Shown: piece after piece, positions 1 through 64,000 of the stretch
Numbering within the stretch: position 1 is the stretch's first letter
Layout of the letters: the number at the start of each line of letters is the position of its first letter
Source: Plasmopara viticola
Lineage: Eukaryota > Oomycota > Peronosporomycetes > Peronosporales > Peronosporaceae
NCBI GenBank assembly: GCA_001695595.3
Contig: MBPM02000028.1
Location: forward strand, 186,001-250,000
DNA: 64,000 nucleotides
Reading direction: 5' to 3'
Position numbers and translations under genes: made by a program
The notes under the pieces: generated by a model
Database searches by the model: none
What the model saw: the letters and a program-made list of their open reading frames with translations, nothing else
Told to the model about the DNA's origin: nothing

Positions 1-290
1 GGAAAATCGAGGCTGGTGTATGTTCACCCATCATCGCATGGATAAATAGTATCACGAGAAAACAATACAGCAGCAAATTATACGGGTATTGACAGGAATA
101 GTCGTGATTTGAGGATTAGCGAACGAAAAAGTTGATACGACGACAAACCTATGCCGAATTATAAGACCTAATCATAAACATTGCAAGATCCTTCAAATCT
201 TGATGCCGCTGTTTGAAAATGCCCGAAATTCGTCGACTTCGCAAACGGCTGAAGCTCCACGAGACCATAAAAAGTAGCTTCGACGATCCT
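1..290 (-). repeat. 3' flank of E1: conserved effector 'tail' block
   Basis: Read on the minus strand, this stretch follows effector E1 and matches the 3' flanks of E2 (about 14,540-14,645), E3 (about 26,030-26,280) and E4 (about 63,033-63,330). A short reading frame containing LQPFAKS (LQPCAKS in E2/E3) is recognisable in all four, followed by a K/QNL-M/K-DLA-like stretch that shifts frame between copies. The leftmost 100 bases match the reverse complement of about 26,200-26,260 (shared block around tatcacgagaaaacaat). I infer an ancestral segmental unit that included DNA downstream of the effector. Whether LQPFAKS was ever part of a protein is not clear. Confidence 0.6.
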
Positions 291-321
291 GTCACTCATG
301 TTGCCCACAGTTTGCTTAAAA

Positions 322-1329
322 TTAATTAGCGTGAGACAAACAGTACGCAACATACTCAAGCCATACGTCCAGCGGAGATTCCTTAAGATGCTGTTGCTCT
401 GTTTGCTCGACAAGCATTTGCCAAAAATTTGAATAATCCGTCAAACCACTAACCATCATCTCGATACGAAACGCCAGAGCACGGGTCGAAGGATTAACCA
501 CCAAGAACTGCTGCATTTTGTCAAACACCACCTGACCAAAGGCAACGTCTCGTGCATTATAAAGCAAATCTGCCATGGCCTTCTCATCCAAACCCGCTGT
601 CTCGAAATATTGGAACAAGTTCTCTGCGGTGAAATCGTTTTTGTTCTGTTTCCAACAATATCCGACGAATGACAACCACGGCAAAGCTGAACGGGGCTTG
701 AAGAATTTGTGAAGGCTGCTGCCTAGGCTGCTGTCAGAAAAAGAGCGGTCCATACGCTTAATGGCTGTTAATGGAGTTTCTTTGTTGTTAGACCATTTGC
801 TATAAATTGCCCCGGCCGACTGCGGATCAGTCAACAGCTGTATGTACTGAATGTCGCCAAAGGTCTTGTCGGATGGATCCTCTGAAGCACGAAATCGCTC
901 AATCATAGCAAGCAAGTGGCTGTCCTGTGCTTCAGTCCGCTTAGTAATCGCTTGAAGGTGTGTGACCAGCGTTTTGTCTCCCATCTTGACATCAGTCTGA
1001 AGAAGAGGTTCAGTGAGGCCCGAAGGTTCTATGCCTTGTAATTTGTTGATGATGGGACTTAAAGCATTGACAATCTCCTTAATAAGTCTTGGTTCCTCGT
1101 CACTAATGCCATCGGCGGCCGTGTATTGCTCAGGTACATTGTGGCTCTTCAACGCATTTGCGGTGAGAGCCGCCTGATTGTGAGTAGAGAGGAGCTGGGG
1201 CTTTGAGAGGGGTCTGGGGATGACATCACCCGAAATATTGAATTGGTTAGCTGAAGTGAACGCGAAGCAAAGGCCGATGATGCCAACTATTAGCTTAGTT
1301 GACGGAAGGAGATGGCGCGTAGCTGACAT
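322..1329 (-). CDS. E1: secreted RXLR-like effector with WY modules (335 aa, intact)
   Basis: Likely a host-translocated effector of an oomycete. Seen: an N-terminal signal peptide (residues 1 to about 27, hydrophobic core LIVGIIGLCFAF, likely cleavage after TSA); a degenerate RXLR motif QLLS at 45-48; a dEER-like DEEPR at 77-81; then a helical effector domain. The W-motif tryptophan is at 179 (YSKW, followed by NKETPLTAIKRM) and the Y-motif is WLSFVGY at 218-224. A linker helix with LLYNARD follows, and a second W/Y-like unit lies at about 303-330 (NFWQ, then DVWLEYVAY). Known: QXLR/GXLR-type degenerate motifs with WY folds occur in downy mildews and act inside plant cells, often on immunity. 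The start codon is placed by the signal peptide and by matching position in the paralogs. No intron is needed. E1 is the only member of the window with the full C-terminus. Target unknown. Confidence 0.82.
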   Translation of the reverse strand: MSATRHLLPSTKLIVGIIGLCFAFTSANQFNISGDVIPRPLSKPQLLSTHNQAALTANALKSHNVPEQYTAADGISDEEPRLIKEIVNALSPIINKLQGIEPSGLTEPLLQTDVKMGDKTLVTHLQAITKRTEAQDSHLLAMIERFRASEDPSDKTFGDIQYIQLLTDPQSAGAIYSKWSNNKETPLTAIKRMDRSFSDSSLGSSLHKFFKPRSALPWLSFVGYCWKQNKNDFTAENLFQYFETAGLDEKAMADLLYNARDVAFGQVVFDKMQQFLVVNPSTRALAFRIEMMVSGLTDYSNFWQMLVEQTEQQHLKESPLDVWLEYVAYCLSHAN

Positions 1330-1343
1330 TCTGGGTGCGATGA

Positions 1344-1470
1344 TCTATTTCCTAGCCAATTAATCAGATTCTAATATGTACTATACAATTTTGTGTTATG
1401 GTGGCTGGTGCAAATTTCACAAAAGACAAATTCGACTCTAAATCTATTATCATTATAGACTGGACCAATT
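1344..1470 (-). promoter_or_regulatory. E1 promoter with two inverted CCAAT-type boxes
   Basis: On the minus strand, box A (AATTGGTCCA, plus positions 1461-1470) lies about 130 bases upstream of the E1 ATG. Box B (ATTGGCTAGGAAATAGA, plus positions 1344-1360) ends about 14 bases before it. The same pair sits at matching places before E2, E3 and E4. ATTGG is the reverse of CCAAT. The role is inferred from position and conservation only. Confidence 0.55.
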
Positions 1471-4250
1471 AATTGATTTCCTTAATTGATTTCCTACCGT
1501 ACAATAAAGTACTGCGAAAAGTTAAGACACATCCTGGTAATCTTTTAACTAAAATGTGAACACGATCAACCTCATTCGTTTACCTTAGGATAGTGAAGAC
1601 CCCCGATGATCGAAGCAACATTCCTTTAATTGAAAAAAAATCTCCAAGACCGCTTCACCCAAGAGTGATATAAGGTTGATCTCTCTATTAGGTCATATGA
1701 TCGCTACCTCGGCTTCACTTTCGATTTTACAAACCTCTTTCTTTTCTTTCATAGAGATCGGGCTAAATAATTGCTGAAAGAAGTAGCTTTAGACTTGTCT
1801 TATTTCCGACCATACCAATACCGCCCGGAGGAAGGGCATACTGTCGAGCGCTATCGTCATGTCTGCTTTTTAAATTCTTTGTCCGAAATAAACGCCTTAC
1901 GCTGCTGGTGACGCGTTATGCGCTGGTGTCTTATTCTTGACAAAAAAAACAATTTCAAAAAGACTCTCCGTGTCATATATGCACATCCTCGTACACAAGA
2001 GCACCAAAAGTTACATTGACATCCAGCTAAGAGCTTGGTTGACTAGAGCCCACCCCGCGAAGTATATGCTGTTCTCAAATACTTTGACCGTGACTGACTA
2101 TATCAAACAGCAAGAGTTGAACACGGTAAGCTCCTCAATGGGCTTCATATCACTTCATGTGCAATGACAGGTCCTCCCTAAATGCGTAGGCCTACAGCCA
2201 ATCATACTTTTACTTGGAGTAAGTGAGTTCAAGTCAAGAGTTGGATGCAGTAGGTTACGTGTGGATCGTGGTGGTTTGCCTTACAGCCCGCTATTTTGTA
2301 GGATGTGTATCAAGTGCTATTCGTGCAAAGTGTGCATCGAAAAGGCCTCACTCGTGATGCCTCAGGTTGAAGTCAACCAAGCCGCTAACGGCGTGCAGCA
2401 AGGGCTGTACTATGCGAAAACTGCTCAGTAGTTTACGTGAGGCTTCACAATTGGTGCCAGGTTCTCGTCTATACCTCGTTGGCTCAAAATCTACTTTTTT
2501 ATTCGTGAAAGAGGTTTCGCAAGAGCCGATCAGTGATATTCTGTCACACAACGTTCCGACTCAATTGATAAAATTATCGGTGTTCATTTGACAACCAACA
2601 CGCTGACTGGCTCGGCTCAGGACCGCGCCGATAGCGCTTCCTTCCTCGAAATAAGAATCATGATATACCAGAGTGGCATCCAAGGTAATTATCCTTTTAT
2701 CGAATCAGAGTTCTTGGCGCTACAGCTACGTTTAACTCAGAATGATATTATATCTCGCATCCAAGTCCAAGCCCACACAGTGTTCGACAACCACAAGTTC
2801 GAGAAACCTTGACACAAAGCTCTACCGAAATCCAAGGTGTAGCATTACTCGCTTCTATAGTCAACAGAAGATTTCTAGTGCCACGTAAACAAGCTTGTAG
2901 ACTCCCACCGTACATCTTACTTTCCATGATTGAACGTCATTGCATGACGCCCTTGCGTCGATAAAAACGGCTCATGTTTATCAAAAGCATATACGACTAC
3001 CTCGACCAGCAAGCCAGGCTAACGAGCCTGATACTTGGTGGAAAGCACGAGGTCCTTCGGAGCTAAGGCCCGATATCCTACATTCCCCCCATAGATTGAC
3101 AAACATTTCTCCTCCACATGCTTTTGGGGTATTGATGGAGCCTCGCATATTTCCAGACGGCTGGTCGGCCATATAATTTGAGTTCTCTCAACCTTCGAAA
3201 TTGTGCAAGGGACACCTCTTCCCCAAATGATGGGAATATATTCTGAACGGATACCCGCATACTGACCAGTAGCTCATTGGCTTGCCTTTTTTGCGTCGCC
3301 ACCATGAGAAGCAAACCGTCCAACGGGCTTTAATTTTCCTTATCTGGGAAATACACCCGTTCTATAAAAATACGTATTTATACGCAAATCAGTGTGGATA
3401 CCAATAGGATGCCTGATGGATTCTTCAGTTGAAAGGGAAGCAAGCTTCAACACAAAGCTCGGCTTTATGTAACGACTTTTTAAACTCATTGGGAGATAAA
3501 TCAAGTGGTACGCTGAAAGTTCTTGATCCATCGATATCGAATTTGTTCGCTCCAATATTAAGCCGGCTCAACGGCACGTTCGGCCATAAATTTTATCAAA
3601 ATTTTGATCATTAATGCTATCGCTTTTCATGTGAATCGCTACAAACACAGTGTAATATTAATGATCCAATGCAGGCCTAATCGTCTCAGGCCTGATCGCG
3701 TTGTCCTTACACTTGCTCGATTCGAAAAGTGCTTGGCGTTGACAGTTTTCGCGCGTTGCGTCACTCTTGCGTTGCCTAGGGTTCCGCTGATATCCTTGTT
3801 CTATGCCTCAATAGACCCGCCTTTGATTATAGAGGTGCACGTAAAGAGGTTGATTCGGTTCCAAAATATATTCTGCTTAGCACTAATACATCAAGAGCGA
3901 CACCAAGTCGACACCCGTGAATGGAAAGATTACTGAGACGTATCAAACGCTCTATTTCGTGCAAATCCAATAGTCTGGCTCGTTAAAGCAAGTTTCCTTA
4001 TTCTGAGCCGTCAGAACGGCTAGCCAAAAGTGACACATTTAACATGCTTACAATTCATTAGGTACGGGTACTTGCCCGATAGAAAAAAGTTGGACGTGCT
4101 GGAACACAATACGAAAAAAGGTACAACGTATAGCACATCAAGAGGTATTACCAACCTATCACGCGCGAAATTGGCATTCTATTGACCGCAGTCAGCACTA
4201 GGAGTGGTACGCTCTGCAATTAGTCGGTGTCGTCCCAACGGCTTGAGCAT
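1437..4250 (-). repeat. E1 upstream arm; inverted relative of 31.9-35.34 kb
   Basis: There is no supportable gene in this stretch. It is collinear, as reverse complement, with about 31,900-35,340. Anchors: 1,575-1,600 (cctcattcgtttaccttagg) with 35,170-35,190; the stretch at 2,340-2,365 with 34,195-34,225; 2,620-2,640 (ggaccgcgccgatagcgctt) with 33,500-33,525; 2,930-2,950 with 33,205-33,225; 3,170-3,250 with 32,890-33,000; 3,440-3,560 with 32,600-32,780; 3,690-3,780 with 32,400-32,500; 3,835-4,025 with 32,150-32,350. A third, shorter relative lies at 42,850-43,900. Short ORFs here are not conserved between copies and look like chance. Confidence 0.65.
2985..3250 (+). repeat. Block U, copy 1 (landmark repeat)
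   Basis: A landmark shared by many units: AGCAAGCCAGGC followed by GAGC-TAAG and, about 200 bases later, GTGCAAGGGACACCTC. Forward relatives: 12,445-12,700, 23,960-24,200, 29,565-29,780 and 39,265-39,460. Inverted relatives: 32,820-33,010 and 42,860-43,030. No credible protein is encoded. It is useful for tracing rearrangements. Confidence 0.6.
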
Positions 4251-4389
4251 GCGCTTGTATTGTTTATTCGTTTAGTGGCGCAATTTTTAAGGACTTACTT
4301 AGCGCTTGCTCAGACATAAAAGATGGTAGTCTTGCGGAGCACGAGAAGAACGACGCATATAAAATTGTCCGTGTTGTTAAGCATGTGCA

Positions 4390-4970
4390 TGGATAAGATC
4401 TACGCTAACGCAATTTAGTGCATCATCGGACTAAAAAAAGAGATATTTTATTGACAAACATAGCATTCGATCAGATGGCGCTCAAATCTTATACCATTGT
4501 GGATCGGCAGATTTTATTATCTCACAAAAATGAACTAAAGTGACTTGACCTTTGTACTGATATGCACAAGTAAAGGCTAATTTGCGCAGAAGTGACTGGA
4601 ACGGTGTCAGATTTTCTCAATGAGATCACAAAACAATGTAAGAAATTCAACATTTAATAGGTTGACAAGGTCTACAACGGCCTGCCACAGGAGCTGGTCT
4701 TGTTCTTGGCAAATCTAAAACCCGTATGTTTTTCGTCTAGAAAGCGTCCAAATTTGCCAACAGTACTACACTTGTGCAATTAGACGCGGAGGGAAAAGAT
4801 CATGTAATGGCGCCCAAATCTCGTCACTGTCCCTGTATGATCATACTGCTTACGATAAAGTATAATCGCGTCAAATGCAAGCTATGTCTATTTATGCCGT
4901 GGATGCGTCACTACCCCTTCTAACACTATCGTTACACTTCTTGTAGAAAATAGCCAAGTTGTCCTCCTCT
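4390..4970 (+). repeat. Direct relative of 44,105-44,650
   Basis: Shared anchors in the same order: TGCATCATCGGACTA (4,419 and 44,130), ATTTGCGCAGAAGTGACT (4,580 and 44,279), ATTTTCTCAAT (4,611 and 44,311), TAGACGC-GAGGGA (4,782 and 44,462), and ATGCGTCACTAC followed by AAAATAGCCAAG. No open frame spans the block in either copy. It is old duplicated non-coding or fully decayed DNA. Confidence 0.6.
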
Positions 4971-6540
4971 CAAAATTTCTATAGGTTCCAAGCATATTAT
5001 GAGACCTTAAAGACTTTTGTATGGTCGTCTTCGCGCACTACCTTGCTGATGAGGCGTGTACGGGTAATGATAGGACGGCTGATAGTGTCTAGAACAATAA
5101 CAAAAGGCTGAGCATCTGAGTACCCACCAGGATGTGCGGTACCGCAGCCTGACCTCCAAGGCCAGTTTCCAAAACAAGATCAATTTTAATCTTTCGGTAC
5201 TAATGCGCTAGTGCAACTTCATAGTATTACGCCGAGGCGGAGACATCAACAAAATAAAGTTTTTTTGTTCCTATCGATTAGATCGGCAAATTGTATATAA
5301 CAATCAATTTCTGTGTCCAAGGTAGGTGATTTTTGTTGAAACAACCCAAATTAATGTCCGACCCAGAGCAGATTGGCTACTTCCACCGTGGTAATAATAG
5401 TGTCCGCACTTTGCGAACAAGGTGTACTTGTCTTTCGGCTTCCCACTACACTGAGTCGTCTCCTAGAGTGGGATTTGATGAGGTACTTCAACGCACACAT
5501 GGCCACCAAAGGTAGCACTAAAACACTAGCTTCTTCAAGGTTGTTTTCATTCATTGATGACTTACAAGTAGTAATGCCTATTCGGAAGAGGTGCAATCAC
5601 CTAGTGGTAGAATGGCTAGACTTATAAAGGCTGGATCTTAAGGTCCCTGACTCGATTCCATGTCGCAGCACCTCGCACTACGAAGCATGTTGATCTCGTC
5701 TGTTTTCATTTTTAGAGTAGAGGATGACCCATAGCGATAGGCACGCGTTCTTTGCCGCAGCGAAGTTGAAGTATTTCTTTATATTCTACTTTTTTTGCTC
5801 CACCGTCCGGCGAGCGACCTTTTCAATGCTCGTTGCTCACGGCAAAAACGCAGCCGTAAGCACAGAGACCGCTTTTGGTGCAAAGAATCGCTTTTTTGCC
5901 GAGGCAACCTATTAAAGCTGGCTTGTTTACTGTGAAACTACTCAGCTAAACTGAGATACTTCCTCTGCCTGTTCTTTGTCATTACGACTGATCTTGCCTC
6001 TCGTTAGAAGGTCAACGAAGCTTTCGCGAAACCCGCGGCACTATAAACCCCAGAATGCCGACTAACAGAAAAGGTGCTTTAATAATCGTAGAGTTGGTGA
6101 AGGTTTATCTTGTGTAACCATTGGGGAGCTGCATCCACTTCTCAGGTAGGTTTTGACTTAGTAGTGCCTGTTGGATGTGTCCTTTCGAGGATTAGCATAG
6201 TGGGCCGCGCTAGAAGGAGAGTACCAGGTGGCACGCCAGATTCGTAATCGATCGTATTGGCTGTTTTAAGTCGAAATTAGCTTTGTGACTTGCGTAGGAA
6301 CCTTTACTTCAATACGTAACCTTTTCGTGTGACAAGTCAAACTGATCGAAGGCAAGCACAAATTCCGGTCTTACTCGCTCCTCTCGCTGGGTACATAGCG
6401 TACGGTGTGACAGAAACGTATAGCACCTAGCACAAAGGGGATCTACAAAAAATCCAAACCTAGAAAGCAACTTTTGACAGCTCCCTCCATCTAAAGGCCG
6501 AAGTGTGCACTACAATACCTATACTTGCCCCACCTGATAT
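4971..6540. other. Unassigned gene-free stretch
   Basis: I see no conserved gene. At 5,588-5,674 there is a tRNA-like stretch (TAGTGGTAGAATGG then GACTCGATTCC between matching 7-base ends), but the arms do not fold as a tRNA. A 63-codon open frame at 5,724-5,915 is hydrophobic at its start and unrecognised. None of this stretch matches the recurrent blocks by eye. Confidence 0.4.
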
Positions 6541-6939
6541 ATGTTACAAGCGAACAAATGCACCAATTCTACTGTTAAAAGGGTTCTTTTCAATTCAAAC
6601 TTGAATAAATCGCTACTCGCAACAGTAGCGACCCCGTTAGAGTTGCCCGTCGTGCACCCCGAGCCACCGTTCCTGCAAGAATCCGTTCCAAAAGTAAGAT
6701 TCTGTGAAGGTACCTCACGCAATCATTCATCCGTGACCAAGTCAATTTCCGAGAAGCTTGCTTTAACACCCGACAACTACTCACACTTAAGACTGCCGGT
6801 AAAAAGGTGTTCCTCTGCTTTCGGCGACGGGCTAAAAGATGCTCTGCTGCTACGAGTTGCTCGTGCAAACAAGGCTCTGGTAAAATCTTTAACTTCACTG
6901 GGTTTGAAAACGCGTGCACATCGTTTTCTTTTGATATAG
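6541..6939 (+). CDS. Hypothetical ORF, 132 aa
   Basis: An ATG-initiated 132-codon frame with a stop (TGA) just upstream at 6,535-6,537, so the start is bounded. The product is basic, Ser/Leu-rich, without signal peptide, membrane segment or motif I recognise. It stands in a stretch that does not match the recurrent blocks. A minus-strand frame overlaps it extensively, so coding status is open. It may be a chance ORF or a relic of a transposon or host gene. I assign no function. Confidence 0.22.
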   Translation: MLQANKCTNSTVKRVLFNSNLNKSLLATVATPLELPVVHPEPPFLQESVPKVRFCEGTSRNHSSVTKSISEKLALTPDNYSHLRLPVKRCSSAFGDGLKDALLLRVARANKALVKSLTSLGLKTRAHRFLLI

Positions 6940-7239
6940 AATTGACACTGAACTGTGTCTTTGGGAGACGATGAGGAGAAGAAACGCCATGAGAACTCCA
7001 TCAGACACTCGCCTGAATATATGCCCTTTGAGGCACGATGGAGCCTGCAAGAAGCGACAATGCTGTCGTGATGACTACATTCGACATATTGTTTTTCCAA
7101 AACGGATTTGGCTTGATACCAGCCTCACCAATAATAGAAAAATCTCCACCCGTCGTGTGACAAGGCGTGTCGTAGCTATCGCATATAGGAAGTGCAAATC
7201 TAGTTTCTCCATGCTACATACTTTGAGATAAAACGAGTT

Positions 7240-7660
7240 GTTGGGCGCTATCTAATTGACTTGAGAATCCTGTGTAAGTAATGAACCCAATCCTTATACT
7301 CGAAAGTTTAGCGAGGCATATACAAGATACGTGCAGTTATTATTTAGCATCGTAGTCTCTACAAACTAGTCGTCATTAGACCATGTGCTACTGTACTTAG
7401 CTATTAAAAATCGGTAACATTTTTTCTATAAAAAATGTGGCTTGAATAGTATCATACAATTTGAAGACTCCGTCAGCTAGAGCGATACATACGGGGTCCG
7501 TATAGTTCCGTATTTTTTCTTCCTCTATCGATAATTTGTTTCCATTCAGTCCATACAATAGAAAATATTATTAGAAACTTTTGGCAAGTAGACATCACCA
7601 TTATAACTTGCGTTACTGAAAGGAATCCAGAACAATTAACTGACCGAGTCTCAGGCTTAT
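7240..7660. other. AT-rich gene-free stretch
   Basis: No ORF or conserved block recognised. The stretch is locally A+T-rich, with a small inverted repeat around 7,418-7,440 (acattttttctataaaaaatgt) that could form a weak hairpin. Confidence 0.35.
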
Positions 7661-7828
7661 TCTAGCATAAAGACCCTATATCACCGAAGTGCCAGACCGA
7701 ATTCGCCAAGTCCATTTCCAAGGCCTGACTTATCCATTGGGATCTGATATTTTGGCTTTTTCTGGTGATGCTCGAAGCTGATAACCGTTTAAGGATCGCA
7801 GAATACCTATTACCAGAGACTGTAGTCT

Positions 7829-8095
7829 CTACTTGCTTTTTGCAACAGCTTTGAAAAGCGCACTGTCGATCAGAGACTTCGATACAATTTCTCTTAGCGG
7901 ATGACTCATCGTCGAGTAACAGCTGGCTGTAGTCATGCAATTTATGGCCCGCAGCATCATGCTCTTGTGAGCACTGTTTTCATAGCAATCATTAAAAAGC
8001 CCATCCCGTGCCCCTGGTGTCATTACTTTAGCAGTAAATACTTCAGTCTTGTGGTACGTTCTGATGACCATAATCTGACGCATATCCGATGTCAA
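7829..8095 (-). pseudogene. Decayed coding relic, 'ENxAHxxM' family, copy 1
   Basis: Minus-strand 88-codon frame containing DGLFNDCYENSAHKSM then ML-AINCMTT. A plus-strand frame at 41,332-41,577 carries the related string SFGDCFENNAHRCMVLW then TIDCRTT. A further decayed relative is seen at about 36,180-36,310 (MLWTIGFR, then VSKALI). Conservation at the residue level with frame breaks between copies suggests a former protein-coding gene, now dead. I do not recognise the family. It may belong to a transposon carried in the repeat unit. Confidence 0.35.
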
Positions 8096-8104
8096 GTCGA
8101 TGTC

Positions 8105-8585
8105 GCCCGAAGCGAGGCCTCAAACTCGTAATAGCACCTAAAGTGAATTATATCCTTTACTTCACATACTGGGTATGACCTCGGCGACGGCGAAGCGCGA
8201 AACTGTACTTCACATCGAAGCAGCTCTCGCCCTCCAAATAGAAAAAAGAAGGGGGGGGAGATGGCCCAAAATCATGCATAAAGCTTAGTGCTCTTAGCTA
8301 CGATTTCGCTCGAGACTGACGTCTGGTAGATGCGACCCTAATTGGCAACCCTAAACGCCGATGACCGCAACATTCGTTAGTATGTACCGCATATCTGATA
8401 TAGACGTTTTCTGAGCCCCGAACTCTCAGTCGCATCTTTCCACCAGGAGGTCACACAATTTGCACCCCTTGAGACAGAGGTTATGGCACACCGCTCCCAA
8501 CATTCGGCCCAAATGACGGGTCTGCCTCCAGTGACTATGCTTGGCAATAATCCGTCCTGCATCCATCTTACACATCAAGTCAATC
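8105..8585 (+). repeat. Diverged tandem repeat, unit 1
   Basis: First of two adjacent diverged copies (offset 479-496 bases). Shared anchors: CATACTGGGTATGACCTCGGCGACGG (8,164-8,189, written here in part), GTCGCATCTTTCCACCAGG (8,430-8,448) and CACCCCTTGAGACAGAGG (8,463-8,480). It contains a run of eight G. No intact ORF. Confidence 0.6.
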
Positions 8586-9060
8586 TCGCCAAAGTTTAGC
8601 CCCGAACTCATTGCTCTTGGAGTGAGTTGCAACTTTTCCTTCACCTACTGGGTTTGACCTTGGCGACGGCAGAGCGTAAAAATGTGCTCTACGACGAAGC
8701 AGCTTTCCTTCTCCAAACAAAGAAGAAAAGAAAGCGAGGATGGCCGAGCATCTTGCGGAAGACGAAGTACTCTTAGCTAGAAAATTCACTCAAACTGAGT
8801 CCTAGTGGATGCGACCCCAACTGGCGAATCTAAGTGCCGATAACCTCAACTATCGTCGCCAGAACATCAACTGCAAATCATCTGTGAACGTATCTAAGCT
8901 TCGAACACGTAGTCGCATCTTTCCACCAGGTGTCGCTCGACTTGCACCTCTTGAGATGCACCCCTTGAGACAGAGGGTGTGGCACACCGTGCCCAAAATT
9001 TGGCTCAATTGACGGGCTGACCTTTCACGACTTTGCTTGCCAAGAATACGGGGCTAATTT
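8586..9060 (+). repeat. Diverged tandem repeat, unit 2
   Basis: Second copy of the preceding unit; anchors at 8,647-8,672, 8,910-8,930 and 8,959-8,976. This copy has an internal repetition of the CACC(T/C)CTTGAGA string at 8,945-8,970. It includes a 67-codon frame at 8,809-9,012 that is broken in unit 1. A third, weaker relative occurs at about 36,690-36,870 (GAGAAGAAAAGAAGGACAATGGC region). Confidence 0.55.
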
Positions 9061-9343
9061 ATCCGCATTCATTGTTTTAGATGACAATAAAGCTTATGCA
9101 ATATGATGTGTTCTTATATTCTAAGAATGCTAGCTGTATACGCTAGACCCCCGTTTAGCTTTACCCTTAAATAGTCCAAAGCAGCACTGGCGCATTTAAG
9201 TGTTTAGATGGATTTGTAGGTAAACTTTTAAGCTTTAAGTACAACCTGGTCTTGTAATTTATTCCTTTTCAACCAAAAATCGATTTTAAATTATATGCTT
9301 AGCCATTGTATTGCACACGTATCTGAAAGCAAGTAAGCCGTTT

Positions 9344-9547
9344 CTACACACAGGCTTTGTCGTGCTTACGCATCATGGAGGGGCTTACATTAGAAGACAC
9401 TGTGCTATCCCTCCTTAGCAAGCCTAAAAGTACAATAAGACAGCACATAATCAAAGATGATGCTTCCTTTAAACAACGCACGTAGTCTGTTAAGGAATAA
9501 ACGACATTGTTTAGTGCTAACATTACGAGTGGGAGCATGCGCTTCAA
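9344..9547 (-). pseudogene. Decayed minus-strand relic, 'PSMMRRHDK' family, copy 1
   Basis: A 67-codon frame ending in SPSMMRKHDKACV. It aligns with the 16,355-16,678 frame, which has GPSMMRRHDKYYV at the same place preceded by a similar hydrophobic and Arg-rich stretch. A second decayed frame of the same strand follows at 9,938-10,135 (VTHHVLWF, then FAVFLVER). Its counterpart at about 17,100-17,310 keeps VTYHVKWLF but has stops. These look like pieces of one dead gene in a repeated unit. Family not recognised. Confidence 0.35.
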
Positions 9548-9937
9548 CGCTCGCGTTTACAATACATTACGCGTCCTCGACGTAGTAATCACTTGTTTCA
9601 TCGCTTTTAAAACGGTTCGCTTGAATCATCAGAACACTTTCCTAAATGGACTTCGTAGAGCTGGAGTCTCGGTATAAGCAAATTGAGTTCGGGATCCCAT
9701 CTTAGCTTAAAAAGCATTAGACGGACAGAATTGCTATTTTGACAACCTCGATTGAATATAGTTTAGCTGCCCAGTCGTTCGACAATCGCGTATAAAGTGC
9801 AAACAGAACCCATGCCGGCAGCGCAATGACATTGGCAAGCAAATTAGTGATGCAGCCGCTATAAAGAGTTCATCCGCCGATACACTTCCTACGTGTGAAT
9901 TCGTGTATCAAAGTACTAATACGACTTGGTTCGCCGC

Positions 9938-10135
9938 TTACCAAACTTCACGTCTTCTCTCAACCAAGAAGACAGCGAAGCGGTGTATCGTAAGCCGCAT
10001 AGGCATACAACATCTTGAATTATTCATCATATGAAACCACAACACGTGATGAGTCACCTTGATCAGTGCTATAATGGAAATGATCGGCTTCTTTGAATGC
10101 TGATGGAGCTTGTGCTTTGCGCATAGCCGTGCCAA
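9938..10135 (-). pseudogene. Decayed minus-strand relic upstream of the PSMMRRHDK fragment
   Basis: A 65-codon frame with VTHHVLWFHMMNNSRC and FAVFLVERRREVW. The homologous DNA at 17,100-17,310 is interrupted by stops but keeps the same order of conserved codons. I infer a common former exon. No domain is recognised, and a chance frame within conserved DNA cannot be excluded. Confidence 0.28.
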
Positions 10136-10749
10136 TCATTCTTGCCGAGGTTCTTTATCTCACCGCTGCCCAGAGTCTATAGCAGAAATATGCTCATATT
10201 AAATTTGACACAAATGATTAAACTGCTGTGACATGTACGCTTCATATTTCGGGTAGCGCAAGTTGATGCATCATCCGAAGCATTTTTTCATACAGCTTAA
10301 GCTTTGAGGCTATATCTCGCAAAAAAAGATCCACTTGGCCGCTTTATACGGTAGATAGGGCGACATTACTACATCACAGTGACTCATAGCCTGCATTGCT
10401 AAGAGCCTAGGCGATAAACCCTGCATTTGACGAAGCCATGCTTCATCGCGAATTGTTATTTATTACGGACAGGAAAGTGTCAATATTTGGACGTGATATT
10501 TGTTCTTGTACCTTGGCGTCTGTAACCAGCATCGTAGTACCGACGGTAAAATGAGATGCGTCACAGAACGGATCCAAGATGGCTTGGATCAAGATTTTCT
10601 CAATTTTGTCAAACTTCTTTTATGTCCAGTTTTCCAAGCTTTTTCGCATCCTTATCAAGAATATAAAATAGCGGACTAACCACTTCTGTGTGATTCGCAC
10701 TATAACTGTGCAAGTCAGTACTAAGCCCAGGTCACTTTAAAGTATTTCT

Positions 10750-13442
10750 AGCCTATTGAACCCGGCCAATTCACAATAGCCTAAATCATAGCATGATCTA
10801 ACCGAAAGCCATGCTTCTCGATGAAGGACCCTTCGAACTTTGCACCGAAGATGCACTGACCGGCATTAGCGTAGGCCTCATTTGTGCGTATGCATCTTGC
10901 CACCACTCCCAATAATTTTTCTCATAACGTTCTCGTGTTCTGCACGACTATGGACAAAAACGGATCTGTTCTTACGCCGAGATTGGCGTTGATGATTACG
11001 TCACGAGGTGAATTAAGTGAAGGATTGCTCTTGAGACTTTGGAATAGGACAAACTTTAACCACATGGAACGTTCACCACGGTAAATAGTATATCAACCTC
11101 TTCAATGATGAGCTTAATTTACTTGTTGATGAAGTTGAGAGCGCTGTATATCGTGAATCCTACCGCTCCAAATCCATTTTAATTTTAGTAATTCTGCCAG
11201 TGAATTAGCTGCATTTAGCTGACCATAAGCTTGTACAATGCGCCACTTTTCGTAAGCCCTTCAGATGACGTGAAATGGAAATTGCATTCTTTCGAGCCAC
11301 CCCTGCTCCGACTTTTGCAATAACGATTCAAAAGAGCTACTACATTATTAAGCAGTGTTTCCTGAAACTTGATTCAACCATTGACGCACACCTCTATCAG
11401 GCAGTTTCGCCTAAGGTACGCTTTGTAAAACCAAATATTAGTGCTTGTTTACCCAAGTGCATTACTTATCGGATCAAATCTCTATAATCATGAATCTCCG
11501 CTAATACGTAAAGCAGTCCTCAAAGACTCTGAAAGGCTCTTTCAGAACTGCTTCACCTAAGTGATGGAAGGTGGATATCTTTTTTCGGTTACCGACAATT
11601 TGGCTGTGCTGTTGATCTTCCGAGCTTCTTCTTTATCTTACAGAGCTCAAGCAGAGAAAGTTGCAAAAGAATTGACGGCAAACCCACCTTGTCTTTTGCC
11701 GTACCTATATCACTGCTTGTAAGGGTGTATTACCGCATGCTTATTTGACGAATTTTCTCGTCCAGACTGAGACGAATTGCACTGCTCGATTATAGGAGTT
11801 GTCTTCTTGGCAAAATTGATGGGACCAACTCTTCGTGTCATATTCGCGTCGATGCGATTTTATATCAAGAAATGACAAATTTATTGACCTTAAGCAGAAA
11901 GCTGAATTTACCAGAGCTCCTCTCAGGGAATTTGTGTCAACCTCTAGAAGTCTCAACATTGACTCTTATATGCACATTCTAAGACGAGCTACTTATTGAC
12001 ACTCCACGTCCACTGTCAGAGCCTGGCTCTTAATATCTTGGTCAGCATCCAGACACGTGTCCGTGACACCATCAGTGTCCATTTTTGACAATACTAATCC
12101 CTACACATCAATAAGTACCGCCGATAGCATTTTGGGCATCTAGCGGTGGATACCAAAGTCCCATTTGGACGGTATTTAAGGTTTTTAAACATCTAGTCAA
12201 TTCTTTTTTGCACTCCACCCAAGATGAAGTCAGAGTTTCTATTTAGACCCAAGCTTTACAGTATTCGACGCTATAAAACTCACACTTAGGTTTACCAAGA
12301 TTTTAGGTGCAGTCATCCTCGCTCCTGTGCCGCGTTAACGTGCTCGTAGAGCCTCATCATCAATCGGATTTCCTTCCGAAGTGAAGCGTTTGACGTAATT
12401 GCTCGAAGCCTTGAATTCGACAAGTAGCCCGTATTCACTGCCACCAATTACTATTGCCACATCAGTCAGCACGCAATACCTTCGAGCATGGTCCTATTTT
12501 AAGAGCAAGGAGTCCTCTGAGACTGACCTTTGTCGACCTTAATCTCCTCTCTTGATATTGATAGACCTTAGTTTTGCCCTAAAATGATCACCTATCGAGT
12601 ATTGCCGCTTCCCCGTGGCTGAACAGACGACTGGTTGGCCGTAAAGTTCAGGGTTTTAAAACTCCGATTTTGTGCAAGGGACACCTCGACCGTAACTCGC
12701 AGTTTTAAATTATTAAAAGATATTCCATGAAGTGGTCAATAATTTAAAGGCTCGCCTCTTTCTTATCAGCATGTCTGTAATTCCTAGGAGGAGACGCATC
12801 CTTTGCTAGGAATTTATATCCATTGCGGTATCTTTTATAGTATAACACTACGTTGTGCAACCTTATTTCAACCAACAGAGAGCTAGCTTACACTACAAAA
12901 GGTTGGCTTCGTGTAACGACCCGTTGCACGCAGTGAGAGCAATATGGGATGTTGTCTGATCTCATGCGTCCCATTAGATTTTTAATGGGGTAGCTCGCTA
13001 GACGGCTCTAACTCGACCACGTTGCGATTAAGTATCCTCGGTACTCAAGGCGGTTTATCTCGATCTGCAGTTTTGAATTTGCACAAATCACCACTGAATT
13101 TGGATACAGTTAGATCGGAGCCGCGATCGCTGCTACCATAATTAAGATTTTGTAGCAGACCGAATCGCACCAAGGTTACTCGTATTGCAATTAAACTTGC
13201 TTGTTTAGAAGAAAGCTTGCTTTGGCGGCTTTCGCGCCCTGCGCCGTACTCGGAAGTCTATTCTTTTTCTCTTCTTATCACAGAATTTTATGATATGTAA
13301 AGTAGTGCTTCATTTTGAAGTGCGGTACGTAGACTTCGAGTTTGCACTATTGGTCCATCTATCATGATGATATACATATAGGAGATGATGTGGGTATTGC
13401 GGAATTTAACTAATTGGCTAAGAAATAGACTGGCACCCCAAA
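10750..13442 (+). repeat. E2 upstream arm; paralogous to 22,440-24,933
   Basis: Gene-free DNA that is collinear with the E3 upstream region at an offset of about 11.5-11.7 kb. Anchors: GGCCAATTCACAATAGCCTAA (10,764; written in part), the CGAAGATGCA-TGACC block (10,845), TGTTCTGCACGACTATG (10,935), the ACTCCGA/TTTTGCA block (11,300), block U (12,445) and TAACGACCCGTTGCACGCAGTG (12,916; in part) directly followed by similar promoter DNA. By eye, identity rises towards the effector. Short ORFs such as 11,275-11,487 correspond to broken frames at 18,345 and 22,834 and are not counted as genes. Confidence 0.7.
13349..13429 (+). promoter_or_regulatory. E2 promoter boxes
   Basis: Box A ATTGGTCCA at 13,349-13,357 and box B ATTGGCTAAGAAATAGA at 13,413-13,429, with the ATG 13 bases after box B. 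Spacing matches E1 and E4. Both boxes contain inverted CCAAT. Confidence 0.55.
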
Positions 13443-14336
13443 ATGTGGGCAGCTACGCACCTACGCATCTCGTCAATCAAGTTGCTGGTGAACATCAGCC
13501 TCTGCTTCGCGTTCATAACAGCGATTAACCAACTCAATGATCCGGGTGATGTCATCCCAAGTTCCCACTTAATGCCTCAACTTCTCTCTACCTACAGTAA
13601 CTCGGCGCATACTGAAGCTGCATCGAAGAGCCACGATGCAGTCAAGCAATATAAGGCCGCCAACGGCACCATTGACGAGGAAGAAAGGTTTTTTGAGGGG
13701 ATTCGAAATGTTCTTAACAAATTACAAGGCAAAGAAACTTCGAGTCTTACTGAACCTCTACTTCAGACCGATACCAAGATCGGTGACAGAAAGCTGGTAG
13801 AACTTTTACAGGCGAAGACTTCGCGGAATGAAGCACAGGAAAGTTTTTTGCTTAATACAATCACGAGATTTCGTGATTCAGAGGACCCGTCCGACCAAAT
13901 GTTTGGCGACTCTGAGTTTATAAAACTGTTGAGTAATCAGAAGTCGGCTGAGGCAGTTTATGGGAGATGGTTGGACGAAAACGTATCGCCAATGAAAGCC
14001 ATTAAGCTTTTGGACCGATCTATCACTAACAGCAGCCCGGACAATTTGAAAAGATTCCTCGGGCACGATTCAGCTTCGCCGTGGCTGTCTTACGTCGGGT
14101 ATTATTGGCAGCACAAGCGAGTCGAATTTACTGAAAATAACTTGTTTCAATTGTTTCAGCTAGCGTATCGAGAAGAAGAGTCTCTGGCAAAGTTTCTATA
14201 TGACGCACGAGATATTCCTTATGGTCTGGTGGTACTTGACAGGATGGAGGAATCGGAAAGTTTCTGGTCCAACGATCTGGCGATACGTATTGCGGAGATG
14301 TATCACGATGATACTGTGTTAGACCCTTGGCACTGA
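13443..14336 (+). CDS. E2: secreted RXLR-like effector with WY module (297 aa)
   Basis: Predicted secreted effector. Seen: signal peptide 1 to about 28 (core LLVNISLCFAF), degenerate RXLR QLLS at 46-49, canonical acidic DEEER at 78-82, W-motif tryptophan at 176 (YGRWLDENVSP), Y-motif SYVGYYW at 216-222, then FLYDARD at 251-257. The start is set by the signal peptide and an AAA-ATG context shared with E3. About 75% identical to E3 by hand count. Odd: it ends 38 residues short of E1. A 4-base gap at about 14,330 relative to E1 shifts frame into a TGA, and the +1 frame afterwards still reads a VWLEYVAY-like stretch to about 14,440. Thus the second C-terminal W/Y unit is lost from the product, though its DNA remains. 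A functional short effector is likely, but not proven. Confidence 0.8.
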   Translation: MWAATHLRISSIKLLVNISLCFAFITAINQLNDPGDVIPSSHLMPQLLSTYSNSAHTEAASKSHDAVKQYKAANGTIDEEERFFEGIRNVLNKLQGKETSSLTEPLLQTDTKIGDRKLVELLQAKTSRNEAQESFLLNTITRFRDSEDPSDQMFGDSEFIKLLSNQKSAEAVYGRWLDENVSPMKAIKLLDRSITNSSPDNLKRFLGHDSASPWLSYVGYYWQHKRVEFTENNLFQLFQLAYREEESLAKFLYDARDIPYGLVVLDRMEESESFWSNDLAIRIAEMYHDDTVLDPWH

Positions 14337-14441
14337 TCGAATTAAGTCAGCATCTGGAAGCTTCTTCGCTGGACGTATGGCTCGAGTATGTCGCATATCG
14401 ATTTCTTCGCGCCGCGAAACGCAAAACTTCTTTCACATAGA
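14337..14441 (+). pseudogene. Out-of-frame remnant of the E2 C-terminal module
   Basis: Immediately after the E2 stop, another frame reads a stretch equivalent to the last 35 residues of E1 (SLDVWLEYVAY then an RFLRA-like end), with no in-frame stop until TAG at about 14,439. It lies outside E2's frame because of the 4-base gap at about 14,330. This indicates recent loss rather than an original short gene. Confidence 0.55.
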
Positions 14442-14539
14442 ATTTGGTGTTTTAAAAACTAAAGCCATCAATAAAATACGAAAGCCATGATTAATTTTTG
14501 ATGATATGCAAAAAAAGATATTTGATTCTCCTTATCATG

Positions 14540-14645
14540 CTCCAAACTAGGTGCTTCAGCCGTGTGCAAAGTCGCGAACTCAAACTATTGTAGCGGGACA
14601 AGCATATGATGGACCTTGCCAGATTTGTGAATCACTAGTCGGTAA
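14540..14645 (+). repeat. Effector tail block, E2 copy (cut by the LINE)
   Basis: The sequence from GTGCTTCAGCCGTGTGCAAAG to AATCACTAGTCGGTA matches 26,036-26,127 almost exactly. The match stops abruptly at about 14,645, where retrotransposon sequence begins. This marks the insertion point. Confidence 0.65.
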
Positions 14646-15806
14646 TATCTTGGAAAAGGTTGGGGTGACGCCCTCCATCCAAGCGCGGGATCTAAATGCT
14701 CGCGCGCTTCGGGCAGATGCTCTCGGGCATCTGCAGGTCTCTAACGAGTCTCACCCTCGACGCGACGGTCTCCAGCACCAGGCCAAAATTCCTTCCACGT
14801 CCTTAACCAAGCCAAACGCATCCGGATTGGCTCGTTTAATATGAATTTTATAGGTTCGAAGCGCAAGAAGCACGGAACCCTCCCCGAAGATCTCCGGCGC
14901 TACCGCGTCGATATCCTTGGCCTCCGAGAAACCAAGAACTACGATAGAGGTAAGCACCGCATTGATGACTTCCTTCTTCTGACCCTGAAAAAAAAAAACG
15001 AAGCCAAGACCGAAGTCACCGAAAACCGCCGCCACTGCAACCCGTCAGAACCCACTCGACACGCCCGAGCCCGAGAAGAAACCTGGCGCCACGCCAAGAA
15101 GCTCGGAACACTCCTCGGCAATATTGAAGATCTAATCCGACGCAAGTCCCTGGCCACCCTCGCGCTCCCCCGCCTCTGGTCCGTCTGGCTTCGCCCCACG
15201 CTCATCTCACCCAAGACCCGCATTTGACTGTACAACACCTACGTTTTACTAATTCTGCTGTACAATTGCGCCACCTGGGCTCTTATCAAGTCAGAGCTAC
15301 ACGGCCTCGAGAATTTCCATCGCCGCCAGCTTCGCTACGCTCTTGGTTATCGCTACCCTGGACACATTTCGAATGCAAGACTCTACGACCTCTATGATGA
15401 GCGGCCGCTGAGACTACGACTGACACAAGCTCGCTGGCGCCTGTTTGGCGATGTACTTCGCCGCAATCCCGACATTCCAGCTAGCCTCCAGATGCGTGCC
15501 TACTTCTTCTCCACCGCAGCAAAATGGCGCGGACGACCCCGCACCACGCTCCCCTCCACACTCAGCCACGACCTTGTTTCCTGTGGCTCCGGCTTTCGAC
15601 TCCGGACAGCACAAGACCTCGAAGTGCTTCGTACCCTTGCACAAGATCGGAAGAAATGGAAGGCCCTCACGACCTCGGTGCTAGATGCACGGCCCGCCGA
15701 ACGAGACCCGACGTATGCGGACACCACTCTATGCCGTGGACTAGCCAGACTGAGCCTAGCACGTGCATAACTTGGCAACGCGATAACGTAATACATTACA
15801 TTACAT
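14645..15806 (+). mobile_element. Internally deleted non-LTR (LINE) retrotransposon
   Basis: A GC-richer insert. One frame, readable from about 14,781, first shows the start of an endonuclease/exonuclease/phosphatase domain: IRIGSFNMNFIG, then LPEDLRRYRVDILGL and RETK with the catalytic-type glutamate. It passes without the reverse transcriptase core into a typical LINE RT C-terminus: LWSVWLRPTLISPKTRI, LYNTYVL, CATWAL, FHRRQLR, ARWRLFGDVLRR. So the middle of the ORF (rest of the endonuclease, the RT palm with FADD) is deleted. A TGA at 15,225-15,227 interrupts the frame, which then stays open to TAA at 15,768-15,770. The 3' end carries a short ATTACATT-type tail at 15,789-15,806, as in RTE/L2-like elements. 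Dead copy. Exact clade uncertain. Confidence 0.82.
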
Positions 15807-16105
15807 CCCAAGCAGAGGGCGTTAGGATTAACATACAGCTTACCAAGTGCATAGGAAATACTACCTTTGTCAAAATAGTTGATTGGGCTAACTATATTTC
15901 TGTAAATAGTAGACATCCATAACTTATTGCATTCTAGTAGCCACTAATAGCTAATATGTTCTAATGAAAACTATGGACTGCTAATATGATTAGGTAAGTT
16001 CAAGTTATTTAACCGGCACAGAACGAATACAGCAAGTAAAGCTGCACACGAGGGATATATGGTGATAGAAGACGATACGGGGATTAACTAAACATTTCTT
16101 CTCAT
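15807..16105. other. Short unassigned stretch after the LINE
   Basis: No ORF of note. The E3 counterpart of this position contains the TM relic (26,478-26,696), which I do not find here, so DNA was lost or replaced around the insertion. Confidence 0.35.
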
Positions 16106-16354
16106 CGCATTATTTTCAGATTGAACGACAAACGTGCGTCCTTCATTAATTCGACACACCAGTTGGTGGCACAGATTACAGCCAAGATTCACCAGACCAG
16201 CACATTGCACGTGAGCCCATATTGCGGATAAATTGTCGATCCATGGAACGCCACGTTGTGGTTATCAGAGCCATATCTCACACGCGTGTTCACGCAACGT
16301 CCTGCTCAAGGTCTTTTGCGCTGGCACAATTTAGTTTCTAGAATGTTTTTGTTA

Positions 16355-16678
16355 CTAAGCGTATAACAAAAGCTGAAGTTCCGAATTGATACATCGACTT
16401 ATATCTATTTGACAAAAAAAACTTTTGTAGGATATATGCTTAAGCATGAAATCGCGCACGTATCTGGAAGCACTAAGTTGTTGCGACACATAGTATTTGT
16501 CGTGTCTGCGCATCATGGAAGGGCCAATTTCAGCAAGACGCTCGGTCGTTTCTTTTGAGGCAAAGCTTGAGCCACAATACGACAGCGCATTAACAAAGCC
16601 GATGATAGCTGGTGAAACACGTGTAGCCCTTTGGAGCATAAGCGATATTGTTTGTGCATACTTTATGAGTATGAGCAT
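16355..16678 (-). pseudogene. Decayed relic, 'PSMMRRHDK' family, copy 2 (107 codons)
   Basis: The longest frame of this relic family. It shows an alternating hydrophobic/Arg N-part (AIIGFVNALSYCGSSFASKE), then GPSMMRRHDKYYV and a basic, Cys-containing end. It aligns with 9,344-9,547 on the same strand and at the same relative position in its unit. No known domain is recognised. Conservation at residue level supports a coding past. Confidence 0.35.
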
Positions 16679-18424
16679 GTTCCTCTAACACCTTGGTGTA
16701 TCTGCGCACACATCGCGCAACGCGTCTTTGAAAGCACAAATGCCTGACTATCGCTTTGGCGATGGTTTGCTGCATGCATATCTAGTCTTTCTATGGACAC
16801 TCTTCTTAAAAAAGCTCGAAGAGCAAGAGTCTTGACCCAAGCTATTTAACTTCAGGAACCTAAGTTTTTAAAGTCACGATCGAGGAACATAATTGCTGCT
16901 TAACACCGTCAATATTGTCTAGTTTAGCCACCTGGTCGGTCAATCAAGACGTGTAGCCTACTGAGTCCCAAATATTCAACTACACTTATAGACCGTCGGC
17001 AGCAAAATGGCACCGGCAAGTATTTCTATGGTCCGCCCACATTCGGCGAGGACTTTGTCCACGAATGAACTTTGCACGTGTGTACACATATATCTAGCTA
17101 CTGATACAAGTTAGTCCGCCACTTGCCAAACTATATGTCCTTTCTCAACCAGGAAGACAGCCAAGTGGTGTAATGTGAGCCGCATAGGTATACGACAATT
17201 TAATTTCTCATCGTGAAGAGCCACTTCACGTGATAAGTCACCCTAGTCAGTGCCGCAATACAAAAATTTGCCTTCGGTTGAGAGCCGATGTAGCCTTGTG
17301 CTTTGCAGCACCAACCATACTCATCACTCAAGCAGAAATACCATTATGCTATATTGAAACAGATAAAAGTAATTTGTGTCATGTACTCTTCATATTCTAT
17401 ATAACGCAAATTACTGCATCTGCCAAAGCATCTTGCTTTACTTCTTAGGCTTTACACTGAGATTTTATTTTACGAAAATAAAGAGCCCCTTAGACGTTGT
17501 TTACAAAAGGTGATGCGACAGTCTTATGTTACATAGTAACTCAATATTCAGAAATTTATAGATGAACCCTGTATATGTTAAATTCCGTTGCAAGTAGTGG
17601 TTTACCATGGACAGGATATTGCCTAAACTCGGACGCACATATTCGATCTCGTCCCGTGGCGTCTTTTTTTCAGCATTGCAGTGACGACAGTAGAATGAAA
17701 TACGTCACAGACGGCACTGAGCGGTCCATTCGAGTCTAGTATGTCCTTGTGTTAGACTAGCCACCTCTTTGTAAATCGAAACCTACTTGTACGAGTCAGC
17801 ACTTAGACCACGTCACTGCATAGAGTATTTCTATACTATTCACACTAACGCATTTAAAACGGCCAAAAACATACCATTATCTATTCAAAAGTCATGCTCC
17901 TCGATGAAGCGATCTAACATTTTTGCGCCAAAAAGCAGTCGTGTAAAACTAATTCGTGCGCGCACTTGGGAACCACTCAAAATTAGTAAATTGGGTTTAA
18001 GTGTCCGCCTTTTCGGCAGAAGTAGATAACAAGTTCACGACCCTAACGGGGGTTGCGAGTTTAATCTGTTGGGCCTTAATGATTATGTCACCATATACAC
18101 GTCAGGAATACACTTTAGTGCCTTTGGATTAAGACTAAGTACTCCCGAAAAATGCCTTTCGAAGTTCTGACCGTAGTTAGAGTATGCATGTATTCGATTG
18201 ATGAGTTCGGTATACCTGTCGACAAAAAGGTTAAAAGCGCTGTATGTCGTATACACTTCCGTGTTCTTTCGTCCCACGTCCTTTCCAGTTACTTGTGTTC
18301 CTACCGGGATAGTGGTCGTATTTGGCCCATTATAAGCTTGTTAAATGCGCCACTATTCGTTAAAACTTCTGACGGTAATAAATCCGGAATGCAATTTTTT
18401 AATTCTTTTTGGCTTTGACTTTCG

Positions 18425-18494
18425 CACGAAAGATATATCTAATGACATAACAAGGGTCCTCACGAAAGATATATTTAATGACATAACAAGGGTC
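18425..18494 (+). repeat. 36-bp perfect-period tandem duplication (2 units)
   Basis: Two adjacent units of 36 bases (18,425-18,460 and 18,461-18,494, the second slightly cut), starting CACGAAAGATATAT and ending ATAACAAGGGTC, differing by one C/T. The period is a multiple of three and lies within a 63-codon open frame (KDI-NDITRV twice). The paralogous positions near 11,330 and 22,880 lack the duplication. Confidence 0.7.
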
Positions 18495-19600
18495 AAACGA
18501 AACGATCTCATGACGTACGCTTCTATCAGGCAGTAACAGGGAAGGTAGGTTTTGTAGTTTCACACATTAAAATTGATTTTACTAAGTATAGTACACTTCT
18601 GATAGATACTCTATAGTCGAAGATTCGTTCCTTGCATTATAAGTGTCTCTCAAAACTGCTTTATGTAATAGTGATAAGAAAATGGTCTCTAAAATTCAGG
18701 ATTTGCAGTCGCTACATTGCTATGCCGTCGATTTTTCAGGCCTTTTCTTGATCTCCTAGAGCTCAAAAAGAAAGATTAACAAAGACGACAGGCTTAACTT
18801 GTCTTCGATGGGATCGGTATCGCTTTTTGTAAGGGTATCTAGGTGAGCGCTATCATATTTATCGCGTGTCTACTAGAAACATACTTCATTCAAAGTAAGA
18901 CGCTCTGCGCTGATCGATAACAACAATGCTTAAGTGTGTAGACTAGACGAAATTGATGGCATCAGTGAGCTTCGGATTGTATTCGCGTCAAAACTATTTC
19001 ACTTTAGAGCATCAACGGCTGCACAAATGTTTAGCGAAAAGTTGGGTAAATCAGAGCGCTTCTCGGAGGAATGTCACTACCTAAAGGTCTCGAAATTGCG
19101 TCGTATCTGCGCTACCAATGTTTTGCTGCTTATTATTCCTGCACGTACATTGTCAGAGCAGTGTTTATGAAGCCTTGTCCAATAGCCTGCCATAACTTAA
19201 ACGGCATAAGCAGAAATTGCTCAGTGGTTCAATTGACACATAACGCTCCGTACACGCGTCCATGTTACCATCAGTGTCGATTTCGACATTTCAAGTAACG
19301 CGCTGGAAGCTCTTCCGCTTTCTAGCAAAAATTAAGTTTAATGCCATTCACATCTACGCCATATGATGTTCCTGGCTTTGCGACCTCGACTTAATCTAGA
19401 TGAGGTCAAATTATCTATCCCAAGCCAAGCTTTTACAGTGTTCGACGCTACCAGAGTCGATAAATCTCACACTTGAATTCACTGGGATTTGAGGTGCAGT
19501 AACCTTTTCTCCTGTAGCTGAGCAAGCAGTGTCAATGCCACGTTGGTGTGCTCGTAAAGCCTAGGCTCATGAGCCATTTGTTCTCCCATTCAGCGCTGCC

Positions 19601-21890
19601 GTACGGAACAGCTCAGTAGCAATGAATGTAAATCGAGCAAAATTAAGTGAGTTACCATTTATAAAATGTTCTCCATGCTTTAAGCTGCAAGACGGGGGTT
19701 TGTCAATAGCACCAAACACTTTTTTTTATTTTTTTACCACACTGGCGTGCAATTACACTGACAAACCCCTGAGGGACTAAGTTTGGGCTGTAAAGACCAC
19801 CATTTGTAATTTAGTACTTCTCACTATCTGCCTCGTACTAGTTTTATCGAAATGACTTGCTTCTCATTATGTAATCAAGAGCATAGTTGCCTGGTAATTC
19901 GATCCTGAAACGACAAAAGCTACTATATCTTACAGAGTTTTTTTTTAGGTTGGTTGTTGATCGAGGCTTGGGCGAGCAGCAAGGCGAAGTGGCAAAGAAA
20001 TGAGAGTATTGTTTGCTATCAGCAAACTGAGATGTAATGTGAAATGGAGAGCTGGCACGAATCCTTAAAGTCTAATTGGTGTTTCTTGACCATCTACTGC
20101 TTCCTATCTGAAGGCTGTCATCCTTCTCTACTCTATCTTGCTTTTCAAACATACTTAACCAATAAGGTTTCCATAGTCTCAATAACACTGGAACATCTGG
20201 ACTTAGCTTCTATTCTGAAATTATGCAATCGCCCTTTCCTATGGATATTACTAATGCATACGTACTTTTGGAATAATGTAATTATACGACGTATGACCGT
20301 TAACGACAACTCTACGGCTACAATACGATTATCGCAAGGGAACAAAGTTCACGCGGATGCACTTGTATTGCTTGAGCATCTTAAATAATACTAGATAGAC
20401 GAACGCTTTAGTGTGGCCGCCGAATGCAGTTCTACGTGCGACTGCTTCCTTCGCAATACCATGGTGTCGATGGTAACTGATTACGGTATAAATAGTATGA
20501 GGCTATTGAATTGGAAGACATGCCAACGCGATTTCAAGTTTTATTTTGTTACTGCTATGGATTTGACTCAATTTTTGAAGCTCACGATATCTGCCAACAG
20601 CTTTACATCTACCTTCTCGAGAAGATACTAGTTTTTTTAAATTGTATACTACGCGAGGGCATATATTCAAGAGACTAGGCTTATCGCGCTTCCAGCACCG
20701 CGAGTGCTGATCAACAAACTTGCACCGTTTCTTTGACCGCCAATACGGGAGATGGACACGCCTCAGCTATAAAGCGTCTCTCTCACTGACTTGTGTCACC
20801 TTTCGTTTGAAATTAGTTCAAGTTTTTTTTTTAAGTTTATGCCCTCGTTTTCTCAGTCAAAATCCTTTTATGTACTCTGTTTCTATCTGATTCTTAGCCT
20901 TATTCCACCTCGGAGCTTCGACGTCTGTATTTGAGATCTTCTCTTGTATTCACGCATAGTGTGTGTGATTCGCTTAGGATTTCCCTAGTAGCAAGCCGCG
21001 GCACGAATATTTACACTACTTTTGCAGCTTTACAGCTACTAAGCTAGCGACGCTAAGGCCGTGGTTTTTTGTCTACTCATCGGAAAAAATCTTTATTTTG
21101 ATTTCAAGTGTTTGGCACAATTTAAGTCTGATAACACCCAGGTCACATACCACCGTCGTACTGCCATTTTATTCACTTCTGCTCGTCAATACATTAATGA
21201 AAGCAGTGACTTTGTCCGTGAAGTCATAAGGTGAAGACGGTTTCCAGGACTGCCATTCAGAACAATGAGCTGTACAGCTATAGTTTTATATAAAAAATGG
21301 CTAGCAAGGAGAATAAAAGTTTACATCAGACTTTGTCTTACACAACTTCTATATAGTGTTCGACATTTTTTGCAATTTGAAATTGCAAACCATATATGGT
21401 TACTATAGAAATTAGCCGTTCAAATACCTTGTGCCTTTTGAAAGTTCAATTACTCTCGAAGTTTTCACAGTAGCAATTCTTTGGGCAAAGAGGCTGTATC
21501 TAGCCCACGTTTTCTACCGACTTTTGTTGTGCCAAAGACGTTAGTTTTCGAAACAAAAGAATAATGCAGCATCAATTTTTTTGAATTGATCTTATCGATT
21601 TTAAGGATGAAGGAGCGCTTCGAGCCAAAATAATCATCTCGCTTGGAGTGATAGCTCCTGCGCCTCGTGTATTGAGAAAAATTTAGTTGCGGCTCTTGTT
21701 TAGGATAAGAAACGCTGTTTGTGTCGGTGGTTTTCACAGCGACCAAGTTTATGTGTGCTGTATGAGAAACGCTGCTAGCCTTATAACCTCAGAATTTTCT
21801 GCTATTAAAAAAAGGTTTTTGTTGTTTTAGCTACAGCGATAGTACAATTATGTGCAGTATTTATAAATGTTCCTCTATATGTCAATTTTA
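19601..21890. other. Unassigned stretch with small ORFs
   Basis: No recurrent block is recognised here. Two consecutive plus-strand frames, 20,044-20,388 (114 codons, hydrophobic and Leu-rich) and 20,413-20,631 (72 codons), have no recognisable domain. The end of the first (DNSTATIRLSQGNKVHA) faintly recalls the DNxxAI...H segment of copia-type RNase H, which is too weak to call. Several poly-T runs (19,721-19,736; 19,940-19,947; 20,825-20,834) are present. Confidence 0.35.
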
Positions 21891-21894
21891 TACA

Positions 21895-22400
21895 GTACAA
21901 CCCTAAGGTGAGGTTCAGCAAGAAGTAGAATGCTTAGACGGATGCATACATGCGCTGCCCGAAACATAAGTCATTATAGCGATCTTATCCGTATAAACTT
22001 TAATTTGTGGCGCGTATGCGTAAGATGACATGTGCGTAGTTCTGCTAGAAAGCTTCATGTAAGTTGCTAAGGCAATTTATCGAAAGGCTTCATCGGTTTA
22101 TTGATTAAAGCGAAGGCTTGTGTGCTATAGTACAGCCAACTTAATCTTTTACGTTTAGTGGTTTTTCATTTCAAGGCCTTTATTAAAGCCTACGAAAACT
22201 TGTGTATGGTAATTAAATCGATAAATATTTCATGGCTTGTTAAACACCAATTCGCGGTGGAGTATGTAATATCCCATATAGTACATTGTGCGTACGTGCA
22301 AAGTGCGTTAGCAGGAAAATCGGCGCCATATGCGGTCGCACCGCTGTCAAGCTTGCGGGTGCCATTACGATGCTGTTAATTTATAGTATGGTTTTGCGTT
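21895..22400 (+). repeat. Direct relative of 44,670-44,900 and of 37,050-37,160 / 40,105-40,205
   Basis: The first part (CCTAAGGTGAG, GATGCATACATGCGCTGCC, GCGATCTTATCCG, GGCTTCATCGG, GGCTTGTG) is collinear with 44,682-44,850. The second part (GTGCGTACGTGCAAAGTG, then GTCGCACCGCTGTCAAGCTTGC) is collinear with 37,055-37,140 and 40,108-40,190. No intact gene. Confidence 0.55.
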
Positions 22401-22439
22401 CGTTTTACGAGTCGTTTTGCTAGGGTAGGTCATTTTCTG

Positions 22440-24933
22440 TAGTCTTTCGAGCCAATTGAAGCCTGCCAATTCACAATAGCCTAACCACAGCATAAGCCAC
22501 GCTTCTCGCTGAAAGACCCTACAGATTTTGCGCCGAAGATGCATTGACCTGCACTGGCGTAGAGCTCATTTTTGCGTATGCATCTGACTACCACTCGCAA
22601 TAATCTTGCTTTTAACGTTCCTCTTCTCATGTTCTGCACGACTATGACCGAAAATGGATGTGTGGTTACGCCATGTTAGGCGTTCTTGGTAAACTCGTAG
22701 ATTAAGTTGAGTGCGTTGTATATCGTATGTCCTATCGCCCCATTAAGTATTTCTGCCAGTGTATTGGCCGCATTCAGCTGATCATAAGGGGGTACGATGC
22801 ACCACTTTTCGTTAGCCCTACTGACGGCGTGGAATGGAAAATGTACTCTTCCGACTTACTCCTGCTTCGACTTTTGCACGAACAATTTACAAAGGTTATA
22901 ACAGTGTCAAGCAGCATTTGTTGAAAGTTGATCCTACACCACTGACAGGCAGTTACGCCGAAGGTGCGTTTCCGCTATTGCGTGAAGCAGTCCTCGAAGA
23001 CTCGGAAAGGCTCTTCCAGGACTGCTTTTACATAAAGTAATGAAAGCTAAATATCTTTTATCGGTTGTCGTTACCACTATTTGGCGATGCCGTTGATCAT
23101 TCAAGCCTCTTCTTTACCTCATAGAGCGCAAGAAACAAAGTTGCAAAATAACTTGTGACAAGTACATCTTGCCTTTGGCCGTACCGTCATCGCTATTTGT
23201 AAGAGTGAATTATCGCATGCTTACTTGACAAATTCTCTCGTCCAGATTAAGACACATTGCGCTGCTCGATAAGTGCAATGCATCAGTGTTATGCTCTTTT
23301 GATGGCACCAACTCTTCAAATTGGTATTCGCGACGACGCAATTTTTATCAAAGCATCAACGGCTTTGATGACGTTAAGCAAAAAGCTGTTTTAACATAGC
23401 CCCTCTCAGAGAATTTTTTGTCAGTCCCTAGATGTCTCAACTTTGAGCCGTATATGCGCTGTCTACAACAAGCTACTTATTGATACACCACGTCCACTCT
23501 CGTATCCTTGCTCATGATGACTTAATTAGCAGCCAGACACGTGTCCATGATACCATCAGTGCCCATTTTCGACATAATTATTTCCAACACATCAATAAGT
23601 ACCGTCGACAGCGCTTCAGCCATCTAGCGGTGAGATACTTAAGATCCATTTGAACCGTGTCTAAGGTCTTCGACATATCGTCAATTTGTTTTATTGCGCT
23701 CCATCCTGGATACGGTCAAATTTTTCCCTCCAGACCCAAACTAAAACAGTATTCGACGCTATCGCAGTCTATTAACGATCTACCGAGATTCTAGATGTAG
23801 TCACCCTCGCTCCTGTAGCTGAGGAAGCAATGTAAATGCCGCGTTGGCGTGCTCGTAGAGCCACATCAACAACCGGACATCCTTCAGAGGTAAAGCCCTT
23901 GACGTAATTGCTCGATGCCCTCAAATCGACAAGAACAGCCCGTGTTAACAGAAACCATTTACGATTGCCTCTTGAGCTAGCAAGCCAGGCTCGCGAGCAT
24001 GGTCCGTATTCAAGAGCAAATAGTCCTCTCGATCTAAGCTTCATCTCCTTCCTCAAAATTGACAGATCATGGTTCTACCCTAGAATGCCCACACCTATCG
24101 AGTATTGCCGCTTCCCCGTGGCTGTACACACGACTGGTTGGCCGTAAAGGTAAGGGTTTCTAAACTCTGATATTGGCGCAAGGGACACCTCTACCGTGAA
24201 TTGCGGTTTTAAACTATCAAAAAACCCCATAAATTGGCCGACAGCTTAAAGGCTTGCCTCTTCCTCATCACCATATTTATAGTCCATAAGGAGCAGACAC
24301 ACCCTTAGCTAGGGGTTTATATCCATTGCGGTATCGTTTGTAGTATAACGGTACGTTGTGCAACCTTATTTTAACCAACAGAAAGCTAGCTTACACTACA
24401 AGGGTGGCTTCATGTAACGAGCGACCCGTTGCACGCAGTGATGGCAATACTGAGATGTCGTCCGGCCTCATGCGTCCCATCTAATTTTAATCGGGTAGCT
24501 CGCTGGACGGTTCTAATCCAACATGTTCTAACCAGATCTCTTCGGTACTTAAGACGGTCTATTCCGATCTGCAGACTTGAGTTTGCGCAGATCACCATTG
24601 AATTTAGATACACTTAAATCGGAGTCGCGATCGCTACTACCATACTTTAAAATTTGCGCTTCAGATCGCATTAAAATTATTCGTATTGCGGTTTTGTTTG
24701 TTTAGGGGAAAGCTTGCCTTTAACGGTAGTTGCGCACTGCGCCGTATTCGGGAGTCCATTCTTTTTTCTCCTTATCACAGAATCATATGGTATGTAAAGT
24801 AGTGCTTCATCTTTGCGACTTTGCATTCTTGCCACCTATTGGTCCATAAATGATGATGATATACTTATAGGACATAGACAACGGTGTGGGTATTGTAAAA
24901 TTAATTGCCTAAGAAAGAGACCGTCGATCCAAA
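22440..24933 (+). repeat. E3 upstream arm; paralogous to 10,750-13,442
   Basis: Collinear with the E2 upstream arm (anchors given there). Particularly close is 24,330-24,640 against 12,815-13,140, running from the ATTGCGGTATCTTTTATAG-type string through GTAACGA...CGACCCGTTGCACGC to the GATCGGAG(T/C)CGCGATCGCT block. Weaker relatives of that last block lie at 30,110-30,170 and 39,870-39,920, where no effector follows. No gene is supported within the arm. Confidence 0.7.
24838..24920 (+). promoter_or_regulatory. E3 promoter boxes (box B altered)
   Basis: Box A ATTGGTCCA at 24,838-24,846. Box B reads ATTGCCTAAGAAAGAGA (24,904-24,920), so the ATTGG core is changed to ATTGC, unlike E1, E2 and E4. 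Spacing to the ATG is unchanged. If box B matters, E3 may be expressed differently. Confidence 0.5.
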
Positions 24934-25827
24934 ATGTGGGCAGCTACGCACCTACGCATCTCGTCAATCAAGTTGATGATGAGCATCAGCCTCTCCTTCG
25001 CATTCATATCAGCGGCTAACCAACTCAATGATTCGGGTGATGTCATCCCCAGATTCAGCTCAGAGCCTCAACTTCTCTCTACGTACAGTACCTCAGCCCA
25101 TACTGAAACTGCATTGAAGAGCCACGATGCAATCAAGCAATATAAGGCCGCCAACGGCACCATTGACAAGGAAGAAAGGGTTATTGAAAGGATTCGAAAT
25201 GTGTTTGACAAATTACAAGGCAAAGAAACTTCGAGTCTCACTAAACCTCTGCTTCAGACCGATACCAAGAGCGGTGACTTCAAGCTGGTAGAACTTTTAC
25301 AAGCGAAGACTTCGCGGAATGAAGCACAGGAAAATACTTTGGTTGCTATAATCACGAAATTTCGTGATTCAGAGGATCCGTCCGACCAGATCTTTGGCGA
25401 CTCTGAGTTTATAAAACTGTTGAGTAGTCAGAAGTCGGCCAAGGGAGTTTATGAAAAATGGTTTAACGACAACGTATCTCCATTGGATGCCTTTAAGCTT
25501 TTGGACCGATCTATCACTGACATCAGCCCGAACAATTTGAAAAGATTCTTCGGGCACGATTCAGCTTCGCCGTGGCTGTCTTACGTCGGGTATTATTGGC
25601 TGCACAATCGAGTCGAATTCACTGAGGATAACTTGTTTCAATTATTCCAGCTAGCGCATGAAGATATAAAGTCTCTGGCAGAGTTTCTTTATGACGCACG
25701 ATATATTCCTTATGGTCTGGTGGTTCTTTACAAGATGGATGAATCGAAAAGTTTCTGGTCCAAGGCTCTGGCGAAATGTATTGCGAAGCTGTATCATGAT
25801 GATGTTGTGATAGGCCTTCTTGACTGA
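24934..25827 (+). CDS. E3: secreted RXLR-like effector with WY module (297 aa)
   Basis: Paralog of E2 with the same length and start context. Seen: signal peptide 1 to about 27 (core LMMSISLSFAFISA), QLLS at 46-49, acidic DKEER at 78-82, W-motif tryptophan at 176 (YEKWFNDNVSP), Y-motif SYVGYYW at 216-222, FLYDARY at 251-257. By hand count 73 of 297 residues differ from E2. Many codon differences change the residue and they are spread over the helical domain, compatible with diversifying selection. The C-terminus ends at LLD and, as in E2, the E1-like VWLEYVA stretch survives downstream out of frame (about 25,860-25,910) with an extra small deletion. Likely a secreted effector. Host target unknown. 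Confidence 0.8.
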   Translation: MWAATHLRISSIKLMMSISLSFAFISAANQLNDSGDVIPRFSSEPQLLSTYSTSAHTETALKSHDAIKQYKAANGTIDKEERVIERIRNVFDKLQGKETSSLTKPLLQTDTKSGDFKLVELLQAKTSRNEAQENTLVAIITKFRDSEDPSDQIFGDSEFIKLLSSQKSAKGVYEKWFNDNVSPLDAFKLLDRSITDISPNNLKRFFGHDSASPWLSYVGYYWLHNRVEFTEDNLFQLFQLAHEDIKSLAEFLYDARYIPYGLVVLYKMDESKSFWSKALAKCIAKLYHDDVVIGLLD

Positions 25828-26019
25828 GACTGATCGAACTAAGTCAGAATCTTCGCTGAATGTATGGCTCGAGTATGTCGCATTTCGATTTCTTCGCGCC
25901 GCGAAACACTAAACTTCATCACATATAATTTGGTGTTTTGAAAATTCAACCCGTCAATAAAAAACGAACGCCACGATTAATTTTCGATGATTGCTAAAAA
26001 GAAGTACGTTTCTCTTTAT

Positions 26020-26300
26020 CATGCTCCAGACTAGGTGCTTCAGCCGTGTGCAAAGTCGCGAACTCAAACTATCATAGCGGGACAAGCATATGATGGACCT
26101 TGCTAGATTTGTGAATCACTAGTCGGTATTGGTGTAGATTCGTGATCTTATTATTCTTCATCGTCAATTCACGTTAGTTCCTGTTGTTACTTGTCTTTTT
26201 GCTGCTACATTGTTTTCTCGTGATAATATCTGTGCGACACCAGCCTTCGTATTCCACTAATTCTATTGCTATTCCAGACAAGGCGCTAGTGCGCTGTCAC
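26020..26300 (+). repeat. Effector tail block, E3 copy
   Basis: Intact version of the 3' flank seen behind E1, E2 and E4 (LQPCAKS frame, then GGACCTTGC-AGATTTGTGAATCAC, then a CTCGTGATAATATC...CACCAGCC block). This copy shows what the LINE interrupted behind E2. Confidence 0.6.
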
Positions 26301-26477
26301 CATGCAAGCTCTTGCGTAGATTTCTATTTGTTGACACAGTGTCACAATTAGCTGGGGTGTTTTCTTATGCTACTTCTTCTGGCAATGTGGGCTCACTGAC
26401 GAAGACTTCCGCGTCCTATCACTTCGTATAGAGGTGGACACTGGTAACGTTAGAGTGACCAAAAGTAGCAAAGAGCA

Positions 26478-26696
26478 TCAGAACCTTTGCTCAGCTTCTT
26501 TAGCGTAAACTCGGTGATGGATAAAGAAGCAGGAAGCTATGGCAGCAAGAGCACTACCAACATGCAAGGCAAAGAAAAAGACGTACTGTATCGGCAACTG
26601 CCGTGAATTTTGAACACTACCAGAGCAAAATTGCTGATTGTGCAACAAAATATATGCGAAGACGAGATGAATGCAATGGCCATATAAGCACTGCAA
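26478..26696 (-). pseudogene. Minus-strand relic with a membrane segment, copy 1
   Basis: A 72-codon frame with RQLPIQYVFFFALHVGSALA followed by AIASCFFIHHR, a clear transmembrane-like helix. The homologous DNA at 63,484-63,585 (minus) keeps RQLPIDYVFFLALHVIATIA then LYFYTHQR in a shared frame, although flanking frames are broken. Residue-level conservation suggests an exon of a real membrane protein. The start resembles the first helix region of choline-transporter-like (SLC44/CTL) proteins, but that is only a loose impression. It is dead or incomplete in this window, as no continuing ORF is found. Confidence 0.4.
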
Positions 26697-26799
26697 TGAG
26701 CTACATCTAATCCGAGAACGATGCGATATTAAAGGTCGAAAACATTTCTTCTGCTAATAAAATACATTTGCACGAAAAGAATGTTATAGCAAAGCGGGA

Positions 26800-29506
26800 A
26801 CATATAAAACGCTCCTTGCTATCACAATCTATGTGAGTGAGCATTTTTCAAGCAACCGACATGCATTTATCATTTCTTCGACACGCAACTTAGTGGTACA
26901 AATTCCGGTCAAGCTTCGCCAGAACAGCACGTTGCAGACGGTGTGAGATGCCACGCAGTGGAAAGAGAATTGTGTCTCACGCGTGTTCATGTGCACACCT
27001 AGAGTCGTACGCAACGCCCTACGTTTCGCTTAGCCGCATGAATCTGTTTGTGTATGACAACTGCCATCATTTGACACAGCGCAATTACACACACAGGTGA
27101 ATAAGATAGTAATAAAAACACTACGTCGTCAATGCCTTGTATCTTTAGTACGACTGCGTGTCCAGCGCGTCACTGCACTGAGAAGTTTCACGCTATTCGC
27201 GTGTTTCGATTCGCTGGATAGACCATATAAAAGAATACTATTATGAAACATTGTATGTATGACGATTACAACAGCAAACGCGACACTGCCGTGACGCCAC
27301 AGCGTCACGTCCATACTTTTAAACACTGGTGTGCGTCAGTGCCAAGCGCTCAATTTTCTCTATTCTGAAAAAACGAACAAATTTCTGGCTAATGACGAGG
27401 CATATAGTTTCCAGCGTGATACTGTCTTGAGAAGAACGCGAGACCCTAATAACAGTGACATGAATTAAAATGTTGGCCATAATAGAATAACTGAAACACG
27501 AGGGCACCTCTGTGTCATCGGCAAGCTTTATGTAGTCGAAAAAAAGGCTGCTGGATTCATGGACAAGACTGCAATGGATATTTGAAAATGACGACGTGAT
27601 GGGTAAATGCACGACGTTGCAACACTCTATATTACGTTCTTCTTAATAGCCCATGGCTTCTGCCTTGCAAAATGTTTCATAGATCATGCTGAAGCTAGTT
27701 TCTGTCCAGCTCGACTTTCTTTGAGGAGGAAGTCATTATCACTTTTAAGTGTTTCGATATGATAGATTCGGTCGATATACAAACGGCCTTAACCTAAGCA
27801 AGATCGGTTCGAAGGTTATGCTTTGCAATGGAGTCCCTGTAACGCTACGCCGAAGCTGCTCTGATCTACATTAGCGTAAAGCTTGTACATGCGCATGCAC
27901 CTCGAAAATGGACAATGTGTTTTGTGTCCATTCTGCTTGACTATGGTAAAAAATGTCATTGAGTTTTGTTAGTCCGAAAGGCCATTGTAACTCCGTCACC
28001 ACGTATCAATCTCACAGGCGAGTTCTACAGCTTTTGCGACACGCAAACCTCTCATGGCGCATACCATCTAAGGTGCTAACCGCGGTCAATTTTCGATGAG
28101 ATTGTAACATTCATCAGTAAGTTAAGTGTGCTGTCGATTAAAATTGTTTTCGTATTGATTTGGTGCGCTCCTTTTTAGAGCTTAGTATCTATTTGCCGAA
28201 ATAGTGGTCCCATTAGGCTCATTATAAGTGTATATCATGTGTCACTTCCCTGAAAATGGCGTGGGATGGAGTAATTTGCCCTTTCAAATCATCCCCACCA
28301 TTCCTATCTTGTCCTTTACACATACCCGGTAATAATGACGTCACAGTGCTACTTTCATAAAGGCGACATGTTTTTTTCTGAGTGTGAGCAGTCTCATTAC
28401 GTGCATTCCTAAAAGGCAGAAACTTTGAAGGCAAGTCTCGTGCGACCACATCGTCGTATTCTTTCCCTCAGAGCAATATGCACTTTCTTGCATCACTATA
28501 GTCCATCAAGACTTCTTAACACGATGAAAATGAAAATTTGATCTCTCCCGATTAATCAAGTGTTACTTCGGCTTTGCCACTAACCTTACAAGCTTCTTCC
28601 TTTCGTTCTATGGGGTGTAAGTAGAAAATTAAGTAAGAAAAAGTTCTTGTTTACAATGGTACCCACTTCGCTTTTAGTAAAAATGTACAGCCGAGCGAAA
28701 TCATTTAGATTTTCTTAAGTAAAATAGGCTGCCCCTTCCGAGCACAAGCACTGATGTTTTATTCTGGACGATACTAACAGTATCGATAAACTTCTTTCGC
28801 GATCATCATGGAAGCTTCGACCTCAAGATTGAAGAGCTGAGCTTATTAGAGATTCTCTCAGTGGAATGAGTGCTGATCCTCAGATGTCTTGACCTTGGGT
28901 TGACCATGCCGAGCTAGAGGTATAGCAAACTCTATCCACGATGAGCTGCTCAGTGGGTACTTAATGCTCAGTGGTTGACGTAGGGACTTATTTCTGAAAT
29001 TTTGGCCTACAGCAAGCCATTCATCGTATAAAGCGCAGTGAGCTTTACTCTTGCCAAATGCGCATCAGCAAGGCCTCGCCCATGATGCCATACCTGAAAG
29101 TCAACTACGTCGCTAGCGACATGCAGCAAGTGCGATCATCTGCAAGCAAGCTTAGCGCTTTACGTGAGACCTAGCACATAAAGCCAGGACCTCGCCTCTA
29201 CTTCTTGGCTAAAGACAACCGTGGCATCCATGACAGCGGATTTTTGCAAGCAGGATCACTAATTAATGTACTACTACGAACCATCAGTGTCGATTTCGAT
29301 TTAACACGAAGGCCATCTTGATTATAGACTTCGCTGATTGAGATTCTACTCTCTTTCGAAAGTGGCTCTAAAGTCTCACTAAACTGGTGTGTAAGGCTTT
29401 TTTATTTAACTAATTCACGATCTACTCAAATGATGGTTTACCTCGCAACAAGGTCCAAGCTCAAACCGTACTCGACGCATCACGCATTAAACTTTGTTCT
29501 ATTAGA
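26800..29506 (+). repeat. Decayed repeat unit without effector (unit D, left part)
   Basis: Tail landmark (26,868-26,945: TTCGACACGCAACTTAGTGGTAC, in part), the GCGTAAAGCTTGTACATGCGC block (27,877, in part), a TATAAGTGTATA...TGTCACTTCC block (28,222-28,250) equivalent to 11,230/22,790, and the GCCTCGCCCATGATGCC block (29,073). Minus-strand frames at 27,129-27,326 and 27,319-27,612 (97 codons) have no counterpart I can recognise and are not called genes. Confidence 0.5.
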
Positions 29507-29564
29507 CCGTTGAACAAAATTGCTTGACATCCTTAAATCGACATAAACAATTCATAATTGCTCA

Positions 29565-31900
29565 CGATTGCCCCATCACCCAACAAGTCAGGCTTGCAAG
29601 CCTGATCCGTGTTGTAATACATGGACTCCTTTAGAGCTAAGCCCCGTCGATCTCTATGTCCCCCTAAATACATGGTTTTTAGTCAGCAAAGTGCCCCCGC
29701 TGTCATGTTTGTGTGGCATACTAGCCGACTGGCTATCCACCGGACTTTGATTGTTGTATCTGGCGCATGGAGCACCTCTTCAGTAAATAGCGGATATATA
29801 TCATTATTGCGTTCCCGTATACTAGTGCTTTGAAAGCTCTTCGTTTCTCGTCAGCAAATCTAAATTTCATAGAATCCGGACCGCCTGATTGGCGCTTTGC
29901 TACTGATTGTTCTTAATTCGGTTTCCTTTTCAGCTTTATGTAGCAAAGTTTTGCACTCAGTGAGCGACACAAATTTTAATGTCCACTCAGTCCGTCCCGT
30001 AAAACGTTAATTAGGGTGCTCGCTGGTCGTTCCAGATCCAATATAAGCTGATTTCATCGCTTCAGTACTCAACTCGATTGATCTCGCTCCCCCCGCGTTG
30101 ATCAGTGCGCAGATCGCCATCGGATAAGTACACTGAGATCGGAGTCAATATCGCTTTCTGAAGGAGCCGCTGCGACCACAGCTGTACGCTTGCGCTTCGT
30201 AGCAGGCCTAGTCGCCCCGGGCTTGATCAAGGTCTAGAAATACTTGCTTAATCGAAAGAGAGCTTACCACTGCTGCATCGCCCCCACAGTGTACCATCAT
30301 TTAAAAGTGACCGAATAGCCTGTTTGCTTTCTTCCTTACATATCCTAGAACTTGTCATAAATTGATACCGAACCCTAGCACCAACAAAGTTGCTTCAGCA
30401 AGTAAGAATATGCACATCATAGAGCGCAATTGAATCATACGATATGCCTTCACTTTAAAGGGGCGAGCAAATAGTGGCTCACCATATAATGAGCCTTTTG
30501 GGCAAATGAGGCTTTGGCGAGATATTCAACATTAACAGTAAGGAGAGAACATGTAAATCAGTTACCTTCGCCGAACGTTTGACACCAATCTTTGCTTTTG
30601 GAAAAAAAAATAGTTGGAGCACCACGAGCACTCCAACAAACACTCGCCTGGTCTTTCACCAATTGAGGCAGTAAAAAGACTTAGAAGTTGCGACAAAGCT
30701 GTTTAATCGGCTTTTCCAAATGTGGTACACTTATCACTTGACTTAACAATCATAAAAATGGCCTCGCCCGTCAAGCGGCAGAAGTGCAATAGCTATTGCT
30801 TAGGAAGCGTGGAAGGAAGTCTTCAAACTTTGTTCTGTGCTTAGAATCAACACAAGTCGCACATTGCTATCTGTCTGAGTGGAAGAGTTACTATCAGTCT
30901 TAATATTTTGACCTGAAAAAAATATAGGACTCACTTGAGTCTATCCATTAAATGGTACGTGTTAGCTAGTGGTCACTATACCATGTATAGATTTTCTGTT
31001 AGCTCCTTAGAGTTGGTTACTGCTTTCTTGTCAGTGTTCAAATATTCCTTCACTTGTGCTACACAAACTGGTGGCACCTTTCTCTAGAGTGACGCACATC
31101 GGTGTCGTCTTGCTCCATAATAATTCCCCCATCAAGACTTTGGATCTCCAAAGCCCACAGAATAAATACTTCATATGGAAATTGTTGACGAATAGACATC
31201 TCCGTTATAAGAAGTATGCACTACAGATGCGTGAGCCTTAGATCTATATGACTCTGTCACCGATGTATCTTGTCGTCCGCTCTGGAGCATTGTCAAGGCC
31301 CGACTTAGCAATTAGTTTTTGACACATACCAAGCGCAACGCGTACGAGTATTAAGGTACGCTAAGCCGTTAAAAAGTAACTCAGCTTCTTATAGCTCACA
31401 CCTGTGACGCATGCGTCGGTCATCCTATGCTCATAAGCAAGCCTTACAGTCGACTTCTGCCTGCCGTCCTCGAAATGAAAAGCGAAAATGTAAGCGCACC
31501 TCTCAGCAATGTCCACACCCTTTTCGTGAATCTTCTATTCTGATTTTCATGCCGAGACGTAGTAATTTTCGTTTGGCGGTACACTCTATGCGTGGTTCTT
31601 ACCCAGGCATCATCCTTGCGATCCCGACCGCGTGCTCATGAGCGACCATTGTGCCTCATGTAATTCGCGCCCTCTACGAAAAGCTGCTTCGATCAGAGGT
31701 TTGGTATATAATAGATAGTTAATTAAAATTCGATGGAGTGCAATACGAAATGCATGACAGCAGAACAACCGTCACTTTAATTTAATCACGAGCCTGCTGA
31801 AAATTGACGCCCGACAAGTCAGCTGCAACCACACCAGAGACTACACTGGGTACCATGGGTGCCTATAGCCTTGACGTTCTGGCAGCGACAAGCGATTCAC
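29565..31900 (+). other. Block U copy plus gene-free stretch
   Basis: Block U (29,565-29,780) is followed by the GATCGCCATCGGATAAG...GATCGGAGTC block at 30,113-30,150, which in E2/E3 lies about 300 bases before the effector; here no effector follows. From 30,300 to 31,900 I see no conserved gene. The 76-codon basic frame at 31,411-31,641 (KRKCKRTSQQC) is unrecognised. Confidence 0.45.
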
Positions 31901-34900
31901 GTACATCCAGGTCCTTATATTTTCACAAATCCTCCTGTGTGCTTGTTTGATGGATTTAATTGCGGAAGACAAATTTACCCGCCCCTATGATACTCAAGCC
32001 TTACACATGTTCTAAGGACACAGCAAAAGGCAATTCGATGCTGGAAAAGAAAGACAAAGAGACTGTACTCTTTCCCTGAAATTGCAACTGCTTTAGCAAG
32101 GTCAATGTCGATGCGTTCTGTATCTAGGTGGTTGTAAGCGCGTTTATCTGGCAAGCCTCTCTAACGGCGCAGAAAAGTAAACTTACTTTTACGAGCCACT
32201 CTATGGGAATTGCACAAAATCAGGCTTTAATTTCGTCAAAGTTCTCCTTCTATGCATGGGAGTCGACGTGGTGCCGTTCTTATGTATGAATTTTACGCAG
32301 AATATTTTAGAACCAATTTAACCTCTTGGCGTGCACATCGATTTGACGGAAACGCCAGAGGCAAGTCTAATGCGACATAAAGTTAAGATGCCAGACGAGT
32401 CCCGAGCACCGTTAGAACGATGCAGCGCGCAAAAACTGCCAAGGACAAATACATTCCAGATCGTGCAAGTAAAGGGACAACGCAATTAAGCCTAAGGCGA
32501 TAAAGCCTGCTTTAAAGCGCAAGTTCTAGACTGTGAAGCGATAGCGTCTCCGATCTAAATATAAGGTAATTCGTTGGCGATCTTTGCAAAATCATCGCCG
32601 AAGATGCGGCTGGGCCAGCTTGATACTGGAGCGAATAAATTCGATATCGATGGATCAAGAACTCTCAGCGAAGTACTTGATTCATGTTCCACGACCCTCG
32701 CTGATACAAAGACATCTAACATTGCTCTCATTGAGCGTAAAGAATCGTTACAAAAAGTCGAGCTTTGTGTCAAAGCTTGCTTTCCATTAAACTAAAGATT
32801 TTTGGGGTTTAGTGCTCAACAGGCATCCTATTGGTCTCCACGCCGATTTGCGTACTGATAAATATTTTTGGATACGTGAGCGGGTGTATATCAGCTCAGG
32901 GAATTTATACCCGTCATCTGGGGGAGAGGCGTCCCTTGCGCCAATATCAAGATTTGAGGAACTAAAATCGTATGGTCAACAGCCGTCTGGATGGCTGTAA
33001 GGCTTCGTCAATACCCCAAACCGTGAGCTGCCTGCTGCTGGAGAAGAACTACCTGTGATTCTGTAGGGGAAACTGTAGGTCATCAGGCCTTATCTCTGCT
33101 GGACACCGTGCTTTACAAAAAATGTCATGCTTGTTAGCCTGGATTGCTGGTCAAGGAAACCCGTTATTACTTTAATCAACATGGACTGTTTTTACCGACT
33201 CGAGGGCGTCATGCAATGACGTTCAATAAAAAAATGTCAGATGCATGGTGGGGCTCTACGAGCTCGCTTGCGTGGCATTAAAAATGCTTTGTTAAACACA
33301 GAAGCGAGTATTACTAAACCTATGATTTCAGTAAATCTTTCCTCGACTCTATTATAGTCGAACACAGAAGTTGAACCTAGGAGCGAGATATAATATCATT
33401 TTGAGGAAGAGTAGCTGAAGCGCCAAGATTCCTGATTTTATAAGAGGACAATAACCTTAAATGCCACTATGGACCATTTTTTTACTGAAACAAGAAGCGC
33501 TATCGGCGCGGTCCTTTCGAAGAGCTGAAGCGTCTCACGGCCTCAGAACAGTCTCCCTAAGCATGCGCGGACGGCACATAGCCATTACTTAGTGATTATC
33601 CTGCTCCGCAAAACTTTTGCACACAACTACAACCGCATTCACTACTCGGACGTGCACATGCTCGATCAAAAAGGTCAGCTGGGCGAATTGAATTTTCGTT
33701 ACTACCAAGTGTTTCTTTGGTGTATTAGATTGCGGAAAAAGACTACTTGTGGTCCATGGGCGAACACAATTGAAGGGAAAAAAAGAGCAAACTTTGGCAC
33801 AGAGTCGAACAAAGTCCTGAGGTGCCGCGATCCGGGATAAATTTGGCTTGAAATTTATTAGCACCTGCACATAGCAGTTCGCAACGAAAGTTCGAAGCTG
33901 CTTATGCAAATTGCTAACAAATTTAAATATCGAATGGGCGGGCGAACACAGCGTGAACCGTAGCTGGTTAAAGTGTTAGATGCTAAATGAACACCGTAAG
34001 TTTAATGATTTAAATCGGAACAAAAGCATCGAGCGACTCTTGCAAAGCCCCTTATACAGATAAATAGTAGATTTTGAACCAAGGGGGTAAAGACGCGGCC
34101 CTGACACCATGTGTGAAGTCTCACGTTATATACTGAGCTGCTCGCAGAGTACGGCCATTGCTGCATGCTTCGTTGGCTTCAAACTAAGGCATCACAAGCG
34201 AGGCCTTGCCGTTGCATATTAAGCACGAATTGCTCTTACTGCACATCATGCAAACATGACTAGCGGTAAGGCAAAGAATCTTGATGCACACGTAGTCCAC
34301 TAAATTCAAATCTTGCCATGAACTCACTCACTGCAAGCAAGGTATGATTGGCTGTAGTCCGTGCAATGGCAGCAACGCACTAAACTAACCCCATGCGCGG
34401 ACTTGTACCGGCCAAAACAAATCTCGACACCGGACTCGAGGACGAAGCAGCTCACCTCTTCCGTAATTTCCAGGATACATACGTGCCCAATGCAGGGCCC
34501 TTCGAATGTACTCACGAAGTACAACTGAGGATCCTTTGCGGCAGGCTATGGTCTTCAGGGACACCCTGACAATGCACTTGACGTGATATGAAGCCCACTG
34601 AACAGTTCGTCGTGGATACTCTTTCTGCTTGTCCGACTTGATAATGTCAGTTCAAGGCCAAGATATTTGAAAGTAGCATCCAATTCTCGGAGTGGGCCCT
34701 AGTAAGCCCAGCTCTTCGTTGAACGTCAATACAACTATCGATCGTCTGGGGTACGATCGTAGATGCGCAAATTTGACACAGTAAGGCTCGTCGAATATGT
34801 CATTATTGTCAAAAATAAGACACCAACGCGTAACGCTTTAAGAGCAGCGTAGGGCGTCTCATTTTTGGACGGAAAATTTACGGAGCAGATCTGTCGGTAA

Positions 34901-35340
34901 ATGACGAACGCGCTCGACTGTATGCCCTTGCTCCGAGCGGTATCGGTATGGTCGGATATAAGACAGGTCTGGAGACACTTTATTTAAAAATTGCTTAGCC
35001 CGAGCTCTACAGAAAAGAAAGATGCATGTAATTTCGACACTAAAGCAGAAGTAGTGATCATACGACTCAATGTAAAGATCAACTTTGTATTACTATTGGG
35101 TGAAGCGGTCTTAGAGATGTAATTTAGTCCAAGGAGTGGTGCTACGATCCTCGGGGGTCTATTTTGTCCTAAGGTAAACGAATGAAGTAGGTCGTGTTTA
35201 TAATTGTGTTAAAAAAAACAGAATGTTATCGTTGTACTTTACAATACGGTAGGTAAAGTATTGCAATTTCAAAAGTGCGGTGCGAAAGAAAAAATTGTTG
35301 CCATCAATTGGTCCAGTCTAAAAAGATAATATAATCATAT
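31900..35340 (+). repeat. Inverted relative of the E1 upstream arm (1.44-4.2 kb)
   Basis: Reverse-complement collinear with the E1 upstream region (anchors listed there), so an effector would be expected on the plus strand just after 35,440. Short frames inside (for example 33,589-33,909 minus, 34,324-34,524 minus) have no counterpart in the E1 arm and are not called genes. Confidence 0.65.
35307..35315 (+). promoter_or_regulatory. Orphan effector promoter box A
   Basis: ATTGGTCCA in the context CCATCAATTGGTCCAGTCTA, identical in part to the E1 and E4 promoters, at the right end of the inverted arm. No box B, signal peptide or effector frame follows. SINE-like DNA starts within about 80 bases. 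The effector has been deleted or replaced. Confidence 0.6.
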
Positions 35341-35344
35341 TGCT

Positions 35345-35373
35345 CCAGCATTCTCTCTATCGCGGAATGCTGG
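35345..35373. repeat. Small hairpin between orphan promoter and SINE
   Basis: Nine-base perfect arms (CCAGCATTC / GAATGCTGG) around an 11-base loop. It may mark the break point. Chance is possible. Confidence 0.45.
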
Positions 35374-35389
35374 TAGCTATGTGACCCAT

Positions 35390-35645
35390 ACTGGGACCGG
35401 GTTCCGTAACCCTCGTTACATTATGGAGCCTTTTCGGTCATTAAGGCGTCCAGCCCACTCAACTCTTGTATTACCCGGTCGGGCGCGAGTTGGTAGGGCA
35501 GTCACACACTCGAAAGTGATTGCTCGTCCACTTTAGTGACCTGTCTCCGGCTGCCCTAATTTGAATCTTATGGGTATCGTACCAGGTACTTCCCGGTCCT
35601 GAGTCAGCGGCTAATCACTCGAGCCACAAAGTCGGTTGAAGGAAC
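35390..35645 (-). mobile_element. tRNA-derived SINE-like element
   Basis: On the minus strand the sequence begins GTGGCTCGAGTGATTAGC (A-box-like, plus 35,611-35,625) and, about 28 bases after it, has GGTACGATACC (B-box-like, plus 35,573-35,583). This is the spacing and order of an internal RNA polymerase III promoter. The body that follows is GC-richer than its surroundings, ends near 35,390, and has no ORF. The cloverleaf is not complete, so it reads as a tRNA-derived SINE rather than a tRNA gene. I cannot see a target-site duplication with confidence. Confidence 0.45.
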
Positions 35646-35666
35646 CTATAGAAAAGATGGATCCTG

Positions 35667-35999
35667 GTGCACGACGGGTACGTTATAAGTATTACAACTG
35701 GTACGCAGAATGAGATATTAAAGAAAGGAAATTTCAGTTCCTCTTTTATTGGGATAGCAATGTTTTGGTGCTTACAATGGATTATACGCAGAGAACATAA
35801 AAATTTCTTTGGTGGTGCTATTCATGCACCATACTCATGTGAGCTGCACACTTGCAAGACATTGTGCAAGACGGTGTGTCGTACACCGCGTGCTCGTGAT
35901 TTCAGTGTACCCTACCCGTTTTACGATCAAATGCTAGTGCCCGATGAGCTAAAGCTCAGATGTGCCCAATACTTTATCACCTTAATGAAGCGCGAATGA
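35667..35999 (+). CDS. Unrecognised ORF, up to 110 codons
   Basis: An open frame without an ATG at its left end (the first codon of the open stretch used here is GTG), so a eukaryotic start would be internal or supplied by splicing. The C-terminal half is Cys-rich (CELHTCKTLCKTVC) and ends CAQYFITLMKRE. No signal peptide and no domain I know. It follows the SINE-like insert at the place where an effector is missing, but it shows none of the effector motifs. Possibly a transposon fragment or chance. Confidence 0.2.
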   Translation: MHDGYVISITTGTQNEILKKGNFSSSFIGIAMFWCLQWIIRREHKNFFGGAIHAPYSCELHTCKTLCKTVCRTPRARDFSVPYPFYDQMLVPDELKLRCAQYFITLMKRE

Positions 36000-36179
36000 A
36001 TGAAGTGTAGGTACAGTAGCCTCACCCTCGCTTGATATTATATTTGCGGACAAACAATCAAATTATGCGACTGCGATCGCTCTACAATTTGTGTCGACTA
36101 CGCTTTTCGGTTTTAAGACGATAAAGCCGTGATTTGAGCTCACTTCGAGGTCCTGAATGACCGCTGTAGAATTAACACT

Positions 36180-36370
36180 CATGGAAGCATAATGCTGTGG
36201 ACCATAGGCTTTAGGATGATAGCTTGTCGGTAGTCAGCGACTAGTGTTTAACCGAGCATACCAGTATCGAAGGCATTGATAGTGACCCCGCTAAAGCAGT
36301 TGCTAAGTCTTAGCATTTACTTTCACCCCTTGTACTTTCTTACTTTGCGATTTGAATGCCTTTTTTCAGA
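36180..36370 (+). pseudogene. Decayed relic, 'ENxAHxxM' family, copy 2
   Basis: The DNA around ATGCTGTGGACCATAGGCTT and the CCTTGTACTTTCTTAC block (36,330) parallels 41,430-41,570. Frames are broken by several stops. It shows only that the relic family was duplicated with the unit. Confidence 0.35.
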
Positions 36371-39264
36371 CATTTTACGAGGCTTAAGTACGAAATAACG
36401 CAATTTTAGCTCTCGTTTACCGCTCTTTACAGCCGCAAAACGAGCACACACGATTTTTCGTGCAAAGTTGACGACAGTTTGTCTCTAAGAGCTGCGCGAA
36501 CCTCACCTCGAGGCCGAAGCTCAATTGCTACAGACACTGATCACTATGTAAATAAGCGTCTACAACGCCAAGTTAGTCTCACCAAATCGAAGCCTCAGAT
36601 TCCCAATAACTATCGGAGTACGATACGCCCCTTACTTTACAAGATACTGAAGTCGACCCTAGTGACAGCGTAGCGCGAATAATGCACGCCACGTGGTTGT
36701 GGTGCTTGCTCTGTCGATCAAGGAGAAGAAAAGAAGGACAATGGCTTAGCATCATGCGGTGTATTGGACGCTCTTCGCTATGATTTGGCTCGCAATTGGC
36801 TTCTGGCGGACGCAAGTCAAGAGCTGACTGATCGTAACGCCGATGGTCTCGACTGTCTTCTCCAAGAAATGCACTGATACGGCGGCTCCTCAATTTTGAA
36901 TTCTTCTCTTGCCAGTGCTCGAGCGGAATTTAAATATTGTACCCTTAAGAGGCTCACGAATTACCGATTGCCGGTCATCAGGGTCGAGAAAGAATGTTTT
37001 ACTTGGAAAACTCCAACTGTTGGCGACCCAAAATTAAATAAGTTGGTAAAATGGTGCGAACGTGCGAAGTGTGGCAACAAATTAAATTTCTACCAAATGC
37101 GGCCGCACCATTGTTAAGCTTTCCGGTGCCATTGCACTGCTTGATATCCATTAGTCGAGCTACATGCGCTCGGCATGTCGAACGCCTCGGCAGGATACAC
37201 GAACTTTTTCAACTGATGAAAAAAAGCTCTTTTAACGGCCGTGTTGGACACAATTGACGGTGACGCAATAGCAACTCTGTTTCGAGGCTATGTCCTTAAG
37301 TTGATGGACACTTGGACTTATTTTGGCTCCGACAGAGACTCCCGCTTTGCGAAATTTTTAGATGAGCAATCCGAAAGCTGATAAGGCGTATTCACAGCAT
37401 GCCATCCGTTAATTGATGGTCAGACAGAGCGAGAAGACTGCGTCGTCCAAGACGCATCTTACAGTGTGTGCACGGATTCTCAAAGACGCATGAGTGGCGT
37501 GCACGCACATATCGAATTAGAGCCAAATTCCTGCAACCAATTCTGCGCTGAAACTAATGGTGACTCACGCAAAAAGCTGGCTGATCTCGCCTACCTACGT
37601 TTATCACGCGACCACGCAAGCTCAGCCATACCAACGACGACCTGGCTGTACTTACACATACTTAGCCGCCAGTACGCAAATAAAAATAACTGAATGTACC
37701 GTTTAAATTTAACAGCCATGGCATATGACGCTTTTTGAGCACAAAAACAGCAGGTCATTGACAATGCGCAGCTTAGACCTGTTGAGCTTATTGATGTGCG
37801 TGTTGCTTGCATTCGGGAAATTGTTTTCGGACTTGACACTGCAAGTCGGGACTCACAGGATGGAGCGCGCGACGTACGCATTGATGGGGAACCTAATGAC
37901 CTTAACCCGCTTTCATCGAAGTAGGACCTGAAACGTGCCGTCTTCTTTGAGACATTGTCAAGGCCTTAGATTAAAAACTTGGAATTGTTTTGTATACACA
38001 TGCACACGCCTCTCTGTCTCTGCCAACCCACTAACTGGAACCGCGAAGTCGTGTTTTCCAAAATTTGGTACTGCGTGGTTGGGGTACGGGTAGACTCTTA
38101 CGTGAACCAAACAATGTAATATATACCTCAACAGGCTACACGCCTTTGTTTTCATTAGCCTTCGCTTTGACTAAGCGCTACCACTTTGTGATTCTAGGCT
38201 TGATAAAAAAGAATTGGCTTTGCGGCTTGCTGATAGTAGCTCTCCCACAATGCGCACGCAATACAAATACTCTAAGTAGACTTAGTACGTGCGCAACAAA
38301 ATCGCTATGAAAACATATACACAAATTTTAAACATACATAAGGTTGGAGACTATGCATTGATAATTGCCAAATGACAAGGTTTTGCTAGAGCTTCGATGG
38401 ATACTTTGAGAACATAACAAACTGAGGTTTAGTGCATACGCTTAGTTTTCCTAAAAGTTTGCGAACAAACCCAGTGTAGTATTAAGACTTTCTTTAGCCG
38501 TATTATGACTCGAAGTAGATGAATGTAGAAGTATTAGTCATTATGAGTGCAATGGTTTCACAGAGTGGTGCAATGACGTACATGTAATTTATAAGCTTTG
38601 TTCTAGATTTCTGGCCCTACAACCAACCATACCTCACAGGACAAATCATGACGATCGCTGCTGAATAAATTACGTGTGCATCGTCGGGAACTCGCTTTTG
38701 CTGCTTTGACCTTCAGCTAGTCATACTCGGTATGGTGTGCAGCAAGCGCCATTGGAAAAACATGTGCGTCGACAACGCCTCGTACATGACGCCTTGGCTA
38801 CGTCGCTGACGGCTGGCAGCAAGCGCTGCACTCTACGAGCACTGCTCAGTGTTTTACGTGAGACTTTACACATAGTGAAAGAGCTTCGCTTGTTTCAACG
38901 TGCCTAGAGCCATCCATGTCATCTTTGACCGCTCCGCTTGCATATCTATGTGTTCTTTCACGTTCTGGACGTGGCGTGCCTGATTTTTATTGACTGATTG
39001 TATCCAGCACCATGCCAAAAGCTCTTCTACTTTTTATCTTCGACGGGCTCAACATTCGCTACAGCTCTTTTAAAGTGTTTGAACTTCTATCAATCCAGAT
39101 TTTTTGTTGCTCCAGCCACAGCATAATCTGAATGGTGCCATTGGTTCAAGCCCAAACAGTGCTCGACACATCAAAGTTTGGTTAGCAACAAATGCGTTAA
39201 CGTGTTTGACTGACTCACGCAAGAAAAAAAAGGTTGTACGCGTTCACCATTCATGGTTTGTTCA
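36371..39264. other. Gene-poor stretch with repeat fragments
   Basis: Contains relatives of the 8.1-9.06 kb tandem (about 36,690-36,870), the TGCGAAC/GTGCGAAG...GCGGCCGCACCATTG block (37,051-37,140; relatives 22,285-22,360 and 40,105-40,190), and the GACGCCTTGGCTACGTCGCTGACGG block (38,788-38,812, written in part), which parallels 2,340-2,450 and 29,073-29,180. Small frames (36,896-37,117; 37,466-37,693; 38,065-38,310) are unrecognised and not called genes. Confidence 0.4.
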
Positions 39265-42200
39265 TCAACCAGCAGGCCTGGCATACAACCATATACCGAA
39301 CTAAGACGTTCTTAAGAGCTAAGCTATGTCGACCTTTATCCTCTTTCTACAGCCAGTTCGTCCCCAACTGCCATCCTATCATGCTGTATACCTAACGATT
39401 AATTAACCATAGAATTATGTCTCTCTGAACCTTGACACACTTGACACAAGGTACGTCCCTACCCCCTACGATGGGCATAGTCCATCGACGAATGCTCGTG
39501 ACTGGTCAGTAGATCGAAGGTTACTATCAGTATAACTAGTATCTCCAAAATTCAATGGGTCTGGTCCTTCTTAGCCAGATTCACATTTATTTCGGTGCTC
39601 TTCAAGATCCATCAATACGCACACCAGCACGAATCCGGCAAGGTGTAATTCGCACCTCATTCCTTTCATTGATCTATTAACTTTTATTGCCAAATCACAG
39701 CTTTATGCAACTATGCGACGAGAGAACTGCTGAGAAGTCTTCCGATTAGGGAGTCTAGTGGAACAGTTATAAGGTGTTTCGCTGGATATTGCAGATCCGA
39801 ATTTACTGCCCCGGTATTCTATCAAGTTTATCTTGGTCTACCGGTATTTTTTTTGCACACATCGCCATCATATTTGGATTCGCTCAGATCAGAGTCGCTA
39901 GTGAATCACTGCAATAACAGCCTAAGTCTCTCGCTTAGTAGCAGCTAAAATGGTTATTCGAGTGACATCTCATCATGAGGCCTTCAAGATTTGTTTTCTT
40001 TTAAGGCTTACAATAAATTGCTCAGTGGTACTCTCGGTCGAGAGAGAACTTACGGCTAAAGACCACCCATTGGTGGTGGACCATTTTATAACAGTGTTTG
40101 ATTCATTTGTGCGTACGTGCAAAGTGTATAAACGGATATAATCTGCGTCAAATGCAGCCACACCAGTGTCAAACTTGCCGTGCCATTATGATGCTGTTTG
40201 TTCATTAGTATAGTTTCGCGTCCAGCCTCACGAGTTATTCGCTAAGATAATACGGGTTTTGTCGTCTTTGTCTGAGCAAAATCATTTATTTGGCGGCAAG
40301 ATTGAACATGTCACCACAATAGCTCAGTCAATCAGTCGTGAACCAACATAAAATTCTAATGACACGTGGGCGATAAAAGGCCAGGCATGAAACCTCAAAA
40401 AATGTTCTAGTCGAAAAGGAAAAGGTACATAACGATGAATCAAATAAAGACTTCTAAATTGTGAGAGCGCTGCATTGCATCGTCTAAGGGCATAGTCAAA
40501 ATAGGCTTTACATATATACTTACATTGTTTAAAAGTATGCGAACACATCCAGTAACTTACTTAAGCCAATTTTATTCCGGGTCAAATAAGTGCGGAAGCA
40601 TTAGCACAGGTTAACATAGCAACCTGTGATTTGAGGTAAAATCTATCTTTGGGCACAAAGTGCCACAACTTCTGTCCCGAAGAGAGCGACTTTCTCACGG
40701 AGCGATGCGACTACGTCCTCGAGGCTCAATAATAGGTCAAAGAAGATCCGAAAAGTAGAAGCTACGGTATTGAGATAATGTTATCGCGAATACAACAAAG
40801 GGTTTCGACGTAAAGAATGGACTGCTTCTGGGTTACGTTGGTCAGTCGTGGGTTGAGAATCACATCAAAGCCAAAAGCATTCGGTACGCTGCCTATTATT
40901 GGCTCATTATCATTCTCCTCATATCCTTGACCTTGAAGGCGAGCGCCACCACCACGTAAAAAACGTTTTAGCGCATAATTCCAATTGATAACTTTGGTCG
41001 CCGCTCTTATTCAAGGATGAGAGTGAATTGTCGTCTCTACTAGACCCTCTTCTTCCCTTTTCCCAAATCTGGTGATTTCGTCAATTGTATCCCAGATTGT
41101 CGTTGTTCCAAACGTTGTCGCGACTTTCTTCTTGTCGATAAGCGTGCGCTTTCACATAGTGGTTTTAATCATAAAATTATAGCAGCACTGCCGAAATTGT
41201 TCATTTGCTTCTGATGACAGCGCCAGCTCACTTTCTTACATAGTAAATGGGGTTCAGTACGAAATCTATTATAAGCTTGACTTTCATTTCGGCAGAATTG
41301 ACCTGACATCGTAGATGCTTTTAGTTATTGTGTGTTCCGCTTCACACCACTAGGCACGCTAAGGTCGCGAGCTGTTATTCAGCTCGAGAGATCTTTTGGT
41401 GACTGCTTTGAAAACAATGCCCACAGATGCATGGTGCTGTGGACCATAGATTGCAGGACGACTTCTGGACGACGTGTCATCAGCCGAGCGAACTTGTATC
41501 GAAATTGGCCCAATAAAAGCAGCGGCAAGTCTAACGATCAAGTACAGCCTCTTGTACTTTCTTCCCTAGCAATATAAATGCCTTTTGTTGATCTCAGACG
41601 CTGTCTAAGGCTTGGGCATTACAGGAACGGGTGCAGTCTCGTCACCCTTTAACCGCTCTATATACCTCCAAACGAGCACAAAGGATAATTTGTGTAGAGC
41701 TTACAACCTGGATGTGAGAGAGGTGCTCGTCAATGCCGGAGCTCTAATGTTTGGGAACAAATCAATTTTTGGGGTGCAACGGTTAGTACAATCCTAACTT
41801 TATCTATCCCATTAATTGGGAAAGAGGTTTTTGACTGGTTATGGGGCGGATTTGCCGTTGATAATCCAACATTTAATCGTATTTTCAGTTGCATGTTACC
41901 TTTCCTTTAGTAATTGTTCCATAGGCACCCATGGTACTTAATTTAGTATTTGGAGAGGCCGCAACCGGCTTGTCAGGCATGAACTCATAGTTCATACGTG
42001 AATTTACAATCAAGCGCGGGTTGTTCTGCTACCGCTGCTTTTCTTACTGTAGCGCTCCATCAAAGTTATCAGTTATTGATTACATAATAAACGTTTCATC
42101 AAAGAAGCACTTTTTTGCGGGTAGGGGGACGAAGGGCGTGAGGTACAGTGGTTGCGCACACGCACGCGGTCGGGTGTAGAATGGCGCAGAAAATGTATCA

Positions 42201-42850
42201 CCAAATTTCACCTCTCGGCATGACGTTAAAGCAGAATATTATCAAAATGGGTTTGGACAACATTGGTGGGTGCAATTACGCTTTTCACCCATTTCTGCCA
42301 CGATTGGCGGCCGCAGTCGACCTTAAATCTTGGGTTTAGATCACTTTGAGCGAAGAGTGGCCAACGCACGCGGTACGTGTTTGATCTAGGAGCAGTTGAG
42401 TTACATTTTGACCGCATAGCGAACCTACCTTGGTTTTATCGGAGACTTTGAATTTAAAGTCGTGCTGAAAAGATGACTGTCTGACAACGCACTAACTGCA
42501 AACAATAAGGCATTTCGGTGGCGTAGTCACGCGAACCTAAAGCGCATCCACTTTGTTTCATAGGCTTCTGTGTAGCGGCACAAGTCGTAACGGCGATTTT
42601 AAGTCGACATGAAATTTAGTATAGCATTGCTTGTATGGGCTCAGGGAATGCTAAGTCGTGATAAGGGGATTGTAGTGAAGCTACACGAATTCGGCGTGCG
42701 TCAATGTAGTTGACGGTGTCACCAATATGTGTGGCACAAGTCAAGATACGTTTCGAACACCAATAAGAAAGCAGTGATCGATTCTGAGGATCCAACAAAA
42801 GAATTGCACATGGTGTTTTGATAACTAGTAAGTGTACATCATTACAATGA
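39265..42850. other. Block U copy, AT-rich DNA and relics
   Basis: Block U at 39,265-39,460. A GATCAGAGTCGCTAG block (39,887-39,901) corresponds to the one before E2/E3, again with no effector after it. A 9-base-arm hairpin (CACAGGTTA / CAACCTGTG) lies at 40,606-40,630. The remainder, including 40,630-41,300 and 41,800-42,850, has no supportable gene. Confidence 0.4.
41332..41577 (+). pseudogene. Decayed relic, 'ENxAHxxM' family, copy 3
   Basis: An 81-codon frame with LERSFGDCFENNAHRCMVLW then TIDCRTTSGRR. It aligns with the minus-strand frame at 7,829-8,095. After TTSGRR the reading shifts: the counterpart of REIVSKSLID in copy 1 is found in another frame (SELVSKLAQ). Unknown family, broken. 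Confidence 0.35.
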
Positions 42851-43950
42851 TAGACGCTGATGAGGAATAGTTTTCCTTCGAGCTACTGGCCGGTACGCGG
42901 GTTTCCGCTGATATTGTTAACCCGTCAATTGTGGTGGAGGTGTCCGCTACGCCAATTACAAGGTTTGAGGAACCAAAATCCTGTGGTCAATCAGTCGTTT
43001 GGTATGCTACGATTAACCAACAATACCCCGAAAGCGTGGGACTGCCCGCTGGGGAAGAACAGCCGGTCGATCTATAGGGAGAAGCTGTGATGTGAACAAG
43101 CCTTAGCTATGAAGGACTTCGGGCTTTAAAGAAAAGATCATGCTCGAAAGTTCGGCTTGCTAGTTGACCAGGCAACCATTAACAATTCAATAACCATGGA
43201 CCGTTTTTACCGGCTCGAGGGCGTCGGGCAATTCCATTCAATTATCGAAAGTCGGATGCATGGTAAAGCTCTACAAGCTCGCTAACGTGGTATTAGAGTT
43301 TTTGTTAATTACGGGAGTGAGTATTGCTACACCTTATATTTTGGGGAATTTGTGTGTTAAAATGCTCGAGTCTGTTATTGGCGAACACGGCTTAGGTTCA
43401 GCTCTCGATGCGAGGTATTATTAGGACTTAGCTAAAGCGCCAACAAGTTCAACTAGTTAAAGATAAGGGGTCTCGGTTGACACCTTGGTGAGTCATAAAC
43501 ATTACTCTATTACACGGAAGAAGTTCTATCGGTGCGATACTGTAACGAGTCGGCCAACAAGTTGAACGAGATATGAACATTGCTAATTTTGAGGCCACGA
43601 GTCGGAACGTTGCGCGGCATGAATTCGCTAAGTGACTCTTGCAAAAAATAGTTTTTACGAGGGACTTGAGCCTGGGCATTAAGACGAGGCTCTGTCACCA
43701 TGTGTCAAGTCTTGCGTAAAATGCTAAGCAGTACTCGTAAAGTACAGCAATTGCTGCATGCCGTTAGAGGCATGGTTGACTCCTAGTCCAGGCCTCGCGA
43801 GCGAGGCCTTGCCGTTGCATACTTAGCACAAATAGAACCTGCTGCACATCGTACAAAGTATAGCTGAGTGAAGCGAAAGCATCAGAGGCGAGGTCCCCAC
43901 GATACAAACTCAATCCACTGAGCAACATCCGCCATGAATACGTTCACTGC
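42850..43950 (-). repeat. Second inverted relative of the E1 upstream arm
   Basis: Reverse-complement relatives of 2.3-3.25 kb and direct relatives of 32.9-34.25 kb. Anchors: GTGGAGGTGTCC...CAAGGTTTGAGGAACC (42,930-42,980), TCGAGGGCGTCGGGCAA (43,217), GAAGTTCTATCGGTGCGATAC (43,519, in part), CACCATGTGTCAAGTCTTGCG (43,697, in part), and GCGAGCGAGGCCTTGCCGTTGCATA (43,797, in part). It lies 1.2 kb ahead of pseudogene E4 in the orientation expected for an effector upstream arm. Confidence 0.6.
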
Positions 43951-44104
43951 TGAAAGTGGTTGGTCATTTTGTGACTCATTTTCATGGCCCCACTGAGCTT
44001 ATGCACAGGCATACTTAGATGGTAGTCGTCCAGGGCACGGGAAGGCGAAAGCAAATATCACACATTGTCCATTTAAGCGCGGCGTTATCATGCATACGCA
44101 CGAA

Positions 44105-44900
44105 CAAGATTTAGGCCGATGCAAATTAATGCATCATCGGACTAGCTATACTGACAAGCACGGCCTTCGAACAGTTCGCGCAAAGGTCAATACCAATGTG
44201 AATCGGAGGGAAAAAGTAGTTTTCAAAGATGAATTGTAGCGGCCTGGTCTTAATACTGACATGCAAAAGTTAACACCAAATTGCGCAGAAGTGACTAAAA
44301 CACCTTCTAATTTTCTCAATAAGGGCAAAAAAGATCTGCGAAAAACACCAGAAGACGATTGACAGAATCAAGGGTAGCCTGTCACAGTCTTGCAAATCCA
44401 AAATCCATTAGTTGTCGTCTTGAAGCGTCCTATTTGGCCAGCAGCACTGACTACTGCATCTAGACGCAGAGGGACGAGATCGAGTGGTTGCGCTTAATCT
44501 CGGCTGCTCCTGGCTACTGTCCTTTATAGGATAGAGAACTACTTAAGATGAAATATTCTCCCGTTGAACACAGGTTTCTCCGATCTATGCAGACAATGCG
44601 TCACTACTCATTGTAACACTGTTGCTTTTCCTCTCGTATAAAATAGCCAAGTGAATCTCCCCGTTTTGGAGTATAGGCTTAAGGTGAGATAAGCAAATTG
44701 TTTTGGCCGATGCATACATGTGCTGCCAAAATATTCAACATCATTTGTCAAGATTGCGATCTTATCCGCATCAATGTTGCTTATTTCTGCTAAAAGCTTT
44801 AAATGCTAGAAGCGAGGCTTCATCGGCTCTTGATAAATCCGGGGCTTGTGGATTATAGACAAATCAACTTGATCTCATGCGTGGTTGATCCGAAGAGAGA
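44105..44900 (+). repeat. Direct relatives of 4.39-4.97 kb and 21.9-22.15 kb
   Basis: 44,105-44,650 parallels 4,390-4,970, and 44,670-44,900 parallels 21,895-22,150, so two blocks that are apart elsewhere are joined here. No ORF spans them. The two homopolymer differences between the contig copies (44,659 and 44,841) fall inside. Confidence 0.55.
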
Positions 44901-45034
44901 TTGCTCTTGGCGGTTTTTGTTGGCCGTGCAAGTTCTTTAGCGCATCAGTGTCCGAAAGTAGTCAATTAATAGTACATTAATATATAGGTTGTAAAGTAGC
45001 TGATTGATTTTTTATTAACTAATCCTTGCCATCA

Positions 45035-45155
45035 ATTGGTCCAATAAGATATCCAGACTCGATTGCCAAATTCACACCACCTACCTTAATTTTTTGCCTG
45101 TGAAGAATGATCAATTGATTAATTCTATAATTTTATTGATTGGCTAAGGAATAGA
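45035..45155 (+). promoter_or_regulatory. E4 promoter boxes (first copy)
   Basis: Box A ATTGGTCCA at 45,035-45,043 and box B ATTGGCTAAGGAATAGA at 45,139-45,155, with the former ATG at 45,170. Spacing is like the intact genes, although the coding part is dead. Confidence 0.5.
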
Positions 45156-45169
45156 TCGTCGCATCCAAA

Positions 45170-46071
45170 ATGTCAGTTACGCGCCTTCAAGTTTCGCCAA
45201 TTAAGCTCATGGTTAGCATCAGCCTCTACTTCGCATTTGATTAAGCAGCTGACCATCTCAACAATCCGAGTGATGTCAATTCCAGACCCCACTTAAACCG
45301 TCAGCTCTTCCTTAACTACAATAACTCCGCTCTCACTAAAGCTGCGTTAATGAGCCACGGTGTATACAAGAAGCACAAGGCCGCCAATGACAACATCGAC
45401 GAGGAAGATTGGGTATTCGCAATGCATTATATCCCATCATTAACAAATTACAAGGCAAAGAAACTTCGAGTCTTACTGAACCTCTTTTTCAGTCCGATGC
45501 CAAGATCGTAAGCGGTGACAAAAAGCTGATTAAGCACCTTCAGGTGATTACTGAGCGGAATGAAGCACAGGATAGCCAATTGCTTGCTACAATTAGGACA
45601 TTTCGTGAGGCAGACGATTCATCCGATCAGGCCTTCGGCGACTTTGAGTCTATTAAACTGTTGGATAACCGAAAATCGGCCGAGGCAGTTTATAAGGAAT
45701 GGTGTAACAACGAAGTATCTCCATTAGCAGCCGTTGAAACTTTGGACCGATTTTCACCGACAGCAGCCCAAAAAGCCATCGAAATTTCGTGACGCAGGGT
45801 CCTGCTTTGCCGTGGCTGTCGTACTGTCGTACGTTGGGTATTGTTGGAAGCATGACAAAGTCGACTTCAGTGAAGAGGAGTTGTACCAATTCTTTAAGAA
45901 AGCGGAATTAGACGTGATGGATATGGCAGAATTGCTATATTACGCACGAAAAAACGGGTTATTCTTGACAAGATGCAGCGATCGGCAAGTCCCTGGACCG
46001 AGGCTTTAAATACTTGTCTTAGGAGTTTAATTCGTGAAGCTGTCACAGTAACACCCTTTTGGCACTGACCG
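45170..46071 (+). pseudogene. E4: broken RXLR-like effector (first copy)
   Basis: Clearly homologous to E1-E3 from the start codon to the end. Seen breaks shared with the second copy: a TAA at codon 25 (45,242-45,244) in the signal peptide's end, a frameshift in the acidic dEER-type patch (45,401-45,412), and another near the LLYYAR...ILDKM stretch (about 45,957-45,970). Breaks seen only in this copy: a missing base at 45,751 and an 8-base tandem duplication at 45,817-45,832, both within 500 bases of the contig end and probably consensus errors. The middle of the protein (SSLTEPL...EAQDSQLL...AVYKEW) is well preserved, so inactivation is fairly recent. Not expected to make a secreted effector. 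Confidence 0.8.
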
Positions 46072-46175
46072 AGCAAAGTCAGCATCTGGAAGATTCTTCG
46101 CTCGGCGTATAGCTTACGTATGTCGCATTCCGATTCCCTCACGCCACGAAACGTAAATTTCATCACATAGACTTT

Positions 46176-46232
46176 ATTACTTGACAGATTTGAAAAATTC
46201 CGTCGCGGGATTTTTCAAATCTGTCAAGTAAT
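46176..46232. repeat. Near-perfect 26-bp-arm hairpin downstream of E4 (first copy)
   Basis: Arms 46,176-46,201 and 46,207-46,232 pair over 26 bases with one G-T wobble, around a 5-base loop (GTCGC). The arms start ATTACTTGACAG and end CTGTCAAGTAAT. The E2 and E3 3' flanks at the same place (about 14,440-14,500; 25,925-25,990) have unrelated AT-rich DNA. It may be a foldback mini-element or a transcribed hairpin. It lies 17 bases from the contig end and may have helped to break the assembly. Confidence 0.8.
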
Positions 46233-46248
46233 CAAAAAGGATGTTAAG

Positions 46249-46258
46249 NNNNNNNNNN
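46249..46258. other. Assembly gap (10 N)
   Basis: Ten Ns, a placeholder of arbitrary length between two contigs. The sequences on both sides are ends of the same 16.74-kb segment. Confidence 0.99.
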
Positions 46259-49200
46259 CCGTTGAACAAAATTGCTTGACATCCTTAAATCGACATAAAC
46301 AATTCATAATTGCTCACGATTGCCCCATCACCCAACAAGTCAGGCTTGCAAGCCTGATCCGTGTTGTAATACATGGACTCCTTTAGAGCTAAGCCCCGTC
46401 GATCTCTATGTCCCCCTAAATACATGGTTTTTAGTCAGCAAAGTGCCCCCGCTGTCATGTTTGTGTGGCATACTAGCCGACTGGCTATCCACCGGACTTT
46501 GATTGTTGTATCTGGCGCATGGAGCACCTCTTCAGTAAATAGCGGATATATATCATTATTGCGTTCCCGTATACTAGTGCTTTGAAAGCTCTTCGTTTCT
46601 CGTCAGCAAATCTAAATTTCATAGAATCCGGACCGCCTGATTGGCGCTTTGCTACTGATTGTTCTTAATTCGGTTTCCTTTTCAGCTTTATGTAGCAAAG
46701 TTTTGCACTCAGTGAGCGACACAAATTTTAATGTCCACTCAGTCCGTCCCGTAAAACGTTAATTAGGGTGCTCGCTGGTCGTTCCAGATCCAATATAAGC
46801 TGATTTCATCGCTTCAGTACTCAACTCGATTGATCTCGCTCCCCCCGCGTTGATCAGTGCGCAGATCGCCATCGGATAAGTACACTGAGATCGGAGTCAA
46901 TATCGCTTTCTGAAGGAGCCGCTGCGACCACAGCTGTACGCTTGCGCTTCGTAGCAGGCCTAGTCGCCCCGGGCTTGATCAAGGTCTAGAAATACTTGCT
47001 TAATCGAAAGAGAGCTTACCACTGCTGCATCGCCCCCACAGTGTACCATCATTTAAAAGTGACCGAATAGCCTGTTTGCTTTCTTCCTTACATATCCTAG
47101 AACTTGTCATAAATTGATACCGAACCCTAGCACCAACAAAGTTGCTTCAGCAAGTAAGAATATGCACATCATAGAGCGCAATTGAATCATACGATATGCC
47201 TTCACTTTAAAGGGGCGAGCAAATAGTGGCTCACCATATAATGAGCCTTTTGGGCAAATGAGGCTTTGGCGAGATATTCAACATTAACAGTAAGGAGAGA
47301 ACATGTAAATCAGTTACCTTCGCCGAACGTTTGACACCAATCTTTGCTTTTGGAAAAAAAAATAGTTGGAGCACCACGAGCACTCCAACAAACACTCGCC
47401 TGGTCTTTCACCAATTGAGGCAGTAAAAAGACTTAGAAGTTGCGACAAAGCTGTTTAATCGGCTTTTCCAAATGTGGTACACTTATCACTTGACTTAACA
47501 ATCATAAAAATGGCCTCGCCCGTCAAGCGGCAGAAGTGCAATAGCTATTGCTTAGGAAGCGTGGAAGGAAGTCTTCAAACTTTGTTCTGTGCTTAGAATC
47601 AACACAAGTCGCACATTGCTATCTGTCTGAGTGGAAGAGTTACTATCAGTCTTAATATTTTGACCTGAAAAAAATATAGGACTCACTTGAGTCTATCCAT
47701 TAAATGGTACGTGTTAGCTAGTGGTCACTATACCATGTATAGATTTTCTGTTAGCTCCTTAGAGTTGGTTACTGCTTTCTTGTCAGTGTTCAAATATTCC
47801 TTCACTTGTGCTACACAAACTGGTGGCACCTTTCTCTAGAGTGACGCACATCGGTGTCGTCTTGCTCCATAATAATTCCCCCATCAAGACTTTGGATCTC
47901 CAAAGCCCACAGAATAAATACTTCATATGGAAATTGTTGACGAATAGACATCTCCGTTATAAGAAGTATGCACTACAGATGCGTGAGCCTTAGATCTATA
48001 TGACTCTGTCACCGATGTATCTTGTCGTCCGCTCTGGAGCATTGTCAAGGCCCGACTTAGCAATTAGTTTTTGACACATACCAAGCGCAACGCGTACGAG
48101 TATTAAGGTACGCTAAGCCGTTAAAAAGTAACTCAGCTTCTTATAGCTCACACCTGTGACGCATGCGTCGGTCATCCTATGCTCATAAGCAAGCCTTACA
48201 GTCGACTTCTGCCTGCCGTCCTCGAAATGAAAAGCGAAAATGTAAGCGCACCTCTCAGCAATGTCCACACCCTTTTCGTGAATCTTCTATTCTGATTTTC
48301 ATGCCGAGACGTAGTAATTTTCGTTTGGCGGTACACTCTATGCGTGGTTCTTACCCAGGCATCATCCTTGCGATCCCGACCGCGTGCTCATGAGCGACCA
48401 TTGTGCCTCATGTAATTCGCGCCCTCTACGAAAAGCTGCTTCGATCAGAGGTTTGGTATATAATAGATAGTTAATTAAAATTCGATGGAGTGCAATACGA
48501 AATGCATGACAGCAGAACAACCGTCACTTTAATTTAATCACGAGCCTGCTGAAAATTGACGCCCGACAAGTCAGCTGCAACCACACCAGAGACTACACTG
48601 GGTACCATGGGTGCCTATAGCCTTGACGTTCTGGCAGCGACAAGCGATTCACGTACATCCAGGTCCTTATATTTTCACAAATCCTCCTGTGTGCTTGTTT
48701 GATGGATTTAATTGCGGAAGACAAATTTACCCGCCCCTATGATACTCAAGCCTTACACATGTTCTAAGGACACAGCAAAAGGCAATTCGATGCTGGAAAA
48801 GAAAGACAAAGAGACTGTACTCTTTCCCTGAAATTGCAACTGCTTTAGCAAGGTCAATGTCGATGCGTTCTGTATCTAGGTGGTTGTAAGCGCGTTTATC
48901 TGGCAAGCCTCTCTAACGGCGCAGAAAAGTAAACTTACTTTTACGAGCCACTCTATGGGAATTGCACAAAATCAGGCTTTAATTTCGTCAAAGTTCTCCT
49001 TCTATGCATGGGAGTCGACGTGGTGCCGTTCTTATGTATGAATTTTACGCAGAATATTTTAGAACCAATTTAACCTCTTGGCGTGCACATCGATTTGACG
49101 GAAACGCCAGAGGCAAGTCTAATGCGACATAAAGTTAAGATGCCAGACGAGTCCCGAGCACCGTTAGAACGATGCAGCGCGCAAAAACTGCCAAGGACAA

Positions 49201-52058
49201 ATACATTCCAGATCGTGCAAGTAAAGGGACAACGCAATTAAGCCTAAGGCGATAAAGCCTGCTTTAAAGCGCAAGTTCTAGACTGTGAAGCGATAGCGTC
49301 TCCGATCTAAATATAAGGTAATTCGTTGGCGATCTTTGCAAAATCATCGCCGAAGATGCGGCTGGGCCAGCTTGATACTGGAGCGAATAAATTCGATATC
49401 GATGGATCAAGAACTCTCAGCGAAGTACTTGATTCATGTTCCACGACCCTCGCTGATACAAAGACATCTAACATTGCTCTCATTGAGCGTAAAGAATCGT
49501 TACAAAAAGTCGAGCTTTGTGTCAAAGCTTGCTTTCCATTAAACTAAAGATTTTTGGGGTTTAGTGCTCAACAGGCATCCTATTGGTCTCCACGCCGATT
49601 TGCGTACTGATAAATATTTTTGGATACGTGAGCGGGTGTATATCAGCTCAGGGAATTTATACCCGTCATCTGGGGGAGAGGCGTCCCTTGCGCCAATATC
49701 AAGATTTGAGGAACTAAAATCGTATGGTCAACAGCCGTCTGGATGGCTGTAAGGCTTCGTCAATACCCCAAACCGTGAGCTGCCTGCTGCTGGAGAAGAA
49801 CTACCTGTGATTCTGTAGGGGAAACTGTAGGTCATCAGGCCTTATCTCTGCTGGACACCGTGCTTTACAAAAAATGTCATGCTTGTTAGCCTGGATTGCT
49901 GGTCAAGGAAACCCGTTATTACTTTAATCAACATGGACTGTTTTTACCGACTCGAGGGCGTCATGCAATGACGTTCAATAAAAAAATGTCAGATGCATGG
50001 TGGGGCTCTACGAGCTCGCTTGCGTGGCATTAAAAATGCTTTGTTAAACACAGAAGCGAGTATTACTAAACCTATGATTTCAGTAAATCTTTCCTCGACT
50101 CTATTATAGTCGAACACAGAAGTTGAACCTAGGAGCGAGATATAATATCATTTTGAGGAAGAGTAGCTGAAGCGCCAAGATTCCTGATTTTATAAGAGGA
50201 CAATAACCTTAAATGCCACTATGGACCATTTTTTTACTGAAACAAGAAGCGCTATCGGCGCGGTCCTTTCGAAGAGCTGAAGCGTCTCACGGCCTCAGAA
50301 CAGTCTCCCTAAGCATGCGCGGACGGCACATAGCCATTACTTAGTGATTATCCTGCTCCGCAAAACTTTTGCACACAACTACAACCGCATTCACTACTCG
50401 GACGTGCACATGCTCGATCAAAAAGGTCAGCTGGGCGAATTGAATTTTCGTTACTACCAAGTGTTTCTTTGGTGTATTAGATTGCGGAAAAAGACTACTT
50501 GTGGTCCATGGGCGAACACAATTGAAGGGAAAAAAAGAGCAAACTTTGGCACAGAGTCGAACAAAGTCCTGAGGTGCCGCGATCCGGGATAAATTTGGCT
50601 TGAAATTTATTAGCACCTGCACATAGCAGTTCGCAACGAAAGTTCGAAGCTGCTTATGCAAATTGCTAACAAATTTAAATATCGAATGGGCGGGCGAACA
50701 CAGCGTGAACCGTAGCTGGTTAAAGTGTTAGATGCTAAATGAACACCGTAAGTTTAATGATTTAAATCGGAACAAAAGCATCGAGCGACTCTTGCAAAGC
50801 CCCTTATACAGATAAATAGTAGATTTTGAACCAAGGGGGTAAAGACGCGGCCCTGACACCATGTGTGAAGTCTCACGTTATATACTGAGCTGCTCGCAGA
50901 GTACGGCCATTGCTGCATGCTTCGTTGGCTTCAAACTAAGGCATCACAAGCGAGGCCTTGCCGTTGCATATTAAGCACGAATTGCTCTTACTGCACATCA
51001 TGCAAACATGACTAGCGGTAAGGCAAAGAATCTTGATGCACACGTAGTCCACTAAATTCAAATCTTGCCATGAACTCACTCACTGCAAGCAAGGTATGAT
51101 TGGCTGTAGTCCGTGCAGTGGCAGCAACGCACTAAACTAACCCCATGCGCGGACTTGTACCGGCCAAAACAAATCTCGACACCGGACTCGAGGACGAAGC
51201 AGCTCACCTCTTCCGTAATTTCCAGGATACATACGTGCCCAATGCAGGGCCCTTCGAATGTACTCACGAAGTACAACTGAGGATCCTTTGCGGCAGGCTA
51301 TGGTCTTCAGGGACACCCTGACAATGCACTTGACGTGATATGAAGCCCACTGAACAGTTCGTCGTGGATACTCTTTCTGCTTGTCCGACTTGATAATGTC
51401 AGTTCAAGGCCAAGATATTTGAAAGTAGCATCCAATTCTCGGAGTGGGCCCTAGTAAGCCCAGCTCTTCGTTGAACGTCAATACAACTATCGATCGTCTG
51501 GGGTACGATCGTAGATGCGCAAATTTGACACAGTAAGGCTCGTCGAATATGTCATTATTGTCAAAAATAAGACACCAACGCGTAACGCTTTAAGAGCAGC
51601 GTAGGGCGTCTCATTTTTGGACGGAAAATTTACGGAGCAGATCTGTCGGTAAATGACGAACGCGCTCGACTGTATGCCCTTGCTCCGAGCGGTATCGGTA
51701 TGGTCGGATATAAGACAGGTCTGGAGACACTTTATTTAAAAATTGCTTAGCCCGAGCTCTACAGAAAAGAAAGATGCATGTAATTTCGACACTAAAGCAG
51801 AAGTAGTGATCATACGACTCAATGTAAAGATCAACTTTGTATTACTATTGGGTGAAGCGGTCTTAGAGATGTAATTTAGTCCAAGGAGTGGTGCTACGAT
51901 CCTCGGGGGTCTATTTTGTCCTAAGGTAAACGAATGAAGTAGGTCGTGTTTATAATTGTGTTAAAAAAAACAGAATGTTATCGTTGTACTTTACAATACG
52001 GTAGGTAAAGTATTGCAATTTCAAAAGTGCGGTGCGAAAGAAAAAATTGTTGCCATCA

Positions 52059-52067
52059 ATTGGTCCA
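52059..52067 (+). promoter_or_regulatory. Orphan effector promoter box A (second copy)
   Basis: Identical to 35,307-35,315 within the duplicated segment. Not independent evidence. Confidence 0.5.
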
Positions 52068-52141
52068 GTCTAAAAAGATAATATAATCATATTGCTCCAG
52101 CATTCTCTCTATCGCGGAATGCTGGTAGCTATGTGACCCAT

Positions 52142-52397
52142 ACTGGGACCGGGTTCCGTAACCCTCGTTACATTATGGAGCCTTTTCGGTCATTAAGGCG
52201 TCCAGCCCACTCAACTCTTGTATTACCCGGTCGGGCGCGAGTTGGTAGGGCAGTCACACACTCGAAAGTGATTGCTCGTCCACTTTAGTGACCTGTCTCC
52301 GGCTGCCCTAATTTGAATCTTATGGGTATCGTACCAGGTACTTCCCGGTCCTGAGTCAGCGGCTAATCACTCGAGCCACAAAGTCGGTTGAAGGAAC
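52142..52397 (-). mobile_element. tRNA-derived SINE-like element (second copy)
   Basis: Identical to 35,390-35,645 within the duplicated segment. It counts as a second insertion only if the duplication is real. Confidence 0.4.
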
Positions 52398-55300
52398 CTA
52401 TAGAAAAGATGGATCCTGGTGCACGACGGGTACGTTATAAGTATTACAACTGGTACGCAGAATGAGATATTAAAGAAAGGAAATTTCAGTTCCTCTTTTA
52501 TTGGGATAGCAATGTTTTGGTGCTTACAATGGATTATACGCAGAGAACATAAAAATTTCTTTGGTGGTGCTATTCATGCACCATACTCATGTGAGCTGCA
52601 CACTTGCAAGACATTGTGCAAGACGGTGTGTCGTACACCGCGTGCTCGTGATTTCAGTGTACCCTACCCGTTTTACGATCAAATGCTAGTGCCCGATGAG
52701 CTAAAGCTCAGATGTGCCCAATACTTTATCACCTTAATGAAGCGCGAATGAATGAAGTGTAGGTACAGTAGCCTCACCCTCGCTTGATATTATATTTGCG
52801 GACAAACAATCAAATTATGCGACTGCGATCGCTCTACAATTTGTGTCGACTACGCTTTTCGGTTTTAAGACGATAAAGCCGTGATTTGAGCTCACTTCGA
52901 GGTCCTGAATGACCGCTGTAGAATTAACACTCATGGAAGCATAATGCTGTGGACCATAGGCTTTAGGATGATAGCTTGTCGGTAGTCAGCGACTAGTGTT
53001 TAACCGAGCATACCAGTATCGAAGGCATTGATAGTGACCCCGCTAAAGCAGTTGCTAAGTCTTAGCATTTACTTTCACCCCTTGTACTTTCTTACTTTGC
53101 GATTTGAATGCCTTTTTTCAGACATTTTACGAGGCTTAAGTACGAAATAACGCAATTTTAGCTCTCGTTTACCGCTCTTTACAGCCGCAAAACGAGCACA
53201 CACGATTTTTCGTGCAAAGTTGACGACAGTTTGTCTCTAAGAGCTGCGCGAACCTCACCTCGAGGCCGAAGCTCAATTGCTACAGACACTGATCACTATG
53301 TAAATAAGCGTCTACAACGCCAAGTTAGTCTCACCAAATCGAAGCCTCAGATTCCCAATAACTATCGGAGTACGATACGCCCCTTACTTTACAAGATACT
53401 GAAGTCGACCCTAGTGACAGCGTAGCGCGAATAATGCACGCCACGTGGTTGTGGTGCTTGCTCTGTCGATCAAGGAGAAGAAAAGAAGGACAATGGCTTA
53501 GCATCATGCGGTGTATTGGACGCTCTTCGCTATGATTTGGCTCGCAATTGGCTTCTGGCGGACGCAAGTCAAGAGCTGACTGATCGTAACGCCGATGGTC
53601 TCGACTGTCTTCTCCAAGAAATGCACTGATACGGCGGCTCCTCAATTTTGAATTCTTCTCTTGCCAGTGCTCGAGCGGAATTTAAATATTGTACCCTTAA
53701 GAGGCTCACGAATTACCGATTGCCGGTCATCAGGGTCGAGAAAGAATGTTTTACTTGGAAAACTCCAACTGTTGGCGACCCAAAATTAAATAAGTTGGTA
53801 AAATGGTGCGAACGTGCGAAGTGTGGCAACGAATTAAATTTCTACCAAATGCGGCCGCACCATTGTTAAGCTTTCCGGTGCCATTGCACTGCTTGATATC
53901 CATTAGTCGAGCTACATGCGCTCGGCATGTCGAACGCCTCGGCAGGATACACGAACTTTTTCAACTGATGAAAAAAAGCTCTTTTAACGGCCGTGTTGGA
54001 CACAATTGACGGTGACGCAATAGCAACTCTGTTTCGAGGCTATGTCCTTAAGTTGATGGACACTTGGACTTATTTTGGCTCCGACAGAGACTCCCGCTTT
54101 GCGAAATTTTTAGATGAGCAATCCGAAAGCTGATAAGGCGTATTCACAGCATGCCATCCGTTAATTGATGGTCAGACAGAGCGAGAAGACTGCGTCGTCC
54201 AAGACGCATCTTACAGTGTGTGCACGGATTCTCAAAGACGCATGAGTGGCGTGCACGCACATATCGAATTAGAGCCAAATTCCTGCAACCAATTCTGCGC
54301 TGAAACTAATGGTGACTCACGCAAAAAGCTGGCTGATCTCGCCTACCTACGTTTATCACGCGACCACGCAAGCTCAGCCATACCAACGACGACCTGGCTG
54401 TACTTACACATACTTAGCCGCCAGTACGCAAATAAAAATAACTGAATGTACCGTTTAAATTTAACAGCCATGGCATATGACGCTTTTTGAGCACAAAAAC
54501 AGCAGGTCATTGACAATGCGCAGCTTAGACCTGTTGAGCTTATTGATGTGCGTGTTGCTTGCATTCGGGAAATTGTTTTCGGACTTGACACTGCAAGTCG
54601 GGACTCACAGGATGGAGCGCGCGACGTACGCATTGATGGGGAACCTAATGACCTTAACCCGCTTTCATCGAAGTAGGACCTGAAACGTGCCGTCTTCTTT
54701 GAGACATTGTCAAGGCCTTAGATTAAAAACTTGGAATTGTTTTGTATACACATGCACACGCCTCTCTGTCTCTGCCAACCCACTAACTGGAACCGCGAAG
54801 TCGTGTTTTCCAAAATTTGGTACTGCGTGGTTGGGGTACGGGTAGACTCTTACGTGAACCAAACAATGTAATATATACCTCAACAGGCTACACGCCTTTG
54901 TTTTCATTAGCCTTCGCTTTGACTAAGCGCTACCACTTTGTGATTCTAGGCTTGATAAAAAAGAATTGGCTTTGCGGCTTGCTGATAGTAGCTCTCCCAC
55001 AATGCGCACGCAATACAAATACTCTAAGTAGACTTAGTACGTGCGCAACAAAATCGCTATGAAAACATATACACAAATTTTAAACATACATAAGGTTGGA
55101 GACTATGCATTGATAATTGCCAAATGACAAGGTTTTGCTAGAGCTTCGATGGATACTTTGAGAACATAACAAACTGAGGTTTAGTGCATACGCTTAGTTT
55201 TCCTAAAAGTTTGCGAACAAACCCAGTGTAGTATTAAGACTTTCTTTAGCCGTATTATGACTCGAAGTAGATGAATGTAGAAGTATTAGTCATTATGAGT

Positions 55301-58300
55301 GCAATGGTTTCACAGAGTGGTGCAATGACGTACATGTAATTTATAAGCTTTGTTCTAGATTTCTGGCCCTACAACCAACCATACCTCACAGGACAAATCA
55401 TGACGATCGCTGCTGAATAAATTACGTGTGCATCGTCGGGAACTCGCTTTTGCTGCTTTGACCTTCAGCTAGTCATACTCGGTATGGTGTGCAGCAAGCG
55501 CCATTGGAAAAACATGTGCGTCGACAACGCCTCGTACATGACGCCTTGGCTACGTCGCTGACGGCTGGCAGCAAGCGCTGCACTCTACGAGCACTGCTCA
55601 GTGTTTTACGTGAGACTTTACACATAGTGAAAGAGCTTCGCTTGTTTCAACGTGCCTAGAGCCATCCATGTCATCTTTGACCGCTCCGCTTGCATATCTA
55701 TGTGTTCTTTCACGTTCTGGACGTGGCGTGCCTGATTTTTATTGACTGATTGTATCCAGCACCATGCCAAAAGCTCTTCTACTTTTTATCTTCGACGGGC
55801 TCAACATTCGCTACAGCTCTTTTAAAGTGTTTGAACTTCTATCAATCCAGATTTTTTGTTGCTCCAGCCACAGCATAATCTGAATGGTGCCATTGGTTCA
55901 AGCCCAAACAGTGCTCGACACATCAAAGTTTGGTTAGCAACAAATGCGTTAACGTGTTTGACTGACTCACGCAAGAAAAAAAAGGTTGTACGCGTTCACC
56001 ATTCATGGTTTGTTCATCAACCAGCAGGCCTGGCATACAACCATATACCGAACTAAGACGTTCTTAAGAGCTAAGCTATGTCGACCTTTATCCTCTTTCT
56101 ACAGCCAGTTCGTCCCCAACTGCCATCCTATCATGCTGTATACCTAACGATTAATTAACCATAGAATTATGTCTCTCTGAACCTTGACACACTTGACACA
56201 AGGTACGTCCCTACCCCCTACGATGGGCATAGTCCATCGACGAATGCTCGTGACTGGTCAGTAGATCGAAGGTTACTATCAGTATAACTAGTATCTCCAA
56301 AATTCAATGGGTCTGGTCCTTCTTAGCCAGATTCACATTTATTTCGGTGCTCTTCAAGATCCATCAATACGCACACCAGCACGAATCCGGCAAGGTGTAA
56401 TTCGCACCTCATTCCTTTCATTGATCTATTAACTTTTATTGCCAAATCACAGCTTTATGCAACTATGCGACGAGAGAACTGCTGAGAAGTCTTCCGATTA
56501 GGGAGTCTAGTGGAACAGTTATAAGGTGTTTCGCTGGATATTGCAGATCCGAATTTACTGCCCCGGTATTCTATCAAGTTTATCTTGGTCTACCGGTATT
56601 TTTTTTGCACACATCGCCATCATATTTGGATTCGCTCAGATCAGAGTCGCTAGTGAATCACTGCAATAACAGCCTAAGTCTCTCGCTTAGTAGCAGCTAA
56701 AATGGTTATTCGAGTGACATCTCATCATGAGGCCTTCAAGATTTGTTTTCTTTTAAGGCTTACAATAAATTGCTCAGTGGTACTCTCGGTCGAGAGAGAA
56801 CTTACGGCTAAAGACCACCCATTGGTGGTGGACCATTTTATAACAGTGTTTGATTCATTTGTGCGTACGTGCAAAGTGTATAAACGGATATAATCTGCGT
56901 CAAATGCAGCCACACCAGTGTCAAACTTGCCGTGCCATTATGATGCTGTTTGTTCATTAGTATAGTTTCGCGTCCAGCCTCACGAGTTATTCGCTAAGAT
57001 AATACGGGTTTTGTCGTCTTTGTCTGAGCAAAATCATTTATTTGGCGGCAAGATTGAACATGTCACCACAATAGCTCAGTCAATCAGTCGTGAACCAACA
57101 TAAAATTCTAATGACACGTGGGCGATAAAAGGCCAGGCATGAAACCTCAAAAAATGTTCTAGTCGAAAAGGAAAAGGTACATAACGATGAATCAAATAAA
57201 GACTTCTAAATTGTGAGAGCGCTGCATTGCATCGTCTAAGGGCATAGTCAAAATAGGCTTTACATATATACTTACATTGTTTAAAAGTATGCGAACACAT
57301 CCAGTAACTTACTTAAGCCAATTTTATTCCGGGTCAAATAAGTGCGGAAGCATTAGCACAGGTTAACATAGCAACCTGTGATTTGAGGTAAAATCTATCT
57401 TTGGGCACAAAGTGCCACAACTTCTGTCCCGAAGAGAGCGACTTTCTCACGGAGCGATGCGACTACGTCCTCGAGGCTCAATAATAGGTCAAAGAAGATC
57501 CGAAAAGTAGAAGCTACGGTATTGAGATAATGTTATCGCGAATACAACAAAGGGTTTCGACGTAAAGAATGGACTGCTTCTGGGTTACGTTGGTCAGTCG
57601 TGGGTTGAGAATCACATCAAAGCCAAAAGCATTCGGTACGCTGCCTATTATTGGCTCATTATCATTCTCCTCATATCCTTGACCTTGAAGGCGAGCGCCA
57701 CCACCACGTAAAAAACGTTTTAGCGCATAATTCCAATTGATAACTTTGGTCGCCGCTCTTATTCAAGGATGAGAGTGAATTGTCGTCTCTACTAGACCCT
57801 CTTCTTCCCTTTTCCCAAATCTGGTGATTTCGTCAATTGTATCCCAGATTGTCGTTGTTCCAAACGTTGTCGCGACTTTCTTCTTGTCGATAAGCGTGCG
57901 CTTTCACATAGTGGTTTTAATCATAAAATTATAGCAGCACTGCCGAAATTGTTCATTTGCTTCTGATGACAGCGCCAGCTCACTTTCTTACATAGTAAAT
58001 GGGGTTCAGTACGAAATCTATTATAAGCTTGACTTTCATTTCGGCAGAATTGACCTGACATCGTAGATGCTTTTAGTTATTGTGTGTTCCGCTTCACACC
58101 ACTAGGCACGCTAAGGTCGCGAGCTGTTATTCAGCTCGAGAGATCTTTTGGTGACTGCTTTGAAAACAATGCCCACAGATGCATGGTGCTGTGGACCATA
58201 GATTGCAGGACGACTTCTGGACGACGTGTCATCAGCCGAGCGAACTTGTATCGAAATTGGCCCAATAAAAGCAGCGGCAAGTCTAACGATCAAGTACAGC

Positions 58301-61300
58301 CTCTTGTACTTTCTTCCCTAGCAATATAAATGCCTTTTGTTGATCTCAGACGCTGTCTAAGGCTTGGGCATTACAGGAACGGGTGCAGTCTCGTCACCCT
58401 TTAACCGCTCTATATACCTCCAAACGAGCACAAAGGATAATTTGTGTAGAGCTTACAACCTGGATGTGAGAGAGGTGCTCGTCAATGCCGGAGCTCTAAT
58501 GTTTGGGAACAAATCAATTTTTGGGGTGCAACGGTTAGTACAATCCTAACTTTATCTATCCCATTAATTGGGAAAGAGGTTTTTGACTGGTTATGGGGCG
58601 GATTTGCCGTTGATAATCCAACATTTAATCGTATTTTCAGTTGCATGTTACCTTTCCTTTAGTAATTGTTCCATAGGCACCCATGGTACTTAATTTAGTA
58701 TTTGGAGAGGCCGCAACCGGCTTGTCAGGCATGAACTCATAGTTCATACGTGAATTTACAATCAAGCGCGGGTTGTTCTGCTACCGCTGCTTTTCTTACT
58801 GTAGCGCTCCATCAAAGTTATCAGTTATTGATTACATAATAAACGTTTCATCAAAGAAGCACTTTTTTGCGGGTAGGGGGACGAAGGGCGTGAGGTACAG
58901 TGGTTGCGCACACGCACGCGGTCGGGTGTAGAATGGCGCAGAAAATGTATCACCAAATTTCACCTCTCGGCATGACGTTAAAGCAGAATATTATCAAAAT
59001 GGGTTTGGACAACATTGGTGGGTGCAATTACGCTTTTCACCCATTTCTGCCACGATTGGCGGCCGCAGTCGACCTTAAATCTTGGGTTTAGATCACTTTG
59101 AGCGAAGAGTGGCCAACGCACGCGGTACGTGTTTGATCTAGGAGCAGTTGAGTTACATTTTGACCGCATAGCGAACCTACCTTGGTTTTATCGGAGACTT
59201 TGAATTTAAAGTCGTGCTGAAAAGATGACTGTCTGACAACGCACTAACTGCAAACAATAAGGCATTTCGGTGGCGTAGTCACGCGAACCTAAAGCGCATC
59301 CACTTTGTTTCATAGGCTTCTGTGTAGCGGCACAAGTCGTAACGGCGATTTTAAGTCGACATGAAATTTAGTATAGCATTGCTTGTATGGGCTCAGGGAA
59401 TGCTAAGTCGTGATAAGGGGATTGTAGTGAAGCTACACGAATTCGGCGTGCGTCAATGTAGTTGACGGTGTCACCAATATGTGTGGCACAAGTCAAGATA
59501 CGTTTCGAACACCAATAAGAAAGCAGTGATCGATTCTGAGGATCCAACAAAAGAATTGCACATGGTGTTTTGATAACTAGTAAGTGTACATCATTACAAT
59601 GATAGACGCTGATGAGGAATAGTTTTCCTTCGAGCTACTGGCCGGTACGCGGGTTTCCGCTGATATTGTTAACCCGTCAATTGTGGTGGAGGTGTCCGCT
59701 ACGCCAATTACAAGGTTTGAGGAACCAAAATCCTGTGGTCAATCAGTCGTTTGGTATGCTACGATTAACCAACAATACCCCCGAAAGCGTGGGACTGCCC
59801 GCTGGGGAAGAACAGCCGGTCGATCTATAGGGAGAAGCTGTGATGTGAACAAGCCTTAGCTATGAAGGACTTCGGGCTTTAAAGAAAAGATCATGCTCGA
59901 AAGTTCGGCTTGCTAGTTGACCAGGCAACCATTAACAATTCAATAACCATGGACCGTTTTTACCGGCTCGAGGGCGTCGGGCAATTCCATTCAATTATCG
60001 AAAGTCGGATGCATGGTAAAGCTCTACAAGCTCGCTAACGTGGTATTAGAGTTTTTGTTAATTACGGGAGTGAGTATTGCTACACCTTATATTTTGGGGA
60101 ATTTGTGTGTTAAAATGCTCGAGTCTGTTATTGGCGAACACGGCTTAGGTTCAGCTCTCGATGCGAGGTATTATTAGGACTTAGCTAAAGCGCCAACAAG
60201 TTCAACTAGTTAAAGATAAGGGGTCTCGGTTGACACCTTGGTGAGTCATAAACATTACTCTATTACACGGAAGAAGTTCTATCGGTGCGATACTGTAACG
60301 AGTCGGCCAACAAGTTGAACGAGATATGAACATTGCTAATTTTGAGGCCACGAGTCGGAACGTTGCGCGGCATGAATTCGCTAAGTGACTCTTGCAAAAA
60401 ATAGTTTTTACGAGGGACTTGAGCCTGGGCATTAAGACGAGGCTCTGTCACCATGTGTCAAGTCTTGCGTAAAATGCTAAGCAGTACTCGTAAAGTACAG
60501 CAATTGCTGCATGCCGTTAGAGGCATGGTTGACTCCTAGTCCAGGCCTCGCGAGCGAGGCCTTGCCGTTGCATACTTAGCACAAATAGAACCTGCTGCAC
60601 ATCGTACAAAGTATAGCTGAGTGAAGCGAAAGCATCAGAGGCGAGGTCCCCACGATACAAACTCAATCCACTGAGCAACATCCGCCATGAATACGTTCAC
60701 TGCTGAAAGTGGTTGGTCATTTTGTGACTCATTTTCATGGCCCCACTGAGCTTATGCACAGGCATACTTAGATGGTAGTCGTCCAGGGCACGGGAAGGCG
60801 AAAGCAAATATCACACATTGTCCATTTAAGCGCGGCGTTATCATGCATACGCACGAACAAGATTTAGGCCGATGCAAATTAATGCATCATCGGACTAGCT
60901 ATACTGACAAGCACGGCCTTCGAACAGTTCGCGCAAAGGTCAATACCAATGTGAATCGGAGGGAAAAAGTAGTTTTCAAAGATGAATTGTAGCGGCCTGG
61001 TCTTAATACTGACATGCAAAAGTTAACACCAAATTGCGCAGAAGTGACTAAAACACCTTCTAATTTTCTCAATAAGGGCAAAAAAGATCTGCGAAAAACA
61101 CCAGAAGACGATTGACAGAATCAAGGGTAGCCTGTCACAGTCTTGCAAATCCAAAATCCATTAGTTGTCGTCTTGAAGCGTCCTATTTGGCCAGCAGCAC
61201 TGACTACTGCATCTAGACGCAGAGGGACGAGATCGAGTGGTTGCGCTTAATCTCGGCTGCTCCTGGCTACTGTCCTTTATAGGATAGAGAACTACTTAAG

Positions 61301-61789
61301 ATGAAATATTCTCCCGTTGAACACAGGTTTCTCCGATCTATGCAGACAATGCGTCACTACTCATTGTAACACTGTTGCTTTTCCTCTCGTATAAAATAGC
61401 CAAGTGAATCTCCCCCGTTTTGGAGTATAGGCTTAAGGTGAGATAAGCAAATTGTTTTGGCCGATGCATACATGTGCTGCCAAAATATTCAACATCATTT
61501 GTCAAGATTGCGATCTTATCCGCATCAATGTTGCTTATTTCTGCTAAAAGCTTTAAATGCTAGAAGCGAGGCTTCATCGGCTCTTGATAAATCCGGGGGC
61601 TTGTGGATTATAGACAAATCAACTTGATCTCATGCGTGGTTGATCCGAAGAGAGATTGCTCTTGGCGGTTTTTGTTGGCCGTGCAAGTTCTTTAGCGCAT
61701 CAGTGTCCGAAAGTAGTCAATTAATAGTACATTAATATATAGGTTGTAAAGTAGCTGATTGATTTTTTATTAACTAATCCTTGCCATCA

Positions 61790-61910
61790 ATTGGTCCAAT
61801 AAGATATCCAGACTCGATTGCCAAATTCACACCACCTACCTTAATTTTTTGCCTGTGAAGAATGATCAATTGATTAATTCTATAATTTTATTGATTGGCT
61901 AAGGAATAGA
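61790..61910 (+). promoter_or_regulatory. E4 promoter boxes (second copy)
   Basis: Box A ATTGGTCCA at 61,790-61,798 and box B ATTGGCTAAGGAATAGA at 61,894-61,910, ahead of the former ATG at 61,925. Confidence 0.5.
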
Positions 61911-61924
61911 TCGTCGCATCCAAA

Positions 61925-62816
61925 ATGTCAGTTACGCGCCTTCAAGTTTCGCCAATTAAGCTCATGGTTAGCATCAGCCTCTACTTCGCATTTGATTAAG
62001 CAGCTGACCATCTCAACAATCCGAGTGATGTCAATTCCAGACCCCACTTAAACCGTCAGCTCTTCCTTAACTACAATAACTCCGCTCTCACTAAAGCTGC
62101 GTTAATGAGCCACGGTGTATACAAGAAGCACAAGGCCGCCAATGACAACATCGACGAGGAAGATTGGGTATTCGCAATGCATTATATCCCATCATTAACA
62201 AATTACAAGGCAAAGAAACTTCGAGTCTTACTGAACCTCTTTTTCAGTCCGATGCCAAGATCGTAAGCGGTGACAAAAAGCTGATTAAGCACCTTCAGGT
62301 GATTACTGAGCGGAATGAAGCACAGGATAGCCAATTGCTTGCTACAATTAGGACATTTCGTGAGGCAGACGATTCATCCGATCAGGCCTTCGGCGACTTT
62401 GAGTCTATTAAACTGTTGGATAACCGAAAATCGGCCGAGGCAGTTTATAAGGAATGGTGTAACAACGAAGTATCTCCATTAGCAGCCGTTGAAACTTTGG
62501 ACCGATCTTTCACCGACAGCAGCCCAAAAAGCCATCGAAATTTCGTGACGCAGGGTCCTGCTTTGCCGTGGCTGTCGTACGTTGGGTATTGTTGGAAGCA
62601 TGACAAAGTCGACTTCAGTGAAGAGGAGTTGTACCAATTCTTTAAGAAAGCGGAATTAGACGTGATGGATATGGCAGAATTGCTATATTACGCACGAAAA
62701 AACGGGTTATTCTTGACAAGATGCAGCGATCGGCAAGTCCCTGGACCGAGGCTTTAAATACTTGTCTTAGGAGTTTAATTCGTGAAGCTGTCACAGTAAC
62801 ACCCTTTTGGCACTGA
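61925..62816 (+). pseudogene. E4: broken RXLR-like effector (second copy, better sequence)
   Basis: The more reliable version of E4. A TAA at codon 25 (61,997-61,999) ends the product within the signal peptide region. The paralogs have TCA or ACA here, so one substitution is enough. A frameshift at 62,156-62,167 separates the acidic patch from the body. From 62,164 a 197-codon frame runs through the W-motif (VYKEWCNNEVSP) and the Y-motif (WLSYVGYCW) to 62,757, where a further shift precedes the LDKM-type end. The E1-like C-terminal part follows out of frame (62,810-62,890) and contains a TAG. The QLLS position reads QLFL. The downstream frame has no signal peptide and starts without ATG, so it is not a secreted effector. 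Confidence 0.82.
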
Positions 62817-62923
62817 CCGAGCAAAGTCAGCATCTGGAAGATTCTTCGCTCGGCGTATAGCTTACGTATGTCGCATTCCGATTCCCTCACGCCACGAAAC
62901 GTAAATTTCATCACATAGACTTT

Positions 62924-62980
62924 ATTACTTGACAGATTTGAAAAATTCCGTCGCGGGATTTTTCAAATCTGTCAAGTAAT
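62924..62980. repeat. Near-perfect 26-bp-arm hairpin downstream of E4 (second copy)
   Basis: Arms 62,924-62,949 and 62,955-62,980. Identical to 46,176-46,232. Here the flank continues beyond the contig break (62,997 onwards), showing the true context. Confidence 0.8.
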
Positions 62981-63032
62981 CAAAAAGGATGTTAAGCAAA
63001 TAATATATGGTCTAAATAGTAAGAGGTTTACA

Positions 63033-63330
63033 TTGTATGCTCCGAATTTGGCGCTTCAGCCGTTTGCGAAGTCGCCGACTCAGGCATTCCTTCAGCTAGA
63101 CAAGAATTTGATGGACCTTGCCAAATTTATAATCTACTTGTCGGTATTGATGCAGATTCATGGTCGTATCATTTTTGGTCATCACTGCACGTCAGTTCTT
63201 GTCAATACCTGTCGTATTTGCCGTTGCATTATTATCTTGTGATCAATCCAGACGACACCAGCCTCCGTTTTCCACTGATTCTGCTGCTTTTAGCAGATAA
63301 GGCGCCAGATCTCTGCCACCATGCAAACAC
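63033..63330 (+). repeat. Effector tail block, E4 copy
   Basis: Contains LALQPFAKSPTQ followed by KNLMDLAKFIIYLSV in one open frame of 69 codons (63,033-63,242, first codon TTG). It is the best-preserved version of the tail frame seen behind E1-E3. The ATCAATCCAGACGACACCAGCC block at 63,242 parallels 26,229 and the left end of the window. Confidence 0.5.
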
Positions 63331-63483
63331 ACGCGTATATGAAAAGCGTCATTCTGACATAGACTACCGCATTCTACCACTTCTCTGTGTACACCACGTC
63401 GACGAGACCATAAAGGTGGAAAACAATAACGCAAGAGTACCTCATGCAGACCAAAAATGCAAAAAGTAATAGAATCACAGCAC

Positions 63484-63585
63484 AGCTTCCTGAGTGCAAT
63501 CTCGTTGATGGGTATAGAAGTAGAGAGCTATGGTAGCGATAACATGCAAGGCTAAGAAGAAGACGTAATCTATCGGCAGCTGCCG
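63484..63585 (-). pseudogene. Minus-strand relic with a membrane segment, copy 2
   Basis: In one minus frame: RQLPIDYVFFLALHVIATIA followed by LYFYTHQRDCTQEA, matching the 26,478-26,696 relic with conservative changes. Both neighbours in the frame are broken, so this is a fragment. Conserved hydrophobic positions across two copies favour a coding origin. Confidence 0.4.
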
Positions 63586-64000
63586 TTGTTTTGAAATCTA
63601 CGAGCGTAAAACAGCTAAGTGCGCAACAATGTATATTTCTGCGAGGACGCAATGGATGCAATTGAATGAAATAAATAAGACTATTCGGGCAACAGACTTG
63701 CATTCACCATGCCTCCGGCACACTAGTTAGTGGTGCCAAGCTTCACCAGAATAATACATTGCACGTAAACTCGTATTGCTGACGGACAGCTGATATGTGA
63801 GCCGCCACACAATAAACAGAGAGTTGTAACTTACGCGTGTGTTCATGTACACACCGTATATCGTACGGAACGCCCCGCTCAAGAGCTACGTTCCGCTCAG
63901 CAGCATTAATCTTTTAGTGTCTAATGAGTGTCATTATGTGGCACACCGCCATTGATACGCACAGGTGACTTAAATGTTTAAGAAAAATCCGCCGTTAATG
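63586..64000 (+). repeat. Tail landmark and start of the next unit
   Basis: The CACTAGTTAGTGGTGCCAAG...ATACATTGCACGTAAACTCG stretch (63,720-63,775) matches 16,160-16,215 and 26,880-26,935, and the GTGTGTTCATGTACACACC stretch (63,836) matches 26,980-27,000. It shows the repeat pattern continues past the window. No gene seen. Confidence 0.5.

What the first reader, a model, noticed from the sequence alone, without database searches (positions are those of the whole stretch)
29507..62996. The 16.74-kb direct duplication is probably an unmerged contig overlap, not biology
The first copy (29,507-46,248) stops at the last base before a 10-N gap and the second (46,259-62,996) starts at the first base after it, in mid-sequence. 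The copies differ at about seven places in 16.7 kb, several of them homopolymer lengths, while every genuine duplication in this window is strongly diverged. This is the standard signature of an overlap (or two haplotypes) scaffolded in tandem. Gene and repeat counts from this window would be inflated.
Basis: partly seen in the sequence, partly recalled or inferred. Interest (0 to 1): 0.85.

Follow-up and report, generated by a model that had tools for sequence, protein, structure and literature searches.

The report
Unmerged contig overlap, not a duplication
The apparent 16.7-kb tandem duplication in this downy-mildew genome is almost certainly one stretch of DNA written twice by the assembly procedure, because another contig of the same assembly carries it once with both neighbours attached.

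Summary
Contig C298 (32,162 bases, no N) carries the segment once, continuous with 639 bases of left and 390 of right flank. The three starts and three ends found all border unique flank or the gap; no copy-to-copy junction was found. Size and scaffold number match Plasmopara viticola INRA-PV221 (PMC6660063): PBcR contigs scaffolded with FALCON, 7,952 heterozygous sites per Mb. Two haplotypes should differ at about 133 sites, not 2, so a same-haplotype overlap is preferred. C298 also led to a second case: about 17.9 kb from C51:430268 recurs straight after another 10-N gap. C298 joins C51 to C28 sequence at an indel-rich junction 640-666 bases from a contig end at each locus; one chimeric join would explain both overlaps (inferred). 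Read depth was not testable.

The parts
28868..29506 (+). left unique flank that is also present in contig C298 (C298:14398-15037), directly joined to the single copy there
   Evidence: BLASTN C298 against the window and its flanks; boundary found at two places, C28 and C298
29507..46248 (+). copy 1: right-hand end of the upstream contig, the overlap as seen from the left
   Evidence: 99.916% identical to 46259-62996; ends on the last base before the gap
46173..46235 (.). inverted repeat with 30-base arms (93% complementary, 3-base loop), 13 bases before the end of copy 1; present again in copy 2
   Evidence: arms; the only perfect 14-base-arm hairpin locus of the window (loop up to 60), counted twice because of the overlap
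46249..46258 (.). 10-N scaffold gap
46259..62996 (+). copy 2: left-hand end of the downstream contig, the same overlap as seen from the right
   Evidence: starts on the first base after the gap
62997..63386 (+). right unique flank that is also present in contig C298, directly joined to the single copy and running to the end of C298
   Evidence: boundary found at two places, C28 and C298

Best explanation
The 'duplication' is an unmerged end overlap of 16.74 kb between two contigs of the same haplotype, laid head to tail with a nominal 10-N gap. Shown: a contig of the same assembly carries the segment once with both flanks; the copies abut the gap to the base; they differ at seven places; no copy-to-copy junction was found. 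Inferred: a poorly supported chimeric join between the C51 locus and this C28 locus forked the overlap graph; the contigs of the true paths each ran on for about one long read (17-18 kb) alongside the other; the chimeric remnant survived as C298; FALCON-guided scaffolding then put the true neighbours side by side without trimming the shared end. The stated confidence is for the overlap; for the chimeric join as its cause I would say about 0.75.
For: Single-copy path in C298 with 639 bases of left and 390 of right flank, no N (boundaries at C28 and C298 only). Copies abut the gap exactly. Three segment starts and three ends found, each bordering flank or gap. 2 substitutions against about 133 expected between haplotypes. 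PBcR contigs scaffolded with FALCON. Second overlap of the same kind at a 10-N gap on C51, found through C298. Contig ends 640 and 666 bases from the C298 junction; the other two contig ends 17,372 and 18,516 bases from it. C298 indel events crowd the junction, 8 in 1,177 bases against 4 in the other 20,486 compared.
Against: C298 is an assembled path, not a read: an assembler can collapse a true tandem repeat into one copy. C298 also carries a join to C51, so it is itself suspect. The paper reports that its redundancy removal was efficient, with 1.7% duplicated BUSCO genes, so such errors should be a minority. Heterozygosity varies along the genome, so the 133 expected is a mean. Read depth was not seen.
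Confidence: 0.93

Rival explanations
1. Heterotype false duplication: the two copies are the two haplotypes of one locus, both kept and scaffolded in tandem. Still an artefact, but of another kind.
For: [quoted passage not shown] The copies do differ at seven places.
Against: 2 substitutions in 16.7 kb against about 133 expected at the published mean; the rest are indels, three of them C or G run lengths. At the seven sites C298 sides with copy 2 at four, copy 1 at two and neither at one, so it does not follow either copy as a haplotype would. A locally homozygous tract would weaken the first point.
Confidence: 0.04
2. A genuine, very recent tandem segmental duplication of 16.74 kb, with a sequencing gap at its middle.
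For: The neighbourhood has older local duplicates (80% and 72-74%) with weakly effector-like ORFs, so local duplication has happened there before. An assembler could have collapsed it in C298.
Against: It needs the gap to fall exactly on the copy-to-copy junction with no base beyond the segment on either side. Among the three starts and three ends found in the assembly, none is joined to another copy. The older duplicates are strongly diverged. The same geometry recurs at a second, unrelated locus on C51.
Confidence: 0.03

Closest known systems
False homotype duplication, type 'overlapping sequences at contig boundaries' (Rhie et al. 2021, PMC8081667; passages seen)
   Same: Tandem copies of the same locus on either side of a scaffold gap, near-identical, at a contig boundary, in an overlap-layout-consensus assembly, with an alternative branch present.
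   Different: Nothing essential. Here the branch itself survives as a contig (C298) that appears to link two such overlaps in two scaffolds. The overlap is about twice the mean raw read length of 8,072; the corrected-read length is not known to me.
False heterotype duplication (same paper)
   Same: Also an artefact of assembling a heterozygous diploid in which one locus appears twice.
   Different: Copies should differ by the heterozygosity, about 0.8% here; 2 substitutions in 16.7 kb were seen.

Membership tests
False homotype duplication at a contig boundary | Tandem copies separated by a scaffold gap, each copy reaching the gap | tested here: met
   copy 1 ends at 46248, gap 46249-46258, copy 2 starts at 46259
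False homotype duplication at a contig boundary | Copies from the same locus and haplotype (no haplotype-level divergence) | tested here: met
   2 substitutions against about 133 expected at the published mean heterozygosity; local heterozygosity not known
False homotype duplication at a contig boundary | A path with a single copy joining both flanks | tested here: met
   C298:14398-32162; an assembled path, not a read
False homotype duplication at a contig boundary | An alternative branch in the assembly graph at the boundary | tested here: inconclusive
   C298 leaves C28 for C51 sequence at C298:14395-14398, 640 bases from the start of copy 2's contig; the graph itself is not held
False homotype duplication at a contig boundary | Overlap about as long as a corrected read | tested here: inconclusive
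   16.74 kb and about 17.86 kb; mean raw read 8,072 bases at 185x; corrected-read lengths not seen
False homotype duplication at a contig boundary | About half the normal read depth on each copy | not testable with these tools
   no reads held
False heterotype duplication | Copies diverged at the level of the isolate's heterozygosity | tested here: not met
Genuine tandem segmental duplication | A sequenced junction from the end of one copy into the start of the next | tested here: not met
   three starts and three ends found, each bordering flank or gap; the direct pattern search for such a junction did not complete

The most novel reading that the evidence does not exclude
C298 is not chimeric but a real, very recent translocation junction between the C51 and C28 loci, present in part of the isolate's nuclei or on one haplotype. 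The contig breaks and overlaps at both loci would then mark a true structural polymorphism at a repeat, next to a family of effector-like genes. The 16.74-kb tandem copy would still be an artefact.
Probability: 0.06. Interest if true: 0.35.

Novelty: not a real feature. Interest (0 to 1): 0.1.

Why it matters
It removes a false 16.7-kb segmental duplication, and points to a second of about 17.9 kb on C51, in what appears to be a published reference genome that is used to count effector genes. It also shows that a small leftover contig can find and explain such errors: C298 pointed to both. Gene counts, copy-number calls and short-read mapping in these intervals should treat the copies as one. 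It changes no biology.

Tried and rejected
Considered and rejected: (1) The segment as a large mobile element, because its two ends look alike by eye when one is reversed (about 13 of 15 bases; judged by eye, not computed). Its boundaries are contig ends, C298 runs through both into unique flank, and only one ORF of at least 120 codons (127) lies in 28800-46400. (2) The hairpin at 46173-46235 as a general cause of contig ends: it may matter here, but no such hairpin lies in the last 1,000 bases of the C51 contig. (3) Two haplotypes: too few substitutions. (4) A reciprocal counterpart of the C298 junction: a search with window 27600-28900 gave four matches, C28 itself, a 33-base tail in C298 and two weak ones. 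A search with C51 sequence across and past the junction gave C51 and copies of a repeat at 86-90% (40 of 345 candidates scored), none recognised as a reciprocal join; that is weak evidence, since the sequence is repetitive.

The 154 kb of C28 read holds one gap. Both gaps I saw are overlaps, but the one on C51 was reached through C298, so 2 of 2 is not a random sample. The middle of the C51 overlap was not read, only its ends. An NCBIfam scan of three window ORFs gave nothing, and a comparison of one of them with solved structures gave one match at E 0.07, an RxLR effector, not significant.

Full report
WHAT IS THERE. The window is C28:186001-250000 of an assembly of 92,937,831 bases in 358 contigs. 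Its only N run is 46249-46258. Bases 29507-46248 (16,742) and 46259-62996 (16,738) are direct copies, 99.916% identical over 16,746 columns with 2 mismatches and 5 gap openings. Copy 1 ends on the last base before the gap and copy 2 starts on the first base after it. Three of the seven differences are runs of C or G of four against five. The other BLASTN repeat pairs in the window are at 72-80%. In the 154 kb of C28 held, this is the only pair of 800 bases or more at 90% or above, and the only gap.

WHICH ASSEMBLY. Dussert et al. 2019 (PMC6660063; search listing and passages seen) report a Plasmopara viticola INRA-PV221 assembly of 92.94 Mb in 358 scaffolds (359 in the abstract). Size and scaffold number make this almost certainly the same assembly; no tool named it. 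Three of four window ORFs scanned have weak matches to RXLR-type Pfam families, all below the curated cut-offs, and two of these three also match an unrelated family about as weakly; that fits an oomycete but proves little. [quoted passage not shown] It also reports only 1.7% duplicated BUSCO genes, so such errors should be a minority.

THE SINGLE-COPY PATH. A search of the assembly with the first 1,001 bases of the segment found C28 twice, contig C298 once, and one 79-base match at 78%. C298 has 32,162 bases and no N. C298:14398-31770 matches window 28868-46248 (1 mismatch, 11 gap openings) and C298:15038-32162 matches window 46259-63386 (no mismatch, 10 gap openings). C298 thus runs from 639 bases of left flank through one copy into 390 bases of right flank. 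Pattern searches of up to one mismatch find each boundary at two places, C28 and C298. The three starts of the segment found follow the left flank twice and the gap once; the three ends found precede the right flank twice and the gap once. So no copy-to-copy junction was found. The tool warns that its counts can be lower bounds, and a direct search for such a junction did not complete twice.

OVERLAP OR TWO HAPLOTYPES. At the published mean, 16,740 bases should hold about 133 heterozygous sites; 2 substitutions were seen (Poisson P for 2 or fewer about 1e-54 if the region is average). At the seven sites C298 sides with copy 2 at four, with copy 1 at two and with neither at one. Three sequences cannot give a tree, but each difference is of the kind that independent consensus errors would leave. 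A same-haplotype overlap is preferred. A homozygous tract cannot be excluded, but would not turn the artefact into biology.

WHY THE CONTIGS BROKE THERE. The rest of C298 does not match C28 outside short repeats. C298:12001-14395 matches C51:464257-466654, and C298:10500-14395 matches C51 over 3,899 columns without a mismatch (99.897%, 4 gap openings); C298:1-10499 was not compared with C51. C51 carries much of this stretch a second time, ending at 448124 on the last base before another 10-N gap, 448125-448134. The two C51 copies align there over 3,237 columns without a mismatch but with 10 gap openings (99.63%). The first 1,057 bases after that gap recur at C51:430268, where 2,559 columns align with no mismatch and one gap opening. 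So C51 has an overlap of the same kind, 17,857 bases as measured in the upstream copy, seen at both ends but not read through the middle. In C298 the C51 sequence stops at 14395, about 630 bases into a repeat with many copies at 83-88% (40 of 424 candidates scored), and C28 sequence starts at 14398. The upstream C51 contig ends 666 bases before the junction and the downstream C28 contig starts 640 bases after it. The downstream C51 contig starts 18,516 bases before it and the upstream C28 contig ends 17,372 bases after it. Differences of C298 from its counterparts crowd the junction: 8 indel events in 1,177 bases against 4 in the other 20,486 compared. The stretch was chosen after seeing the data; differences private to one C28 copy were dropped (two of copy 2 and, seen only against copy 1, one substitution and three indels); where only one counterpart exists the difference was charged to C298; and two mismatches that the global alignment puts at the very junction were left out. 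The simplest reading, inferred, is one poorly supported chimeric join that led the assembler from C51 into C28. The true continuations were left as branches that run alongside for about one long read, and C298 is the remnant. A real recent translocation would leave similar traces and is kept as the novel case.

COMPARISON WITH WHAT IS KNOWN. Rhie et al. 2021 (PMC8081667; [quoted passage not shown] The case here meets the three features of that class that could be decided. Overlap length against corrected-read length and the graph branch are inconclusive, and depth was not testable.

CONSEQUENCES. Genes and repeats in 29507-62996 should be counted once. A stretch near the end of the segment (45129-45769, 74% to 13403-14038), with an open frame at 45409-45792 that has a weak sub-cut-off Pfam RXLR match, appears twice in the window. 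At least one of the seven copy differences falls in it, so automatic gene models of the two copies may disagree. Letters and places are not given.

LIMITS. No reads, no independent assembly of the species and no supplementary files were available. C298 is an assembled path, so a collapse of a true tandem repeat is not excluded by it alone; the exact abutment at the gap, the lack of any copy-to-copy junction among those found, and the second case on C51 are what make that unlikely.

Noticed in passing
G000:C51:430268-448124, gap 448125-448134, second copy from 448135 (L013, L023, L024, L012): A second apparent unmerged overlap of about 17.9 kb across a 10-N gap on another scaffold. Its ends were read, not its middle.
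   Followed up: partly
G000:C298:14395-14398 (L006, L011): Junction of C51 and C28 sequence in a 32-kb contig, rich in small indels and about 630 bases into a repeat; probably a chimera, possibly a recent translocation.
   Followed up: partly
322-1329 (-), 13443-14336 (+), 24934-25827 (+), 45129-45792 (+): Open frames of 335, 297 and 297 codons and a further related stretch. Three of the four scanned show weak, sub-cut-off RXLR-type Pfam matches; the frame at 322-1329 shows none.
   Followed up: partly
46173-46235, and again in copy 2: A 30-base-arm hairpin 13 bases before the end of the upstream contig; the only perfect 14-base-arm hairpin locus in the window. It might have helped to end the contig, but the C51 contig end has none.
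   Followed up: partly
11497-14644 and 22971-26128: An older 3.2-kb direct duplication at 80% identity, with a 297-codon open frame in each copy.
   Followed up: no
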